A model generated the notes under the pieces. It saw only the letters and a program-made list of their open reading frames with translations, searched no databases and was not told where the DNA came from. The position numbers were made by a program, and so were the translations under genes. From Burkholderia sp. S171 (GTDB lineage Bacteria > Pseudomonadota > Gammaproteobacteria > Burkholderiales > Burkholderiaceae), in contig NZ_LMUF01000048.1 of the NCBI RefSeq assembly GCF_009766085.1, positions 210,246-274,245 of the forward strand: a stretch of DNA of 64,000 nucleotides, written 5' to 3'. This document shows positions 1-64,000 of this stretch, piece by piece (position 1 is the stretch's first letter; each line of letters opens with the position of its first letter).

Positions 1-608
1 CCTGCCAACACCACCGACGCACACTTCACTACGCCAAGTTCGGTGACGACCGCCGACGTTCTCCCCGCGCTGGTCTCCATCCCCCGAACCGCACATTGTT
101 CGAACACCATCGCACCGGCGTCGGTCGCGAGTCTGGCGATTGCGGCGGTAGCGATCGCGGGTTCGGCAACACCATCGCCCGCACTGTACAAGGCGCCAAT
201 CCACGGCCGGTTCGAGGCGGGAATAAGCCGCGTCAGTTCGTCTCGTCCCAGCAAGCTTCCTTCTGTGCCTGTGTCTTTAGCTGAGTCGAGCCACGCTTGA
301 TGACGGGCCATCTCCTTGTCCGTTTCCGCCAGATAGGCGAGGCCGGTGCGCCGATATCCCACGTTGATGCGCGCCTGGATGTCTGCCCACATATCGTTCG
401 CTATAGCAGATAGCGGCAACTCCCTTGGATCGCGCCCGACCGTACGAATCCATTCCCAGTTACGCGATGATTGTTCGCCCGCGACCGTGCCTTTTTCGAA
501 TACCGCTGCACGTACTCCCTTGCGTGCCAATGCAAGCGCAGTGCTGATACCAATGATGCCGCCCCCGACGATCGCAACGTCGATCTCCGCAGGCAATGTC
601 GAACGCAT
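1..608 (-). CDS. FAD-dependent oxidoreductase (DAO/DadA family), C-terminus cut by window edge
   Basis: The reading frame starts at ATG 608 and runs off the left edge, giving about 202 residues. Near the N-terminus is a Rossmann FAD-binding stretch, IDVAIVGGGIIGISTALALA, followed by an acidic residue at the end of the second strand (VFEKG) and a SSRNWEWIR segment typical of amine or amino-acid oxidases of the DAO superfamily. These enzymes oxidise amines or D-amino acids to imines with FAD. The gene lies 32 bp downstream of the MFS carrier and two genes below an XRE-cupin regulator, all on the minus strand. This suggests one operon for uptake and oxidation of an amine. The substrate cannot be told from the visible part. 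Confidence 0.85.
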   Translation of the reverse strand, partial: MRSTLPAEIDVAIVGGGIIGISTALALARKGVRAAVFEKGTVAGEQSSRNWEWIRTVGRDPRELPLSAIANDMWADIQARINVGYRRTGLAYLAETDKEMARHQAWLDSAKDTGTEGSLLGRDELTRLIPASNRPWIGALYSAGDGVAEPAIATAAIARLATDAGAMVFEQCAVRGMETSAGRTSAVVTELGVVKCASVVLA

Positions 609-640
609 GTTATGTCCTTGAAGGTAGGCGATTGTTGAGG

Positions 641-1939
641 TCAATGAGCGCGGCTTCGGCTAGCCGACAAACCCACCAGCGCAACCACGCCTATCACGAT
701 CACGTAATAAGCCGGCGACATGATGCTGCCCGTCTGCGCAACAAGGAAGCCAACCACGAGCGGGGTGACGCCGCCAAAAAATGTCTGCGATGCCACGTAG
801 GCGATCGACACACCGGTAGTCCGGCACGATGTTGGCAAGAGCTGCGACAGCAGCGAGCCGACCGGCGCGTAATAGAAGCTGTAGAACACCAGCGACATCG
901 CGCATTGAAACAAGATCAGCGACTGGAACGAGGGCGTATGCGTCAGCATGAAGAACATGGGAAAGATCATGATCAGGCCGGCGATCAACGCAATTCGCAT
1001 GACCTTGATGGTGCCGAAACGGTCGGCAGCCAGTCCGCCGAAGATCGGAAAGATCGTGCTGACAAGACCACTGAAGATTGATGCAATGAATGCAGAGTCC
1101 TTAGCTATGCCGAGGTTATTGATGGCGAACGTCGGCATGTAGATGTTGAGGAAACTTGCCACATTGCCCGCCGCCACAACTGCTGCGCCCATCAGCAGGA
1201 AGCGCTTGTGAAAGGTAAAGACCTCTGCAAGTGGCCGATGCGGTTTGTCCGCGACTTCCTCGAACTCGTGCGTTTCATTGATCTTGGTGCGGATATACAG
1301 TCCCACCGGACCGATCAGGCAGCCGAAGATGAACGGCGTGCGCCATCCCCACGAATCGACTTGCTCTTGCGAAAGATAGTGATTGATCAGGTAAGCGAAC
1401 AGCGAGGCGGTCAGCACCGCGAGACCCGAGGTCGAGAACTGCAGGCTGGCGAAGAACGCTTTTGTGCGCGAGTTTTGCTCGGTCAGGTAAGAATTCGCGC
1501 AGCCGAATTCACCGCCTACCGAGAACCCCTGCAGCAGGCGTCCGAACACGAGCAACGCAGGCGCCCAAGCACCAATCACCCGATACGTCGGGATCACGGC
1601 CATGAGGAACGTGCCGCACAGCATCAGGAACGCAGCGATGGTCAGCGCGGCACGGCGGCCGCGTTTATCGGCGTAGATGCCCAGCACAACCGCACCAACG
1701 GGCCGTACGACATACGCACTCGCGAAGGTAAGCAGGCTGTATAACAAGGCCGACTGCGGATTGCCAGTGGGGAAAAACAGGTGCGAGATGGTGATCGCGA
1801 ACATGGCGTAGACGAGCAGGTCGAACCACTCGAAGAACGTGCCCACGTTTGCCGCCACCACGTCACGAAACTTGTGCGCGGATGCCTGCCTGGATGATGG
1901 AATGTCGCCCGGGCCGATACCGCCGATCGCCTGTTTCAT
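641..1939 (-). CDS. MFS transporter, metabolite:H+ symporter (MHS) type
   Basis: This is a 432-residue integral membrane protein with about 12 hydrophobic segments. Near the N-terminus is the MHS signature NVGTFFEWFDLLVYAMFA, followed by the cytoplasmic loop IYADKRGRRAALT (MFS motif A) and LLQGFSVGGEFG. MHS carriers such as ProP and ShiA import osmolytes, organic acids or aromatic acids with protons. The frame is open to 2011, but ATG 1939 is preferred because it has AGGA upstream and gives the usual family length. It lies between the regulator (97 bp upstream) and the FAD oxidase (32 bp downstream), so it probably imports the oxidase substrate. Confidence 0.9.
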   Translation of the reverse strand: MKQAIGGIGPGDIPSSRQASAHKFRDVVAANVGTFFEWFDLLVYAMFAITISHLFFPTGNPQSALLYSLLTFASAYVVRPVGAVVLGIYADKRGRRAALTIAAFLMLCGTFLMAVIPTYRVIGAWAPALLVFGRLLQGFSVGGEFGCANSYLTEQNSRTKAFFASLQFSTSGLAVLTASLFAYLINHYLSQEQVDSWGWRTPFIFGCLIGPVGLYIRTKINETHEFEEVADKPHRPLAEVFTFHKRFLLMGAAVVAAGNVASFLNIYMPTFAINNLGIAKDSAFIASIFSGLVSTIFPIFGGLAADRFGTIKVMRIALIAGLIMIFPMFFMLTHTPSFQSLILFQCAMSLVFYSFYYAPVGSLLSQLLPTSCRTTGVSIAYVASQTFFGGVTPLVVGFLVAQTGSIMSPAYYVIVIGVVALVGLSASRSRAH

Positions 1940-2035
1940 CTCTGCGTCCTGTGTAGTGAGCACCGGCCGGTCATGGCTCGGTGTGTCCAGTACAGCTAAG
2001 TAGGCGCACAAAACTGGCCACGCCCGGGCGAAAAT

Positions 2036-2647
2036 CTAAACGTAGAAATGATTGCTGTTGATGACGAGAATGGTGGTGGGCGATTCCCAGCCGTTCTCCC
2101 ATCTATACCGGTGGCCTGACGGAAAACCATATATGTCCCCGGCTTCCAGCAGCATGTCCTGGTCATCGACGAACAGGCGCAGCTTGCCGCGCACGATATA
2201 ACCAATCTTGTCGCCGGTCTGCAAGACGAAGTTCACGTCGGACACAGCGCCTGCGCCGATCTCCATGAGGAACCCTTCCATGACCGAGCAGCCCGCGGGT
2301 GTCACCCGATATTTAGTGACGCCGCCAACGCTCACTGGCTTGCGGTCCGCGAGCCGCACGACAAAGTCCGCGCCTGTGCCGTCTTGCGGAGCGGGCGTAT
2401 CGCGCTCGTCGAACAACGCGGCGCCATCGACGCCCAGCGCATGACAGATGTTGCGAAGCACGCGAATGGACGGCGAACTGATGCCGCGCTCGATCTGGCT
2501 GAGCATGCTGACGGACAGGCCGGCCTGCTCGGCCACGTGTTTGAGGCGCAGGTCCTGCGCCTTGCGCATGGCGCGCAAGCGGCCGCCGATGACCACGTCT
2601 TGCTCGTGCGCGGGGGCGTTCATCAGCGGCAAGGAGTCTTCGGACAC
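2036..2647 (-). CDS. XRE family regulator with C-terminal cupin domain
   Basis: This is a 203-residue regulator. Residues about 20-75 form a Cro/C1-type helix-turn-helix (LKHVAEQAGLSVSMLSQIER is the classical PuuR-like signature). Residues about 115-200 form a cupin barrel (GYIVRGKLRLFVDDQ, then LEAGDIYGFPSGHRYRWEN), the usual ligand-sensing part. PuuR-type proteins mostly repress polyamine or amino-acid catabolic genes until the substrate appears. Its position at the head of the MFS and FAD-oxidase genes on the same strand fits local control. The ligand is unknown. Confidence 0.9.
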   Translation of the reverse strand: MSEDSLPLMNAPAHEQDVVIGGRLRAMRKAQDLRLKHVAEQAGLSVSMLSQIERGISSPSIRVLRNICHALGVDGAALFDERDTPAPQDGTGADFVVRLADRKPVSVGGVTKYRVTPAGCSVMEGFLMEIGAGAVSDVNFVLQTGDKIGYIVRGKLRLFVDDQDMLLEAGDIYGFPSGHRYRWENGWESPTTILVINSNHFYV

Positions 2648-3042
2648 GGGTTTCTCTTTGCAGGATCTTAGGGGAGCGTGCAGTGAAAATTACACTGTGA
2701 TGAAGTTTCTGTCAAAAAATTCTTCTTCTCAAGCAAACAATAAGGATTGGGTGAAATTTTTGGCTGAATTAGCTGGACAAGGCATGTCATGGCCGACAAC
2801 GGATGAACGGAATTGATCAGATGATTTACACGCAGCGGAGATTGAGATGCTTGAATCCCAGCACGGGTCGAGCGCGGCGCTTGATCGCCCGATGGTCCTG
2901 GTCGACGAGGTTGTTGGGAGAGTAGATCGACGGATCTTGATTGGCGTTTCGCGCTCGCCATTAGCGGCGTTAGCGCAACTACCGCCAGTAAGGGCCGCTC
3001 GCACTGTGCGCCAGCGTTGAAGGTGGTTTTGGCGGGTGGGCT
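2648..3042. other. Intergenic region between XRE regulator and porin terminator
   Basis: The part next to 2647 is AT-rich and is the likely promoter of the minus-strand regulator unit. The rest is occupied by the IS6 transposase fossil listed separately. No intact gene is seen. Confidence 0.6.
2826..3004 (-). pseudogene. IS6-family (IS240/IS26-like) transposase, C-terminal fragment
   Basis: On the minus strand one frame reads GERETPIKIRRS. After a frameshift near 2920 the next frame reads NNLVDQDHRAIKRRARPVLG FKHLN and stops at 2826. Both parts match the conserved C-terminal region of IS6-family DDE transposases, where the motif is (Y)LNN-x-VEQDHRAIKRR and contains the last catalytic Glu/Asp region. 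Only about 60 codons survive, there is at least one frameshift, and no terminal inverted repeats were found. It is therefore a dead remnant marking past transposition at this boundary. Confidence 0.8.
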
Positions 3043-3075
3043 AAAGGGGGCGGCACGTGAGCACCGCCCTTTTAG
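3043..3075 (-). terminator. Rho-independent terminator of the porin gene
   Basis: A GC-rich inverted repeat (GGGCGGTGC against GCCGCCC, loop CACGT) is flanked by A and T runs. It sits 10-40 bp past the stop of the minus-strand porin. The T-run lies on the correct side for that transcript. Confidence 0.75.
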
Positions 3076-3084
3076 TGCGAGCGA

Positions 3085-4230
3085 TCAGAACCGGTGCGTC
3101 ATCGCCAACCGCGCCATCATCTGATTGCCGGTTGAAGAAATCCCCGATGAACCCGGAATATCCGCATTGTCGAATTGCGTCCCCGTGTTGCCATTCACGT
3201 GTTGATAGGCCCCTTGAATATAGACCGACGTACGCGTGCTAAGGTCATAGTCAAGCATCAAGGAGAATTGATTGTACTTAGGCATCGAGCGCCCGGTCGT
3301 AGCGGAAATGTGAGCGAACGTATAAGTGTAGGCAGCCGCCATCCAGAAATCAGGCTTGAAGAAGTACTGTCCGTTGACTTCGAAGTTGTCGAACTTCCAC
3401 GAGTTCTGCGTACCCGCTACCGGCTGATCCGTAAAGTACGCGTTGCCGGTCGGGTTGTAGACATCCACATGCGAATACGCGAACGCTAACATCGCCTTGT
3501 TCGAGAACGTGTACGACACGCCAGCGTCAATGTTCTGCTGCGAGTCAGCCGAAAACACCGTTGTGTCGTTCGACACGGCGCCCGACGCATTGGCTCCGCC
3601 ACTATTGGTCTTCATGTACGCGAGAGCTGCAGCAAAGCCTCCCATCTTGTAGGTACCTGCTGCGCTGTACATGCGATTCGTCGCGAACCCGCCCGCCTGG
3701 TTGCTGAATCCATACATGGCTTCGCCAGTAAAGCCACTATAGGTCGGCGACACATACTTGACCGAGTTCTGGATACGATAATCCCAGTCCGAGTTATCGT
3801 TGTCGAACGGATGCGCCGCCAGATCGCCAATGGTGTTGCCCGCAGCGGTGAAGCCGCTCCACATGTCGATGGTGGGATCGTACTGACGACCCATGGTGAA
3901 CGTACCATATTGAGCTGACGACAAGCCAACGTAAGCCTGACGGCCAAACTCAAGACCGCCTTGACCGAGTTGTCCGTTGTTCGTGTTGAAGCCATTCTCC
4001 AACAGGAAGATTCCCTTCAGTCCATTGCCCAGGTCCTCACTGCCTTTCAAGCCCCAGCGGCTGCCCACGGTGTCGCCGCTGACCATTTCATAACCGCGAT
4101 GGCCTTGACCATTACTCGTAAAGTCAAACCCTTCGTCGATCAGGCCATAGAGCGTGACGCTGCTTTGCGCATGCGCGAGGGTGCTCAGGAAAATTGCCGG
4201 AATCGCAGCGGCTAGCAAGGTTTTCTTCAT
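3085..4230 (-). CDS. Gram-negative porin (OmpC/Omp32-type trimeric porin)
   Basis: A 381-residue outer-membrane protein. It has a clear signal peptide (MKKTLLAAAIPAIFLSTLAHA) and a mature start QSSVTLYGLIDEG, the hallmark of Burkholderiales general porins. Further family signatures are GLKGSEDLGNGLKGIFLLENGF, GRQAYVGLS and a C-terminal strand ending in Phe (LAMTHRF). It should form a 16-stranded trimeric channel for small hydrophilic solutes. The gene stands alone. A TTCATGAA motif lies 103 bp upstream and a terminator follows the stop. Confidence 0.95.
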   Translation of the reverse strand: MKKTLLAAAIPAIFLSTLAHAQSSVTLYGLIDEGFDFTSNGQGHRGYEMVSGDTVGSRWGLKGSEDLGNGLKGIFLLENGFNTNNGQLGQGGLEFGRQAYVGLSSAQYGTFTMGRQYDPTIDMWSGFTAAGNTIGDLAAHPFDNDNSDWDYRIQNSVKYVSPTYSGFTGEAMYGFSNQAGGFATNRMYSAAGTYKMGGFAAALAYMKTNSGGANASGAVSNDTTVFSADSQQNIDAGVSYTFSNKAMLAFAYSHVDVYNPTGNAYFTDQPVAGTQNSWKFDNFEVNGQYFFKPDFWMAAAYTYTFAHISATTGRSMPKYNQFSLMLDYDLSTRTSVYIQGAYQHVNGNTGTQFDNADIPGSSGISSTGNQMMARLAMTHRF

Positions 4231-4332
4231 GATTCTTCAATCCCAATGGTTATAGATTCAGACGCGTGTGTGGCGCTTGATGTCGGTTCTTGCCGCGCGA
4301 ACGTATGACGTACCTAACGACGAACATAAGAC

Positions 4333-4340
4333 TTCATGAA
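4333..4340 (-). promoter_or_regulatory. TTCATGAA motif upstream of porin
   Basis: A perfect 8-bp palindrome 103 bp before the porin start. It is one of six intergenic copies that lie 100-150 bp before envelope or dehydrogenase genes in this window. An operator role is inferred only from recurrence and placement. Confidence 0.4.
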
Positions 4341-4757
4341 AGCGCCCACGAAGGTTAATGAGCCGTTATTCATCGCTGTGGCGACTAACTGAAATTCAGA
4401 CTTTCAGGCACTGGAAGAGACGTGGCCAAAGAGCGCCGCGGCTTGCTGGCGAGGGGACGGTGTACCGCGTGGAGCATCAGGCAGGGACGAGGAAGGACGA
4501 TGCGTGTCGTGAATCCGATACAGCTAACTTCCAAACAATTCGAAACGATGTATTGGGATCTTGCACGTCGCTTCGCAGCGGCCGCGTGCGCGCAGAAAAA
4601 GGAGGGGCGTGAAAGTATGGCCTAGCCAACAGGCGGGTCAGTGTGAGCTGTGAAATGTGGTTTGTAAGCGAACAAAGTCGAATCAAACTTCAGGCAAGCG
4701 GCATGTCAACGCCACGCCATCATTCGCAAGGCCTCTGCGCTGATCGAAACGAACCTT

Positions 4758-4775
4758 AAATTACTCTTCATGTAA
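4758..4775 (+). promoter_or_regulatory. TAAATTAYTCTTCATGWA motif upstream of DUF4148 gene
   Basis: The sequence TAAATTACTCTTCATGTA lies 117 bp before the DUF4148 start. It matches 16 of 18 or better with the copy before the porin at 9806, well beyond the shared TTCATG core. A response-regulator site is possible but unproven. Confidence 0.4.
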
Positions 4776-4890
4776 CAGCGGACTTTCCGTTGTAATCGGT
4801 TCGCTATCCTGAATCTCGTCACCTGTCGCTAGACAAAACCAGCCATGCGAAGGCGACTACTCACGACCGATATCTTTACGGAGAACATCC

Positions 4891-5202
4891 ATGAAACGCC
4901 TTTCCGCTGCATTGATTACGTTTTCACTTGCCCTTACCAGCGCATCGGCCTTGGCCGCCCCAAGTCTCACGCAGGCCGAGTGTCATGACTATCCGTTCAC
5001 TCCGCTCAAGCACACTGTCACGCATAAACAATTGATGCAGGAGTTGAGCGAGCTGGAAGCGGTCGGATATCAGCCGACTTCCGACGACAACGAATATCCG
5101 GACGAGCTGCAAACTGCCGAAGCGAAGCTGCATCAGGAGTTCCGTCACGACTGCATGCCGGCGCAGGTTGCAGGCGATCCCGCCAGTCCGTCCGCGAACT
5201 AA
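4891..5202 (+). CDS. DUF4148 domain-containing secreted protein
   Basis: A 103-residue protein with an N-terminal Sec signal peptide ending at ALA-AP. The mature part has the DUF4148 pattern: THKQLMQELSELEAVGYQP, then an acidic DDNEYPDELQTAEAKL stretch. DUF4148 proteins are small periplasmic proteins abundant in Burkholderiales with no established function. Two shorter relatives lie at 5482 and 9178, around a two-component system. The start is supported by a purine-rich site (ACGGAGAA) a few bases upstream. Confidence 0.85.
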   Translation: MKRLSAALITFSLALTSASALAAPSLTQAECHDYPFTPLKHTVTHKQLMQELSELEAVGYQPTSDDNEYPDELQTAEAKLHQEFRHDCMPAQVAGDPASPSAN

Positions 5203-5362
5203 GACCTGAGCTTATCCACGAATGACGCATGAATGACTTTGTCCGTGGACGAAGCAAGCCCCGTGGACAAAGCAAGCCGGCAATTCGACACGTCGCGCCA
5301 AGCAATGGTTCACAAAAATTTCGATGGTGTCTTAGAGGCTTTGCCCTAAGCGCATTTCAGTA

Positions 5363-5378
5363 AATATCTTTTCATGAA
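5363..5378 (+). promoter_or_regulatory. TTCATGAA motif upstream of small DUF4148 gene
   Basis: AAATATCTTTTCATGAA-like sequence 104 bp before the start at 5482. It shares both the AT-rich left flank and the TTCATGAAG core with the copy at 9653. Confidence 0.4.
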
Positions 5379-5481
5379 GCGGATGACGGACCGTTAAGGG
5401 TGCCCGCGTAGTCTTAACACCATCGCAACGCCATTCGCGGACCGCGACACCAAATTCACCAGGATCATCAGGATTATCGAC

Positions 5482-5694
5482 ATGAAAAAACTTTTTTTCG
5501 TAGCCAGTCTGCTCTCATGCGCAGTGTGTTCGTCGGCATTTGCCCAGTCACCGGCGAAACCTGCTCAAGACCAATCGTGGAAGCCGCCCGTCTCGACGCT
5601 CACCCGCGCGCAGGTTGAGCGCTCGCTTGTTCACGCTGAAAAAGACGGTCAGCTTAATTACCTGGATACGGTGGTTTATCGCGGCGGCCACTAA
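5482..5694 (+). CDS. Short DUF4148-like secreted protein
   Basis: A 70-residue protein with a Sec signal peptide (MKKLFFVASLLSCAVCSSAFA-Q). The mature C-terminus has the compact motif LTRAQVERSLVHAEKDGQLN followed by YLDTVVYRGGH. The same plan is seen in the gene at 9178 (TRAEVYQDLVKSEQDGQLDY), so the two are paralogues and represent the C-terminally short form of DUF4148. It lies 134 bp before a response regulator gene on the same strand. The role is unknown but is probably periplasmic. Confidence 0.85.
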   Translation: MKKLFFVASLLSCAVCSSAFAQSPAKPAQDQSWKPPVSTLTRAQVERSLVHAEKDGQLNYLDTVVYRGGH

Positions 5695-5828
5695 GGTCAG
5701 GTACCTTTCTGATGCCTGTCCGTCCACTCCATTCACCGATCTCATCGAGTCGGTTGTGGCATCATTTACCCTCTGGCAGTGCAGACGGTAGCCGGTTTTT
5801 CGCCGGTGCCGACTTGGGATTGGGAACA

Positions 5829-6509
5829 ATGACGACACGAGTGCTTACGGTAGAGGACGATCCGCTAGCAGCGAATGAGATTGTGGCAGAGCTTGAAAAA
5901 TGCGGGTTCGAGGTGGACTGGGTAGATAACGGACCCGACGGTCTTGCCCGAGCGATGAGCGGCGAGTATGACGTGATCATGCTCGACCGCATGCTCCCGG
6001 GGCTTGATGGCCTGACTATCCTCACCACCTTGCGAACGGTTGGCGTACAGGCGCCCGTGCTGATGCTAAGCGCGCTTGGCGACGTAGATGAGCGCATTCG
6101 CGGTCTGCGTGCAGGCGGTGACGACTACCTGACCAAACCGTTTAATTCAGACGAACTCACAGCACGTCTCGAAGTGCTGCTGCGACGCCGGCGCGAAACG
6201 CCAGCACGCAATGAAACAACGCTGAATGCCGGACCGCTCCTTATCGATCTGATCTCGCGCAAGGTGACGCGCGACGGCATTGAAGTGCAGCTGCTGCCAA
6301 CCGAATACCGCATCCTGGAGTTCATGATGCGGCACGCGGGTCAAACCATCACTCGGACCATGCTGTTCGAAGCGGTGTGGGGTTATCACTTCGATCCCGG
6401 TACGAATCTGATCGACGTTCACATGGGACGCTTGCGCAAGAAGATCGATCCCCCCGGTGCCAAAGCAACCATTCAGACCGTGCGCGGTTCGGGCTATATC
6501 CTGACGTGA
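5829..6509 (+). CDS. OmpR-family response regulator
   Basis: A 226-residue regulator. The receiver occupies residues 1-118, with the acidic pair in TVEDD, the phospho-acceptor Asp in DVIMLDRMLPGLDG, and the conserved Lys in DDYLTKPF. A winged-helix DNA-binding domain covers about 130-225, ending in IDVHMGRLRKKID and VRGSGYIL. The frame is open further upstream, but ATG 5829 begins the receiver at the normal place. The histidine kinase follows after 21 bp, so the pair is one operon. Neighbouring porin and DUF4148 genes with a shared upstream motif are candidate targets. It resembles the orphan regulator at 17172. Confidence 0.93.
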   Translation: MTTRVLTVEDDPLAANEIVAELEKCGFEVDWVDNGPDGLARAMSGEYDVIMLDRMLPGLDGLTILTTLRTVGVQAPVLMLSALGDVDERIRGLRAGGDDYLTKPFNSDELTARLEVLLRRRRETPARNETTLNAGPLLIDLISRKVTRDGIEVQLLPTEYRILEFMMRHAGQTITRTMLFEAVWGYHFDPGTNLIDVHMGRLRKKIDPPGAKATIQTVRGSGYILT

Positions 6510-6530
6510 TCCATCTTTTATAAGAACACC

Positions 6531-7946
6531 TTGGCTGACTCAACGAATCGAACGCATCCCGTGGAAATGGGGCGCCGCTGGCATAACACGACCTTCAGGT
6601 GGCTTTCAGTCTACGCGGTCATCTTCGCGCTGTCGGTCATGGTCCTGATCGGATTTATCGGCTGGTCGGCGACCACGCGCATGGAGTTCGATGCGGACTC
6701 AGTGTTGCATTGGCAGATCTTCTACTTCGGGTCCATCGAGGATCAGGCACTGCCGGCGACCATTTACCGGCGCACGGAAGGCGAACACCTGAATACCAAT
6801 TACTTCGGGCTGTTTGCCCCCGACGGCACCCATCTCGCCGGCGATATCCGCGTGTTGCCTGCGGACCTGCCGCTCGATCGTCAAGGTCATACACTCAACG
6901 GTAGCCTGATCGTCGCCAATCAGGCTAAGTCGCCGGTGGTCCGGGCAATGGGCGTACGCCGGCACAGCGGCGAACAGATCGTGGTGGCCCGCGATCTCAC
7001 GCACGTGCTGGCGGTTCGCGAGACGATGATCAACGCGCTGGTTGGCGGGGGCTTGCTCTGCTTGTTAGTGAGCATAGCCAGCGGCTTGTTGCTCAATCTG
7101 CGGCAGATGCGGCGTGTACGCGATATTCGCAACGTCACCTTGCGGATCGCAGAGGGTGACCTTAACCGGCGTCTGCCCATTGGAGGACGAGACGAGCTGG
7201 ATATGCTCGCGCATCTCGTGAATCACATGCTCGAGGAAATCGAACGGCTGATGACGGAGGTCAAGAGCGCATGCGACGGAATAGCGCATGACTTGCGAAC
7301 CCCGGCCGCGCATATCCGCACTTTGCTTGCCAACGTGGCTGAACGCATGCATGTGATCCAGGACGACGGCGTCGCCCAAATGCTCGACCGTGCGCGCATC
7401 GAGGCCGATATTCTGCTCGACCGGTTCGGCGCGATGCTCCGCATTTCGGAGATTGGCGCATTGAAGCGGCGTGGCGGGTTTTCGTCAGTGGACCTCACTA
7501 CACTGGTTCACGAATTGGGCGAACTGTATGAACCGCTTGCCGAGGACCGGGGAATTAGCTGGGCGGTTGTGGTCGAACAGGTTCCCGCGGTGCATGGCGA
7601 TCGGGCGTTGCTATTCGAAGCATTCAGCAACTTGCTCGACAACGCGATCAAGTTCGCTCCGGACAATGGGGCCGTGCGTATCGAACTCACAGATCATCCG
7701 CAGGGCGCGCTACTGGTCATTTCGGACAACGGTCCGGGTATTCCGGAGCGCGAGCGGGAAGCGGTGTTGCAACGCTTCTACAGAGCCGATCAGACGCGTC
7801 ATCTGGCAGGCTCGGGACTGGGCCTCAGCATTGTGTCGGCCGTGATGCGGCTGCACGATTTCGCGCTTCGTGTGGGCGCCAATGGGACCGGTACCAACCC
7901 CGGCACGACAATGACAGTTGAATGCTGGCCCCACGCGCTCGAATGA
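6531..7946 (+). CDS. Sensor histidine kinase (HAMP, HisKA, HATPase_c)
   Basis: A 471-residue inner-membrane kinase. Transmembrane segments lie at about 25-47 and 165-190 and enclose a periplasmic sensor domain of roughly 115 residues. HAMP follows (RIAEGDLNRRLPIGGRDEL), then the H-box CDGIAHDLRTPAAHI with the phosphorylated His. The ATPase has the N-box NLLDNAIKFAP, DNGPGIP and GSGLGLSIV, so all catalytic boxes are intact. The likely start is TTG 6531; an in-frame ATG at 6564 is the alternative. It is paired with the response regulator immediately upstream. The signal is unknown. Confidence 0.93.
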   Translation: MADSTNRTHPVEMGRRWHNTTFRWLSVYAVIFALSVMVLIGFIGWSATTRMEFDADSVLHWQIFYFGSIEDQALPATIYRRTEGEHLNTNYFGLFAPDGTHLAGDIRVLPADLPLDRQGHTLNGSLIVANQAKSPVVRAMGVRRHSGEQIVVARDLTHVLAVRETMINALVGGGLLCLLVSIASGLLLNLRQMRRVRDIRNVTLRIAEGDLNRRLPIGGRDELDMLAHLVNHMLEEIERLMTEVKSACDGIAHDLRTPAAHIRTLLANVAERMHVIQDDGVAQMLDRARIEADILLDRFGAMLRISEIGALKRRGGFSSVDLTTLVHELGELYEPLAEDRGISWAVVVEQVPAVHGDRALLFEAFSNLLDNAIKFAPDNGAVRIELTDHPQGALLVISDNGPGIPEREREAVLQRFYRADQTRHLAGSGLGLSIVSAVMRLHDFALRVGANGTGTNPGTTMTVECWPHALE

Positions 7947-7973
7947 TGCGCATGCTGATTGCCTGACTTTAAC

Positions 7974-8020
7974 AACGACTAACCGATTAACCGACTAACC
8001 GACTAACCGATCAATCGAGT
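7974..8020. repeat. 8-bp tandem repeat, about six copies of AACCGACT
   Basis: Six imperfect copies of AACCGACT fill the gap between the kinase stop and the pseudo-receiver gene. The two central copies are identical and the others differ by one or two bases. The array ends just before the start region of the gene at 8033, so it could alter spacing to that start. Confidence 0.85.
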
Positions 8021-8032
8021 AAGAGCCACCCT

Positions 8033-8746
8033 ATGCGAGTTCTGCTCATTTCCACCGTCTGCACTGAAGGCGCCTATCTGCATAAGGCTTTACGTGAAAG
8101 CGCGCACAGCCTGCACATGACCGACGATCTTCGCGACGGGCTTCATCTCGCGTCGCAGGACACCTTTGACGCGGTGCTGATCGTCGCCGTCGATACTGAG
8201 TCCATCTGCAACCTCGCTACGCTATTGTCCGACTTCGCGTGTTTGCCGGGTTCGCCCGCGATCCTGGTCGTGCTCGGACGCGCGACGCCTGTAGAAAGAG
8301 CGCGCATGCTGCGCGCGGGTGCGGACGCCTGCTTCGTGCAGCCGTATTCGTTTATCGAAATGCAGGAACGCATGCTGGCGTTGCATCGTTCGTCGATGCA
8401 GGGCTTGGGCGACCCGACGCTTGACCTTGCGCTGAAGCTGGATCCGCTTACGCGGGAGCTGGTGGAAGGAGACAAGCGTTTCCCTCTGACCAAGCGCGAG
8501 TTCCTGTTGATTGAGTCGCTGCTGCGCCAGCCCGACGCGCCCGTCGCACGCGATCAGTTGATTCGGTATGCGTGGCCTGACAAGGACGTCGTGGACCCGT
8601 CGAGCGTGAATCTGGTTGTCTCGCGCCTGCGCCGCAAGCTTGAGTTGCATACCTTCGGTGCGCGCCTTGAAACCGTCAGCCGATTCGGTTATCAGATCAT
8701 CACGACACACCTGCCTCCGGCTCTTGCCCTTTCCGTTTCTCGATAG
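8033..8746 (+). CDS. Winged-helix regulator with degenerate receiver domain
   Basis: A 237-residue protein with the two-domain plan of OmpR regulators. The C-terminal wing-helix is intact (LTKREFLLIESLLRQP, then SSVNLVVSRLRRKLE and ETVSRFGYQI). In the N-terminal receiver the acidic pair after strand 1 reads IST instead of EDD, the phospho-Asp position in FDAVLIVAV is Val, and the conserved Lys in the KP motif is Gln (CFVQPYS). It should therefore not be phosphorylated in the usual way. It lies 86 bp after the kinase on the same strand and could read out the same system without phosphorylation. Confidence 0.85.
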   Translation: MRVLLISTVCTEGAYLHKALRESAHSLHMTDDLRDGLHLASQDTFDAVLIVAVDTESICNLATLLSDFACLPGSPAILVVLGRATPVERARMLRAGADACFVQPYSFIEMQERMLALHRSSMQGLGDPTLDLALKLDPLTRELVEGDKRFPLTKREFLLIESLLRQPDAPVARDQLIRYAWPDKDVVDPSSVNLVVSRLRRKLELHTFGARLETVSRFGYQIITTHLPPALALSVSR

Positions 8747-8829
8747 AACGTTGGAAATGCGTCACGCGCGATGCTCCCGCGCAGGGAGTTCGCGCTCTCA
8801 CACTCTCGTTACGCAGGTATCAGGTGAGA

Positions 8830-8991
8830 TCAGGAACCGAAGAAGGGCTGGCAGTAATCCACCGGACCGACACAAGCGTTAGGATCGGTCGATGCACCTT
8901 GCATCGATGCACAACCGGCTAATGAAAGGCCCAACGCCAGCGCGCACAGCGGCAATCGTAAGGCAGAGAGGATGCGTCTTAAGCGGCTCAT
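8830..8991 (-). CDS. Small predicted outer-membrane lipoprotein, 53 residues
   Basis: A short minus-strand frame encodes a basic start MSRLRRILS, a hydrophobic stretch and a lipobox LSLAGCAS, with the lipidated Cys at about residue 27. The mature part is only about 27 residues and contains two more Cys (NACVGPVDYCQPFFGS). Short lipoproteins of this plan are common in Burkholderiales, and their roles are mostly unknown. It sits between the regulatory genes and a DUF4148 gene, all in an envelope context. The call rests on the signal and lipobox; no homologue could be checked. Confidence 0.65.
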   Translation of the reverse strand: MSRLRRILSALRLPLCALALGLSLAGCASMQGASTDPNACVGPVDYCQPFFGS

Positions 8992-9177
8992 GGCATTACC
9001 TTGGCGAACCCGCCTGTCAATCGAATCTATGTTTTGAACGTTCGCATTGCGGCGAATCAGGATGTGCGCCCGGAGTGAGTGACGGAAGGCGCGAAGCTGC
9101 TGCGGCGGAACCGGGAAGGGTCGTCACACACAAGCTCATTCCATCCGTCACGGCAAGCGGCGATTGAGGCGTCATGC

Positions 9178-9435
9178 CTAGTGATGCCAGTACAACGTGC
9201 GGTTCAGGTAATCGAGCTGGCCGTCCTGCTCTGACTTCACGAGGTCCTGATAAACCTCCGCGCGTGTTTTAGGCGCAATGGTCTGTCCATCCGGAGGTAC
9301 CCATTGTCCTGACTGTGCAAGGGTGACGGGGGCAGGCGCTTGAGCAGGTGACTGTGCGGGCGCCGTACTTTGGGCAAAGGCTGAGCCCGTGGCGGTCAGG
9401 CCTGCAAACGCGAGGGCGATCATCGTGGTCTTCAT
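9178..9435 (-). CDS. Short DUF4148-like secreted protein
   Basis: An 85-residue protein with a Sec signal peptide (ALAFAGLTATGSAFA-Q), a Pro/Ala/Gln-rich linker, and the compact C-terminal motif TRAEVYQDLVKSEQDGQLDY followed by LNRTLYWHH. It is clearly related to the gene at 5482. The Pro/Ala linker may let the C-terminal part reach across the periplasm; this is inference. A TTCATGAA motif lies 139 bp upstream, in the promoter region shared with the divergent porin at 9806. Confidence 0.85.
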   Translation of the reverse strand: MKTTMIALAFAGLTATGSAFAQSTAPAQSPAQAPAPVTLAQSGQWVPPDGQTIAPKTRAEVYQDLVKSEQDGQLDYLNRTLYWHH

Positions 9436-9573
9436 GGTGCTTTCCTAAAGGTCCGTTTAGCGAATGACCGGGCTTCGATGCAGGAGGGTGATCGTTGCCC
9501 GGTGAATGTAGATTAACGAGTCGGCCCTATCGGGAAAGACGCTCAAACGTGAAAAGTTGTTCATCTAGGGCAG

Positions 9574-9581
9574 TTCATGAA
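9574..9581 (-). promoter_or_regulatory. TTCATGAA motif, DUF4148 side
   Basis: A perfect palindromic octamer 139 bp before the start of the minus-strand DUF4148 gene. A second half-related TTCATC lies 14 bp away, which would suit a dimeric winged-helix regulator. Confidence 0.35.
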
Positions 9582-9642
9582 ACGCGAATAAAACAGTCAA
9601 ATAACATCGGATAACTAAGTTAAATATTTTGTATCTGCTTTA

Positions 9643-9661
9643 TAAATTATTCTTCATGAAG
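9643..9661 (+). promoter_or_regulatory. TAAATTAYTCTTCATGWA motif, porin side
   Basis: TAAATTATTCTTCATGAA ends 146 bp before the porin start. It includes the 10-bp palindrome CTTCATGAAG and is almost identical to the copy before the DUF4148 gene at 4891. Confidence 0.4.
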
Positions 9662-9805
9662 TAACGCGATTCCGACACGTCCACGTCATGCCCGCCGCCT
9701 AAATTTGCCCCGGTCCGCATGGCGAGTCGGGCGGCTGCACTTCGCCATCCTGTCTCCGCCGTGCGGGGAGCGGAACAGCAGCCGCATCATTCTGGAATTG
9801 CACAC

Positions 9806-10984
9806 ATGAATAAAGCGTTGATCGCCTCCTTGAGCCTGATCGCGGCCGCGGTCTCTCAAGCCGCGAACGCACAAAGCAGCGTTACCCTGTACGGCACGCT
9901 TGATACGGGTATCGACTATATTTCCAACCAGAAAGCCACAACGGGCGGCAATGCAGCGTGGGGCGTACAAAGCGGCAACGTGAGTACGAACCGGTGGGGC
10001 TTGAAAGGCACGGAGGATCTGGGTGGTGGGCTGGCCGCCGTGTTCGACCTCGAGAACGGTTTTAACATTGACAGCGGCAAGTTCTCGAATGGCGGCGACG
10101 AGTTCGGCCGTCAGGCATGGGTCGGTATTTCAAGCTCCGCTTACGGAACGGTTACGCTGGGACGCCAGTACGATTCCATGGTGGACTTCGTGGCGCCGTT
10201 GTCGGCAACCGGTTCGGGCTTCGGCGGCAACATAGCCGATCACCCCTTCGACAACGACAACCTGAACAACGACTTCCGCATGAACAATGCGGTGAAGTTT
10301 CGCAGCGTGAACTACGGCGGGCTCGTGTTTGGCGGTGCGTACGCGTTCAGCAATTCATCGAATGGCTTCAGCAACAACAACGCCTATACGGCGGGCGCGT
10401 CATATAACAACGGTCCCTTGAGTCTTGCCGCAGCGTACTTCCAGGCTAACAATCCGGGCGGCGTCACGGCACCGGCCAACACCGGTGGCGCGCTTTCGAG
10501 CGGTGACGGAGATGCAACCCTGGTCGGCGGACGCCAGCGCATCATGGGTGCGGGCGCGCGTTACGTCATTGGTGCGGCGACCGTCGGCGCGGTGTTCACG
10601 CGCACGACGCTCGACGATCCGAGCGAGATCTCGCAGGGTGGTTCATACACTGCGCTGTCGGGCAACAAGCTCACGTTCAACAACTATGAGTTGAACGCCC
10701 GCTATGCGTTGACGCCGGCACTGACCCTGGGCGGCTCGTACACATTCACCGACGGCAAGTTCGACGCCGCCACGTCGAGCCTCTCGCCGAAGTGGAACGC
10801 GTTCATGCTGCAAGCGGACTACGCGCTGAGCCGCCGTACCGATGTCTATCTCGAAGGCGTCTACCAGCACGCGACCGGAGCAACAGGCGTGAATGCGTTG
10901 GGCAATGCGTCGATCTATAGCCTGGCCGCGTCGTCGACCGGCAAGCAGGCGGTTGTCGCAGCGGGAGTGCGTCTCCACTTCTGA
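9806..10984 (+). CDS. Gram-negative porin
   Basis: A 392-residue trimeric porin homologue. The signal peptide MNKALIASLSLIAAAVSQAA is followed by NAQSSVTLYGTLDTGIDY. Internal signatures are WGLKGTEDLGGGLAAVFDLE and FGRQAWVGIS, and the C-terminal strand ends in Phe (AAGVRLHF). An upstream in-frame ATG at 9719 is rejected because the signal peptide starts at 9806. The gene is monocistronic, with a strong terminator 25 bp after the stop and a TTCATGAA-type motif upstream. It differs from the porins at 3085 and 19254, so the set may differ in selectivity. Confidence 0.95.
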   Translation: MNKALIASLSLIAAAVSQAANAQSSVTLYGTLDTGIDYISNQKATTGGNAAWGVQSGNVSTNRWGLKGTEDLGGGLAAVFDLENGFNIDSGKFSNGGDEFGRQAWVGISSSAYGTVTLGRQYDSMVDFVAPLSATGSGFGGNIADHPFDNDNLNNDFRMNNAVKFRSVNYGGLVFGGAYAFSNSSNGFSNNNAYTAGASYNNGPLSLAAAYFQANNPGGVTAPANTGGALSSGDGDATLVGGRQRIMGAGARYVIGAATVGAVFTRTTLDDPSEISQGGSYTALSGNKLTFNNYELNARYALTPALTLGGSYTFTDGKFDAATSSLSPKWNAFMLQADYALSRRTDVYLEGVYQHATGATGVNALGNASIYSLAASSTGKQAVVAAGVRLHF

Positions 10985-11008
10985 ACCTGTCCGAGCAGGG
11001 TTTGACGT

Positions 11009-11051
11009 AAAAACGCCGCCGAGGCCAAGAAATGGACCCCGGCGGCGTTTT
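11009..11051 (+). terminator. Bidirectional rho-independent terminator between convergent genes
   Basis: A perfect inverted repeat AAAACGCCGCCG / CGGCGGCGTTTT with an 18-base loop lies between the porin and the efflux outer-membrane gene. The A and T tracts on both sides make it usable in both directions. Confidence 0.85.
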
Positions 11052-11074
11052 CACTTCTACGGCTGAAATAAGCC

Positions 11075-12490
11075 TCAGGCGGGTTTCGCGGTCCATCCAC
11101 CGCCCAGCGCCAGGATCAGGGACACCGAGGCCGTCAGCTGCCGCGTACGCAGGTTCAGTGAAGAGATTTGTGCAGTCAACTCCGTGGTTTGGGCCGTGAC
11201 GACATCCAGATAGCTCACCACGCCGTCTCGATACTGCGATGTCGCCAGCGCGAGCGTCTGTTGCGCGGCGCTCAGCGCCTGATCTTCGTTGACTGATTCA
11301 TCGCCGAGATGGTGCAGTTGCGCAAGACCGTCTTCGACCTGCTGAAACGCCACAAGCACGGCCTGCCGATACTTCGCACCATTCTCGGCGAGTTGCGCCC
11401 GCGAGTTCGCCACGGCTGCGCTGCGCTTGCCGCCATCGAAGATCGTGAACAGCAATTGCGGTCCCACCGACCAGATTTCATTGGGCGCCGCGAGCCAGGG
11501 CGAGAATGTATCGCTTTGATATCCGCCATCCAGGCCAAGTGAAATGTCAGGGTAGAACGCGGCCTTCGCCACGCCGATATTCGCGTTCGCCGCCGCCACG
11601 CGCCGCTCCGCCGCCGCAACATCGGGCCTGCGTTGTAAAAGCGTTGAAGGCAATCCGAGGGGTACGTGAGGCAGATAGTTGAACGCAACGTCCGGTGGCA
11701 ACGAGAATGACGAAGCCGGTGTTCCTGTGAGTGTGGCAATTGCATGTTCAAGGAGCGCGCGGCTCGCCTGGGTATCGTCGGCGGCGGCGCGCGCGGAAGC
11801 GAGTTGCGTTTGCGCCCGCGACACATCCATGCCGGATGCCAGGCCGCCGTCGTGACGGCTCACAGTCAGCTTCAGCGCACGCTTATATGTGTCGATGGTG
11901 TCGTTGAGCAGCTTCGCGCGTTGATCGAGTCCGCGCAGTTCGAAATAGGTCGACGCGAGGCTTGACTGAAGGCTGAGGCGCAGCGACTCGAGATCGTCGG
12001 CGCTGGCCTCTTCTTGCGAGCGGCCCGCGCTAACCTGATTGCGCACCTTGCCCCACAAATCAAGGTCATAACCAATACCTACGCCAGCGTCTGCCGTGTT
12101 GTAAGTTGAAGGCTGATCCGTGCCACGCAACGGCCGGTTATCCGACTGCCGTTGCCGCGAGACATCGGCTTCGGCGCCAATAGTGGGAAACAGCCCGGAA
12201 CGCGCTTCCTGAAGGTAAGCGCTGGCTTCGTCATGCCGGGCAACCGCTGCCGCGACATTCGGATTAGCCGTGGCGATCTTCGCTTCGAGCCCGCTCAATA
12301 CCGGGTCGCGATACATGGTCCACCAGCTATCACGCGGAATGCGATCAGCGGGTTTCGCCGGTTGCCACGGACCGGCTTCCTTGAAGGTGGTGGGAATCGC
12401 CGTGGCGGGCACGGTGTAGGTGGGCGCGAACGAACACGCGTTCAGTGCAACAGCGCAGGCTGCCACTATCAGAAGACGGCGCTTAACCAT
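11075..12490 (-). CDS. RND efflux outer-membrane lipoprotein (NodT/OprM family)
   Basis: A 471-residue TolC-like outer-membrane factor. It starts with a lipoprotein signal and lipobox (VALNACSF) followed by APTYTVPAT, then a W-rich segment (DSWWTMYRDPVLSGLEAKIA) typical of NodT proteins. Two long helical repeats follow, including ADDLESLRLSLQSSLASTYF and RRPDVAAAERRVAAANANIG. It would form the trimeric exit duct of the pump. It is the last gene of the RND-adaptor-OMF operon and overlaps the adaptor gene by 8 bp; ATG 12490 has GGAG at the proper spacing. Confidence 0.93.
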   Translation of the reverse strand: MVKRRLLIVAACAVALNACSFAPTYTVPATAIPTTFKEAGPWQPAKPADRIPRDSWWTMYRDPVLSGLEAKIATANPNVAAAVARHDEASAYLQEARSGLFPTIGAEADVSRQRQSDNRPLRGTDQPSTYNTADAGVGIGYDLDLWGKVRNQVSAGRSQEEASADDLESLRLSLQSSLASTYFELRGLDQRAKLLNDTIDTYKRALKLTVSRHDGGLASGMDVSRAQTQLASARAAADDTQASRALLEHAIATLTGTPASSFSLPPDVAFNYLPHVPLGLPSTLLQRRPDVAAAERRVAAANANIGVAKAAFYPDISLGLDGGYQSDTFSPWLAAPNEIWSVGPQLLFTIFDGGKRSAAVANSRAQLAENGAKYRQAVLVAFQQVEDGLAQLHHLGDESVNEDQALSAAQQTLALATSQYRDGVVSYLDVVTAQTTELTAQISSLNLRTRQLTASVSLILALGGGWTAKPA

Positions 12491-13682
12491 GCTCATGCTC
12501 CGGCTGTCCGGTCGCCGCGGTGGCCACGGCCGTCGCGGCGCTGCGCACGAGTTCGCCTTCGGCAAGCGAGTCCGGCGGGTTGTCGATGATCGTGTCGCTC
12601 GCCGACAATCCCGATGCAATCAGCACATGAGTGCCGAGGTCGGTCGCGATCTTCACGTCTTTCAGATGCACGTGGTTATTCGGATCGATGACCGCGACCT
12701 GCATGTTGTCAGTTCGGAAGATCAGCGTGCTCGCCGGAACGAGCAACGCGCTGCCGGTGTTCGGCAGCGCGAAGTGAACCTGCGTGTATTCTCCCGGCAG
12801 CAGCAAGCCCGATGCATTGTCCACCGACAACTGCACCAGCAACGTGCCGGATGCTGGCGTAATCGCGTCGTCCGTGTCGACAAGCTTCGCGTCGAAGGTC
12901 ATGCCCGGACGCTCCGGCACGGTCAGCTTGGCGGTGAGTCCAGGCTTGATCGCCGCCGCGTCGCTTTGCGGCACGTTCACATAGAGCCGGAGGCGGCGTG
13001 CGTCGGAGACGGCGAACAACTCCGGGCCGGTGCCGCCGCCCGCATCGATCAATGCACCAATATCGGTTTTGCGGGCCGTGACGATACCGTCAAACGGGGC
13101 CGTGATGCGCTTGAACGACTCGAGCGCTTCGAGGCGCGCGACATTGGCGCGGCTGGCTTCGACCGTGGCCTGCTTCGCGGTCAGGTCGCTGGTCTTTTCA
13201 TCGGCGTCCTGTTGCGAGACCGAGTCCTGCTTCAGCATCTGCGTCCAGCGTTTCGCGGTGGTTGCCGCGAGGTTTTCGTTCGCTACCGTATTGGCGAGGT
13301 CGGCTCGTGCCTGTTGCAATTGCTGATCGAGATCAGGCGTATCGATCAAGCCGAGCAACTGGCCCGCCTTCACGTGCGTGCCGATGTCGGCGGACCACGT
13401 TTGCAGATAGCCGGACACGCGGGCATAGATGGGTGCATTGACGAAGGCCGCGAGCTGCCCCGGCAATTCCAGCGACTGCTCGGCCGCAGGCAACTGGGGC
13501 GTGACGGTGGCCACGGTCGGCACGGCTTGCGCGTCGGTCCAGGTCGTCAGTTCGTGCTCCGCGTGCGAGCGGCTGATGATGCCGTTGGTCACCACGCCCG
13601 CGGCAATCAACGCGATGATCACGCTGACCAGCTTCAGATGACGCAAGCGCTTAGGGGAATTGATTTCAATTTCAGTGGACAT
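12483..13682 (-). CDS. RND efflux periplasmic adaptor (HlyD/MFP family)
   Basis: A 399-residue membrane fusion protein with one N-terminal membrane anchor (about residues 18-38). It has a lipoyl half-motif (APIYARVSGYLQTW, GTHVKAGQLLGLID), an alpha-helical hairpin, the second lipoyl half (RITAPFDGIVTARKTDIGAL) and a beta-barrel region. It links the inner-membrane pump to the outer-membrane duct. ATG 13682 has AGGAG upstream and fits the family start; it overlaps the pump gene by 11 bp, indicating tight translational coupling. Confidence 0.93.
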   Translation of the reverse strand: MSTEIEINSPKRLRHLKLVSVIIALIAAGVVTNGIISRSHAEHELTTWTDAQAVPTVATVTPQLPAAEQSLELPGQLAAFVNAPIYARVSGYLQTWSADIGTHVKAGQLLGLIDTPDLDQQLQQARADLANTVANENLAATTAKRWTQMLKQDSVSQQDADEKTSDLTAKQATVEASRANVARLEALESFKRITAPFDGIVTARKTDIGALIDAGGGTGPELFAVSDARRLRLYVNVPQSDAAAIKPGLTAKLTVPERPGMTFDAKLVDTDDAITPASGTLLVQLSVDNASGLLLPGEYTQVHFALPNTGSALLVPASTLIFRTDNMQVAVIDPNNHVHLKDVKIATDLGTHVLIASGLSASDTIIDNPPDSLAEGELVRSAATAVATAATGQPEHEHG

Positions 13683-16600
13683 GCGATTCTCCTGATCCGG
13701 AAAGTGGGTGATCCTCTTGAGCTTTTTCATTTCGATGCACGAGGCTGAACACAACAGGCACGAATAGCAGCGTGGCAATGGTGGCGCACATCAGGCCGCC
13801 AATCACCGCCCGCCCGAGCGGGGCGTTCTGTTCGCCGCCGTCGCCGAGACCCAGTGCCATCGGCAACATGCCGATGATCATCGCAAGTGCGGTCATCAGC
13901 ACCGGGCGAAACCGCGTGAACCCTGCTTCCATCGCGGCGACCAGCGCGTTGCCTGTAATGACCAGCCGTTCGCGGGCGAAGGTGACGACCAAAATCGAGT
14001 TCGCGGTCGCCACCCCCATACAGAGGATCGCGCCCGTCAGCGCAGGGACGGATAGGGGCGTGTGCGTCACGAACAGCATCCAGACGATGCCCGCGAGCGC
14101 TGCCGGCAACGCAGTCACGATCACGAACGCATCACTCCACGAATGAAAGTTCACCACGATCAGCAGGTAGATCAGCACGATTGCCGCGATCAGGCCGAGG
14201 CCCAGTTCCATGAACGCGCTGTTCATGGTCTGAACCTGGCCTCGCACGGTCACTTGCGAGCCCTTCGGTACGTCCTTGGCGGTCTGGTGCACGATCGAGT
14301 TGATCTGCGCGGCAACGGCGCCCAGATCCCGGCCTTGCGTGGTGGCGTAGATATCGAACAGGGGTTCGATGTTGTAGTGCGAGACGACCGCGTTACCGAC
14401 GCCGCGCTTGATCGTTGCGATGCCGCCCAGAATCTGCGCCTCGCCAGTTTTGCCGGTGACCATCAGATTGCCGAGGTCGTTGAGCGAGGTCATGCGGTAT
14501 TGCGGCGTCTGCGCGACGACTGCGTACGACACGCCGTTGCGCGGGTTAAGCCAGTAGGTCGGGGCAACCTGGCTCGTGCCCGAGAGATTGGCGACGACCG
14601 AGTTGGTCACGTCGCCCTCCGTGATGCCCAGTTCAGCGGCACGGGTCCGGTCAACCGACACGGTGAATTGAGGGTAGGTCGTCGCCTGTTGAATACGCGT
14701 GTCGGCAATGCCCGGAATCAGCTGTACCTTGCGCAGCAGTTGCTGGGCATACGCATAGTTGCCGGCCTGATTCGGACCGGCGACCTGGATATCGATCGGA
14801 GCCGGTGAGCCGAAGTTAAGAATTTGCGAAATGATGTCGGCAGGCAGGAACGAGAAGGTCACGCCCGGATATGCACGCGGCAGCAGCCGACGCAGTTTCT
14901 TGACGTACTCGGCCGTTGGCGCGTGGTCCTCGCCGAGCGAGATCAGGATGTCGCCGTCCGATGGTCCCATCGTGCCGCTGTTGTTATAGGTCAGGTTAAT
15001 ACCGCTGTTGGGCAAGCCGATGTTGTCGATGACAGCTCGCAACTGATTCGGTGGAATCGTCCGGCGAACGGTGTTCTCGACATGATCGAAGAGGTTCGCG
15101 GTCTGCTCGATCCGCAAGCCGACCGGACCCCGCACATGCAACGCGATCTCACCCGAGTCGATGTTCGGAAAGAAGTTGCGCCCGAGAAACGGCGACAGTA
15201 AAAAAGACGCCGCGACCACCGCCAGGAAGCCGACGATGAACTGCTTGCGGCTGCTGAGCGCCATCCCTAGCAGGATGCGGTACATGCCGCGAAAGCGCCC
15301 GAACAGTTGCTCAAAGCTGCGCTGGAATCGGACCAGGGGATTTTTTGAAGGCGTGTGATGCGTCATGCCGTGCGGGTCCATGCTCGCGGCAAGCTCGCCG
15401 GATGCATGCCCCCCTGACGCGTGAGGCCGCAGCAGGTATTGCGCCATCATCGGCACGAAGGTTCGTGAGAGTACGAACGAGGCGATCATGGCGAAGATCA
15501 CGGCCTCGGCCATGGGCACGAACAGGAACCGTGCAATGCCGTCGAGCAGCAGCATGGGCACGAACACAATGCAGATGCACAGCAGCGAGACGAGAGCGGG
15601 CGTCACAATCTGCGCGGCGCCGTCAAGAATCGCGTCCTTGACCGGCTTGCCCTGTTCCAGATGCCAGTTGATATTTTCAATGGTCACAGTTGCGTCGTCG
15701 ACGAGAATACCCACCGCAAGCGCAAGCCCTCCAAGCGTCATGACGTTGAGCGTCTCGCCCATCGCCGACAGGGCTGCTATCGCGGCCAGAACCGCAAGCG
15801 GGATGGACGACGCAATGATCAGCGTGGAGCGCCAGCTTCCCAGGAACAACAGGATCATCAGCGAGGTCAGGGCAGCGGCAATGATGCCTTCACGCGCCAC
15901 GCCGCTCACCGCGCCCTTCACGAATACGGATTGATCGCCCATGGTCACGAGCTTGAGGCCAGGGGGCAGGGTCTCGCGAATCAGCGGTAGCTTCGCCTTG
16001 ACGCCCGCGATGATGTCGAGCGTTGAAGCCGAGCCGTTCTTCAGAATACTCATCAACACGGCGCGATGGCCGTCGAGACGCACGATATTGCTCTGCGGCG
16101 GATTGCCGTCGCGCACGTGTGCTATATCGCGGATATAGATGGTTGCGCCGTTGATCGTCTTGACGGGCAGGTTGTTGAGTTGATCAAGCGCGAGCGGGCT
16201 GTTGTTCAGCTTGATGTTGTATTCGAAGTCGCCAATTTTCTCGGTCCCCGCCGGCACGATCTGATTCTGCTGCGCCAATGCGTTCGCCACGTCCGTAGCG
16301 GACAGCCGGTCCGCCTGCAAAGCGTGCGGATCCAGGTCGATCTGCACTTCGCGCGTCTTGCCGCCGTAAGGCGTCGGGATCGCCACACCGGGTACGCTCA
16401 GCAGCGCAGGCCGAATAAAGTTGGTCGCGTAATCGGCCAGCTTCTGCTCATCGAGCGTGTTGCTGGTGAGCGCAATCTGAAGGACTGGAACCGTCGATGC
16501 GTTGTAGTTCAGGATCTGTGGCGGCGTAATGCCCGGGGGCATTTGCTTGAGCACGGTCTGGGAGACTGAAGTGACCTGAGCGGTGGCCGTCCGGATATCG

Positions 16601-16902
16601 ACGGTCGGCTGGAAGAAGATCTTGACGATGCCATAGCCCCGGAACGACTGCGATTCAATATGCTGAACGTCATTGACGGTCGTACCGAGTGTACGTTCGT
16701 AGTACGTGACAATCCGGCCCGACATGTCGTCCGGTTGAAGCCCTGCGTAGTTCCAGATGACACTGATGACGGGAATGCGGATATCGGGAAAGATGTCCGT
16801 CGGCGTACGGAGTGCCGCGAGCGGACCGATCAACACGATCAGCATCGCCAGCACGATGAACGTATAGGGCCGAGTCAAAGCTAATCGGACAATTTTCAAC
16901 AT
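13672..16902 (-). CDS. RND efflux transporter permease (AcrB/MdtB-like)
   Basis: A 1076-residue inner-membrane pump, the normal RND length. It shows the N-terminal helix RPYTFIVLAMLIVLIGPLAA, the PTDIFPDIRIPVISV signature, and two sets of transmembrane helices separated by large periplasmic loops. The proton-relay region is visible as LALAVGILVDDATVTIENI with the paired Asp residues. A His-rich tail (GSGESHVH) is small. The subtype is closest to hydrophobe/amphiphile exporters, and the cargo is unknown. It is the first gene of the three-gene operon. An 8-bp tandem repeat and an orphan response regulator lie just upstream. Confidence 0.93.
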   Translation of the reverse strand: MLKIVRLALTRPYTFIVLAMLIVLIGPLAALRTPTDIFPDIRIPVISVIWNYAGLQPDDMSGRIVTYYERTLGTTVNDVQHIESQSFRGYGIVKIFFQPTVDIRTATAQVTSVSQTVLKQMPPGITPPQILNYNASTVPVLQIALTSNTLDEQKLADYATNFIRPALLSVPGVAIPTPYGGKTREVQIDLDPHALQADRLSATDVANALAQQNQIVPAGTEKIGDFEYNIKLNNSPLALDQLNNLPVKTINGATIYIRDIAHVRDGNPPQSNIVRLDGHRAVLMSILKNGSASTLDIIAGVKAKLPLIRETLPPGLKLVTMGDQSVFVKGAVSGVAREGIIAAALTSLMILLFLGSWRSTLIIASSIPLAVLAAIAALSAMGETLNVMTLGGLALAVGILVDDATVTIENINWHLEQGKPVKDAILDGAAQIVTPALVSLLCICIVFVPMLLLDGIARFLFVPMAEAVIFAMIASFVLSRTFVPMMAQYLLRPHASGGHASGELAASMDPHGMTHHTPSKNPLVRFQRSFEQLFGRFRGMYRILLGMALSSRKQFIVGFLAVVAASFLLSPFLGRNFFPNIDSGEIALHVRGPVGLRIEQTANLFDHVENTVRRTIPPNQLRAVIDNIGLPNSGINLTYNNSGTMGPSDGDILISLGEDHAPTAEYVKKLRRLLPRAYPGVTFSFLPADIISQILNFGSPAPIDIQVAGPNQAGNYAYAQQLLRKVQLIPGIADTRIQQATTYPQFTVSVDRTRAAELGITEGDVTNSVVANLSGTSQVAPTYWLNPRNGVSYAVVAQTPQYRMTSLNDLGNLMVTGKTGEAQILGGIATIKRGVGNAVVSHYNIEPLFDIYATTQGRDLGAVAAQINSIVHQTAKDVPKGSQVTVRGQVQTMNSAFMELGLGLIAAIVLIYLLIVVNFHSWSDAFVIVTALPAALAGIVWMLFVTHTPLSVPALTGAILCMGVATANSILVVTFARERLVITGNALVAAMEAGFTRFRPVLMTALAMIIGMLPMALGLGDGGEQNAPLGRAVIGGLMCATIATLLFVPVVFSLVHRNEKAQEDHPLSGSGESHVH

Positions 16903-16939
16903 TGAGAACGGCTCCGTTCAGGGTGCGCATGGTTCGCGC

Positions 16940-16979
16940 TGACTTAGTGACTTAGTGACTTAGTGACTTAGTGACTTAA
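16940..16979. repeat. 8-bp tandem repeat, five copies of TGACTTAG
   Basis: Four perfect copies of TGACTTAG plus one with a final A lie 38-77 bp before the RND pump start, in the zone where its promoter and leader should be. Slipped-strand changes in copy number could shift promoter spacing. The array is perfect enough to be recent. Confidence 0.9.
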
Positions 16980-17171
16980 CAACATCAGGACATCGGACTG
17001 ATTGCGCAATGACAGCGCCGGTGTCAGTCATTCTGGAAGGATCGGGTTAACACCCGCGCACGGGAAAAATGAAACTAGTTTTAGTTTCGAGAAGGCAAGG
17101 GGGGCGTGACGAAAGTCGAGCGCAGCCACAAGATGCGAAACACCTTGTGGCTGCGTCCAGTGATGAAGAAA

Positions 17172-17846
17172 TTAGTCCAGCAAATAGCCGGAGCCGCGAA
17201 TGGTGCGGATTGCCGGCCGGCCACTGGAGTCATCCACTTTCTTTCTCAGGCGGCCGACATGGACATCGATCAGGTTGGTGCCCGGATCGAAACGGCAGCC
17301 CCATACGCCTTCGAAAATCATGGTGCGCGTGAGCACCTGGCCTACATGACGCATCATGAATTCGAGCACGCGAAACTCGGTCGGCTGCAGGTCGAGCACG
17401 CGACCGTGAAGCGTGACGCGGCGACGTACGAGATTAAGCTCGAGGCCATGCACACGCAAGACCGTTTCGTCGGATGCGGGTCCGGCCTTGCGTCGAAGCA
17501 AGGCTTCCACGCGGGCGCGCATTTCATCGTGAGAGAAGGGCTTGGTGAGATAGTCGTCACCGCCGGCCCGCAGTCCGCGCACGCGGTCATCCACATGGCT
17601 CATTGAACTGACAATCAGCACAGGGGTGTCTATGCCGACGCCTCGCATGGTCGTCACGATCGTGAGGCCATCCAGGTCCGGCAACATGCGATCAAGCGTG
17701 ACGATGTCATAACCGCCGCCAATGGCTTTGGCAATGCCATCGCGGCCGGTGCGCGCAACCTGGACCGTATAGCCCGGTGCTGACAATGCGCGCGACACTT
17801 CCTGCGCCATGAGTTCGTCGTCTTCTATGGCAAGTACTTTCGGCAT
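17172..17846 (-). CDS. Orphan OmpR-family response regulator
   Basis: A 224-residue regulator. The receiver is intact: acidic pair in AIEDD, phospho-Asp in DIVTLDRMLPDLDG, Lys in DDYLTKPF. The winged-helix ends in IDVHVGRLRKKVDD and IRGSGYLLD. No histidine kinase gene adjoins it. It is very similar to the regulator at 5829, so cross-talk with the kinase at 6531 is possible. Because it lies 269 bp upstream of the RND operon in the same direction, it is the likely regulator of that pump. Confidence 0.92.
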   Translation of the reverse strand: MPKVLAIEDDELMAQEVSRALSAPGYTVQVARTGRDGIAKAIGGGYDIVTLDRMLPDLDGLTIVTTMRGVGIDTPVLIVSSMSHVDDRVRGLRAGGDDYLTKPFSHDEMRARVEALLRRKAGPASDETVLRVHGLELNLVRRRVTLHGRVLDLQPTEFRVLEFMMRHVGQVLTRTMIFEGVWGCRFDPGTNLIDVHVGRLRKKVDDSSGRPAIRTIRGSGYLLD

Positions 17847-17885
17847 TACAACGCGCTCCAGAGTGGGGGATGCACGGAATGCACG

Positions 17886-18809
17886 TCAGGCCGCGGCACG
17901 CAGTCCTACCGCATTGTCAGGGGCACGGTACTGGCTTACCGAGAAGTCGATGAAATGCCGGACCTTCGCGGAGAGGTAGTTGCGACCCGTGTAGAGAATC
18001 GAAACCTGACGTACGCCACCCGTTATCTGGAACTGGCCGAGTATGGGAAGCAAAAAGCCTTTCGCCATATCGTCCTTGACCAGCGGTGCCGGTAGCAACG
18101 CGATCCCCATGTCCGCCAGCGCCGCCGAACGAACCGTTGCACTGCTGGTTGCATGCAGCGCGTTGCCGGTTGCCACGCGATACACGCCGTTCTGATCCGA
18201 GAATTCCCAATTGCGCGCAGAGCCGTCGGAGATCGACAGCAGATGATGATGCGCGAGCGCCGCAGGATTCACGGGCGTGCCGTTCTGGGACAGATAACCG
18301 GGCGAGGCGACTGCAACCTCTTTGAACGCTGTCAGGTGACGGCACACCAGCGACGAGTTAGGCAGATTGCGATCGGCAGAAAAACCGACATCGAAACCGC
18401 CTTCTATTAACTCTATAGGCGAGTCGTAGGTTGTTACGTCAAAGCCAATGCGCGGATACGCTGCGCGATACGCCGCGAGCAGATTGCTCAGGCCGCACGC
18501 GGCATAGGTAGTCGATGCCGCCACGCGTAATGTTCCGCTGAGATCACGGGTCGAACGTACGAGGCTCTCTTCAATTGTATCGAGCTGCTCAATGATCGTT
18601 CGGCAGCCATCCACGTAAGCCTGTCCTGCTTCGGTCAGCGAGAGGCGGCGCGTGGAGCGGTTCAGGAGGCGCATGTTCAGGTGCGCTTCCAGCATGCTGA
18701 TGCTACGGGTGACTGCCGCGGCCGACATGCCGAGTTGCTTGGCGGCCAGACTGAAGCTGGTGAGATCGACCACGCGGGTGAAAACGCGCATTGCTTGTAG
18801 CTGATTCAT
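17886..18809 (-). CDS. LysR-family transcriptional regulator
   Basis: A 307-residue LTTR. The N-terminal winged HTH covers residues 1-60 (VVDLTSFSLAAKQLGMSAAA, then LLNRSTRRLSLTEAGQAYVD), followed by a substrate-binding domain (GTLRVAASTTYAACGLSNL, GIALLPAPLV). It belongs to the CrgA/DsdC-like subgroup that often represses or activates neighbouring genes. The gene is 39 bp upstream of the response regulator on the same strand, so it may lead that unit. The ligand is unknown. Confidence 0.92.
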   Translation of the reverse strand: MNQLQAMRVFTRVVDLTSFSLAAKQLGMSAAAVTRSISMLEAHLNMRLLNRSTRRLSLTEAGQAYVDGCRTIIEQLDTIEESLVRSTRDLSGTLRVAASTTYAACGLSNLLAAYRAAYPRIGFDVTTYDSPIELIEGGFDVGFSADRNLPNSSLVCRHLTAFKEVAVASPGYLSQNGTPVNPAALAHHHLLSISDGSARNWEFSDQNGVYRVATGNALHATSSATVRSAALADMGIALLPAPLVKDDMAKGFLLPILGQFQITGGVRQVSILYTGRNYLSAKVRHFIDFSVSQYRAPDNAVGLRAAA

Positions 18810-19253
18810 GATGGGCAGCCTGTATCGATTTGACTGCCAGCATGATCTGCTACGTGACGTAACAAGGACGCGCCTGCTTTATTAAGTCTTTTTTAACTTT
18901 GTTGGCGGTTCTTAAGACAACCATAAATCAACGGCGTGGCGCATTCGATACAGGCAAACCCTCAACGATGGAAATGCCACAACACGTGCATATCGCTCAA
19001 ACCTAGCGTACGTCTGCGTTCGCGCCGATCCCACGGGTCTCGCTTGCGGATATTGAAAATCTGTCATTCAGTTCAGCCACGGTGTTTGCATCGCCTCGCT
19101 CCGTAGACTGCGATCCTCTGAGGTCAGGGCCGCACTCAACGCTGCATGTCCTCACGCTCGAAGCGTTGTCTGCTTCGATAGCGCACGGCTAAAGTCACGC
19201 AGCGTTGCAAGATGCTTCCTGACCCGGAACCCGTTATCTATGTGGAGTTCAAG
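18810..19253. other. Divergent intergenic region between LysR and porin
   Basis: This 444-bp region has AT-rich patches near 18880-18930 and must hold both promoters. LysR boxes (T-N11-A) are possible but no single candidate stands out. No TTCATGAA copy is seen before this porin, unlike the porins at 3085 and 9806. Confidence 0.5.
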
Positions 19254-20420
19254 ATGAAGAAAGTTCTGTTGGCTGCAACTATTTCCAGCCTGTTCGCAGT
19301 AGCCGCTCACGCGCAAAGCAGCGTCACGCTGTATGGCGTGATCGATGCCGGCGTGGTGTACGCGAACAACTCGCACACGCCGGGTTCGGCCTCGTCGGGT
19401 CAATCGTGGGGTGTGGGTAGCGGCAACGTCAGCGACACGCTGTGGGGCTTGAAGGGCAGCGAGGACCTGGGTGGCGGCATGCACGCCATCTTCAAGTTGG
19501 AAGATGGCTTTAACGTGAACAATGGCGCGTTCTCGCAGTCGAACGAGATCTTCGGCCGTCAGGCATACGTTGGTCTGCAATCGAACCAGTACGGTACGGT
19601 GACGCTCGGCAAGCAATACGATTCCACGGTTGATTATCTGGCGCCACTGTCGGAAGCCGGCCAGGGCCTGGGCAACAACCTTGCCGCCCATCCGTTCGAT
19701 AACGACAATCTGGACAATAGCTTCAGCATCAGCAACTCGGTGAAGTTCGCGAGCATTGATTACGCCGGTTTCAAGTTCGGCGGTTTGTACGGCTTTTCGA
19801 ACAAGGCGGGCGCGTTCTCGGACAATCGCGCTTATAGCGCTGGCGCGTCTTACTCCAATGGCCCGTTGAGCTTCGCTGCGTCGTATTTGCAGATCAACAA
19901 TCCCGGCCAGGGCGACAACGCGAATGGTGCAGTGTCGGGAGCGAATAACACATCAACGTTCGTCGCAGCGCGGCAGCGCACGTTCGGCGGTGGCGTCAAC
20001 TACGCATTCGGCCCGGCCACGGTTGGCTTCGTGTATACCCACACGAAGCTTGACGGTCTCGATGCGATCAACATGAACGACGGTTATACGGCCTTGTCGG
20101 GTAACAGTCTGCGTCTGGACAACTACGAAGTGAATACGCGTTACGCGTTGACACCGGCGATGAGTCTCGAAGGCGCGTACACCTTCACGAACGGCTCGTT
20201 CAATACGGCTGCCGGCGATGCCAAGCCGAAGTATCACCAGTTCTCGTTGCTTGCTGACTATAGCCTGAGCAAACGCACGGACGTGTATGCGGAAGGGGTG
20301 TTTCAACATGCGTCCGGTGGCGACGGTACGGTTCTGGGCGATGCAGCTATTAACGGCCTAAGCCCGTCGACAACGGACAAGCAAGTGGCTGTGACGGTTG
20401 GCATGCGTCACCGGTTCTAA
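19254..20420 (+). CDS. Gram-negative porin
   Basis: A 388-residue porin. Signal peptide MKKVLLAATISSLFAVAAHA, mature QSSVTLYGVIDAG. Signatures WGLKGSEDLGGGMHAIFKLE and FGRQAYVGLQ, and the C-terminal strand TVGMRHRF ending in Phe. An upstream in-frame ATG at 19212 is rejected in favour of the signal peptide start. It is closest in sequence to the porin at 9806. It is monocistronic, with a strong terminator 27 bp after the stop. Confidence 0.95.
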   Translation: MKKVLLAATISSLFAVAAHAQSSVTLYGVIDAGVVYANNSHTPGSASSGQSWGVGSGNVSDTLWGLKGSEDLGGGMHAIFKLEDGFNVNNGAFSQSNEIFGRQAYVGLQSNQYGTVTLGKQYDSTVDYLAPLSEAGQGLGNNLAAHPFDNDNLDNSFSISNSVKFASIDYAGFKFGGLYGFSNKAGAFSDNRAYSAGASYSNGPLSFAASYLQINNPGQGDNANGAVSGANNTSTFVAARQRTFGGGVNYAFGPATVGFVYTHTKLDGLDAINMNDGYTALSGNSLRLDNYEVNTRYALTPAMSLEGAYTFTNGSFNTAAGDAKPKYHQFSLLADYSLSKRTDVYAEGVFQHASGGDGTVLGDAAINGLSPSTTDKQVAVTVGMRHRF

Positions 20421-20447
20421 GTTGCAGGGTTTGAGTTGGTAATGATC

Positions 20448-20481
20448 GACGCCGCGTGGTTTCATGCGGCGTCGTTTTTTT
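20448..20481 (+). terminator. Rho-independent terminator of the porin
   Basis: An 8-bp perfect stem GACGCCGC / GCGGCGTC with a 10-base loop, followed by G and seven T. It is the strongest terminator in the window. Confidence 0.92.
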
Positions 20482-20560
20482 GGCTTGTGGTTTTATTGAG
20501 GTGGACGAGTTCAATTGCGGGTTAGCGTTGGTCCGTTGCAACCAAAGGAGACACGTCTGG

Positions 20561-20800
20561 ATGACAACGGAATTGACGCGTTATAACGGCAATCGGTACG
20601 TGCTGCGCAAAGGGCAAAGCGTCACCGATGACGCTGACCAAGACTATATCGATGCAGCCGCCAAGCTCGAAAAAACCTACTGGGGGCACGAGCTAAAGGG
20701 CAAGCAGATAGCGTTTCTATCCGCGTCGCTAGGCGCGGAAATGTATATCGAATACGACTCCGTGAGGAAGCTTACGAACAACATGCGAACCACGGAGTAG
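20561..20800 (+). CDS. Hypothetical protein, 79 residues
   Basis: A small soluble, charged protein (MTTELTRYNGNRYVLRKGQS, later AFLSASLGAEMYIEYDSVRK). No signal peptide, membrane segment or recognised domain is visible. AAAGGAG lies 10 bp before ATG 20561, which supports translation from there rather than from the upstream in-frame start. It follows the porin terminator, so it has its own promoter. Confidence 0.6.
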   Translation: MTTELTRYNGNRYVLRKGQSVTDDADQDYIDAAAKLEKTYWGHELKGKQIAFLSASLGAEMYIEYDSVRKLTNNMRTTE

Positions 20801-20899
20801 CGGTTTCAGTTTAACGCGTCGCCGCTCGCTTGGAGCGTATCAGTGCCTACTGCCTCTGTGATAGACAACACAAATTCGTTGATGGTGGGTAACCCCCTA

Positions 20900-21274
20900 T
20901 CAACTCGGTATCTGGCTCACTTCAAACGACTGCGGCACCGGCTTGACGATAGCGTCTTGCAGGCGTTCCAAACTGGATTGAGGAATCGCAAAGCCTGCCC
21001 AACCGAGCCCGGTATGACGCAGCAGCAGGACGACCCCGTCGAACAATGGATTCTTGTCCAGGTACCAGCACGGATCAATCTCGATCACATAGTTATGCGT
21101 GCGCGACGGTTCGTGCGGCAGAGCCGGGGACAGTCCTGAACGGATATGGCTGAGACGTTCGATCAGCAGGTCGACGTCGTCGACATCGAGAATTGCCGCG
21201 TTCGATCCAATATCGAAGCGTACTGCCTGACGGCCGGAATCGTGGACCGCCTCGACTAATAATGTTTGGTACAT
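20900..21274 (-). CDS. Hypothetical protein, 124 residues
   Basis: A soluble protein with an alternating hydrophobic pattern (MYQTLLVEAVHDSGRQAVRF, later VVLLLRHTGLGWAGFAIP). No known motif was recognised. ATG 21274 has GGGAG at good spacing and is preferred to an in-frame start 30 bp upstream. It converges on the small gene at 20561. Function unknown. Confidence 0.6.
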   Translation of the reverse strand: MYQTLLVEAVHDSGRQAVRFDIGSNAAILDVDDVDLLIERLSHIRSGLSPALPHEPSRTHNYVIEIDPCWYLDKNPLFDGVVLLLRHTGLGWAGFAIPQSSLERLQDAIVKPVPQSFEVSQIPS

Positions 21275-21304
21275 CGCGAAACTCCCAATGTGTAATCGGT
21301 CCAT

Positions 21305-22022
21305 TCATTATGGAATTCTGTGACTTGGGAAATCTGAAACAACGCTATCGAAGGATGAAGTTTTTTTTAGAATTGACTGAATCGCCGGTGCTCCGGCAGT
21401 CGCTTCAGACCGCTAGCCGAACAACGAGCGGGCGAATCACTCGATTAAATACATAGCAATACGAATTAATTAGCGCTGAAGATTCGGCTCAAAATGACCG
21501 CTCCCCAACAAACTCGGCCCGTCGTTTTCGTAGCACGTCCGATTCCCATCCTGCAGCGTAGCGGTGCTTCACCTAAACCGACGTTGAGTGGAACTCGCCG
21601 CTCGTGACAGGAAAACGAAAGCATAGATGTAAGAAATGTTCGAGTGGATTCAGCAGGCTACCGACCCGTCAGACACTCATCGAGATGTCCCATATTTCGG
21701 GCTTTAATCCCAAAAAGGATTGTGCAGACGCACATTTTTACCTTCAATCGATTGTCATTAAACACTTTTGAATCAAGCCACAAGCGCTGATCACGAAAAA
21801 TTCATCGCTGTTGCGCTGCAAAATATTTGTGGCTGAATTATGCTCGTTAACCCTTAGCAGGGGTGCTCGTACTCGCTGGCGAGCTTTCGGTTGCTTACGT
21901 CTGTGGTTTAACGGCGGACCGAAGAAAGACAGGCTAACGATTGACTTTCATTCTTTCACTCTTAGTAGCGGCTTTGCCCCAGGCAATGCCGATTAGCGCT
22001 CTAACAAGGTCTTATCTCAGCG
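21305..22022. other. 718-bp intergenic region upstream of nuoM-like gene
   Basis: The region is markedly more AT-rich than its surroundings around 21340-21480 and 21700-21840. Small open frames have no supported start or domain. No terminator, riboswitch or repeat is evident. The low GC and lack of genes fit decayed or foreign DNA. Confidence 0.5.
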
Positions 22023-23585
22023 ATGTCATCCTTACCGCTTCTCAGTCTTGCCATTTGGCTTCCGATCATCTTTGGCGTCGCGATCCTCAGGATTGGGTCG
22101 GACCGCAACCCGATGCCTGCGCGCTGGCTCGCGCTTACCGGGTCGGCCGTCTGCTTTGTTATCACGCTGCCGCTGGTCACCGGATTTGAAACCCATTCTG
22201 CTGCGATGCAGTTCGTCGAACGCGTGAACTGGTTGCCGGCTTTCGACATCTCGTATCACCTTGGTGTCGACGGCATCTCGATGTGGCTCACAGTGCTCAC
22301 CGCGTTCACGACGCTGATCGTGACCATTGCTTCGTGGAACGTAATCACGGTGCGTGTTGCTCAATATCTCGCGTCGTTCATGTTTCTGTCGGGCCTGATG
22401 ATCGGGACCTTCGCGTCGCTCGACGGCATGCTGTTCTTCGTGTTTTTCGAAGCGACGCTGATCCCCATGTATCTGCTGATCGGCTCTTGGGGAGGCACCG
22501 GACGCGTGCTTGCGGCCGTCAAGTTCTTCTTCTTTTCGCTGGTCGGCTCGCTGATGATGCTGATGGCGATGTTGTATCTGTACCAGCAATCGCACACCTT
22601 CGACCTCGCCAGTTGGCAGGCGCTGCCCATGGGCTTCGCGCCGCAGGTGCTGGTGTTCATCGCGTTCTTTGCGGCCTTTGCCGTCAAGGTTCCGATGTGG
22701 CCGATCCATACATGGCTGCCGCAAGTCCACCTTGAAGCACCCACGGGCGCCTCGGTCGTGCTCGGCATGTTGAAGCTCGGCGGATATGGTTTCCTCCGGT
22801 TCGCGTTGCCCGTCACACCGGACGCGGCGCATTTCTTTTCGCCGGTGATCATCGTGCTGTCGTTGATCGCGGTGATCCATGCAAGCCTGGTCGCGCTGGC
22901 GCAAACGGACATGAGCAAGCTGCTCGCGTACTCGGCCATCGCGCACATGGGGCTCGTCACGCTGGGACTGTTCCTCTTCAACGACATCGGTATGGACGGC
23001 GCGATCGTCCAGATGATTTCGTACGGCTTCGTCTCGGGCGCGATGTTTCTTTGCATCGGCATTCTGTGGGAGCGAATGCACACCCGTTCCATGGATGCCT
23101 ACGGTGGCGTTGCCAACGTGATGCCGCGGTTCGCGGTCTTCGCCATGCTGTTCTCCATGGCTAACGTGGGCTTGCCCGGGACCTCGGGCTTTGTCGGCGA
23201 ATTCATGGTCATCATGGGCGCGGTCAAGTTCAACTTCTGGATCGGAGCGCTGGCTTGCACGACCCTGATCCTGAGCGCTTCGTACACGCTGTGGATGTAC
23301 AAGCGAACCATCTACGGACCGGTCGGCAATGCGGGCGTAGCCGGTCTCGGCGATCTCGGCAAACGCGAGTTCGGTATGCTGGGTGCACTCGCGGTGCTGG
23401 TGCTGGCGATCGGCGTTTATCCGAAACCGCTGACCGATTCTATCGATGCATCCGCTGCCAATCTGCTCAAGCAAGCTGACGACTCGAAGCAACCGCACAC
23501 AGACTATCTCCCCGGGCCAGACACAGGGCTGCGCGCGTCGATTCACTCGCCGGCACCGTTCCTGGTTCGTGCAAAAGGGTTTTAA
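22023..23585 (+). CDS. nuoM: Isolated NADH-quinone oxidoreductase subunit M (NuoM/MrpD-like)
   Basis: A 520-residue polytopic membrane protein with about 14 helices. It has the antiporter-like core of complex I: DGISMWLTVLTAF, FFVFFEATLIPMYLLIG (with the key Glu of helix 5), VKVPMWPIHTWLPQVHLEAP (helix 7-8 Lys and His) and the discontinuous helix LAYSAIAHMGLVTLGLFLFN. Such subunits translocate protons. It stands alone, without nuoL or nuoN or any other complex I gene nearby. Family and length fit NuoM better than MrpD. The symbol refers to homology, not to a place in a nuo operon. Confidence 0.88.
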   Translation: MSSLPLLSLAIWLPIIFGVAILRIGSDRNPMPARWLALTGSAVCFVITLPLVTGFETHSAAMQFVERVNWLPAFDISYHLGVDGISMWLTVLTAFTTLIVTIASWNVITVRVAQYLASFMFLSGLMIGTFASLDGMLFFVFFEATLIPMYLLIGSWGGTGRVLAAVKFFFFSLVGSLMMLMAMLYLYQQSHTFDLASWQALPMGFAPQVLVFIAFFAAFAVKVPMWPIHTWLPQVHLEAPTGASVVLGMLKLGGYGFLRFALPVTPDAAHFFSPVIIVLSLIAVIHASLVALAQTDMSKLLAYSAIAHMGLVTLGLFLFNDIGMDGAIVQMISYGFVSGAMFLCIGILWERMHTRSMDAYGGVANVMPRFAVFAMLFSMANVGLPGTSGFVGEFMVIMGAVKFNFWIGALACTTLILSASYTLWMYKRTIYGPVGNAGVAGLGDLGKREFGMLGALAVLVLAIGVYPKPLTDSIDASAANLLKQADDSKQPHTDYLPGPDTGLRASIHSPAPFLVRAKGF

Positions 23586-23740
23586 TGTTTGATCGACCTT
23601 CCGGGATATCGCACTCCAGGTGGCGAGTCCTTGCTTCCCGCGAGGGCTTTCTGTGAGGCGTACTCGAACAACATGCACCGGCATAACTTTGCAGACTTCG
23701 CCGAGCAAGCATGCAGCAAGCGCTGCTGCACCGGACATAA

Positions 23741-23770
23741 CGGGTGGTAAAGGGTGGTGAAGGGTGGTGA
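23741..23770. repeat. 10-bp tandem repeat, three copies of AGGGTGGTGA
   Basis: Two perfect copies and one with a first-base and one inner difference (CGGGTGGTAA). Confidence 0.85.
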
Positions 23771-23847
23771 AGGCCGCGAGCAGTTTGCGGTCCCCAACCA
23801 TGTGCCCGGGCTTCCTGGCTTGCTCATCGCCGGCGGTCGGTTCATTG

Positions 23848-23855
23848 TTCATGAA
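23848..23855 (+). promoter_or_regulatory. TTCATGAA motif upstream of dehydrogenase operon
   Basis: A perfect octamer 119 bp before the start at 23974, the same spacing as in the envelope region at 4-10 kb. Confidence 0.35.
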
Positions 23856-23894
23856 ATTCCAGCCAACTCAGCGGCTCGCCAAGCAATAATGCAC

Positions 23895-23942
23895 GCGATT
23901 AAGCTGGCGACTAAGCTGGCAATGAAGCTGGCAGTAAATAGG
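23895..23942. repeat. 12-bp tandem repeat, about 3.5 copies (GCGAYTAAGCTG)
   Basis: Units GCGATTAAGCTG, GCGACTAAGCTG, GCAATGAAGCTG and a partial fourth lie directly before the ribosome site of the gene at 23974. Confidence 0.8.
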
Positions 23943-23973
23943 CTCCCCAAGAATAATTAAAGGAAACTTTCCC

Positions 23974-24708
23974 ATGCTCAAGTTTCTCAGCGTCAAGCAA
24001 TCGAGTGACAGCAGGCGCACTTTCCTGCGCAAGTCCGTCGCCCTGGTGCCAATCGCAAGCATCGCCGGTTGCGACCTCACTGCGACCACTCCGTCCAACA
24101 CAGGTACTCCCGCAACGCAAGCAGGCGCGTCGCCTTATACCCCCGTTTTCTTCGACGCCAAAGAGTGGGCATTCGTAGGCGCGGCCGTCGACCGCCTGAT
24201 TCCTGCCGACGCCAACGGACCCGGGGCAATCGATGCGGGCGTGCCTGAATTCATAGACCGCCAGATGGATACGCCTTATGCGCACGGTGCGCTCTGGTAT
24301 ATGCAGGGTCCGTTTCAAGAAGGCCCGCCCGAGCTCGGCTATCAGTTGAAACTCGTACCGCGCGACGTGTACCGCATGGGTATTGCGGCTGTTGACCAGT
24401 ACTGCAGCAAGACCTACAGCAAGACCTTTGCGGCGCTCGACACCACCACCCGCGACACCGTGCTTGGCCAGCTCGAAGCCAACAAGATCGAGCTCGACGA
24501 GGTCCCCGCCGGCACCTTCTTCGCGCAGTTGCTGCAAAACACCCGCGAGGGTTTCTTCTGTGATCCGGTGCACGGCGGCAACCGCAACATGGTCGGCTGG
24601 AAGACCATCGGTTTTCCGGGTGCACGCGCCGACTTCATGGACTTCGTCAACCAGGATGGCAAGCCTTATCCGTATGGACCGGTTTCGATCAAAGGGGAGC
24701 GCACCTGA
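23974..24708 (+). CDS. Gluconate 2-dehydrogenase subunit 3 family protein (small Tat subunit)
   Basis: A 244-residue protein. A twin-arginine signal (SRRTFLRKSVALVPIASIAG) is followed by a Cys that could be lipidated. The mature part fits the small subunit of FAD-dependent gluconate, glucose or sorbitol dehydrogenases, which is exported by Tat and carries the flavoprotein subunit with it. The next gene overlaps by one base (24708), and the triheme cytochrome follows, giving the classical small-large-cytochrome operon. Confidence 0.88.
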   Translation: MLKFLSVKQSSDSRRTFLRKSVALVPIASIAGCDLTATTPSNTGTPATQAGASPYTPVFFDAKEWAFVGAAVDRLIPADANGPGAIDAGVPEFIDRQMDTPYAHGALWYMQGPFQEGPPELGYQLKLVPRDVYRMGIAAVDQYCSKTYSKTFAALDTTTRDTVLGQLEANKIELDEVPAGTFFAQLLQNTREGFFCDPVHGGNRNMVGWKTIGFPGARADFMDFVNQDGKPYPYGPVSIKGERT

Positions 24709-26486
24709 TGGCTGCACAGAAAAAGCCGCACGTCGATGCGGTGATCGTCGGTTTTGGCTGGACGGGCGCGATCCTCGCGAAAGAGCTGACCGAAGCCGGA
24801 TTGAAAGTGGTGGCGCTCGAGCGCGGCGAGTATCGCGACACCTATCCCGACGGCGCGTATCCGAACACGATCGACGAGCTCACCTACAGCGTGCGCAAGA
24901 AGCTGTTCATCGACCTGTCGAAAAACACCGTCTCCATCCGCCATGGCGTGAATGACACGGCGCTGCCGTATCGCCAGCTCGCGGCGTTCACGCCGGGCGA
25001 GGGCGTGGGCGGAGCGGGCTTGCACTGGTCGGGCGTGCACTTTCGCGTGGCGCCTGAAGAGCTGCGTCTGCGCAGTCATTATGAGGAGCGCTACGGCAAA
25101 AAATTCATTCCTGAAGGCATGACGATCCAGGATGCCGGCGTGAGCTACGAGGAACTTGAACCGCACTTCGATTTCGCCGAGAAGGTATTCGGAACCTCGG
25201 GGCAAGCGTACAAGGTGAAGGACCAGATTGTTGGCGACGGCAATATTTTCGACGCTCCGCGAAGCGATCATTTCCCGCTGCCCGCGCAACTGAACACGTA
25301 TTCCGCCGAGCGGTTCGGGCGTGCTGCCAAGGAACTGGGGCTGCATCCCTACCGCTTGCCGTCGGCGAATACGTCGGGGCCGTACACCAATCCGTATGGC
25401 GTGCAGATGGGACCCTGCAACTTCTGCGGTTTTTGCAGCGGTTACGCGTGCTACATGTACTCGAAGGCATCGCCTAACCTGAATATCCTGCCGGCGCTGA
25501 AACAGACGCCGAACTTCGAGCTACGCGTGAAGTGTCACGTACTGCGCGTCAATCTCGACGATACAAAAAAGCGCGCCACAGGCGTGACTTATCTCGACGC
25601 GGCCGGCCGCGAAGTTGAGCAGCCCGCCGACCTGGTGATCGTCGCGGCGTTCCAGTATCACAACGTCCGGCTACTGCTGCTCTCGGGCATCGGCAAGCCC
25701 TACGACCCGGTCTCGGGAGAGGGTGTCGTCGGCAAGAATTTCGCGTACCAGAACCTGTCGACCATCACCGCATTCTTCGACAAGGACACATACACCAATC
25801 CGTATATTGGCGCGGGCGGCAACGGTGTTGCGGTGGACGACTTCAACGCCGACAACTTCGACCACGGGCCGCTAGGCTTCGTCGGCGGATCGCCCTGCTG
25901 GGTCAACCAGGCGGGCACCAAGCCGATCAGCGGTATTGCGACCCCCTCGGGTACGCCGAACTGGGGCAGCGCATGGAAGCAGTCGGTGAAGGACAACTAC
26001 CTGCATACGGTATCCATGGACGCACATGGATCGAACATGACGTATCGCGATGTCTATCTCGACCTGGATCCGACTTATCAGGACCCTTACGGGCAACCGC
26101 TCCTGCGCATGACCTTCGACTGGAAAGACAACGACATCAAGATGGCGCGCTACGTAACGGGGCAGATGCACAAGATTGCCGAGGCGATGGGGCCGGTCGC
26201 CATCAACGTCTACACGCGCGAGTTCGGCGCTCACTTCGACACGCGTCGCTACCAGACCACGCATCTCGTGGGTGGCGCGATCATGGGGACAGACCCGAAG
26301 ACCAGTGTGCTGAATCGTTATCTGCAAAGCTGGGATGTGCACAACGTGTTCGTGATGGGGTCGTCGGCGTTTCCGCAGGGGATCGGCTATAACCCGACCG
26401 GCCTCGTGGCGGCGCTGGCCTATTGGTCGGCCAAGGCGATCCGCGAACAGTATCTGAAGAACCCCGGCCCGCTGGTGAGCGCATGA
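24708..26486 (+). CDS. GMC-family flavoprotein subunit of membrane sugar (gluconate-type) dehydrogenase
   Basis: A 592-residue GMC oxidoreductase. The FAD-binding motif is DAVIVGFGWTGAILAKELTE, and the C-terminal GMC region has HLVGGAIMGTD and GYNPTGLVAALAYW. A cysteine cluster PCNFCGFCSGYACYMY lies at about 236-250. In the related Burkholderia FAD-glucose dehydrogenase, cysteines in this region bind a 3Fe-4S cluster, so the same is inferred here. It oxidises a sugar or sugar acid in the periplasm and passes electrons to the cytochrome subunit. The exact substrate (gluconate, glucose or another polyol) cannot be decided. Confidence 0.92.
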   Translation: MAAQKKPHVDAVIVGFGWTGAILAKELTEAGLKVVALERGEYRDTYPDGAYPNTIDELTYSVRKKLFIDLSKNTVSIRHGVNDTALPYRQLAAFTPGEGVGGAGLHWSGVHFRVAPEELRLRSHYEERYGKKFIPEGMTIQDAGVSYEELEPHFDFAEKVFGTSGQAYKVKDQIVGDGNIFDAPRSDHFPLPAQLNTYSAERFGRAAKELGLHPYRLPSANTSGPYTNPYGVQMGPCNFCGFCSGYACYMYSKASPNLNILPALKQTPNFELRVKCHVLRVNLDDTKKRATGVTYLDAAGREVEQPADLVIVAAFQYHNVRLLLLSGIGKPYDPVSGEGVVGKNFAYQNLSTITAFFDKDTYTNPYIGAGGNGVAVDDFNADNFDHGPLGFVGGSPCWVNQAGTKPISGIATPSGTPNWGSAWKQSVKDNYLHTVSMDAHGSNMTYRDVYLDLDPTYQDPYGQPLLRMTFDWKDNDIKMARYVTGQMHKIAEAMGPVAINVYTREFGAHFDTRRYQTTHLVGGAIMGTDPKTSVLNRYLQSWDVHNVFVMGSSAFPQGIGYNPTGLVAALAYWSAKAIREQYLKNPGPLVSA

Positions 26487-27862
26487 GGACAATTAAAATA
26501 TCGGCGGCTGCCGCGCTGTTCGCCCTTGCATCGCTGGCTCAAGCTCAATCTCAGGCTCAATCCAATCAAGCCCAGTCTCGAGCAGATTCCGCGATGATTG
26601 CCCGCGGCGAATACATCGCCCGTGCATCGGATTGCATCGCGTGTCATACAGCGGTGAACGGCAAGCCGTTTGCGGGCGGTCTGAAGCTGGACACGCCGAT
26701 CGGGCCGATTTATTCGAGCAACATCACGCCTGACGCCAGCACGGGTATTGGTTCGTACACCGTCGAGGAATTCGACCGGACCCTGCGTGAAGGGGTTAAA
26801 AAGAACGGCGACACCCTGTATCCGGCTATGCCGTATCCCTCGTATTCGCGCTTGTCGGATGACGACGTGCATGCGCTTTACGCCTATTTCATGCATGGCG
26901 TAAGCCCGGTTCAGCAAAGCAATCGCGCGACCGGAATCGTCTGGCCGCTGTCAATGCGATGGCCGCTCGCACTATGGCGCACGGCGTTTGCGCCCAAGCC
27001 TCAACCGTTCACGGCACCGGCCGGAACGGACCCCGTTTTGGCGCGTGGCGCTTATCTAGTGCAGGGCGCGGGCCATTGCGGCGCCTGTCATACGCCCCGT
27101 GCCGTGACCATGCAGGAAAAAGCGCTGACCGATGCCGACGGCCTCGACTATCTGTCTGGTGGGGCACCTGTCGACGGCTGGGTGCCGGCAAGCTTGCGTG
27201 GCGAGCAGAGGACGGGCATTGGCATGTGGAGCGAGAGCGATATTGTTCAATTCCTGAAGACGGGACGCTCCCCGCACACGGCGGCTTTTGGCGGCATGAC
27301 TGACGTGGTCGCCCACAGCATGCAGTTCATGAGCGACGCCGATCTTAGCGCGATCGCCCGTTATTTGAAGAGCCTGCCGCCCAAGCTTCAGGGGCAAACG
27401 CCGTACGTCTACGACGACACGGTTGCCAAAGCGTTACGTACAGGCAATGTCGGGAAGCCGGGCGCTGCCGTGTACCGCGATAACTGCATGGGGTGCCATC
27501 GCAGCGATGGGACGGGTTACACGCGCGTGTTTCCAGCGCTCGGCGGCAATCCTGTGGTGCAGGGTGAAGACGCGAGTTCGCTGATTCACGTAGTGCTCTC
27601 GGGGAATACGCTGCCGGGCGTTCATACGGCGCCCTCGTCGTTCACCATGCCGCCGTTGGGATGGCGTCTCTCCGATCAGGAAGTGGCCGACGTCTCGAAC
27701 TTCGTGCGCACGAGCTGGGGCAATACCGGTTCGGTGGTGACAGCGGAGCAGGTCGCGAAAATGAGGAAGCTGGTGAAACCGCCGGGCATGCCGCCGATTG
27801 CCGGCAGCGCGGAGGTAGAGGCGAACGGAATGAATGGAACGAACGGGCAGGCCAGCCATTAG
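26483..27862 (+). CDS. Triheme cytochrome c subunit of the membrane dehydrogenase
   Basis: A 459-residue protein with a Sec signal peptide (ISAAAALFALASLAQA) and three heme c sites: CIACH (about 51), CGACH (about 198) and CMGCH (about 335). This is the standard architecture of the gluconate/alcohol dehydrogenase cytochrome subunit, which passes electrons to ubiquinone. A Gln/Ser-rich linker follows the signal. The start overlaps the flavoprotein stop (ATGA), confirming translational coupling. Confidence 0.93.
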   Translation: MRTIKISAAAALFALASLAQAQSQAQSNQAQSRADSAMIARGEYIARASDCIACHTAVNGKPFAGGLKLDTPIGPIYSSNITPDASTGIGSYTVEEFDRTLREGVKKNGDTLYPAMPYPSYSRLSDDDVHALYAYFMHGVSPVQQSNRATGIVWPLSMRWPLALWRTAFAPKPQPFTAPAGTDPVLARGAYLVQGAGHCGACHTPRAVTMQEKALTDADGLDYLSGGAPVDGWVPASLRGEQRTGIGMWSESDIVQFLKTGRSPHTAAFGGMTDVVAHSMQFMSDADLSAIARYLKSLPPKLQGQTPYVYDDTVAKALRTGNVGKPGAAVYRDNCMGCHRSDGTGYTRVFPALGGNPVVQGEDASSLIHVVLSGNTLPGVHTAPSSFTMPPLGWRLSDQEVADVSNFVRTSWGNTGSVVTAEQVAKMRKLVKPPGMPPIAGSAEVEANGMNGTNGQASH

Positions 27863-27892
27863 AGGCGGTAGAACGGCCGTTGTAACGTGGCC

Positions 27893-27921
27893 AACGGTCC
27901 GGGCGCTGTGCCCGAACCGTT
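27893..27921. terminator. Hairpin between convergent cytochrome and ABC genes
   Basis: A stem AACGGTCCGGGC / GCCCGAACCGTT with one C-A mismatch and a 5-base loop sits exactly between two convergent stops. There is no T-run, so termination is likely but not certain. Confidence 0.5.
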
Positions 27922-27924
27922 GCA

Positions 27925-29805
27925 TCACGTGCTGGTGCTCAACGAGGGATCGTCGGCATAACCGCCTGGACGGCGGCTGGCTCGCGCCGTCTTTTCCGGC
28001 TCCGCACGATCAGTCGTCAAGCCGAGCGCCTGCCGTTCGAACAACCGCCGATACAAGCCGTTGTGAAGTTGGATCAGCTTTTCATGGCTGCCTTCCTCCG
28101 CAATCCTGCCCTTGTCGAGCACCAGCAGCCGGTCCAGCGCCCGTACCGTTGAAAGCCGATGCGCAACCACCAGCGTCGTGCGGCCGACCATCAGCCGCTC
28201 CATTGCCTGCTGGATCAGCACTTCGCTCTCGCTGTCGAGGCTCGACGTTGCTTCGTCGAGGATCAGGATGGGCGCATTCGCGAGGAACGCCCGGGCAATC
28301 GCCACACGCTGGCGTTCGCCGCCCGACAACTTGATACCGCGCTCACCCACGAGCGTTTCATAACCCTGGGGCAACGCCGCGATGAAATCGTGAGCGCTGG
28401 CCTGCCTCGCGGCCCGCTCGATTTCCGCGCGGGTAGCTCCTGGCCGGGCGTACGCAATGTTCTCCGCGAGCGAACGATGGAACAGCACCGGCTCTTGCTG
28501 AACGATCGCGATCTGACCGCGCAACGACGCTTGAGCGACATCGGCAATGTTCTGCCCGTCGATCATGATCCTGCCGCCCGAGATGTCGTAAAGCCGCTGG
28601 ATCAGCTTGATCAACGTCGTCTTGCCGGACCCCGAGTGCCCGATCAACCCCACGCGCTCTCCCGGCGCAATCCGCACCGAAAAGTCGTTATAGAGCGGCT
28701 TCGCGTGACCGTCGTAGCTGAAGGTCACATGCTCGAAGCGGATCTCGCCTTCACGGATCGCGATAGGCCCAGCGTCGGGCTTGTCTTCCACGCCGAGAGG
28801 CTGACCTTCAAGCGATACCAGCTCTTCCATGTCGTTGACCGAGCGCTGCAAATTGCGCACGTGCATCCCGACTTCGCGCAGATAACCCTGCAACATGAAG
28901 AACATGGTCAGCGTGAACGTGATGTCGCCCACGCTGGCCTTGTCGGCTTCCCACAGCAACAACGCAGCACCCAGGATTGCCGCCTGCATGACCACCAGCA
29001 TGCCGCCTTGCACACCGCCGTTGATCGTGCCGCGTGCCCATGTGCGCCGCGTCCGGTGACGCCACTTGCCGATCACGCGGGCAAGCCGCGCTTCCTCGCG
29101 CGTTTCCGCACCGAAGGCCTTGACCACGGTGTTGCAGCTCACGGCGTCTGCGAGCGCACCGCCCATGCGGGTGTCCCATGCGTTGCCCAGACGAGCGGCC
29201 GGTGCAACAAAGCCGAGCGACAGGCCGACCGTCACCCCGATATAAAGCAGCGACCCGACGCCCACGACCACGCCCATGATGGTCCAGTGCATACCGAGCA
29301 ACACGGTTGCGCCGACCAGCATCACCAGTGATGGAAGCAGGGCGATGAGCAGCGTGTCGTTGAGCAGGTCGAGCGCCCACATGCCGCGCGTGATCTTGCG
29401 GACAGTCGAACCGGCGAAGCTGTTGCCGTGCCAGTCAGCGGAAAACCGTTGCACGCGGTGAAATGCGTTGGCGGCAATTTCACTCATCATCTTTAGCGTC
29501 AATACGATGATGTTCATGAAAACGAGCTGACGCAGCAACGTGCCTGCCAGCCCAAGGCAAGCCAGGATGCCGAACGCGGTTGTGGCTGCACGCCATGCCA
29601 GCTCCTTGCCGGCCGCGCCGGCGGCGAGTGCGTCCACGAGCCGGCCTGCGAAGAGCGGCGTGAGGACATCGGCCAGTGCCGACAGCAGCGCGAGCACAAC
29701 AATGGCTACGATGCGCCACGGTTGTTTGCCCCAGTGAGCCACAGTGAAACCGAGAACGTCTTTGAACGCCCGTCCGCCGAAGTCGAGTTTTTTTGTGTAA
29801 GCCAT
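27925..29805 (-). CDS. ABC transporter, fused permease and ATPase (exporter)
   Basis: A 626-residue half-transporter. The membrane domain (six helices, residues about 20-330) is followed by an ATPase with Walker A GHSGSGKTTL, a Q-loop, signature LSGGERQRVAIARAFL, Walker B ILILDEATSSLDSES and the H-loop AHRLSTV. It would act as a homodimer exporting lipids, peptides or drugs. No partner half-transporter gene is adjacent. The cargo is unknown. Confidence 0.92.
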   Translation of the reverse strand: MAYTKKLDFGGRAFKDVLGFTVAHWGKQPWRIVAIVVLALLSALADVLTPLFAGRLVDALAAGAAGKELAWRAATTAFGILACLGLAGTLLRQLVFMNIIVLTLKMMSEIAANAFHRVQRFSADWHGNSFAGSTVRKITRGMWALDLLNDTLLIALLPSLVMLVGATVLLGMHWTIMGVVVGVGSLLYIGVTVGLSLGFVAPAARLGNAWDTRMGGALADAVSCNTVVKAFGAETREEARLARVIGKWRHRTRRTWARGTINGGVQGGMLVVMQAAILGAALLLWEADKASVGDITFTLTMFFMLQGYLREVGMHVRNLQRSVNDMEELVSLEGQPLGVEDKPDAGPIAIREGEIRFEHVTFSYDGHAKPLYNDFSVRIAPGERVGLIGHSGSGKTTLIKLIQRLYDISGGRIMIDGQNIADVAQASLRGQIAIVQQEPVLFHRSLAENIAYARPGATRAEIERAARQASAHDFIAALPQGYETLVGERGIKLSGGERQRVAIARAFLANAPILILDEATSSLDSESEVLIQQAMERLMVGRTTLVVAHRLSTVRALDRLLVLDKGRIAEEGSHEKLIQLHNGLYRRLFERQALGLTTDRAEPEKTARASRRPGGYADDPSLSTST

Positions 29806-30243
29806 TTGCCACAGCCCGTAGCGGCAAGCGCGACGAAGCTATCCGGTCGAGAGAAATTAGAGCGACAGCCAAAGCACGCCTGCATGAGCGGGCGAACTGA
29901 CAACGGACTGTCTGGAAATCGCGCAGGCTGCTGTGCCCGCGCTGACGGCGACCTAAACTGGCCGGCGCATCGAGTAAGGGACGGCGCTGCTGAATGTGAT
30001 CATCTTTTCGCCTCCCTTTGAGAAATGAAACCTGAGTGACGTGGGACCGGGCGGCCATCCACGTCTCAATATTATCAGGCACTTATGGAGCTTGCCAACC
30101 TCTTTCGGCCACGCACATGTTAAGGCGCCGATACAGCGCGAGCGACGCACCATAGCGCACTGCGCTATCGATCCCGATGCACGAATGTCTCTGCGCTGCA
30201 GGGACATTCGTGAAAAGACCGGGCTCGCGCCGGGCACTCAGGC
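29806..30243. other. Upstream region of the ABC exporter with two strong dyads
   Basis: A 438-bp region without a supported gene. It contains the dyad ATAGCGCACTGCGCTAT at 30152-30168 and a long hairpin with stem CACGAATGTC / GACATTCGTG at 30180-30212. Both lie between the 3' end of the lyase gene and the ABC exporter, so either termination or operator roles are possible. Confidence 0.5.
30180..30212. other. Long inverted repeat (hairpin) downstream of PEP-mutase-like gene
   Basis: A 10-bp perfect stem CACGAATGTC / GACATTCGTG encloses a second small CTGC/GCAG stem. For the minus-strand lyase transcript it lies 30-60 bp past the stop, where a terminator is expected, although no T-run follows. 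Confidence 0.5.
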
Positions 30244-31065
30244 TCAGGCGAATCCGCCGAAAACATCGTTCAATTGCTTGCTTGATGCGGCGCTGGCGAG
30301 GCCATCGAACGACCCCGCTTTCATTTGTTCAGCGGCCGTTAGCATGGCTTGCCACGCAACCCGCGCCAATCCTCCACCAACACTGATTCGACGCACGCCA
30401 AGGTCGGCCAGTTCGGCGACGCTCAGGCCGGGCCGCATCATCAGAACGTTGAGCGGCTTGGGCGCTACGGCGCGAACCATGACCGCTATGTCGTCTTTAT
30501 TGACCACGCCCGGCGCATACAAACAATCGGCACCTTCAGCCGCGAAGGCCACGAGTTTATCGATGGACTGGCTGAGCGCGCTCGGATCACTGAGCAGGAT
30601 CTCGGTGCGCGCGACCAGGATGACGTCATCGCCGGAACGGTCGATCGCCGCACGGGCCGCACGCACACGCTCGACGGCAAGAGCGGTCTCGTAGAGTCCG
30701 AACGGCGCGTCCACGTCGCGATCTTCAATCGATAAACCCGCTACGCCCGTCTGGATTGCAAGGGTGACGTTGGCCGCGAGCGTAGCGGGGTCGGAAGCGA
30801 AACCAGACTCGAAATCGGCGTTCACCGGCAGGTCTACAGCTTCGCAGAGGGCGCCCAGATGTTGCAGGACATCGGAACAGGTCACCGCGTAGTCGGGCCG
30901 GCCTGTGGTCCACGCGAAGCCTGAACTCGTCGATGCCAGCGCGGCAAAGCCAAGGTGCTGCAGCATCCGCGCGCTGCCTGCGTCCCATGGGTTGGGCAGC
31001 ACGAAACAGCCTTGCTGGTGAAGCGCGCGAAAGGCAGCGCGTTTTTCGGCGACGGTACGGGTCAT
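30244..31065 (-). CDS. Isocitrate lyase / PEP mutase superfamily protein
   Basis: A 273-residue TIM-barrel protein. The stretch FVLPNPWDAGSARMLQHLGF is the PEP mutase-like N-terminus. Active-site acids appear in VNADFESGFA and LSIEDRD. The catalytic KKCGH loop of true isocitrate lyases is absent, so a C-C or P-C lyase such as 2-methylisocitrate-like or oxaloacetate-hydrolase-like activity is more plausible. It stands alone on the minus strand, and its substrate is unknown. Confidence 0.85.
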   Translation of the reverse strand: MTRTVAEKRAAFRALHQQGCFVLPNPWDAGSARMLQHLGFAALASTSSGFAWTTGRPDYAVTCSDVLQHLGALCEAVDLPVNADFESGFASDPATLAANVTLAIQTGVAGLSIEDRDVDAPFGLYETALAVERVRAARAAIDRSGDDVILVARTEILLSDPSALSQSIDKLVAFAAEGADCLYAPGVVNKDDIAVMVRAVAPKPLNVLMMRPGLSVAELADLGVRRISVGGGLARVAWQAMLTAAEQMKAGSFDGLASAASSKQLNDVFGGFA

Positions 31066-31283
31066 CGGAACCTCATGGTGAGTGGGCTAACAAATCGGAG
31101 TTGCAAATACGAGTCCGTTCAAGCAGCGTTGGGCGCGGGTAACTTCCTGATTCATCTACCGCGGACCGCGTTCGTACGGACAGGGTTACGAAAGCAAAAA
31201 TGTTGATACGCAATCTCATACGAGCGGGTCAGATCCAGGACGACGCTCGTGACATTCACGCATAAGCTCAAACGCACCACGCT

Positions 31284-32408
31284 TTATATTCCCGCTCCCG
31301 CAGCCTCCAACCCCGCAATGTTTTGCGGGGTCAGCACCGCTTCGCCCGCGACCGCGCGAGCAATCAGCGCATCGGGCTGCGCAACCGGAATTCCCTGCAC
31401 CTCGTACCAGGCATCGGCATAGTAGGTGTTGCTGTAACGTTCGCCGCTATCGCACAGCAGGCTGACGATGGAACCCTGCTCGCCCGCCTGCTTCATGCGC
31501 TCGGCCAGATACAGCACGCCCACAAAATTGGTCCCTGTCGAACCGCCGACGCGACGCCCAAACGCCCCTGCCAGATAGCGCATGGCAGCAAAGGACAACG
31601 CGTCGGGCACCTTGAGCATCGCATCGATACATGTCGGAATGAAGGAGCGTTCAACACGCGGACGGCCGATGCCTTCAATCTTCGATCCCACATCGAGCGT
31701 CAGGCTGCTGTCCGGCGTGCCCGCGAGCGTGCTTTTGAAGTAATCGAAAAATACCGAATTCTCGGGATCGGCGCAAAGAATGCGCGTGGTGTGCCGCCGG
31801 TACGCTACGTAGCGGCCCAATGTGGCTATCGTGCCGCCGGTGCCGCCGCTGGACACGAGCCACGCCGGAACGGGGTGCTCCTCGTCGCCCATCTGCTTGA
31901 AGATGGACTCGGCGATATTGTTGTTGGCCCGCCAATCGGTCGCACGTTCGGCGTAGGTGAACTGATCCATGAAATGCCCGCCGGTTTCCGCCGCGAGCCG
32001 ATGCGATTCCGTGTAGATGTCCGCCGGGTTCGCGACCAGATGACAGCGCCCGCCGTAGAATTCGATCGCCTCGATTTTCATGCGGGATGTGCCCGCTGGA
32101 ATCACCGCGACAAACGGCAGGCCGAGCAGTCGCGCGAAATATGCTTCGGAAATGGCCGTTGATCCGCTGGACGCTTCAACAATCGTGCTTTGCTCGCGCA
32201 GCCAGCCATTGCAAAGCGCATAGAGAAACAAGGATCGCGCCAACCGATGTTTCAGGCTACCGGTCGGATGGCTCGATTCGTCCTTGAAATAGAAACGGAT
32301 AGACGGATAACCGGGCAGGTCGAGTGGAATCAGGTGGGTATCGGCGGAACGGTTGAAGTCCGCTTCAATCTTGCGAATCGCTTCACGGGTCCAGTCGGAA
32401 CGCGGCAT
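31284..32408 (-). CDS. PLP-dependent cysteine synthase family protein
   Basis: A 374-residue fold-type II PLP enzyme. The Schiff-base lysine is in SSHPTGSLKHRLARSLF, followed by VEASSGSTAISEAYFARLLG and the phosphate-binding SSGGTGGTIA. The long family member of cysteine synthase/cystathionine beta-synthase is implied by length. ATG 32408 is preferred over the upstream in-frame start, which would add 20 poorly coding residues. Its reaction (beta-replacement or beta-elimination on Ser/Cys-like substrates) is inferred only from the family. Confidence 0.88.
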   Translation of the reverse strand: MPRSDWTREAIRKIEADFNRSADTHLIPLDLPGYPSIRFYFKDESSHPTGSLKHRLARSLFLYALCNGWLREQSTIVEASSGSTAISEAYFARLLGLPFVAVIPAGTSRMKIEAIEFYGGRCHLVANPADIYTESHRLAAETGGHFMDQFTYAERATDWRANNNIAESIFKQMGDEEHPVPAWLVSSGGTGGTIATLGRYVAYRRHTTRILCADPENSVFFDYFKSTLAGTPDSSLTLDVGSKIEGIGRPRVERSFIPTCIDAMLKVPDALSFAAMRYLAGAFGRRVGGSTGTNFVGVLYLAERMKQAGEQGSIVSLLCDSGERYSNTYYADAWYEVQGIPVAQPDALIARAVAGEAVLTPQNIAGLEAAGAGI

Positions 32409-32626
32409 GAAAATCCCCACCCAGTGACGGCTAACAGCGGATCGGCGCGCGAATTCGGGCTCACGCACGCGGGCTATGGCAGCGTGCTCGCGGCATGGCG
32501 CCGTCTGTCACGCTCGGCTTGGCCGGGGCTCGATGTGAAGCCATCGTACACGAGAGCGGCCGCCCGGTTTTCACAATCGCAACGGGCTGCCGTAGGGGTT
32601 TTCGTGATTGCCGGGTCATGAAGGCG

Positions 32627-33472
32627 TCACGCGAAGTCCGTCGAGCGCGATACCTTTTCCCACGTTTCAATCTCGGTGGTGAGGGCCGCCAGCTTGTCCC
32701 TGACCAGGTTGAGCGCGTCGGTGCCGAGCAGCAGATGTACCGGCGGATTTTTTGCCTCAATCACCTCCAGCAGCACCTGCGCTGCCTTGACCGGGTCGCC
32801 CGCCTGCTTGCCGCTTTTCGCCTCCCGCGCCTGACGGATCGGGGTGAACAGCGCATCGTAGTCCGCGATGCTGCGACCCGCGCGCACCATCGAGCGGCCA
32901 GCCCAATCCGTGCGGAACGAGCCGGGTGCAACCGCCGTTACCTTAACGCCGAAACCCGCGACTTCTTTCGCCAGCGTTTCAGAGATGCCTTCGAGCGCGA
33001 ACTTGCTGCCGCAGTAGTAAGAAATGCCCGGCATGGTGACGAAGCCGCCCATCGACGTGATGTTGATGATATGACCCGACCGGCGTTCGCGCATGGCGGG
33101 AAGCACGGCTTGGATCATCGCGACGGCGCCGAATACGTTGGCGTCGAACTGTCGGCGCAGGTCTTCAAGCGGAGACTCCTCAAGCACGCCTTCGTAGCCA
33201 TATCCCGCGTTGTTGACCAGCACATCGATCGCTCTTATTTTGTCCGTTATCGTCGCGACAGCCGGGCCGATCGCCGCGAAATCGGTCACGTCGAGCACAA
33301 TCGCGTGTGCACGACCGGCTGCGAGCGCCTCGAATGTTGGGATGTCGGCATCGCGGCGCACCGTACCCACGACTACGTGTCCGGCATTCAACGCGGCTTC
33401 GGCGAACGCGCGGCCGAAACCCGAGCTCACGCCGGTAATCAGGAAAGTCTTCTTGCCCTGGATGGGGTTCAT
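32627..33472 (-). CDS. SDR-family NAD(P)-dependent oxidoreductase
   Basis: A 281-residue short-chain dehydrogenase. The cofactor motif is TGVSSGFGRAFAEAAL, the structural motif NNAGYGYEG, and the catalytic Ser-Tyr-Lys lies in ITSMGGFVTMPG and YYCGSKFAL. AAGGAG at 9 bp before ATG 33472 fixes the start. It is divergent from the AraC regulator gene, a common pairing in which the regulator controls the oxidoreductase. Confidence 0.92.
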   Translation of the reverse strand: MNPIQGKKTFLITGVSSGFGRAFAEAALNAGHVVVGTVRRDADIPTFEALAAGRAHAIVLDVTDFAAIGPAVATITDKIRAIDVLVNNAGYGYEGVLEESPLEDLRRQFDANVFGAVAMIQAVLPAMRERRSGHIINITSMGGFVTMPGISYYCGSKFALEGISETLAKEVAGFGVKVTAVAPGSFRTDWAGRSMVRAGRSIADYDALFTPIRQAREAKSGKQAGDPVKAAQVLLEVIEAKNPPVHLLLGTDALNLVRDKLAALTTEIETWEKVSRSTDFA

Positions 33473-33731
33473 GGTGCTGCACTCCTTGTTGATAGTCATG
33501 GACAGGCTGCGTGTCGGGATGCGTCGCCGATGACACACGCGACCTCAGCAACGATTGCATGTTAGGAGTGCATCGTCAGAACGCGAATGCCGGTTCATCT
33601 GTTGTGTTTGCCTAATCCTATGAGCCGGTGGATTTCGGCTCGGGCACGTGGCACATTGCAAGCTGGCTGCAAAACTGACGAGACCGGACGTGACCCCTGA
33701 ACGCGATCAACACGCTGAAAACGATAATCAG

Positions 33732-34658
33732 ATGACAGCGCAGCAACGCATGGTCGCGTTGCTGGCAGTCTTGGCGCCTGTGGAGGGGTACAACCTGACG
33801 GCGCTGCCCGGCGTGCGATTCCTGCGTTCGAACCGCCCGCTGAGCCGCACGCCGGTGCTGTACGACCCGGGTATTGTGATTGTCTGCCAGGGACGCAAGC
33901 GCGGATTTCTGGGCGACGACGTTTATGTGTATGACGCGCAGCACTATCTTGCGGTATCGGTGCCGGTGCCGTTTTCGATGGAAACCGAGGCAAGCGAAGC
34001 CGAGCCCATGCTGGCGATCTATTTTCGCCTTGACTTCAACATGGCGGCTGACCTGATGCTGCAACTCGACGAACGGGCGGGCGGTGTTCCAGCAAAGCCC
34101 AAAGGGATGATGTCGACTCCGCTCGACGCCCGCCTCGCGGCATCGGTACTGCGCTTTCTGGAGACGATGAGTTCGCCGCTGGAGGCCGAGATTCTCGGCC
34201 TTGGACTCGTGCGTGAAATTTACTATCGGGTGCTGACGGGCGAGCAGGGCGGGTCGATGCGCGCAGCACTCACGCGGCAAGGGCATTTCGGCAAGATCGC
34301 GAAGGCGCTCCGAAAGATCCATCTGTCGTTCCGCGAACCGCTGGACGTCGAGCGGCTGGCTTCCGAGGCGAGCATGAGCGTGCCGTCGTTTCATTCGCAC
34401 TTCAAAGCGGTGACCAATACTTCGCCGATGCAATATCTGAAGTCGACGCGGCTTCATCAGGCCCGCCTGCTAATGGTGAGAAACGACGTGACGGCGGCGG
34501 TTGCATGCGCTCAGGTTGGGTATGAAAGCTCGTCGCAGTTCAGCCGCGAATTCAAGCGGCTATTCGGGCGTAGTCCGATAGAAGAAGCGGCCCGGATGAA
34601 AAAGACCTTCGCGGTTCCTCAAGCCGGACCCGACTCCATCTACGTTGCATCGCATTGA
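33732..34658 (+). CDS. AraC-family transcriptional regulator
   Basis: A 308-residue regulator. The N-terminal cupin-type domain (residues about 20-165; PVLYDPGIVIVCQGRKRGFL) belongs to the AraC_N group. The C-terminal pair of HTH motifs covers about 210-300 (LDVERLASEASMSVPSFHSH, VGYESSSQFSREFKRLFGRS). The frame is open from 33648, but the extra 28 residues look non-native. It sits between the divergent SDR gene and a downstream alcohol dehydrogenase, so it may control either or both, probably in response to aldehydes or alcohols. Confidence 0.88.
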   Translation: MTAQQRMVALLAVLAPVEGYNLTALPGVRFLRSNRPLSRTPVLYDPGIVIVCQGRKRGFLGDDVYVYDAQHYLAVSVPVPFSMETEASEAEPMLAIYFRLDFNMAADLMLQLDERAGGVPAKPKGMMSTPLDARLAASVLRFLETMSSPLEAEILGLGLVREIYYRVLTGEQGGSMRAALTRQGHFGKIAKALRKIHLSFREPLDVERLASEASMSVPSFHSHFKAVTNTSPMQYLKSTRLHQARLLMVRNDVTAAVACAQVGYESSSQFSREFKRLFGRSPIEEAARMKKTFAVPQAGPDSIYVASH

Positions 34659-35117
34659 CCCATGCATGATGATGCGTGATCCGCGTTGATCGCGATCAAG
34701 CGATGTGCAAACCGGGCGCCTCGATTCTGCAAATAACGTCCTGATATCAATCCTCGAATTGCTGCAACACGACATTCCATTAATTGGAATTGTGAAATCG
34801 CAATATTTCCATTGAGCGGTTTGTCCAGAATTCGCATACTGCTCGGTGAAGGGGCGCTCGATCATCCGGGCGATGTCGATCGATGTCGACGCACGTGAAG
34901 TTGGATTAAATTTTGGCGCGGTTCCAGACGTCGTCAAGTCCAATAAGCCCTCTTTATCAAGCTTGTTGCCTACCGATCCGGCCGTTGTGACGCAGGGTGC
35001 CAGAGTTGCCTGTCGACGCGGATTTCCGCGGTTCTTTGAACGGACAGCGCGCCCCGGTATCGAAGAACCAAGCAACGATCAAGCAACGAACCAACGAATC
35101 ATTTCAAGGACCACACC
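34659..35117. other. Upstream region of the alcohol dehydrogenase with dyad
   Basis: This 459-bp region has an AT-rich core with the dyad ATTCCATTAATTGGAAT (34774-34790) and a nearby lac-operator-like TTGTGAAATCGCAA. Open frames crossing it have no domain. It probably contains the alcohol dehydrogenase promoter. Confidence 0.5.
34774..34790. promoter_or_regulatory. Inverted repeat ATTCCA-N5-TGGAAT
   Basis: A 6-5-6 dyad 328 bp upstream of the alcohol dehydrogenase start and 116 bp after the AraC stop. It could be a regulator site. No known box was matched. Confidence 0.3.
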
Positions 35118-36179
35118 ATGTACAAGACCTATGGCTATGCCGCGCATTCCGCCGATACGCCGTTTGCTCCTTTCGCCTTCGATCGTCGCGACACCGGTCC
35201 GCACGACGTCCGCATCGAGATTCTCTATTGCGGCGTGTGCCATTCGGACCTGCATACCGCGCGCAGTGAATGGGCGGGTACGGTGTACCCGAACGTGCCG
35301 GGACATGAAATTGTCGGCCGGGTGACCGAGGTTGGCTCTGAAGTCACGAAGTTCAAGGTGGGCTCGCTGGCGGGTGTCGGCTGCATGGTGGATTCGTGCC
35401 GGACTTGCCCGTCTTGCCAGGAAGGCCTCGAGCAGTATTGCGAAGGCAGCGGTTTTGTCGGCACCTACAATGCGCCCGACAAGCACACGGGTGGCGTGAC
35501 CTACGGCGGCTATTCCAAGTCGATCGTCGTGGACGAAGCCTTCACACTGCTCGTGCCCGAGAACCTTGAACTGGCCGCCGTCGCGCCGTTGTTGTGCGCG
35601 GGGATCACGACGTACTCGCCGCTGCGTCACTGGAATGTTCAGGCCGGACAGAAGGTCGGGATTGTTGGACTGGGCGGCCTGGGTCATATGGGCGTGAAGC
35701 TCGCGGCAGCGTTTGGCGCGCACGTGGTGCTGTTCACCACGTCGGCTGGCAAGATCGAAGACGCGAAGCGGCTTGGTGCGCATGAGGTCGTGATTTCGAA
35801 GGATCCGGAGCAGATGGCGAAACACGTCAACTCGTTCGATTTCATTCTGAACACCGTCGCCGCCTCGCACGACCTCGATCAGTTCACCGCGCTGCTCAAG
35901 CGCGACGGAACGATGACGCTCGTCGGCGTGCCGGAGCATGCGCATCCGTCGCCGTCTGTCGGCAACCTGATTTTCAAGCGCCGTACGCTGGCGGGTTCGT
36001 TGATCGGCGGTATTGCGGAAACGCAGGAAATGCTCGATTTTTGCGGCAAGCATGGCATCACGTCGGACATCGAGATGATCCGCATGGACGAGATCGACAA
36101 GGCCTACGAGCGCATGGTCAAAAGCGATGTGAAATATCGCTTCGTGATCGACATGGCTTCGTTGAAAGAAGCCGCCTGA
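35118..36179 (+). CDS. Zinc-dependent NAD(P) alcohol dehydrogenase (CAD/YahK family)
   Basis: A 353-residue medium-chain dehydrogenase. Catalytic zinc ligands lie in CGVCHSDLHTA and PGHEIVGRV. Structural zinc cysteines lie in DSCRTCPSCQEGLEQYC. The cofactor motif GIVGLGGLGHMGVKLA is followed by TTSAGK, a pattern of NADPH-preferring cinnamyl-alcohol-dehydrogenase-type enzymes that reduce aldehydes. The upstream AraC regulator on the same strand is the likely controller. A 12-bp triplication spans the stop codon. Confidence 0.93.
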   Translation: MYKTYGYAAHSADTPFAPFAFDRRDTGPHDVRIEILYCGVCHSDLHTARSEWAGTVYPNVPGHEIVGRVTEVGSEVTKFKVGSLAGVGCMVDSCRTCPSCQEGLEQYCEGSGFVGTYNAPDKHTGGVTYGGYSKSIVVDEAFTLLVPENLELAAVAPLLCAGITTYSPLRHWNVQAGQKVGIVGLGGLGHMGVKLAAAFGAHVVLFTTSAGKIEDAKRLGAHEVVISKDPEQMAKHVNSFDFILNTVAASHDLDQFTALLKRDGTMTLVGVPEHAHPSPSVGNLIFKRRTLAGSLIGGIAETQEMLDFCGKHGITSDIEMIRMDEIDKAYERMVKSDVKYRFVIDMASLKEAA

Positions 36180-36203
36180 GAAGCCGGCTGAAAAGCCGCC
36201 TGA
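36168..36203. repeat. 12-bp tandem triplication spanning a stop codon
   Basis: Three head-to-tail copies, GAAGCCGCCTGA, GAAGCCGGCTGA and AAAGCCGCCTGA. The first encodes the last residues and stop of the alcohol dehydrogenase, so each copy brings its own in-frame TGA. Confidence 0.9.
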
Positions 36204-36262
36204 GCTGAGGACTAGCGAATCCTGGCCAAAACCGGTGGCCTTTCGGCTTGCCTGTTTCGGTT

Positions 36263-36294
36263 ACTGCGCATCCTCAGAAATGAGGATGCGCAGT
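36263..36294. promoter_or_regulatory. Perfect 14-bp-arm dyad with core TCCTCAGAAATGAGGA
   Basis: Arms of 14 bp (ACTGCGCATCCTCA / TGAGGATGCGCAGT) enclose GAAA. The inner 16 bp match a second dyad at 59281, next to the LuxR gene, with one base difference. No T-run follows, so it is not a classical terminator. An operator or an RNA hairpin is possible. Confidence 0.5.
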
Positions 36295-36416
36295 GCATTC
36301 GAATCAGTTAAGTTGTTAACCAGAGCCGGGGGGCTTCACGTCTACACCGCACTCCGATGGCAAAGCGAACGTGCCAAAGAATGCCCGCGCGTTCAGCCAT
36401 ACGAAACTGAGAGACT

Positions 36417-36444
36417 AAGACCCGCCTTGTGCGGGTCTTTTTTT
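36417..36444 (+). terminator. Orphan rho-independent terminator
   Basis: A 9-bp stem AAGACCCGC / GCGGGTCTT, loop CTTGT, then a run of T. It lies 240 bp past the alcohol dehydrogenase stop, so it may end that transcript or a small RNA. Confidence 0.88.
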
Positions 36445-37028
36445 GGTTTTTTCCTATGCGTCAATGCCGCGAACGCGGGTCTTAACGCCAGCCGCTGGCC
36501 TCCCGGTCTTCCTGCGACAAAACCTCTTCGTTCTTCACCCCACCCGGTTCGATCAAAGCAGACGACCATTGCGGAAAATGAGCGTGATCTCTTTTTTAGT
36601 GCACCCTCTAGCAATAATTGTCCTTACCGCACAAATTTTTATATGAAAATATAACGGGATCAACGAGCGGGCTTGAACGTAAAGCTGCCGATTGATCTGA
36701 CCACCTTCTATGCATACCGGACGGTATCCGCCAAGAAAAAGGTCGGCCCCTTACGAGGGCATTGGATTCACCCGCTACTCAACAAGTGTGCACAAGCGCG
36801 TGCCGGCATCGTACTTTCCGAGCGGCTGGATGCCGTGTGGTCTATTTATCGAGCACGGTGGCAAACGCAATGATTGATGTGGTACTAGCATCTGGCAAGG
36901 CCATTCCGGATGTGATTGCGATGTAATTGCGCATGGTTGACGGTTGAAGTCTCTCGCTCGGGAAAATCCGGTCCAGACCGGATCCGGGGACCAGCCCGGG
37001 CGAGTTCTTGATGTAGAGAGAAAAATAA

Positions 37029-38711
37029 ATGGTTGCAATCGCGAGGCGTCACGTCATCTTGTTGCTGGCTTTTGGCCTGCTCGCTATTTTCAGACCCGAT
37101 GTGGCGAACGCCGGAGGTTGCTGGACCGCACCGTACAGCTGTCATCCAGGCGGCGACATCAACCCATCCACCGCCGCCACTTACGAAGCCAGATATATCG
37201 CCTACGCGGAGTTGGCCTGGCGGGACTTCATCGCGTTGAACTTTCCGGCCGAAACAAGCCCGCAGGGAAAGCCGGAGCCGATTCCAAGCAAGGCGCACGG
37301 ACTGGACTATCACGCCGGGGACTACACCGCCGTCTGGCAAACCTGGCCGGAGGCACGGGACATCTTCTTGCAGGGGGCAGCGGCGCCCGCTGCGTTCGGC
37401 ACGGGTCACCAGACGCCGGCAGACTGTCTCAGGAAAGATGCATCGGGGCGAGTCGAACTCACTGACAAGATCGTGCTCGACGAGTATGTGCAGGCCAACC
37501 AGATGGGACCCGTGATCGATAAGCAGGGGCAGTATGTCAGGTACGGCTTGAGCTTCAACAAACCGATGCTGGACTACATCACGGCTCACCAGCTCTATTC
37601 CACCGAAGGCCAGGCCGCGATGGATGCGAACAACCCGGACCGCGACAAGCAGACGATCCAGTTCCCGGCCGGCCACTATTCCGACAACGACGATCCGGAA
37701 ATGACAGGAGCCATTTTTGTCAAATCGTCCTGGAAGATACTGGACGCTTCGGACAATAAGTCGAGCTTCTACCGGACGCAGGCCTATGTGTACGATCAGG
37801 CCGGCGGCGCATTCGCCGATGAACCCGCGGTAAAGGAGCAGTGCTCGCTGAAACCGATCGGACTTGTCGGCTTTCATATCGTCCACCTGACCAGGTCGGC
37901 GCCGCAATGGGTATGGGCCACATTCGAACATGTCGATAACGGACCCTGGCTCAACGATTTCACCTCTAAGCTCAAGCGTGGCTACACTTTTTTCGATGCT
38001 GCCAAGTGCCCGGCATCAGGTGGCGTGCCGAGCTGCGCGTTCGATACCGTACCGGCTGCGCCGTGGAATCCGCAACGGGCCGGCCAGACGCCGACGCAGC
38101 TTGTGCGCCTGGCTGCCCCGGGCAAGCTCGCGCTGGCCGTCAACGAGCAATACAACAACCGGATCAAGAGGACCTATCCGGATAGCGTCTGGGCTAACTA
38201 TTTCCTGGTCGATGTCCAGTTCCCCACCAACGTAAAGACCACGGGCGAGCAGGGCGCAGCTGTACCGAATCCCGCCTACCCGGACGGCATGCCTGCCACC
38301 TCCTTCCTGTCGAACTCGACCATGGAGACGTATATCCCGGGGTTCTTCCACGGTGAGATCACGCCCAGCGGCAACCCGATTCCCCCGGACGACCAGATGC
38401 AGACCCTGCCGTCAACGGGGGCGGTGATGCCCTTTGTTTCTACAGGGCCTCATACCGTGTCGGGCGGTGCTGATCGTGCGACGTCGAGTTGCGTCAGTTG
38501 CCACGCGGATGCCGCCATGACCACCGGCTCGTCCAGCGACTTCGTCTTTTCGCTGAGCCGAGCGCAAAGTAAAGGCAAGCTCAACCTGAGCACGTTCGGC
38601 ACTCAATCGGGCAGTGGTTCCAGCGCGAGGATACTCACACGGCACGAAGCGTCGTCAGTCGTCGAATACGTGATGGGGACCGGCAAGCCGGAGGAGTCGA
38701 CCGGGAAATAG
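37029..38711 (+). CDS. Secreted monoheme cytochrome-like protein, 560 residues
   Basis: Begins with a Sec signal peptide (HVILLLAFGLLAIFRPDVANA). The mature protein is long, rich in aromatic and charged residues, and has one heme c site, CVSCHAD, at about 488 near the C-terminus. I recognise no other domain; the N-terminal 450 residues look like a separate globular part. It heads a unit with a Tat small subunit and a GMC flavoprotein, so it most likely replaces the triheme cytochrome as electron acceptor. AGAGAGA precedes the start. Confidence 0.75.
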   Translation: MVAIARRHVILLLAFGLLAIFRPDVANAGGCWTAPYSCHPGGDINPSTAATYEARYIAYAELAWRDFIALNFPAETSPQGKPEPIPSKAHGLDYHAGDYTAVWQTWPEARDIFLQGAAAPAAFGTGHQTPADCLRKDASGRVELTDKIVLDEYVQANQMGPVIDKQGQYVRYGLSFNKPMLDYITAHQLYSTEGQAAMDANNPDRDKQTIQFPAGHYSDNDDPEMTGAIFVKSSWKILDASDNKSSFYRTQAYVYDQAGGAFADEPAVKEQCSLKPIGLVGFHIVHLTRSAPQWVWATFEHVDNGPWLNDFTSKLKRGYTFFDAAKCPASGGVPSCAFDTVPAAPWNPQRAGQTPTQLVRLAAPGKLALAVNEQYNNRIKRTYPDSVWANYFLVDVQFPTNVKTTGEQGAAVPNPAYPDGMPATSFLSNSTMETYIPGFFHGEITPSGNPIPPDDQMQTLPSTGAVMPFVSTGPHTVSGGADRATSSCVSCHADAAMTTGSSSDFVFSLSRAQSKGKLNLSTFGTQSGSGSSARILTRHEASSVVEYVMGTGKPEESTGK

Positions 38712-38769
38712 GTCGGGCGGAAATCGCGGGTGAACCTTAAATAACAGCAAGAGTGTCAAGGGACCATGC

Positions 38770-39393
38770 ATGATAAAAATCAGTCGCAGAGACGTATTGA
38801 AAACCGTGGGTACGATCGGTGGCGCGCTGTTGGCGCCGGGGCTGCCGCTCTGGAGTCTTGCCGAGGCGGCGCCGCGCGAGAAGGCGCCCGCAGGCTTCGT
38901 CAATGTGTCATCGGCGCTCCTCGGGATTGACGCGGGCGTTCTGAATCCAGCGATCCGGCCGGATGATATATCGATGGCAGACGTGTTTTATGGCCTCACC
39001 GTGCTGGCCGGACCGCGAAGCATTGCAAACCTGCTCGCCGCCTATGACGTGATGGAGAACCAGCACCTCAGGCCCGATCAAATTGCGCAAGCGTTGCTGG
39101 CCTCCGGGAATGGGCCCAATACCAGCCTGAACGGTGCATTTTCCCGCCTGATCACACTGATGTGGCTATACGGAACCTGGAACGGCCACACCGAGATAAC
39201 GAATATCCCTACGTCGGCAAGCGGGATCGCCGCTGATTACCAAAAGGACTTCGTCATTTCCAGCCGCGCATACAAAAGCGGCTGGATCTGGCGCATCGCC
39301 CAGACGCATCCAATGGGCTTCAGCCAGTTCAGCTTCGGTAGCTGGGCAAGTACCCCGCGGTCGCTCACCGATTACGGAATCACTCTGGCGTAA
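38770..39393 (+). CDS. Tat-exported small subunit of FAD sugar/sorbitol dehydrogenase type
   Basis: A 207-residue protein. A twin-arginine signal (ISRRDVLKTVGTIGGALLAP) is followed by a helical domain resembling the small subunits of FAD-sorbitol and FAD-glucose dehydrogenases (family FAD-SLDH/GDH gamma). The next gene encodes the GMC partner. Sequence similarity to the subunit at 23974 is low, so this complex belongs to another branch. Confidence 0.75.
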   Translation: MIKISRRDVLKTVGTIGGALLAPGLPLWSLAEAAPREKAPAGFVNVSSALLGIDAGVLNPAIRPDDISMADVFYGLTVLAGPRSIANLLAAYDVMENQHLRPDQIAQALLASGNGPNTSLNGAFSRLITLMWLYGTWNGHTEITNIPTSASGIAADYQKDFVISSRAYKSGWIWRIAQTHPMGFSQFSFGSWASTPRSLTDYGITLA

Positions 39394-39427
39394 TCGCGGC
39401 GCCGTCTTTAAACATGGGGAATCGAAG

Positions 39428-41260
39428 ATGCCTGAGTATGACGTGATAATTGTCGGGACCGGTCACGCGGGTGCCTTCATGGCTTACGAACTGGGAAGCA
39501 AGGGAAAGAAGGTGCTGCTGCTCGAGGCGGGTCCTGCCACGCCGCGGCATCGGGAAGACTACATGGAGTCCTTCTATCTTGCCGGATTCAAGTCGCCGGA
39601 ATCGCCGTATCCGCCGGACGCCAATAACAATCAGCCGCGAAAGACGAATGCGCCGCATCCGACGATCCAGCAACTGGTCTTCGGCTGGGACAATCCGGCG
39701 ATTTCCTATCTGACCTACACCCCGGGTTCCCTGCCGTTCGGCAGTACCTATCTGAAGCTTGCGGGCGGTACCGGCAACCACTGGCAGGGCACGACACTGC
39801 GAATGAGCAAAAATGATTTCATGCTGCGGCGGAAATACCAGCATGGACTCGACTGGCCGATCGCGCAGGACGAACTGGATAACCATTACGCAAAGGTCGA
39901 AGCGTTCATGGGCGTTGCCGGCAGCACGGCGGAACAGCTCGCGGCCCGCGACGACATTCCGCCGGACTACCAGTTCCCCATGCCTCCGATCCCGCTGTCA
40001 CTGAGTGACAAGTACATAAAGGCTCGCTTAGATGGCGAACCATTAACCAATGAGGATTACTTTACAAACCAGAAAACGGTTGTCACGAAGACGCCGCAAG
40101 CACGGAATTCCGTGCCTTATGACAATCGCAGGGTATGTCATGGCAACACCAACTGCGTGCCAATTTGTCCGATCCAGGCGAAATACGACGCTGCGTATGC
40201 GTTGGGAAAGGCGCTGGCTACCGGGTCCGTCACCGTCAAGTATAAAACCGTGGTGGACAAGATCACGGTCGGCGAGGACGGAAAAATCAGCGGCCTGCAT
40301 TACCTGACCTACGACGATATTTCAGTGCCGGCCAAGTCGGGACAGACCGGGCAAGGTACCGCTGTCGGCACAGTGTTCGTGCTGGCGGCCAGCGCGATCG
40401 AAAACGCCAGGATTTTGCTGAACTCGCCGTGGAAAACGGACCTGACGGTCGCGAACAGCAGCGACCAGGTTGGCAGGAACCTGATGGACCACGCCACGTA
40501 TCTGGCCTGGGGGCTAATGCCCGTCAACGCACCGGCGTACAGCTATCGCGGCCCGCTTGCAACCAGCGGGATCGAATCGCTGCGTGACGGACCGTTCAGA
40601 AGCACGCGCGCGTCCTGGCGGCTGGAACTCGGCAACGAAGGATGGAACTGGGCGAAAGGCGAGCCGTACGCGATCGGCCCGGATTTCCTGTACGGCACGA
40701 ACCACGGCGGGCTGAACAACGGCGGCCCGAACGGGAGCGCGCAGGTGCTCGGCAACAAGAACCTGCTGAAGACACTGAATGGTTATCTGACACGGCAATT
40801 CAGGATTGCCTTCCTGGTCGAACAGGACGCCGAGCAGACCAACCGCGTGCAATTGTCGCCGACGGAGACCGACAACCTGGGCATCCCGAGGCCGCTCATC
40901 ACGTACAACCTGTCCGACTACACGCGCAAGGGTTTTGTCTCGGCCAAGCTCGCCACCACCGAATTCATGAGCCGGGTAGGCGCGCAGGAATACACCCAAT
41001 TCGATGCCGGCAACGCCAAGCAATTTACCTGCGACGGGGAGTCATTCAACTATTACGGCGCCGGGCACGTGTGCGGGACTCATGTAATGGGTGCGAGCCA
41101 CCAGGCCTCGGTGGTCAACTATCACCAGCAAAGCTGGGACCATTCGAACCTGTATATCGTGGGCTGCGGATCAATGCCTAGTATCAGTTCCCAGAACCCG
41201 ACGCTGACCATGCTCGCGATCACGTCAATGACCGTGGACCATATTCTGACGAGGGTTTGA
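39428..41260 (+). CDS. GMC-family oxidoreductase with cysteine cluster
   Basis: A 610-residue flavoprotein. The FAD motif is DVIIVGTGHAGAFMAYELGS. A cysteine cluster CHGNTNCVPICP lies at about 237-248, at the same position as the iron-sulfur cysteines in the gene at 24708. The C-terminal GMC part has CGTHVMGASH and SSQNPTLTMLAI. It has no export signal of its own, so it is probably carried out by the Tat small subunit encoded just upstream. The substrate is likely an alcohol or sugar. A purine-rich site precedes the start. Confidence 0.88.
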   Translation: MPEYDVIIVGTGHAGAFMAYELGSKGKKVLLLEAGPATPRHREDYMESFYLAGFKSPESPYPPDANNNQPRKTNAPHPTIQQLVFGWDNPAISYLTYTPGSLPFGSTYLKLAGGTGNHWQGTTLRMSKNDFMLRRKYQHGLDWPIAQDELDNHYAKVEAFMGVAGSTAEQLAARDDIPPDYQFPMPPIPLSLSDKYIKARLDGEPLTNEDYFTNQKTVVTKTPQARNSVPYDNRRVCHGNTNCVPICPIQAKYDAAYALGKALATGSVTVKYKTVVDKITVGEDGKISGLHYLTYDDISVPAKSGQTGQGTAVGTVFVLAASAIENARILLNSPWKTDLTVANSSDQVGRNLMDHATYLAWGLMPVNAPAYSYRGPLATSGIESLRDGPFRSTRASWRLELGNEGWNWAKGEPYAIGPDFLYGTNHGGLNNGGPNGSAQVLGNKNLLKTLNGYLTRQFRIAFLVEQDAEQTNRVQLSPTETDNLGIPRPLITYNLSDYTRKGFVSAKLATTEFMSRVGAQEYTQFDAGNAKQFTCDGESFNYYGAGHVCGTHVMGASHQASVVNYHQQSWDHSNLYIVGCGSMPSISSQNPTLTMLAITSMTVDHILTRV

Positions 41261-41295
41261 TGGGGGAGGGAGGTGACTTTCAATTTCCGTGATTG

Positions 41296-41311
41296 CCGGA
41301 TCCAGATCCGG
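41296..41311. other. Short hairpin between GMC and deaminase-like genes
   Basis: A perfect stem CCGGAT / ATCCGG with loop CCAG, 36 bp past the GMC stop. No T-run follows. Possible RNA processing or attenuation site. Confidence 0.35.
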
Positions 41312-41383
41312 ATGGTCATCAGCAGTCATGTCGATTGAGAAATTTGCGTATCCAGAATCACAATTTCCATATGGGTGGTCGAA

Positions 41384-42628
41384 ATGACAAAAGTAACAAC
41401 CGTGGAGCAGGCGATGGAAATCGCCGCGGATCAAACGCTCATCGCCAGTTGTGCGAAGACCTTCTCGGTCGGTGGCCTGCTGGTCGACGACGAGGGTAAG
41501 GTCCTGCACGCGATGCCGAACCAGGTGATCAAGGACGGCTATACCTCCGACCCGACCGCTCATGGAGAGAGGCAACTTACCGACTGGTACTACGCAAATA
41601 GCAAAGGCCTTCCTGAGCCGGGTCAGATCACCGTCGTCACGTCTCTCGATCCGTGCTGCATGTGCACGGGTGCGATCCTGACGGCGGGATTCAAGGTTTT
41701 GACCGCTGCCTATGACACGTATTCCGGCATCAACTACGACACGAAGTCCGACTTCCCTTCGTTGACGCCCGGCATGGCGAAAAGAGCGAAGGAGCGATTC
41801 GGTTATCCCGAGGTCGTTGACGGTGTTTGCTATAACCGCCTGGCGAAGGGGCCGGAGAATAACGTTCCGGCATTCACCGCGAAGACCATCCAGGGCCGTA
41901 CCGTCGCATTGTGCGAAAGCATTTTCCAGGCGACGCTCGCGACCGTGCGTAACCAGATCAACGATGATCTGCCGTTCGATCAACTCGGGGACATCCTGTC
42001 GCTGCCTTCGACGGATCCGATCCGCGTTGCGCTATCCAGCAAGTATGCCCAGGCCCTGCAATACCGGTCGCAGGCGCCGTTCACACCGGACGAGGGGCTG
42101 GTGCCGTACCTGAAGCCCATGATGCAGCATGACATCACCCTGGGCGGCAAGGGACAGGCTGTTGCGCTGCTCGACCACCATGGCAATTTGCTGCTTTGCA
42201 AGTCGGGGGCGGAGTCCATGTCATCGATCCGGACCGCGTTCATGGAAGTGACCCGCACCTATGCCGGATTGCGCCGGCAACTTCAAATGGATGGAATCAA
42301 GGACACGCGGAAATACTTGCCCCATCCGAAGTACTGCACCTTTGTTTTCGCCTTGGGACCGATGCTGGACGACGTACCCCCGGAGCGTCCGGACATCGGC
42401 CCGCTTAGCCAGACGCAAAGCTTCATGGAACTGGGCGCCTACGGCTCGACAATGGAAGGTGCGCTCGATACCGTCAACAACCCGTCGCCCTATCAATACG
42501 TCCGCTCGCGGATGAGCGCCGACACCTTGGCGACCTTCTGCACGAAGATGCCGCCGTTGTATAGCGGGGAGATCAAGGTCAACCCGATTCAGGTGACGAA
42601 CCAGGCATTGATCGATGGGATCGGCTGA
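41384..42628 (+). CDS. Cytidine/guanine-deaminase-fold protein with extended C-terminus
   Basis: A 414-residue protein. Residues about 10-150 form a zinc deaminase domain with the His-Ala-Glu-type motif HGE (60-62) and PCCMC (90-94), the three zinc ligands and the proton-shuttle Glu. Such domains deaminate nucleobases or similar amidines. Residues about 170-414 are unfamiliar; one stretch (VALLDHHGNLLLCKSG followed by a helix) echoes the start of the deaminase fold without its zinc ligands, so it may be a decayed second copy. A GTG at 41375 is an alternative start. It follows the GMC gene and converges on the xanthine-dehydrogenase-like gene. Confidence 0.75.
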   Translation: MTKVTTVEQAMEIAADQTLIASCAKTFSVGGLLVDDEGKVLHAMPNQVIKDGYTSDPTAHGERQLTDWYYANSKGLPEPGQITVVTSLDPCCMCTGAILTAGFKVLTAAYDTYSGINYDTKSDFPSLTPGMAKRAKERFGYPEVVDGVCYNRLAKGPENNVPAFTAKTIQGRTVALCESIFQATLATVRNQINDDLPFDQLGDILSLPSTDPIRVALSSKYAQALQYRSQAPFTPDEGLVPYLKPMMQHDITLGGKGQAVALLDHHGNLLLCKSGAESMSSIRTAFMEVTRTYAGLRRQLQMDGIKDTRKYLPHPKYCTFVFALGPMLDDVPPERPDIGPLSQTQSFMELGAYGSTMEGALDTVNNPSPYQYVRSRMSADTLATFCTKMPPLYSGEIKVNPIQVTNQALIDGIG

Positions 42629-42647
42629 TCCGTTTGAAACCCGCTTG

Positions 42648-42702
42648 AGCGGTACATGACCGGTACATGAGCGGTACATGAGCCGTACATAAGCCGTACA
42701 TG
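42648..42702. repeat. 11-bp tandem repeat, five copies of AGCSGTACATG
   Basis: Five head-to-tail units (AGCGGTACATG with one- or two-base variants) lie between the stops of the deaminase-like and xanthine-dehydrogenase-like genes. Confidence 0.92.
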
Positions 42703-42739
42703 CGCCACGGGCGTTTCCCAACCGGAACCCCGTGGCTTT

Positions 42740-45700
42740 TCACGCATGCAGGACGAACGCTTCTTTCCCCACCTCGCACGCGCGCCGCACCTCCTGTACC
42801 GTTGCCGGCGCATCCAGGAAGAACAGCGGCGTGAGGTTGCGCTCGACGCGCGACGCACGGATCGCCGCCTTGATGGCAAAGAAAACGCTGTTGGCGAGCA
42901 CCATCGGCGGTTCGCCGGCCTCTTTGGACGAGTAGATACCGTGCTCGTCGGTGGTCGGCACACCCGAGACTGAGGGGTCGTTTCGCGGGAACAGGTGCAC
43001 GTTCATCTCCAGCGGAATGGATGCATGCGCGGGGACTTTATAACGCCACGTATTGAGGGTGTTCAGGCGGCCCTTTTCGTCGCCGTCCGGCTCGAACACA
43101 AGCTCTTCGGAAATCAGATAGCCGACGCCTTGCACAAACGCTCCTTCGACCTGGCCGATATCAATGGCCGGATTCATGCTCCATCCCATGTCGTAGGCAA
43201 TATCCGCACTGATGATCTTGACCTCGCCGGTCAGGATATCCACCTCGACGACCGAGCATGCCGCGGAGTAGGTGAAGCCGACGAAACAGTCCACTGTACC
43301 GCCGGGCTGCGCACTTTCGTCAACGTCGATACCCGGTATCCGGGGTTGCTGGTCCAGCGGCTTGAAGGTCTTCCATGGTACGGATTCCTCACCACCGGAT
43401 ACCTGTACCGTGAAACTCGCTACCAGATTCACCCTTGCTACATAGGCGTAGTGAATCAGGTTCTGCCAGATCAATGCGGTTTGCCCGTGTGCGAAGACTT
43501 CTTGCGCCCAGCCGGTTTCTTTGTAATCCCAGTAGTTAATGCCATTGTCCTTGCACCATTGTTCGCCTTTCTCGACTCTCAGCTGCTGCCCAAATTCCCG
43601 GAGACGTTTAGCGAGGTCTGTGCAGACAGCTTTGGCCACTTCGCAGTTGTATTGCGTTCCGGTCGAGGCTCCGGTGCTGGTCGGATTTGGCGTAACACTG
43701 GTCTTCGGGCTTTCAATATGGATCATCTCCATCGGGATGTTGAGCACATAAGCGGCGACTTGCAGGACCTGGGTGATCAGGCCCTGTCCCATCTCCACGC
43801 CGCTCTGATGAATCGTCACCGTTCCGTCCGCTTGATTGACCACCGCGATCCCCGCGGCCTGCTCCAATTGCAGAAGGTTATATCCTGAGCCGTACTTCAC
43901 CGGGATCATCGCGATACCGCGTTTGCGCCATGTGTTGTCGCGGTTGAATTGCTCCACCGCACGCGACTTGTCTTCGAAAGAGCAGGTGGTTTTCAGCCAG
44001 TTCCACACCTGCCTGATATAGCAGCCGTCCAGCACCTGTCCAAACGGAGTCACGTCGCCAGGGTTATAAAAGTTGGCTTCCCTGAGTTGCTCGGACGGTA
44101 TGCCGAGTGCGACAGCGGCATCGTCGATCGCATTCTCGATGATGTTCTTTCCCTGCAGGTCGCCGAATGCACGCATGGCCGTGCTGGGGGCGGTGTTCGT
44201 CCGGCACACGTCGATCTGGCTCTGGTAATTCGGCACTTTATAGACGTTGTCGGCCCGTAGCTGGATGCAGTTTGAAACGATAAACGAACAGTCGTAGTAA
44301 GCACCGCCGTCTCCCCACATCTGGGTCCAGAAGCCCTTGATCTGGAGAGTCGTGCGGTCGACGGCAATCTGGCACTGGCCAAAAAATGCGTGCCGCTTGC
44401 CGATCATCCGGGTATCCACATCTCTTGGCAGTACCACCCGTACCGGACGGTTGAGCCGGTATGCGGCCACAACCGCGGGTCCGGTGACGAATCGCGCCTG
44501 TTCGGTTTTCCCGCCAAAACCGCCGCCAAGCGGTGCGACGCGGATATCCAGCCGATTGTAGGGAACCCCGATCGCCATCGCCGACGTTTGATGCATTTCC
44601 ATCGGGCTCTGCGAGGACGGGTGGACGATAAACCGGCCTTCATCCTGTGGTACGACCAGGCAAGCCTGAGTTTCCATATAAAAATGGATCTGGCCGCCGT
44701 TGCGTTGGCTGTTCGCCAGCCGGATACAGTTGGCAAAGGCCTGATCCGGCACACCGGACAGGTCGGTTAGCTCGATGCTTCGATCAAGCGGTTCACGGCT
44801 CGAATTCATCCAGTCGAACGTGCTGTCCGGTCGCGTGATCTTCCAGATATGCGTCACGTAGTTCGCCGTACTCGGGGCATCCGGGAAAATGCTGTTTCTC
44901 GCGATAGCGTCCTCAATGCTCAGTACCGGTTCGTTCCACTGCGCGGGCCAGCTTCCGTCCCATGTGATCGTTCTATAGCCAATGCAGGAGCGGGTCGCAT
45001 ACTCGGCTATGTCAGTGGCTGCCTGTTCGTCTCGGGCCAGTACCATCGCAATCGTCTGGCCGGGGTAATGAACGCCGCGCTTCGCAAACAGCGGCTGGTC
45101 CAGCGCTTTTCCCTGTAAATTGAGGCCGTGGGGTGGAACACTGTCGCTCGTCAGGACATCGGTGAATTGATTGGGGAACGTTGCGGCGAGATGGGCCTTG
45201 AGCTGTTCGCGCGTGATTTCCGTATCGGCAGAACCCGGCAGGCAAAAATAGAACCCGGCCAATGCACGCAGGCTTTGAACGAAGGCGCCATGCAGGGTCC
45301 TTGGAGGGATCGCCAGCTCGTGCGTATAGTGCATTTCGCCGAGGGCCTGGTAGATAGCCGTATTCTTGATATACGGCAAGCCCACCGGATGGCGGTCGAC
45401 CGGCGGAACGGCGTATGACTGGCGTCCTGAACTGACACCCCAGTTACCCCATGGGATATCGCCTGCCGAGGCTATCGCCGGGCTAACTGGCACGCCCCGG
45501 TGTACCAGCGCGTTGATCAACGCTTTGTAGAACAGGGACAAGGCCAGGGCCACCCGGTAGTCGTCGGAGAAGCCCTCGTCCGGCAGCCTTGCCCGAAACG
45601 ACGCCCATTTCTCAAGCTCTTGCGTGACTTCCCGCTCCAGTATGGTCAGGCTTTCCGTGAGGTCCTCCGTCGTCAGCGGCCGCCCCAGACCACTCAGGAA

Positions 45701-47401
45701 TGTTTCCGTCCGTTCGGCCGGCCATGGCGCATCAGAAATCCCGCCGAATACGAGGCTTGCCGTCTGAATATAGTTATTGGAAGATTCTCCGCCCGCCGTT
45801 GCCCACACCGTATCGCTGGTCATATTGACAATAGCGTGAGCGTTCACCTCTCTCAGTGCGGTCTTCTGAGACAGGACAACCTGATTGGCCCTTGCAAGCG
45901 GAATCCTGTACGACACAATCAGCGTGGCTTCACCGGCCTTCCCGCCGAGGTCCTGAAAGAATGTGACTGCCTCTTTCACGGACATCACGTAAGTGGTGGT
46001 GCTGGACGGCGGGTCGACAGGAGATGGCCGCAGCATGACAAAGGTGATTTCCGCACCGATCGCGGCCAGTACCGTCAGCGTGTCGGAGGGGAAAGGCTCA
46101 CCACCGTATCCCGGATGTGCCTCGTCCCGCGAGAAGAGGTGTTTCATCACCAGCATCGTATTGCCGCCCAAGGTTGCGGCATTGCGGACTATGCGGCCTG
46201 CGGTCCTGCGGGCCATACCGTGCAATGCGGCCAGGGGACTGACCGCGGACTGGTCATATTCCGCCATCACCGTGTCGAGAAGCGCGATCAGGTCGCTGAA
46301 GGTAATGCCTGCGCTGACCGTCAGCCACTCGGCATCCACGCTGTGCGGCCGGTTTAATTCCGGTACGCGGCGCACATCAATAGATGCGCGCGACTCAAGA
46401 CACTCGTCCTTATAGATGCCGAATGAGGTGTGGCCGTTGACAAACTGGTAGGGAATCGCCTGGGCCTGGCACTGAAAAGCATACTCGAACGCTTCGTTCC
46501 ACGAGGTCGCCGTGTACCAGCGCTTGCCCGCGTGATGAGACCCGCGAGACCCGCCAATGGTGACCGGCCGCGGCACGGCCCGGGCCGCCTCCGGAAACGG
46601 AATCGTGACGCTGGCCGCCGGCAATTGCCCGGTCTGGCCGCGCTCCAGCAGGCACTTCATCCGCTCCTTCTCGTCCTCGCGGGTGTAGTCGCATGCGAAG
46701 GTCTTCATGCCGGTCAGGATCGGACGATAGCCCGTGCACCGGCAGATATTTCCATCGAAGATATCTTCAATCTGCTGCTTGGTCGGATGCGGATTATTGA
46801 CGATGAATTCGGACATGTTCATCACGAACCCGACCGTGCAGTAGCCACACTGACTGCCATTGTTTGCCGCCAGCCGCTGCGCGACAGGATTGATGCGGGG
46901 CAGGTTGTCGGCGGCTTGCAGAGCCGCGTCGCCATGGTCGGGCAGGCTGGCCGTGGCCAAAAAATCCGCTAATTTCGTTGTACCGGATGCGAACCTTGTC
47001 ATGCGTGATCGCATCGCGGCTTGCCGGACCGCCGGCGGTGGCGTCCAGTTGAGCGGGGCGAAGCCCGAAGTCGGCGCGTGCATGGGGTAGCGTGCGGGCA
47101 ACGTGCCGGGTGTTCCCGTTCCCTCGACTGTCGTGACGACGAGGCCGCTCAGTGCGCAAACTGGCCGAAGACAGGCGTTGATGGCGCGGTGTTCCTCGCG
47201 GTTGTCCTTCCAACTGGACAGGATCACGGTACACGAGCCGCATCCACCTTGTCCGCACGCCTTCTTGGGTCCGGCGAGACCGATATCGGAGGAACGCAGA
47301 AAGTCGATCAACAGGAAATCCGGACTGGGATTCTCGATGCTGACGGGTTCTCCATTCAGGAAAAAGTCGACACGATTGACGTATTGGGTTTCACCGCTCA
47401 T
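42740..47401 (-). CDS. Single-chain xanthine-dehydrogenase-like molybdoflavoprotein
   Basis: A 1553-residue fusion of all three modules of molybdenum hydroxylases. The plant-type 2Fe-2S domain has C49, C54, C57 and C77 (CGQGGCGSCTVIL). A second 2Fe-2S domain (CGYCTVGF, NICRCTGYRPI) follows a roughly 90-residue insert. A FAD-binding domain then covers about 290-560. The molybdopterin domains show GGGFGGKTEQ, TAMRAFGDLQG and the catalytic Glu in EAGEPPMVLANS. It should hydroxylate a purine, pyrimidine, N-heterocycle or aldehyde. Bacterial homologues are usually split into two or three polypeptides, so the single chain is unusual. It follows the porin on the same strand. Confidence 0.9.
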   Translation of the reverse strand: MSGETQYVNRVDFFLNGEPVSIENPSPDFLLIDFLRSSDIGLAGPKKACGQGGCGSCTVILSSWKDNREEHRAINACLRPVCALSGLVVTTVEGTGTPGTLPARYPMHAPTSGFAPLNWTPPPAVRQAAMRSRMTRFASGTTKLADFLATASLPDHGDAALQAADNLPRINPVAQRLAANNGSQCGYCTVGFVMNMSEFIVNNPHPTKQQIEDIFDGNICRCTGYRPILTGMKTFACDYTREDEKERMKCLLERGQTGQLPAASVTIPFPEAARAVPRPVTIGGSRGSHHAGKRWYTATSWNEAFEYAFQCQAQAIPYQFVNGHTSFGIYKDECLESRASIDVRRVPELNRPHSVDAEWLTVSAGITFSDLIALLDTVMAEYDQSAVSPLAALHGMARRTAGRIVRNAATLGGNTMLVMKHLFSRDEAHPGYGGEPFPSDTLTVLAAIGAEITFVMLRPSPVDPPSSTTTYVMSVKEAVTFFQDLGGKAGEATLIVSYRIPLARANQVVLSQKTALREVNAHAIVNMTSDTVWATAGGESSNNYIQTASLVFGGISDAPWPAERTETFLSGLGRPLTTEDLTESLTILEREVTQELEKWASFRARLPDEGFSDDYRVALALSLFYKALINALVHRGVPVSPAIASAGDIPWGNWGVSSGRQSYAVPPVDRHPVGLPYIKNTAIYQALGEMHYTHELAIPPRTLHGAFVQSLRALAGFYFCLPGSADTEITREQLKAHLAATFPNQFTDVLTSDSVPPHGLNLQGKALDQPLFAKRGVHYPGQTIAMVLARDEQAATDIAEYATRSCIGYRTITWDGSWPAQWNEPVLSIEDAIARNSIFPDAPSTANYVTHIWKITRPDSTFDWMNSSREPLDRSIELTDLSGVPDQAFANCIRLANSQRNGGQIHFYMETQACLVVPQDEGRFIVHPSSQSPMEMHQTSAMAIGVPYNRLDIRVAPLGGGFGGKTEQARFVTGPAVVAAYRLNRPVRVVLPRDVDTRMIGKRHAFFGQCQIAVDRTTLQIKGFWTQMWGDGGAYYDCSFIVSNCIQLRADNVYKVPNYQSQIDVCRTNTAPSTAMRAFGDLQGKNIIENAIDDAAVALGIPSEQLREANFYNPGDVTPFGQVLDGCYIRQVWNWLKTTCSFEDKSRAVEQFNRDNTWRKRGIAMIPVKYGSGYNLLQLEQAAGIAVVNQADGTVTIHQSGVEMGQGLITQVLQVAAYVLNIPMEMIHIESPKTSVTPNPTSTGASTGTQYNCEVAKAVCTDLAKRLREFGQQLRVEKGEQWCKDNGINYWDYKETGWAQEVFAHGQTALIWQNLIHYAYVARVNLVASFTVQVSGGEESVPWKTFKPLDQQPRIPGIDVDESAQPGGTVDCFVGFTYSAACSVVEVDILTGEVKIISADIAYDMGWSMNPAIDIGQVEGAFVQGVGYLISEELVFEPDGDEKGRLNTLNTWRYKVPAHASIPLEMNVHLFPRNDPSVSGVPTTDEHGIYSSKEAGEPPMVLANSVFFAIKAAIRASRVERNLTPLFFLDAPATVQEVRRACEVGKEAFVLHA

Positions 47402-47529
47402 ATGAAGCCTTCCGCAGGTATATTTTTAAGCCCTCTTCATGGAAGTGCCGCTTATTTTCGGCATCTGGCTTTATAAATTCGACCGGAGTAAACCGGCTAG
47501 GTGTTCAGGCTCGCTACACGTCTTTGTGT

Positions 47530-48675
47530 TCAGAAGCTTTGAGTCATGCCAATCCGGACATCGACCTGCTTGTTTGTGGTGGACGGGGAGAATGCATAGC
47601 CAATAGCGGCGCGCGTACCCGCATTCGCAAGCAAATAATCCGCACCGGCGTAAACCGAGGTGCGTTTGGAAAACAAATAATTAATGCCGGTCGAAAACCG
47701 GCTCCATCTTGATTCTTCAAACCGCGTACGTTGATAATCGAAAATGCCAAATAGATCAGGTGCGAAATAGTATTGCGTGCCGCCCTGGTAGACTTGCATG
47801 GTCGAACTGGTTCCGTAACCCTTGACGTTAATATTGTTATAAAGAACATTCAACTGAAGCTTACCGATTACATAAAGAGCGCCGGCGCCGAAAACGCCTT
47901 TACTGTCGACCTGCATGCCGCTTGGAAAAAGGTCGGTGGCGACCCCTGTCGCCGGATTGATGGTGGCGACTCTCTGGCCCAAAAACGTTGTTACGCCCAA
48001 CTGCGCGTAAGGATCGAACCCTTGTCTGCCAGTCGGGTTATTGATTTTTGTATAGACAATTGCCGTGCTGAATGCGCTGCGTTTAAAGGCGCCGCCGACG
48101 CTCCAGGCGCTACCTTGATGAAAATTCCCCGCGACATTACCAAATTCATACATCCCGCCAAATCGGGCGCCACCAAAGTTGGCACTCGAAAACTTGACAG
48201 CATTATTGAGGCGATCTGCCCCGGAGTACCCGTCGAAGTCGCCCTGGTGGCTGCTATATCCCGTCCCTTCGGATGCGAGGTTGAATCCACCCAGATTCAG
48301 ATAATCCCATACGAAATCGTATTGATTACCCAAAGTAAATGCGCCCCATTTGCTGTTCAATCCAACAAAAGCCTGTCGCCCGAACAGTGCGCCGTTTTGA
48401 AAGGCTTTCCCGGTTCCCAATGAAAAACCATTTTCAAGAGTGAAGATTGCGCTCAAGCCGCCACCTAAATCTTCGACTCCCTTGAATCCCCACCGGTTAC
48501 CGTACCAGATGCCGTCTTCAAACCGATAGGCACTGCTTCCGGCATAATTCGATACATAGGTTATTCCGGCGTCGAGCCGGCCGTACAGTGTTACGCTACT
48601 TTGTGCCCGTACGAAGAGTGGAACAAGCAATGCGGCTATGGCGCCAAGCATGTGAACCGCTCTTTTATTATACAT
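47530..48675 (-). CDS. Gram-negative porin, likely co-transcribed with the molybdoflavoprotein
   Basis: A 381-residue porin. Signal peptide MLGAIAALLVPLFVRA preceded by MYNKRAVH, then QSSVTLYGRLDAGITYV. Signatures WGFKGVEDLGGGLSAIFTLE and FGRQAFVGLN, with the C-terminal strand RIGMTQSF. It diverges from the other porins in loop sequences. It lies 128 bp before the xanthine-dehydrogenase-like gene on the same strand and is divergent from an ABC importer. A substrate-specific uptake channel for the pathway is therefore likely. Confidence 0.93.
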   Translation of the reverse strand: MYNKRAVHMLGAIAALLVPLFVRAQSSVTLYGRLDAGITYVSNYAGSSAYRFEDGIWYGNRWGFKGVEDLGGGLSAIFTLENGFSLGTGKAFQNGALFGRQAFVGLNSKWGAFTLGNQYDFVWDYLNLGGFNLASEGTGYSSHQGDFDGYSGADRLNNAVKFSSANFGGARFGGMYEFGNVAGNFHQGSAWSVGGAFKRSAFSTAIVYTKINNPTGRQGFDPYAQLGVTTFLGQRVATINPATGVATDLFPSGMQVDSKGVFGAGALYVIGKLQLNVLYNNINVKGYGTSSTMQVYQGGTQYYFAPDLFGIFDYQRTRFEESRWSRFSTGINYLFSKRTSVYAGADYLLANAGTRAAIGYAFSPSTTNKQVDVRIGMTQSF

Positions 48676-48995
48676 ATCTTCCCAGTTTTAAAAAACTAAT
48701 TGATCTTATGGCAATTCGGGCTGCTTGGCGTCCGGGCCAATGGGTCGATGCCGAGATCTTTTGATAAAAAAATTGGTGTTGCAAGTACAAAATTTATGTG
48801 TATGTGCCCACAAAATCAGAACGCCCCAATAGGAAAAAGGCTCTCAAGGGAGTCGGGAGGGGTGGACTAATTTTAGCAACATACCTGGGCAAAATTTGAT
48901 CTTGTGGTGGGCGAGTTTAGATGTTTTCATTGCAGCGAATAGAGCATGTCGCTGTCCGACGACCTGTTTTTCTTACATTTGGGGATGATGTCCTG
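48676..48995. promoter_or_regulatory. Divergent control region between porin and ABC importer
   Basis: A 320-bp AT-rich spacer that must carry promoters for the porin-molybdoflavoprotein unit and the ABC importer unit. The LysR protein at 55249 is the obvious candidate regulator. No clear operator could be fixed by eye. Confidence 0.5.
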
Positions 48996-50027
48996 ATGCA
49001 TTGCCGATTCAGCTTGCCGAGACGAAAGCTTGTACTGGGGTCCCTTGCGACACTCGGCGTTACGGCGACGGGTTCTCTTGCGACAGTCCAGGCTTTGGGC
49101 GCGGAGGATGGGCTTATCAATCTGCAACTTGGTTATATAGCCGGCGCCGATCAAATTGCCGAGGTAACGGCGCGGGCCATGGGGTATTTCAAAGATGAAG
49201 GACTGACGCTGGCGATCCAGCCGGGCGGCCCGAGTGTTGACGGCCTCGCTGTCGTGGCGTCGGGCCGGTTTGAAGTAGGGGAGATATCCTCCAGCCCATC
49301 AATCATGCTGGCAACGTCTCAAGGCATTCCGATCCAGTCTTTCGCGGTGGGTCTTCAGCGGCACCCGTACGGTTACTTTTCTCTCAAGAAGAACCCCGTG
49401 CGTACACCGCAGGACTTCATCGGAAAACGCGTGGGTGTGGCGCCGACCGGCGTGGTCTTGCTACGCCTGTTGCTGGCCAAGAACAAGATCCCGGAAAGCC
49501 AGGTAACGATCGTTCCTATTGGCGGTGACATGTCGCCATTGCTGACCGGGCGAGTGGATGTCGTGACAGGCTGGCTCTCGAACACGTCTTCGCTGAGGGC
49601 GCTGGGCGACGAGCGAGTTGGCCTGACGTTATGGGACGCAGGCGTGCATCTGTATGCGTGGCCGTACTACGCAACCCAATCCACGCTCCAGACCCGTCCG
49701 GATCTTCTCGTGCGGTTCCTGCGGGCGACGGCGCGCGGCTGGCATGTCTGCAGGACGCAGCCGGATCGTGCCATTGACTATCTGATGAAAGATTATCCGC
49801 AGCTGAACCGTGAGGACGAGCGGGCGGCGCTGGCCATCAAGCTGCAGTGCGCGCTGGACGACGAAACGGTCGCGAACGGCTGGGGCACGATGAGCGCCGA
49901 ACGCTGGCAGCAGCAGATCACGCAATTTGACCAGCTGGGTCAGTTTTCCGGTCACGTACCCGCGGTAAACGAAGTCATGACGACGGCCATCCTCGATAAG
50001 ACCCGGTCAGTCCGGATGGCCGTATGA
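48996..50027 (+). CDS. ABC transporter substrate-binding protein (NitT/TauT, NMT1-like)
   Basis: A 343-residue periplasmic binding protein. The N-terminus has a twin-Arg stretch (SLPRRKLVLGSLATLGVTA) that could be a Tat or Sec signal. The body follows the NMT1/THI5 plan: LGYIAGADQIAEVTARAMGY, then FKDEGLTL, then FIGKRVGVAPTG. It would bind a nitrate/sulfonate/pyrimidine-like solute. The frame is open from 48921; ATG 48996 places the signal correctly. The ATPase gene overlaps by 4 bp. Confidence 0.9.
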   Translation: MHCRFSLPRRKLVLGSLATLGVTATGSLATVQALGAEDGLINLQLGYIAGADQIAEVTARAMGYFKDEGLTLAIQPGGPSVDGLAVVASGRFEVGEISSSPSIMLATSQGIPIQSFAVGLQRHPYGYFSLKKNPVRTPQDFIGKRVGVAPTGVVLLRLLLAKNKIPESQVTIVPIGGDMSPLLTGRVDVVTGWLSNTSSLRALGDERVGLTLWDAGVHLYAWPYYATQSTLQTRPDLLVRFLRATARGWHVCRTQPDRAIDYLMKDYPQLNREDERAALAIKLQCALDDETVANGWGTMSAERWQQQITQFDQLGQFSGHVPAVNEVMTTAILDKTRSVRMAV

Positions 50028-50866
50028 ACGCAGAGACCGACATGACCGCAGCCCAATCTCCGGCGCGCGAATTGCGCGGTGCCGGCGCCGGCGACGCGGT
50101 CACCGGACATGCGATCAGTTGCCGCGACATCGTCGTTCGGTTTTTTTCCGAGCGCCGCAGCGTGACGGCCATTTCCGGGCTGTCGCTGGATGTGCGGGAG
50201 GGGGAATTCCTGACGCTGCTCGGTCCTTCCGGCTGCGGCAAGTCGACCTTCCTTCGGGTGGTAGCCGATCTCCTGCCGCCCAGCAGCGGTTCAATCACGG
50301 TTCTCGGCGGCAAGCCTTCGCGCGCCCGTGCCAACGGCGACGTTGCATTTGTCTTCCAGGATGCGGCCTTGATGCCGTGGCGAACCGTGCTGCAGAACAT
50401 CGAGCTACCGCTTGAGATCGCTGGCAAAAGCCCGCGCAAGCATCGTGTCAGAACCATGGAGCTACTGGATCTCGTTGGGCTGAGGGGATCGGAAAACGCC
50501 TACCCGAATGAATTGTCCGGAGGAATGCGGCAGCGGGTTTCCATCGCGCGTGCATTGATAGGCAATCCCAAGGTCTTGCTGATGGACGAGCCTTTCGGCG
50601 CGCTCGACGAGATTGTGCGAGATCGTCTGAACGAAGAGATCCGCAGGATATGGAAGGAAACAAAGCTGACGATCCTGTTCGTGACCCACAGTATTTATGA
50701 GGCGGCTTATCTCGGTGAACGCGTGCTGGTCCTGAGCGCCAATCCCGGACGCGTGCGTGACATCGTCCCCGTTCCGCTGCCCTATGAACGCACGCTCGAA
50801 GCGCGGGAAACGCCCGAGTTCGTGTCGCTTGCCGCCAGGTTGCGCAGAACGCTGGAGACCTGCTGA
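50024..50866 (+). CDS. ABC transporter ATP-binding protein (NitT/TauT family)
   Basis: A 280-residue ATPase. Walker A LLGPSGCGKSTFLRV, Q-loop FVFQDAALMPW, signature LSGGMRQRVSIARALI, Walker B VLLMDEPFGALDE and H-loop VTHSIYEAAYL are all present. FQDAALMPW and the SSTB-type signature are typical of nitrate/taurine importers. It overlaps the binding-protein gene upstream and the permease gene downstream (one base, at 50866). Confidence 0.95.
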   Translation: MNAETDMTAAQSPARELRGAGAGDAVTGHAISCRDIVVRFFSERRSVTAISGLSLDVREGEFLTLLGPSGCGKSTFLRVVADLLPPSSGSITVLGGKPSRARANGDVAFVFQDAALMPWRTVLQNIELPLEIAGKSPRKHRVRTMELLDLVGLRGSENAYPNELSGGMRQRVSIARALIGNPKVLLMDEPFGALDEIVRDRLNEEIRRIWKETKLTILFVTHSIYEAAYLGERVLVLSANPGRVRDIVPVPLPYERTLEARETPEFVSLAARLRRTLETC

Positions 50867-51699
50867 TGGACGTGTATTCGACTCCCATGAATGCGCCGGC
50901 GGCCTCTCTTGCGATCGACGAAGCGCGCTACCTGGCGGAGCAGCGCCGGCTCGCGCTTCAGCGGCGCATGCTGCCTGTGCTTGGCATCGTGGGCCTGCTG
51001 ATCGCGTGGTGGGCCGTTATCGCCGGCTTCAACATCAAGCCCTTTATTGCGCCGTCTCCCTTGCTGGTGATGCAAACCATCATCAACAAAAGCGACATGC
51101 TGCTGCAGAACCTCGGCGTGACTGCACTGGAAGCACTGTTCGGCTTCATCCTCGGAAACCTCGTGGCGATCCTGGTGGCGTCCGTGTTCGTGCACAGCAA
51201 GATTCTCCAGTGGATATTCCTGCCGATCGCGGTCGCGGTCAATGCTATTCCTGTGGTCGCCAAGGCCCCGATCCTGGTGCTGATCATGGGCAACGGCATG
51301 GCGCCGAAAATCACGATCGCAGCGATGGTGTGCTTCTTCCCGACGCTGATCAACACCGTGCGCGGGCTGGAGGCGGTGAATCCGCAGATCATGGATCTGA
51401 TGCGCATCCTGTCGGCAACGCGTATGCAGATCTATTTCAAACTCCGCTTGTTCAGCGCGCTGCCGTACCTGTTTTCCGCGTTGCGGATAGCCGCCTCGAT
51501 GTGCGTGATCGGCGCCATCGTGGGTGAGTGGATCGGGTCGACCCAGGGTATCGGCGCCCAGATCATCCAGGCTACCTACAACTATGACTCGCCGTTGTTA
51601 TATGCGGCCATCGTCATGAGCGCATTGTTATCGGGTCTCTTCTATGTGGTGATCGCGCTGTTGGAAAAGCGGATCGTGAAGTGGTCCGCGTCGCACTGA
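50866..51699 (+). CDS. ABC transporter permease (NitT/TauT family)
   Basis: A 277-residue permease with six hydrophobic segments. The coupling loop reads ALEAVNPQIMDLMRILSATRM, followed by the EAA-type LRLFSALPYLFSALRIAAS and GAIVGEWIGSTQGIGA. Its start overlaps the ATPase stop by one base. Together with the two upstream genes it forms a complete importer. Confidence 0.93.
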   Translation: MDVYSTPMNAPAASLAIDEARYLAEQRRLALQRRMLPVLGIVGLLIAWWAVIAGFNIKPFIAPSPLLVMQTIINKSDMLLQNLGVTALEALFGFILGNLVAILVASVFVHSKILQWIFLPIAVAVNAIPVVAKAPILVLIMGNGMAPKITIAAMVCFFPTLINTVRGLEAVNPQIMDLMRILSATRMQIYFKLRLFSALPYLFSALRIAASMCVIGAIVGEWIGSTQGIGAQIIQATYNYDSPLLYAAIVMSALLSGLFYVVIALLEKRIVKWSASH

Positions 51700-51735
51700 A
51701 ACGGTTGATTCGTTGATACAGGCAGCAAGGAAAAA

Positions 51736-53118
51736 ATGACTTTTAATAATTTTCTGCATGAACCGGCTCGCGACACGAAGATCGTTGCCAAAGCCGACGT
51801 GGTGGTCGTCGGCGGTGGCCCCGCAGGCGTGGCCGCTGCGCTGGCGGCGGCGCGCAATGGTGCGCAGACCATCCTCCTTGAGCGTTACAACCATCTCGGC
51901 GGCCTTGCATCCGGCGGTATGGTGCTGATACTGGACGACATGTGGGACGCGAGCCAACACGAAATTTCAGTGCGGGGCACGTGTCTGCAATTCATTGAGC
52001 GGTTGTCGCATCGAGGCCTGGCTGTCTATCCGGACTCGACCGAGTGGCGGCAGAGCGAAGAGGCTTACCGAAAGTGGGCTCGCTGGGGAACGTTCGATTT
52101 TCATAGCCACCAGAAGCCGCGTCCGGTTTGTTTCGCGGTGGCGTTCGACCCCGATGGCTGGAAACGCGTGTCGCTCGAGCTCGTCAAGGAGACCGGAGTT
52201 CAACTGCGCCTGCATTCGTGGTTTTCCAGCACGATCGTCGAAGACGGGGTGGTCAAAGGAGTGGTGTGTGAGACCAAGAACGGACGTGAAGCCATTCTTG
52301 GAGATGTTGTGATCGACGCCACGGGTGACCTGGATGTCGCCGCGTCGGCAGGGGCTCCCTACATTGGCGGAAGCTACATCATGACGACCGTCTTCCGGAT
52401 CGGCGGCGTGGATACCGACACCGCTGAACGGTTCGAGTTCGAAGACCCGGTGGCCTACGCCGCGCTGGACCGGACAATCAAACAGATGCTGGGCGGCGCA
52501 TGGGCGTACTGGTGGCTCAAGACGCCACTGAAGGGCATCGTCTGGTGCAACTGCCCGCACTTGCCCGGCTATAACGGGATCGAGGTTGAAGACCTGACCC
52601 GGGTGGAGATGCTCGGGCGCGAGATTGTCCACGAAGTGCATGAATTTGCGAAGAAGAACTTCCCGGGTTTCCAGTCGAGCTACGTTGTGGATTTCGCCTC
52701 TCAGACCGGTGTCCGGCAAACGCGGCTGTTGCAGGGCGAGTATGTGATGACAAAGGACGACATCATGAAGCGGGTCCGTTTTCCGGACGCAATCGCGCGC
52801 GGACGTGACTACTACTATCCGTATCGCTCGCTGCTGCCGAAGAAAGTCGACAACCTGCTGATCGCGGGCCGCCATTACTCCTCGACCTCCCAGGCGCAAA
52901 AAATGTCGCGTGAAATCCCGCCGTGCATGGCAATGGGCGAGGCCGCAGGCGTCGCCGCGGTGCAGGCGCTCAACGCGGGCAAGAAGGTTCGCGATATCGA
53001 TGTCGGTCTGCTGCAACGAACCTTGCGCGCACAAGGCGCAGACCCAGGAGACCAGATGAGTCCCAACCCTGACATTCCCGCACTGGCCGCAGGCCTGACA
53101 ATTGGAGTGGCCGCATGA
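51736..53118 (+). CDS. FAD-dependent oxidoreductase (FAD_oxidored family)
   Basis: A 460-residue flavoprotein. The Rossmann motif is DVVVVGGGPAGVAAALAAAR, followed by an acidic residue in LLERYNHLGG. The C-terminal ADP-binding repeat (DNLLIAGRHYSSTSQAQKMS and MAMGEAAGVAAVQ) is typical of the FAD_oxidored/HI0933 group. It is probably an amine, hydroxylated-ring or enoate oxidase; the substrate is unknown. It lies 36 bp after the permease, and the next gene overlaps by 4 bp, so it belongs to the operon. Confidence 0.88.
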   Translation: MTFNNFLHEPARDTKIVAKADVVVVGGGPAGVAAALAAARNGAQTILLERYNHLGGLASGGMVLILDDMWDASQHEISVRGTCLQFIERLSHRGLAVYPDSTEWRQSEEAYRKWARWGTFDFHSHQKPRPVCFAVAFDPDGWKRVSLELVKETGVQLRLHSWFSSTIVEDGVVKGVVCETKNGREAILGDVVIDATGDLDVAASAGAPYIGGSYIMTTVFRIGGVDTDTAERFEFEDPVAYAALDRTIKQMLGGAWAYWWLKTPLKGIVWCNCPHLPGYNGIEVEDLTRVEMLGREIVHEVHEFAKKNFPGFQSSYVVDFASQTGVRQTRLLQGEYVMTKDDIMKRVRFPDAIARGRDYYYPYRSLLPKKVDNLLIAGRHYSSTSQAQKMSREIPPCMAMGEAAGVAAVQALNAGKKVRDIDVGLLQRTLRAQGADPGDQMSPNPDIPALAAGLTIGVAA

Positions 53119-54281
53119 GTTCGGTCCCGTTCAATCAGTCTGCTGTGTCTGACCTCCCGCTGTCGGGAATCAAAGTCGTCGATTTCACGCAAGTGATGAT
53201 GGGCCCCGTGTGCACCCAAATGCTGGCCGACTACGGTGCGGACGTGATCAAGATCGAGCGCCAAGGTGAAGGGGATCTGAGCCGCTCGACATTCCGGCCG
53301 GTTGCGGGTTCGGATAACCCGGTCTTCTGCAGCCTGAACCGCAACAAACGGAGCGCGACGCTCAATTTGCGCGACCCGGCACAGCTGGACGCCGTCAAGA
53401 AGCTCATTGCCGAGGCCGACGTCGTGACCAGTAATTTTCGCGCGGGGGTGATGGAGCGCATGGGCCTGGGCTACGAGGCGTGCAGGAAGCTCAACGAGCG
53501 GATCATCTTTGCGATTGGATCCGGCTTCGGTGAAACGGGACCCTATAGCGCGAAGGGCGGGCAGGATGTCTTGGCGCAGGCAATGTCGGGTGTCATGGCC
53601 CGGCGATCCGACGTGTCGGTGCCGCTGAACATCTATCCGACTACGCTCGCGGACTACTCCGCCGGCATGCATATGGTGCAGGGTATTTTGCTCGCGCTCC
53701 TGCAGCGCGACAGGACCGGGCTCGGCCAGAAAATATCCGTGTCGCTGTATGACTCAATGCTCGCCATCCAGATGCAGGAGGCGGCGATGCTGATGATGGA
53801 GGACTCCGAACTGAATTGGGCCGCAATGCCGTTGTCGTCGGTGTTTCACGCGAAGGATGCAGCGTTCGTGCTCGTGGGTGCGTTCAAGCAGAACCCGTTG
53901 CGCGACATCTGCGATGTGCTCGGAATCAACGACCTCTCGACTGACCCGCTCTACTGCAATCTCGGGCAGCAATTGCTGCACAAGGCTGAACTTCGCAGCA
54001 TCCTGGCCGAGCGATTTCGCACGGAGACATGTGATCACTGGCTTCGCCTGCTGGAAGAAAAGGACTTGCTGTGCGCACCTGTCAAACATCTGCGCGAGGT
54101 GCTCGACGACGAACAGACGCATCACAACCAGATGATTTTGCAAGGGCAAGGAATAGGGCGGGAGTTGAAGCTGATCGGCAGCCCGATCCGGATGTCGGCG
54201 TCACCGGTTGAGCTGCGCCGGCCACCGCCCTCCCTTGGACAGCACACCGCCGAGATATTTGGCGACGACTTCGTCAAATGA
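53115..54281 (+). CDS. CaiB/BaiF family (class III) CoA-transferase
   Basis: A 388-residue protein with the family N-terminus LSGIKVVDFTQVMMGP, then MLADYGADVIKIE and SLNRNKRSATLNL. The catalytic Asp is in ADYSAGMHMVQG. These enzymes move CoA between carboxylic acids, as in formyl-CoA or carnitine metabolism. It would activate an acid produced earlier in the pathway. It is followed after 13 bp by an enoyl-CoA hydratase. Confidence 0.93.
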   Translation: MSSVPFNQSAVSDLPLSGIKVVDFTQVMMGPVCTQMLADYGADVIKIERQGEGDLSRSTFRPVAGSDNPVFCSLNRNKRSATLNLRDPAQLDAVKKLIAEADVVTSNFRAGVMERMGLGYEACRKLNERIIFAIGSGFGETGPYSAKGGQDVLAQAMSGVMARRSDVSVPLNIYPTTLADYSAGMHMVQGILLALLQRDRTGLGQKISVSLYDSMLAIQMQEAAMLMMEDSELNWAAMPLSSVFHAKDAAFVLVGAFKQNPLRDICDVLGINDLSTDPLYCNLGQQLLHKAELRSILAERFRTETCDHWLRLLEEKDLLCAPVKHLREVLDDEQTHHNQMILQGQGIGRELKLIGSPIRMSASPVELRRPPPSLGQHTAEIFGDDFVK

Positions 54282-54294
54282 CAGGTGACATTCA

Positions 54295-55068
54295 ATGGAC
54301 GTAACTCTGGAACTGAACAGCGGTGTCGCATCGGTCACGATTTCGCGGCCCGAGGTGCTTAACGCACTCGATGCCGCCGCGCAGCAGGAATTGGAAGATA
54401 TCTGGCAACGGATCGAACGGGACCCGAACGTCCGCGTGGTTGTGCTGACAGGCGCCGGCGAGCGCGCGTTCTGCAGCGGCGCGGATATAAAAGCTGCGGG
54501 TTCCAGCGGGCTCGATTACTGGGCGCATCCACTGCCAAAAGGTTTCGGCGGATTGCCGCTACGCGATACGTTGAACGTGCCGGTTATCGCGCGCGTCAAT
54601 GGGTATGCGCTCGGCGGCGGACTGGAACTGATGCTCGGCTGCGATATCGCTGTTGCCTGCTACGAAGCTACATTTGCGCTGCCGGAACCGAAAGTGGGCA
54701 GGATGCCGCTCGACGGCGGCATGACGCTTCTCGCGCGTCAGATTCCCTACCGTCATGCGATGGGCATGCTGCTGACCGGACGCCACGTCAAAGCGACCGA
54801 AGCGTTCGAGATGGGACTCATCAACGAGGTCGTGCCGCGCGCGGATCTCGATGCGGCGGTCGAGCGCTGGGTCGGCGAGATATTGTCCTGCGCGCCGTTG
54901 TCGTTGCGCGCCATAAAGGCTTTCGTACGCTCGACGCAGGGACTGTCTCCATCGGCCGCGCAGGGCATGCGCGTGCCTGCGCTGGTCACCGCCCTGGAGT
55001 CAGAGGATGCCCTGGAGGGCGTCCTGGCATTCAAGGAGCATCGCAAGCCCGTCTGGAGGGGGCTCTGA
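54295..55068 (+). CDS. Enoyl-CoA hydratase/isomerase family protein
   Basis: A 257-residue crotonase-fold enzyme. The oxyanion-hole motif AFCSGADIKA and the catalytic Glu region YALGGGLELMLGCDIAVAC are visible, as is the second acidic position in ALPEPKVGRM. It would hydrate or isomerise the enoyl-CoA product of the pathway. It closes the importer-flavoprotein-transferase-hydratase operon; the LysR gene follows 180 bp later. Confidence 0.93.
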   Translation: MDVTLELNSGVASVTISRPEVLNALDAAAQQELEDIWQRIERDPNVRVVVLTGAGERAFCSGADIKAAGSSGLDYWAHPLPKGFGGLPLRDTLNVPVIARVNGYALGGGLELMLGCDIAVACYEATFALPEPKVGRMPLDGGMTLLARQIPYRHAMGMLLTGRHVKATEAFEMGLINEVVPRADLDAAVERWVGEILSCAPLSLRAIKAFVRSTQGLSPSAAQGMRVPALVTALESEDALEGVLAFKEHRKPVWRGL

Positions 55069-55248
55069 TGGCACACGTCATTGCCGGGGTTTGAAAAATA
55101 TGAGCGGATCAATTCCGGATTCTTCGAGCCTGCCGTAACAGTGCCTGGCAGTCCCAGCGGAGCGCCTGACGCCGGTTCGACCGGCATCGATCATCCGGAA
55201 ATCCGCAGCTATACGAGACAGTAATACGGGTAACGAGGTTAAATTCCC

Positions 55249-56166
55249 ATGCATGCCAGCGTTCTTAAATATTTCACTGAAGTTGCCAGATGCGGTTCGA
55301 TGCGCAAGGCGGCGCAACATTTATTCGTTGCCCCAAGCGCTATCAACCGGCAGATACGGAACCTCGAAGATGAACTGGCAGTCGAGCTGTTCGACCGCCT
55401 GCCGAGCGGGCTGAAACTGACGCCCGCCGGCGAACGTTTGCTCAAGCATATCCGCGAAACGCTAGATGGTTTTCATGCGATGCGCGCGGAGTTCGACGCC
55501 ATGAAAGGCGAGCGGACCGGCCATATTTCCGTGATTGCAATGGATTCGGCCATGGAGAAACTATTGCCGGCGGTTATCGACGATTTTGGCGAGTCGTTTC
55601 CCGCCGTGACCTACGCGATCCAGTACGCATCGTTGTCCAAGGTAGCGGAGCGGGTGGCGTCGGGACAATTCGACATAGGTATCAGCTTTTGCCAGAAGGC
55701 GCCTGCCGGAACCCGGATCGCCGCCACCGCGACTTTCGCCAGCGGCGCTGTACTGTCGGCTTCTCATCCGCTGGCAAAGAAAGACATCGTGACGTTCGAG
55801 GAATGTCGTGAATATCCCATTTTTCAAACAGGTGTCGCCGATGAACTGCCGAGCCCGTTGTCGCTCGAGTACTCCCGCCACTGGGAGGAAACAAAGGTCC
55901 ATATGCAGTCCAACTCCATCCGTGTGATCAAGTCCATGGTGGTTCGCGGGCGTGGGGTCGGGTTTTTTACGAAGCTGGGTTTTATCGACGAAATTGATCG
56001 GGACGAGGTCGTGTGGCGACCCATTGCAGGGGTGTCGGACAACACGCCGCCTGTGGCAATCCTGGTTCCCAGCCCGAAGGAACTGTCGCCAATCTGCGAG
56101 GAATTTTTAAGCTGTCTCATCCGTTTTTTCAAGCAATTCGAGGCTATGACAGAAAGCGGTCATTAA
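55249..56166 (+). CDS. LysR-family transcriptional regulator
   Basis: A 305-residue LTTR. N-terminal HTH (residues 1-60): CGSMRKAAQHLFVAPSAINR, then LEDELAVELFDRLPSGLKLT. The C-terminal ligand domain shows SGQFDIGISFCQKAPAG and VVRGRGVGFFTKLGFI. It is downstream of and in the same direction as the importer-CoA operon, so it is the most likely regulator of this pathway. Confidence 0.92.
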   Translation: MHASVLKYFTEVARCGSMRKAAQHLFVAPSAINRQIRNLEDELAVELFDRLPSGLKLTPAGERLLKHIRETLDGFHAMRAEFDAMKGERTGHISVIAMDSAMEKLLPAVIDDFGESFPAVTYAIQYASLSKVAERVASGQFDIGISFCQKAPAGTRIAATATFASGAVLSASHPLAKKDIVTFEECREYPIFQTGVADELPSPLSLEYSRHWEETKVHMQSNSIRVIKSMVVRGRGVGFFTKLGFIDEIDRDEVVWRPIAGVSDNTPPVAILVPSPKELSPICEEFLSCLIRFFKQFEAMTESGH

Positions 56167-56169
56167 CTA

Positions 56170-56556
56170 CTACAGGGCGCAGTCCAGAGCCTGAGAGAAA
56201 AGCGTGTCGTGATCATGGGGGCGGACGCCGGCATCGGCGCCGCGACCGCCCTGGTGTGCGGCAATGCAGCAACGTGCGTGGTTGTGCGGGATTGCAGCAA
56301 CGCGGAAGAGGCCGATAAGTAGTCCAGATGATCCGAGGGGCCGGCAGCCGTGCCGGGTGGTTTCACGCAGATGCGTGCGAGATCGTCGGAGTCGACAGGC
56401 CTTTGTCGGAGGTGCGTGCAGCCTTCGGCGAGATTGATGCGCTGATCTACAACGCCGGCGGCGTTGACAAGGCTCTCGCCGATCGTGGATGCGAGTGACG
56501 ATGACATCGACGCCGTGTTCGCCTCAACGCCTGCGCGGTTGTTCAGCAGGGTTTGA
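56170..56556 (+). pseudogene. Decayed SDR-family dehydrogenase
   Basis: Translated fragments give EKRVVIMGADAGIGAATALV (cofactor motif GADAGIG), then an in-frame stop at about 56319. A later frame gives FGEIDALIYNAGGVD (NAG motif), and after another shift DASDDDIDAVFAS. All three fall in the order of a short-chain dehydrogenase but in different frames, and the Ser-Tyr-Lys site is missing. The gene is therefore broken. Confidence 0.8.
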
Positions 56557-56583
56557 TGGCGGTGTTCACTTTAACTAACCGGT

Positions 56584-57999
56584 ATGACTTTCATGGCTGC
56601 TTCTTCCCGACTTCCCAGGCATCTGTTTAGCGTTGGCAATCCTCTGACGCTCGAATTTCGTTCGCTCCTGGACACGCGCGGCTGGACCGTCAGTGCGCTG
56701 GAACTGGATCGCGACCCGGCGACTTTTTCATCGAAGCCCAGTGGTGGATTGCTTGATTTCTCCGCGCGAAACGTGCTGGCTAACCTTCGTCTGGCTGAAA
56801 CATGGCTATCGATAAAGACAGTGGGCTGGGTGGCGCTCGTGTTGCCTGAGCAGCTTGAAGATCCCACTATCAGACGCCTCGTCCGCGATTTCTGCTTTGA
56901 CTACGCCACGATCCCGGCACCGGGCGAGCGCATTCTGAACGCGCTGGGCCACGCTTACGGGATGACAGCGCTGCATGACAGCGCCGCACGGGAGATCGGC
57001 AACGGCAACGGCGATGGCGACGCGGAGGGTGAAATGATCGGCTCGTGCGATGCGATGCTTGCGCTCTTCCGAGCGATCCGCAAGGTGGCCGCGACCGACG
57101 CGCCCGTGTTTATCTCAGGCGAATCGGGAACGGGCAAGGAACTGACAGCGGTGGCTATTCATGCGCGTTCGGCGCGGCGTGATCAGCCCTTTGTTGCGAT
57201 CAATTGCGGGGCAATTCCCCCGCATCTTTTGCAGTCCGAGTTGTTCGGGTACGAACGCGGCGCTTTCACCGGAGCGAACCAGCGCAAGATCGGCCGCGTG
57301 GAAGCGGCGAATGGCGGCACGCTGTTCCTCGATGAAATCGGTGACTTGCCGCTGGAGAGCCAGGCAAGCCTGCTGCGCTTCCTGCAGGAGCGCACGATCG
57401 AGCGCCTGGGCGGCCATGAGTCCATGCCCGTGGATGTGCGCATTGTCTCGGCGACCCACGTCGACATGCAGAGCGCGATGGCCGAAGGACGGTTTCGTGC
57501 TGACCTGTATCACCGTCTGTGCGTATTGCAAATCGATGAACCACCGCTGCGTGAACGTGGTAAGGATATCGAATTGTTGGCGAGAGAAATGCTTGATCGC
57601 TTCGAAAAGGACGCAAACCGGCGTCTTCGTGGGTTTGCACCCGATGCGATCGCCGCAATTCATAACTATCGCTGGCCAGGCAACGTGCGTGAGCTGATCA
57701 ACCGCGTGCGGCGGGCGATCGTCATGGCCGAAGGGAGGCTGATCGGTGCGCGCGATCTGGAACTTGGCGAATTTACCGGCGGTATCCCGATGTCGCTTGC
57801 GCAGGCTCGGGAAGTGGGAGAAAGGAAGGCGATCGAAATGACGTTGTTAAGGAATCGCGGGCGCGTGGGCGAAGCTGCACGGGAACTTGGCGTGTCCCGC
57901 GTGACCCTGTACCGGATCTTGTCTGCCTACAGCATGCGACATGCAGAGGTGAACCGCCCCGAGTTTTCGGGAGACGCAAGACAGAATGGCCGGTGCTGA
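56584..57999 (+). CDS. Sigma-54-dependent regulator with VpsR-like N-terminus
   Basis: A 471-residue enhancer-binding protein. The N-terminal 120 residues lack a receiver with a phospho-Asp and look like the VpsR-type domain known from c-di-GMP-responsive regulators. The AAA+ domain is complete: Walker A GESGTGKE (about 179), the sigma-54 loop GAFTGA (about 229), Walker B GGTLFLDEIGDL and the Arg finger region. A Fis-type HTH lies at the C-terminus (VGEAARELGVSRVTLYRILS). It activates sigma-54 promoters, often for exopolysaccharide or biofilm genes. The target here is unknown. Confidence 0.9.
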   Translation: MTFMAASSRLPRHLFSVGNPLTLEFRSLLDTRGWTVSALELDRDPATFSSKPSGGLLDFSARNVLANLRLAETWLSIKTVGWVALVLPEQLEDPTIRRLVRDFCFDYATIPAPGERILNALGHAYGMTALHDSAAREIGNGNGDGDAEGEMIGSCDAMLALFRAIRKVAATDAPVFISGESGTGKELTAVAIHARSARRDQPFVAINCGAIPPHLLQSELFGYERGAFTGANQRKIGRVEAANGGTLFLDEIGDLPLESQASLLRFLQERTIERLGGHESMPVDVRIVSATHVDMQSAMAEGRFRADLYHRLCVLQIDEPPLRERGKDIELLAREMLDRFEKDANRRLRGFAPDAIAAIHNYRWPGNVRELINRVRRAIVMAEGRLIGARDLELGEFTGGIPMSLAQAREVGERKAIEMTLLRNRGRVGEAARELGVSRVTLYRILSAYSMRHAEVNRPEFSGDARQNGRC

Positions 58000-58248
58000 G
58001 TGAACGGCCGGGGAGCCAGTCGCGAGTAACGAGGGTTGCGCACCGAGGTGCCAGGGGTGCAGCAGTAAATTCCGGGCGGGCATCTTCCTGACGTGAAGCG
58101 TGATATGAAGAAGACCATAATGGCACCGGTCAAACAGACTTGAATCGACGATATCCTCCATGTAGTCTGCGGGGCAATATCTCAGAATGTGGCGGCTTGC
58201 GCGTCGATAAAACGTACGCGAGCCATTGACCTGGGGATCAACCAGCCT

Positions 58249-59013
58249 ATGTATTTAACGAGCAGAGAGACCCGCCTGGTCTCCGACATATTCGCGGTTC
58301 TTGCTGATTCGCTTCCTGAGCAGTTGATGCGGCAGGAGGTGGGCGTTCGCATGCTCAGCTTGCTGCGCGCGGACCACCTCGGGTCGTACGTCTGGGACGA
58401 GACGAAGAAGGAATTCGTCAATCGGGTCTCGTTCAACATGTCGGAAGACAACCTGTCCGAGTACGAGCAGTACTACCAGTACCGCGATACCGTGACTCCG
58501 CGGCTGCAAAATTGCCGCGAGGCGGTTCGCGTAACCGACAAGATTCCGCAGGGTGAGCTGGTGCGGACTGAACTATTCAACGACTTTCTGCGTCGTGACG
58601 GTTTGCACTGGGGCATGAACGTGTATGCGTGGGCGGGTGATTCGAACATAGGCGACCTGCGCATCTGGCGCGGCAAACATCGGGACGATTTTTCCGATCA
58701 CGATCTCGCCATGGCCGAGTTCATTCGCCCGGCTTTTACTGCAGCACTCGCGCGAGCGCGCGACGAAGCGGGCATGACGAAGCCGTCCGGACCGCAAGCC
58801 ACGCTGATTTCAGAGGACGTGCTGAAGAACCTGACGGCGCGTGAGCGGGATGTGGTCGGGTTGGTGGTGGAGGGGTTGCTCGACAAGGAAATTGCATTCC
58901 GGCTTGGCATCTCTTATACGACGGTCCGTACGCACATTGACCGTTCTTTCCATAAGCTGGGTGTGGGAAGCCGCTCCAAACTGATTCGCGTGGTGCAGAC
59001 GAACGGGCGGTAG
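58249..59013 (+). CDS. LuxR-family HTH regulator (solo)
   Basis: A 254-residue protein. The C-terminal LuxR/GerE HTH covers about 190-254 (LTARERDVVGLVVEGLLDKE, then TVRTHIDRSFHKLGVGS). The N-terminal about 170 residues form a PAS/GAF-like or autoinducer-binding-like domain without an obvious acyl-homoserine-lactone signature. No luxI gene is nearby, so it is a solo. The start at ATG 58249 fits better than a frame extended to 58189. A strong dyad lies 265 bp past its stop. Confidence 0.85.
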   Translation: MYLTSRETRLVSDIFAVLADSLPEQLMRQEVGVRMLSLLRADHLGSYVWDETKKEFVNRVSFNMSEDNLSEYEQYYQYRDTVTPRLQNCREAVRVTDKIPQGELVRTELFNDFLRRDGLHWGMNVYAWAGDSNIGDLRIWRGKHRDDFSDHDLAMAEFIRPAFTAALARARDEAGMTKPSGPQATLISEDVLKNLTARERDVVGLVVEGLLDKEIAFRLGISYTTVRTHIDRSFHKLGVGSRSKLIRVVQTNGR

Positions 59014-59791
59014 CAGAGCGCCGCGCCCGGCCAACGTGTTGCTCGAATCGGAAGCGTAGCCCGGTTGAAGATGGTCGAATATCTGCTGCAACAGAAGTCC
59101 GGCGAAAATGTAACGCTGGCATGCGAACTGAATTGAACTCGGTCTGGTTATCGCGCGCTCTGGACAATATTTTCCTTTGCCCAATATCGGTCATTTGTAG
59201 CACTGGCCCGGTGCGCCTATGCATTCTTATTTATCGTTTTTTCGTGAAGGCAATGATTAGAGGTTACCGCCTAGCGTAAATCCTCAGAATTGAGGATTCA
59301 CTATTGGCGAAGTCGGGATACTGTTCCCTGCGTCATGACTGGAGCATGAGCCTTGGGCTTTGACCAGACCTTCCAAACAACCCCGACATCCGCTATTGGC
59401 CGAGCAGGAGAAACGCGCATCTGGATGCGGATCATTCCGCGCTGAAGCGACGAGGGCAGCAGTTCCCTGCTCGGCCAGGCTTATTGGCGCAAGCGTGTAG
59501 TCGGTCTGGCTCGTTATCCGGAATTGAGGCTAACCCAGCACACCACTGTGGAGGGAATGCTCGAATGCGTGAACACGGCAATTTGATCGTGACGCGCAAA
59601 GTTGCGCAACGGGTTGCGCGGCAAGTTGGATTGAAAGGCCGTCGCACGCAACATTGAGTTATCCCGGCTTTGTTTTCACGTTTCGGCATATTTATTCGTA
59701 GCCGCTGCATAAAGATGCATCAACTACTAAAATATTTCTGGTTTTTTTACTCTGGTTTTCATTGCACTGACCTAAAGAGAGAGGGTTGAAG
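59014..59791. other. 778-bp gene-free region with dyad
   Basis: Holds the dyad at 59279-59298. The rest has AT-rich stretches near 59220-59260 and 59690-59760. Short frames inside lack domain or start support. No transposase match was found. Confidence 0.5.
59279..59298. promoter_or_regulatory. Dyad with core TCCTCAGAATTGAGGA
   Basis: An 8-bp arm inverted repeat AATCCTCA / TGAGGATT with a 4-base centre. The inner 16 bases match the dyad at 36271 except one. An 18-20 bp dyad near a LuxR gene is the typical size of a LuxR-type binding site. Confidence 0.5.
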
Positions 59792-60016
59792 ATGGAAATG
59801 CAATACCGAGGATCGACTATACGACCCATGGTTGCCCCCGCTCAGGGCGCCTTCGATTCATTTGTGATCATCCGGGACGAGCATGGAAATCAACGCTCGC
59901 ACGGCACCCTTGGCCGTTTCGCGTCGCATAATGCCGCCACGAATTTTGCGGTCGTCTGGGCCATAGCAACTTTGGATGGAGATGCCGCACCGCGAGCACC
60001 GTTCCAGGTTGCTTGA
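59792..60016 (+). CDS. Hypothetical small protein, 74 residues
   Basis: A small soluble protein (MEMQYRGSTIRPMVAPAQGA, later HGTLGRFASHNAATNFAVVW). No signal peptide or known domain. AGAGAGAGGG lies 6 bp upstream of ATG 59792, a strong ribosome site. Codon use is like that of neighbouring genes. Function unknown; it resembles small Burkholderiales-specific proteins in composition only. Confidence 0.65.
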   Translation: MEMQYRGSTIRPMVAPAQGAFDSFVIIRDEHGNQRSHGTLGRFASHNAATNFAVVWAIATLDGDAAPRAPFQVA

Positions 60017-60052
60017 AGTGCGTGCCCGTGCCATCCGGGTATCGGCACTGTT

Positions 60053-61060
60053 CTATGAACCGGCAGCAACGCGCCGCGAGCGAAGACGTAGATAAAGGTT
60101 GTTGAGGATTAGTGCCGCGCCTGTCATGCAAGCGCCCGCAATCTGCATGTGGGTCGGGATTAATCCGCTCATCGCCGACACTACGAATGTTGTCATGGGC
60201 AGCACATCCATGAACAGCACGCCATTGAGCGGGGTCAGGATCCTGTTTCCCATGTTCCAGAACAGAATCGCGATAAAACCCGCAACGGGCCCCATATAAA
60301 GCAGGTGAGGGATGATGGCGATCAGCATCGCCGTGCTTGGCACCGGCACGACATGAAGCGCAAATAACAGCACGTTCAGCCCGATGATCGTAGTCAGGCC
60401 CAGCAAGGTTGTCATCGTCGTGTATTTGAGCGCGGACCACGTTTTGAAGTATGACGCGCTGAACGTGTAGATCGCCCAGCACAGCGCGCCGACCACAATC
60501 AACGCGTTGGCCGAGTAGTGCTGAGGCTCGCTCAGCAGTGCTGCAATATCGCCTTTTGTCACGACCAGTGCCACGCCGGCAAACGACATCAGGATAAACA
60601 GAAACGAATACAGCGGCGGCACGATCGAATTCACGATCAAGCCCATCATCGGCTGGGTTGCCATCATGATCGATGCAGTCAGCGCGCCGTCGCGGCCGGC
60701 CAATTGTTGTCCGAGAAAAACAAAAGAACCGAATCCACAGAAGCCGATTGATCCCGGCAGCCAGGCAAGTGCTACGGGTTCGCCTTTAAACCGGAATGCG
60801 CTTCGGCCTTCTTTCTCCCGCAACAGGACCAGGAACGCGCTGCCCGCAATCACGTAGCGCAGTGACGTAAAGGTGAATGGATCGACATGCCGGAGTGCGC
60901 TTGTCATGACGGGAAACGTGATGCCCATCAAGACGGTTGCGCACACGCAGAGCACTACCCCTGTCATGTATCCGGGGCGCACCGTCCCAAAGGATGGGCT
61001 TGGCACAGCGGCGCCTGGGTTAGCCGCGACAGTCGCTTGACGCTCGAATAGTTTATTCAT
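60053..61060 (-). CDS. DMT-superfamily (EamA) transporter
   Basis: A 335-residue membrane protein with ten hydrophobic helices in two EamA repeats. The first begins VLCVCATVLMGITFPVMTSA, and the second includes ALIVVGALCWAIYTFSASYF. Such carriers usually export amino acids, metabolites or drugs. A decayed TetR gene lies upstream in the same direction, suggesting that it once had a dedicated repressor. Confidence 0.9.
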   Translation of the reverse strand: MNKLFERQATVAANPGAAVPSPSFGTVRPGYMTGVVLCVCATVLMGITFPVMTSALRHVDPFTFTSLRYVIAGSAFLVLLREKEGRSAFRFKGEPVALAWLPGSIGFCGFGSFVFLGQQLAGRDGALTASIMMATQPMMGLIVNSIVPPLYSFLFILMSFAGVALVVTKGDIAALLSEPQHYSANALIVVGALCWAIYTFSASYFKTWSALKYTTMTTLLGLTTIIGLNVLLFALHVVPVPSTAMLIAIIPHLLYMGPVAGFIAILFWNMGNRILTPLNGVLFMDVLPMTTFVVSAMSGLIPTHMQIAGACMTGAALILNNLYLRLRSRRVAAGS

Positions 61061-61091
61061 GACCTATCGTTCAAAAATTAGGAAAAAAATT

Positions 61092-61293
61092 TTAGAACAG
61101 CGCGCGCGGGGTCATATCGACGATGCCAGCCAGCTTCTTTTCGCTTACTTCGACTTTGCCCAGCACCCGCAGTCCTTACACGATGCATAGCAAGAAAGTG
61201 CCGACGGCGTTTTCATCGAGATCGGCATTGAAGTCTCCCGCTTGCTGGCCGCGAATTACGGCAGCAGTCAGTTGGGATGTCGTCGAAAACGGC
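61092..61293 (-). pseudogene. TetR-family regulator, C-terminal fragment
   Basis: The minus strand reads TAAVIRGQQAGDFNADLDEN, then AVGTFLLCIV, an in-frame stop, GLRVLGKVEVSEKKLAGIVD and MTPRALF. This is the C-terminal ligand-domain end of TetR/AcrR regulators (typical: FLLAVLNGLRVLG). The HTH half is absent and an internal stop is present. It abuts the stop of the LysR gene and lies 32 bp before the EamA gene. Confidence 0.8.
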
Positions 61294-62160
61294 TCACCGT
61301 GGCAGAACTGCACAAACAGACCCGGCGAATTGCACGGTGACGGTTTGCTCATTTCTCGTATGCCGTTGGACGAGGCCGATTTCACGCGTGAAGGTCTCAT
61401 CACCCAGAGACAACGCGCATACGGTGTCCGGCATGTGCAGCGCGGACGATTGCGGGATGAGCGCAACGCCCACCCTGTGCGCCACGAGCCCGACAATTCC
61501 CTGCAATTCATCCAGCTCGACGACGTCCTGCACCGTCACGCGAATCCTTCTGAGAAAGCGGTCGACGAGGCGGCCTCCAAATGAGCTCCGGTCGTATCGA
61601 ATAAAGGGCTCTGACTTGAGCAGTGCACGCCACGGCTGGTCCGCAAGCTCGCGCGGGACCAGCAACACGAAGGGTTCAGTGAGCAGCGTTCGCCAGTGCA
61701 ACTCGGCCGGCAATGCAAAAGGCGGTTTAATGAGCACCGCGACGTCGATCTCGCCAGAATCGACTTGTGCCAGCAGATTGAGCGACACGCCAGGGACCAC
61801 GCGGATTCGCCATCCGGGCGACGTCTGCCGGAACAGTTCAATGGCGCTCACCAGAAACGAAGCCTGCGCCGAAGCAATAGCCCCCACTCGCAGCAGGCCC
61901 GACTGTTCCGCCGTGCCGCCACGCGCCGCCAGGCGCGCGTAAACCGACAATAATTCTTCGGCTGAATCGACCGTCTGCTTGCCTGCGGCGTTGAGCGTGG
62001 CCGAGCGCCCGGTCCGGTCGAATAGCGGGAAACCCAAGTCGTCCTCAAGCCGCTGGATCTGTGCGCTGACAGCCGATTGCGTCAGTCCGATATGCGCCCC
62101 GGCACTCGCGAACGTCCCGAAACGCACCACCGCCAGAAAGGTTTTCAGCTCTCGCATCAT
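61294..62160 (-). CDS. LysR-family transcriptional regulator
   Basis: A 288-residue LTTR from ATG 62160 (a GTG at 62181 would give 295). HTH: FGTFASAGAHIGLTQSAVSA, then QRLEDDLGFPLFDRTGRSAT. Ligand domain: LLRVGAIASAQASFLVSAIE and IVGLVAHRVGVALIPQSSA. It is divergent from the VOC gene at 62375 and could regulate that gene, the EamA carrier or both. Confidence 0.9.
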   Translation of the reverse strand: MMRELKTFLAVVRFGTFASAGAHIGLTQSAVSAQIQRLEDDLGFPLFDRTGRSATLNAAGKQTVDSAEELLSVYARLAARGGTAEQSGLLRVGAIASAQASFLVSAIELFRQTSPGWRIRVVPGVSLNLLAQVDSGEIDVAVLIKPPFALPAELHWRTLLTEPFVLLVPRELADQPWRALLKSEPFIRYDRSSFGGRLVDRFLRRIRVTVQDVVELDELQGIVGLVAHRVGVALIPQSSALHMPDTVCALSLGDETFTREIGLVQRHTRNEQTVTVQFAGSVCAVLPR

Positions 62161-62374
62161 GATTTTATCGATCAGATTCACAGGTTTTATTGATCGATTT
62201 TATTGATGCTGAGATAAAAAAACTATCGTTATTCAACTATTCTCGTTGCCCCTAAACTCTCTTCCCATGGCGTGACATCCACTTTTCACCCACCATGACG
62301 ACGGTGCGGACAGACCATGTCCGCGTCGTCGAATACATATGCATACGTACACTCAACCGATATCCGAGCCTGCC

Positions 62375-62809
62375 ATGAGCGACACTCCTGCTGCCATTTC
62401 CCCGTTTCATCTCGCCTTTCCGGTCCATGACATCGCGGCCGCCCGTGCGTTTTATGGCGACCTGCTCGGCTGTCCGGAAGGCCGCAGCTCACCCGACTGG
62501 GTGGATTTCAATTTCTACGGGCACCAGATCGTGGCCCATCTTGCGCCGGACGAAATCGGTCATCGGAAGACGAGCGAGGTAGATGGCGATGCAGTCCCGG
62601 TCCGGCACTTCGGCGTCGTGTTGCCGATGGATCAGTGGCAATCGACATCGGACAAACTCACGTCAGCAGGGGTGGAGTTCATCATCGAGCCGCATGTGCG
62701 CTTCAAGGGTGAAGTGGGTGAGCAGGCGACGATGTTCTTCCTGGACCCATCGGGCAATGCGCTTGAGATCAAGGCGTTTGCGAATATCACTGCGCTGTTT
62801 GCGAAGTAA
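62375..62809 (+). CDS. VOC-family protein (glyoxalase/bleomycin-resistance fold)
   Basis: A 144-residue protein of the vicinal-oxygen-chelate fold. The first half begins [20 protein letters not shown] with the first metal His, followed by HQIVAHLAP. The second half ends [15 protein letters not shown] with the metal Glu. The small size fits glyoxalase-I-like or dioxygenase-like proteins. It is divergent from the LysR gene at 62160. Confidence 0.88.
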
Positions 62810-62907
62810 CTTCGGCAGCTATTTCCGCACGCAGCAAACCCATGCACTGAACGCCAGCGTCAGCCGGGCAATCCGGATGACGCTGGCGTGGCCGTTCCCA
62901 GTGCGGT

Positions 62908-63711
62908 TTATTGCGGCTCGCAGACCACGCTGAACCTGACCAGCGTAGTGGTTCCGAAGGTGTTGCTCAACGCGACATCGGCAGCGTCGCGGCCTCGCGC
63001 CATCAATACGCGTCCGGTGCGCGGCGCGTTGTTGCGCGGATCGAATGTCTGCCACGTGTTGCCCAGATACACCTCGATCCAGGCGCAGAAATCCATGGGT
63101 GCGTAGGGCGGCGGCAAACCGATGTCGCTGATATACCCCGTGCAGTAACGCGCCGGAATGTTCATCGCGCGGCATAGCGCGACGGCCAGATGCGCAAAGT
63201 CCCGGCACACACCCACGCCATCCCGATACGCCTCGAACGCCGTCTTGGTCGGACGCGCGCAGTTGTAGTCGAACCGTATGTGCCGATGAACATAATCGCA
63301 AATAGCCTGTACCCGTGCGCGTCCGAGCGGCGTGTGGCCGAACATCTGCCAGGCGGCGTCGGACAGCAGGTCGGTCTCGCAATAGCGGCTGCCGAGAAGG
63401 AACTGCATGCACTCGTCGGGCAACTCTTCAACGGCATGCTGATAACCGTTGGGCTCCTGCAACTCCGGATAAGGCGGCACGTCGATTACGCCCTGCGTGG
63501 ACAACGTGAGCCAGCCTTGCGGTGCAACCAGCCGGCTGCACAGGTTGCCGAACGAGTCGTGATACTGCGAGTAGGGTACCGACGGGTTGACCCGCAGGAT
63601 GTCAGGGACAAGGATGTTTTGCGCCCGCGACGCGTGCATGTTCAGCATCAGCAGCATCGGGGTCGGCTGCACGCATTCATAGACCAGTTCGTAACCAACG
63701 CGGAGCTTCAT
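62908..63711 (-). CDS. Transglutaminase-like cysteine peptidase family protein
   Basis: A 267-residue protein. N-terminal beta domain (MKLRVGYELVYECVQPTPML), then the transglutaminase core with catalytic Cys in DGVGVCRDFAHLAVALCRA, catalytic His in YAPMDFCAWIEVYLG (where Cys-Ala replaces the more usual HAW) and Asp in WQTFDPRNN. The usual His is replaced here by Cys-Ala-Trp, so activity is uncertain. AAAGG supports ATG 63711 over an in-frame start at 63816. Confidence 0.85.
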   Translation of the reverse strand: MKLRVGYELVYECVQPTPMLLMLNMHASRAQNILVPDILRVNPSVPYSQYHDSFGNLCSRLVAPQGWLTLSTQGVIDVPPYPELQEPNGYQHAVEELPDECMQFLLGSRYCETDLLSDAAWQMFGHTPLGRARVQAICDYVHRHIRFDYNCARPTKTAFEAYRDGVGVCRDFAHLAVALCRAMNIPARYCTGYISDIGLPPPYAPMDFCAWIEVYLGNTWQTFDPRNNAPRTGRVLMARGRDAADVALSNTFGTTTLVRFSVVCEPQ

Positions 63712-63843
63712 CGGACTGACCTTTCTAGGTTGGGATGCGTAAATGGCCGCGGCCGGGGAGCTACTGGCATCGACCTCGCTTGTTTCACGAAGGACGATGG
63801 TCAAGGCGAAGTTCAAACCATCGAACTCCTGATTAACTTATGA

Positions 63844-64000
63844 TCAACCGGCTGCTGCCGCCGGCTGATCCTGCGGGTCTTGCGTGATCTCTTGCTGGAC
63901 GCCCACACTGACTTCACTCGCGTCGTTCACTTGTTTCTCAGCACTCGCGCTCGCAATCACCTTATGCACGAAACGCAGCTTGGCGACGACTTTCGGCGAG
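63844..64000 (-). CDS. Unknown protein, C-terminal end only
   Basis: A minus-strand open frame of 51 codons enters from the right edge and stops at 63844. The readable end (KVVAKLRFVHKVIASASAEK, then a Gln/Asp/Ala-rich tail) shows a short basic segment and an acidic, disordered tail. No family could be named. Confidence 0.5.
   Translation of the reverse strand, partial: SPKVVAKLRFVHKVIASASAEKQVNDASEVSVGVQQEITQDPQDQPAAAAG

Follow-up and report, generated by a model that had tools for sequence, protein, structure and literature searches.

Gene organization of the locus

The genes described here lie within the window, the 64,000-nucleotide stretch of soil Caballeronia DNA that was analysed, and form three directional groups (Table 1): rightwards-transcribed genes at 37029–42628, leftwards-transcribed genes at 48675–42740, and a second rightwards-transcribed group at 48921–56166, with the porin divergent from the importer. 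Every gene named in the initial annotation corresponds to an open reading frame at or near its reported coordinates, and the LysR gene, which had been placed inside 36900–55068, lies beyond the end of that interval. Pfam assignments reflect scores above the curated cut-offs, and the ATPase and permease were assigned without a Pfam scan. The numbers of promoter-like sites (7, versus 7.6 by chance) and terminator-like sites (19, versus 18.1 by chance) are close to chance, and no tRNA genes were found within the window. The deaminase gene starts 114 bp past the GMC gene, and the molybdenum enzyme gene is 128 bp downstream of the porin gene on the same strand, such that transcripts may cross module borders.

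Table 1. Features of the locus, with window coordinates and the basis for each assignment.
Feature	Coordinates	Strand	Basis
Monoheme c-type cytochrome, exported, 560 aa, module A	37029..38711	+	Signal-like N-terminus, one CxxCH
Small subunit, Tat-signal (hitchhiker-type), module A	38770..39393	+	TIGR01409
GMC flavoprotein, module A	39428..41260	+	Pfam GMC above curated score
Zinc deaminase, 417 aa, GTG start, extra C-terminal domain	41375..42628	+	Pfam deaminase fold
Single-chain molybdenum hydroxylase, 1553 aa, module B	42740..47401	-	Pfam 2Fe-2S, FAD and Mo domains
Porin	47530..48675	-	Porin_4 (Pfam)
Divergent intergenic region porin/importer, 245 bp	48676..48920	.	Conserved in the four Caballeronia species compared
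Substrate-binding protein, NMT1-type, module C	48921..50027	+	Pfam NMT1
ABC ATPase, module C	50024..50866	+	Sequence and position, conserved order
ABC permease, module C	50866..51699	+	Sequence and position, conserved order
FAD_oxidored flavoprotein, module C	51736..53118	+	Pfam FAD_oxidored
CaiB family III CoA-transferase, module C	53115..54281	+	Pfam CoA_transf_3
Enoyl-CoA hydratase/isomerase family, module C	54295..55068	+	Pfam ECH_1
LysR regulator, module C	55249..56166	+	Many LysR models; same position in 11 further genomes

Cofactor motifs and protein families

Residues C237, C243 and C247 of the GMC flavoprotein align with Cys212, Cys218 and Cys222, the 3Fe-4S cysteines of the Burkholderia cepacia FAD-dependent glucose dehydrogenase (BcGDH), and H118 aligns with its FAD-linking His105. 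The small subunit scores 24.5 bits against TIGR01409 (cut-off 16.7), identifying a Tat signal, and 20.5 bits against PF12318, under the cut-off of 24.2. PMC6719666 describes a triheme c-type cytochrome subunit as part of the BcGDH-type complex, whereas the cytochrome neighbouring the window GMC has a single CxxCH, at residue 488.

This motif is kept in 20 of 20 aligned members of the cytochrome family (loci L124 and L127 are outside the alignment), and members are found in alpha-, beta- and gammaproteobacteria and in cyanobacteria. Pfam and NCBIfam scans of the cytochrome gave zero matches, a PDB search gave one, with an E-value of 0.072, and structure prediction from four close orthologues, i.e. 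with near relatives only as input, reached a mean pLDDT of 27.5. Neighbourhoods of cytochrome relatives were compared for 12 of 21 plasmid records and eight of 11 other genomes (nine stretches), and the relatives adjoin LodA/GoxA, tyrosinase-linked and single-chain molybdenum genes. Next to the cytochrome, Paracoccus, G232 and G438 have proteins of ~580 residues that make up a single family with no Pfam match and that gave a negative result when compared with LodA. A search of open-licence papers recovered nothing on the gene set, the cytochrome family, or a bacterial single-chain enzyme of this kind, and the word "cytochrome" is absent from PMC4417212.

We tentatively suggest that the window cytochrome represents an undescribed exported monoheme family that might provide a shared exit for electrons from oxidising enzymes of unrelated chemistry, i.e. 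GMC flavoproteins, single-chain molybdenum hydroxylases, CTQ-type LodA/GoxA and tyrosinase-type copper enzymes, with the GMC complex here being a variant in which the triheme subunit is replaced. If so, this shared partner of flavin, molybdenum and quinone oxidases would offer a gene-level handle on their coupling to respiration, as well as a monoheme alternative to the triheme subunit of glucose-sensor enzymes.

In the deaminase, residues H63, E65, P93, C94 and C97 (the HxE and PCxxC motifs) are invariant in 40 of 40 sequences, and both a PF00383 score above cut-off and the fold matches agree with the zinc-dependent cytidine/nucleobase deaminase superfamily. Its sequence similarity to guanosine, cytosine and tRNA deaminases is weak in each case (best E = 0.0012), an NCBIfam scan gave no match, and the Foldseek/VIA structure matches lie mostly on the N-domain. 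The arrangement of helices and strands along the chain does no more than hint that the protein arose as a tandem deaminase; profile comparison of the two halves gave no significant similarity (probability 2.1%). The 1553-residue enzyme is a genuine single-chain molybdoflavoprotein, as initially annotated, with seven Pfam domains above cut-off (2Fe-2S, FAD and Mo) and resemblance to xanthine dehydrogenase (XDH) over its whole length. Within module C, each LysR model match is below its NCBIfam equivalog cut-off, and the FAD_oxidored flavoprotein has no PDB relatives at E≤1e-5.

Distribution of the modules among genomes

Apart from this genome, the whole block in the same order was found only in four Caballeronia species of the same clade, a recurrence that is more than chance. 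The initial annotation had taken conservation of the genes together in other genomes as a test of its pathway, and outside this Caballeronia clade they come apart; the genes are joined in one clade only, not in unrelated genomes. Its import-plus-CoA unit is real, and the order is constant in 16 genomes, five with the whole block and 11 without. In none of these 11 further congeners is the unit (importer, FAD flavoprotein, CaiB, hydratase and LysR) accompanied by the cytochrome, deaminase or 1553-residue enzyme of the window; the cytochrome was sought in the whole genomes and is absent from all 11, neither the full-length matches to the deaminase nor the matches to the 1553-residue enzyme fall in any of them, and five have a GMC matching at only 37–41%, at another site. 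The window porin matches the porin at the same position in these congeners at 34–37%, and the binding protein and LysR diverge from their relatives there more than the enzymes do. Three further stretches (L185–L187) contain a porin and, besides it, single matches to an ABC ATPase or to the CaiB family, with no module A or B genes in the DNA compared.

The other components separate similarly. The cytochrome–Tat–GMC set is also found in Azospirillum, Bradyrhizobium and two more proteobacteria, with the Tat small subunit adjoining the GMC as in the window, and these four loci are without the deaminase, molybdenum enzyme, binding protein and permease. For the deaminase, 80 loci from 155 relatives were compared, and family members are located after nucleoside-salvage genes in 67 of 79 (the 80 loci minus L068). 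In 76 of the 80 the flanking DNA compared lacks the cytochrome, Tat subunit, GMC, 1553-residue enzyme and FAD/CaiB/hydratase genes, the flank being short on at least one side in eight (L039, L055, L064, L068, L095, L099, L113 and L114). We also note that in a Sphingomonas locus (L052) a split molybdenum hydroxylase is convergent with the deaminase gene; it is only remotely like the window enzyme (91 residues, E = 3.5e-4), and the pairing may be chance.

The stretch is thus probably an assembly peculiar to the Caballeronia clade, made up of three modules that each have their own history. Counter to this are the joint order in five genomes of one clade, which shared function would also explain, and the short gaps behind the GMC and porin genes, across which transcripts may run from one module into the next. 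Shared function was the explanation initially proposed, with the porin, importer, GMC, deaminase, molybdenum enzyme and CoA enzymes jointly degrading one nitrogen-containing compound, and the greater divergence of the binding protein and LysR, as if the ligand had changed, fits it too. We regard it as unlikely, and it was rejected as the best reading because the genes separate across genomes, with the cytochrome missing from all 11 import-unit carriers found outside the clade, the deaminase lacking the other genes in its compared flanks at 76 of 80 loci, the cytochrome–Tat–GMC set occurring elsewhere without the rest, and the deaminase family being linked to nucleoside salvage. The outcome is a negative one: a neighbourhood that resembles a pathway in one genome splits on comparison.

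A narrower proposal is a purine route, with the deaminase and the 1553-residue enzyme taking guanine or adenine through xanthine or hypoxanthine to urate; the two genes are convergent neighbours, the deaminase fold is near those of guanosine/guanine deaminases, and the enzyme is related to XDH throughout. However, T966 and C1045 align with Glu802 and Arg880 of rat XDH, which we take to be its purine-site residues, and a Methylobacterium homologue (42% identity) also has Thr and Cys at both positions. Moreover, the xanthine_xdhB equivalog cut-off of NCBIfam is not reached (452.3 versus 849.5 bits), two canonical XdhB genes are located at other sites in the genome, and the gene pair adjoins in four of the 80 deaminase loci, all Caballeronia. 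With the purine-site residues replaced and canonical XdhB encoded elsewhere, this route was rejected as the best reading and is very improbable. Both the single-chain molybdenum enzyme, whose purine pocket is apparently lost, and the 417-residue deaminase, a member of deo-type operons, lend themselves to assay, and neither belongs to a named family. Slimmer still is the chance that modules A and B form one redox unit with the cytochrome as electron outlet of both GMC and molybdenum enzyme, as might be suggested by Methylobacterium indicum, where the gene that follows a single-chain molybdenum enzyme, 104 bp downstream, encodes a cytochrome relative; this is a single example outside the window, the two window genes lie on different strands and are separated by others, and the molybdenum enzyme has no export signal, unlike the cytochrome.

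Proposed roles and relation to known systems

For the assembly of separate modules, we infer the following chemistry from the sequences. Module A would be a periplasmic dehydrogenase, its GMC protein carrying FAD and a 3Fe-4S cluster, exported together with the Tat-signal partner and oxidising a sugar- or alcohol-like compound; the cluster would then pass electrons to a monoheme cytochrome of its own, which would substitute for the triheme subunit usual in such complexes. The deaminase is a putative cytoplasmic zinc hydrolase acting on a nucleoside or nucleobase, and module B a predicted cytoplasmic single-chain molybdenum hydroxylase of a non-xanthine compound. In module C an organic acid would be imported and probably desaturated by the FAD enzyme, with CaiB transferring CoA to the acid, the hydratase adding water, and LysR as the likely regulator. 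No product-to-substrate link between the modules was found.

The title of a cited paper reportedly connects a GMC oxidoreductase with mineral weathering in Caballeronia mineralivorans PML1(12), a strain that has the present block (L038). Another GMC set, one that includes a protein with three CxxCH motifs, is encoded in the window's genome and is a likelier counterpart of the weathering GMC than the window GMC is. In Collimonas pratensis PMB3(1), according to PMC12542777, a GMC oxidoreductase converting glucose to gluconate is associated with mineral weathering, and the system resembles module A in its Tat small, GMC large and cytochrome subunits.

Module A is like BcGDH (PDB 6a2u, 8hdd) in having a GMC protein with the aligned cysteines and histidine, a Tat-type small subunit and a cytochrome partner gene. 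It departs from BcGDH in that the cytochrome has one heme and 560 residues and belongs to a family with no Pfam match, instead of being a triheme subunit, that Cys213 is replaced by His, and that the GMC protein is 610 residues long compared to 539–545. The deaminase shares its fold with TadA, guanosine deaminase and yeast cytosine deaminase and adds a C-terminal domain of ~200 residues. The CaiB protein is a family III CoA-transferase, as are the CaiB-type formyl-CoA and succinate-hydroxymethylglutarate CoA-transferases, but is under every NCBIfam equivalog cut-off. Finally, the module B enzyme has the 2Fe-2S, FAD and Mo domains of eukaryotic-type xanthine dehydrogenase/aldehyde oxidase in one chain and in the same order, but is bacterial, is 1553 residues long, and has Thr and Cys in place of the Glu802/Arg880 pair.

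Distribution of the gene block and of its parts

The window (contig C7, 210246-274245) lies in a genome of 8.49 Mb whose nearest relatives are Caballeronia. The genes that the initial annotation had joined into one uptake-and-oxidation pathway around a molybdoflavoprotein are all present, as seen from open frames and from Pfam and NCBIfam scans, with the correction that the LysR gene lies beyond the end given for the set. They form three directional groups, with 245 bp between the divergent porin and importer. A twin-arginine-like motif was seen by eye about 30 residues into the binding protein.

Features of the window and their coordinates
Feature	Position	Strand	Spacing
Cytochrome, Tat subunit, GMC, deaminase	37029-42628	+	gaps 58, 34, 114 bp
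Porin, then 1553-aa enzyme	48675-42740	-	gap 128 bp
Importer, FAD oxidoreductase, CaiB, hydratase, LysR	48921-56166	+	
Binding protein of the importer	48921-50027	+	
LysR gene	55249-56166	+	
Further porin-like gene	3085-4230		
Further porin-like gene	9719-10984		
Further porin-like gene	19212-20420		

The 1553-aa enzyme was matched at E ≤ 1e-100 in five genomes (our own, G002, G008, G024 and G030) in a search of 199 relatives in which no more than two candidates were scored in any genome. The same five have a full-length deaminase of at least 87% identity, and all five carry the entire block in identical gene order, divided between two contigs in G030. The carriers besides our own genome are C. 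udeis, C. sordidicola, C. mineralivorans PML1(12) and Caballeronia sp. SEWSISQ10-4. Because matched segments are about 77-99% identical, the five are treated as a single clade and a single event. The matches to the cytochrome (L041:5611-7310) and to the 1553-aa enzyme (L041:11350-16003) in C. udeis each fall into two pieces that lie in different reading frames; by their sequence these genes look broken, or the draft assembly is in error.

Beyond this clade the genomes do not bear out a single pathway, and the importer group is found alone in all 11 further congeners. Of 121 relatives searched, 17 have a match to the FAD oxidoreductase at E ≤ 1e-60, namely the five block genomes, the 11 further congeners (69-72% identity) and one distant genome (40%), in which the set is absent. 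Each of the 11 has, in this order, the binding protein, ATPase, permease, FAD oxidoreductase, CaiB, hydratase and LysR genes with a divergent porin, and no match at E ≤ 1e-6 to the cytochrome, Tat subunit, GMC, deaminase or 1553-aa enzyme in the 13.7-16 kb read for each. Searches of their whole genomes found the cytochrome in none at E ≤ 0.001, with a query that matched our own genome and 11 others in another search, and found a GMC at 37-41% in five of the 11, away from the importer group and comparable to a second GMC (39%) of our own genome. The congeners' divergent porin shares 43-45% with another window porin versus 34-37% with the porin at 47530, which is thus not clearly the same gene. 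All three further porin-like genes of the window are nearer to the congeners' porins than the one at 47530 is.

Between the block genomes and the 11 congeners the binding protein is 52-57% identical and LysR 46-48% (one 57% over half its length), a greater divergence than that of the FAD enzyme and CaiB, and the ligand may therefore have changed between them. Each part of the block belongs to a known kind of enzyme, in a new form.

The 1553-aa enzyme and relatives of the deaminase

Four segments spread along the 1553-aa enzyme match mammalian XDH; T966 and C1045 stand in place of E802 and R880 of rat XDH, which we take to be purine-binding residues. A 1419-aa enzyme on a Methylobacterium indicum plasmid (42%) also has Thr and Cys at these positions, and two XdhB genes above the NCBIfam cut-off lie elsewhere in our own genome; together these residues and genes make a substrate other than xanthine likely. 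A search of 398 genomes of the phylum, under the same limit of two candidates each, gave a match at E ≤ 1e-150 in our own alone.

A sixth genome of the same order (G140) has a full-length deaminase at 39%, with the other window genes absent from the 20 kb read. Plasmids of Sinorhizobium sp. C101, M103 and K101 carry a 41% relative, which in C101 (L022:15001-16193) is in two frames and without other window genes. In Sphingomonas sp. CFBP 8760 a split molybdenum hydroxylase is convergent with the deaminase gene (L052:11293-15775), its smaller part having 2Fe-2S-type motifs and then a stretch that is ferritin-like by eye. The Listeria grandensis relative (L064:2119-3465) has a signal-peptide-like start, unlike the proteobacterial relatives examined.

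The cytochrome family

The cytochrome family is the most interesting lead. The window cytochrome has no match in Pfam or NCBIfam, and a Pfam comparison of nine relatives (E ≤ 0.1) gave a single weak match, to Cytochrome_C7 (E 0.036), and nothing for the other eight. All 20 aligned members have exactly one CxxCH, close to the C-terminus, and share 11 further identical positions (K232, G281, H283, W296, F299, E300, N304, R360, Y391, N429 and E433). Their neighbours, counted in these 20 as a sample of the matches and with no random-gene baseline for redox genes, are GMC plus Tat subunit in five (window included), LodA/GoxA in two (Xanthomonas and Pseudoalteromonas), an unnamed family of about 580 aa in three (in Paracoccus also with tyrosinase), an unnamed family of about 465 aa in two (in Methylobacterium also with a single-chain Mo enzyme), a ferritin-like protein on the facing strand in one, and SagB in one. 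No recognised redox enzyme was found beside the cytochrome in the regions read, their neighbours partly scanned, of Gloeothece citriformis, Vibrio lentus, G434, G384, G325 and G288. The pattern is suggestive of a family of partners of redox enzymes.

The protein of about 465 aa common to the Methylobacterium and G348 loci (L117:7425-8816, L162:9709-11109; 45%) has no Pfam match. In G325 a second cytochrome of the family (L165:13141-14391) lies a few genes from the first, near two unnamed proteins of 602 and 814 aa that are related to each other.

The GMC dehydrogenase and known systems

The cytochrome, Tat subunit and GMC occur together in Azospirillum ramasamyi, Bradyrhizobium quebecense, G379 and G348, with no match to the deaminase, 1553-aa enzyme, binding protein or permease in the stretches read. 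The B. quebecense set is on a conjugative plasmid (L119:1-19341), amid CHAT, patatin, phospholipase D-like, peptidase M4 and MBL-fold genes.

The top PDB match of the window GMC is the FAD-glucose dehydrogenase of B. cepacia (BcGDH). According to PMC6719666, its 3Fe-4S ligands are Cys212, Cys218 and Cys222 and its FAD is joined to His105; these align with C237, C243, C247 and H118 of the window GMC. At Cys213, the residue in disulfide linkage with the small subunit, the window GMC has His. The same paper describes the small-subunit disulfide cysteines as unconserved across the group, and a BcGDH beta subunit with three hemes, in contrast to the one CxxCH of the window cytochrome. In our own genome a separate GMC set lies next to a protein with three CxxCH (L184) and is presumably the canonical complex. 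PMC12542777 reports that in Collimonas a GMC oxidoreductase with a Tat small subunit and a cytochrome subunit makes gluconic acid from glucose and drives mineral weathering; reference 52 of that paper names a GMC oxidoreductase with the same role in C. mineralivorans PML1(12), which has the present block (L038).
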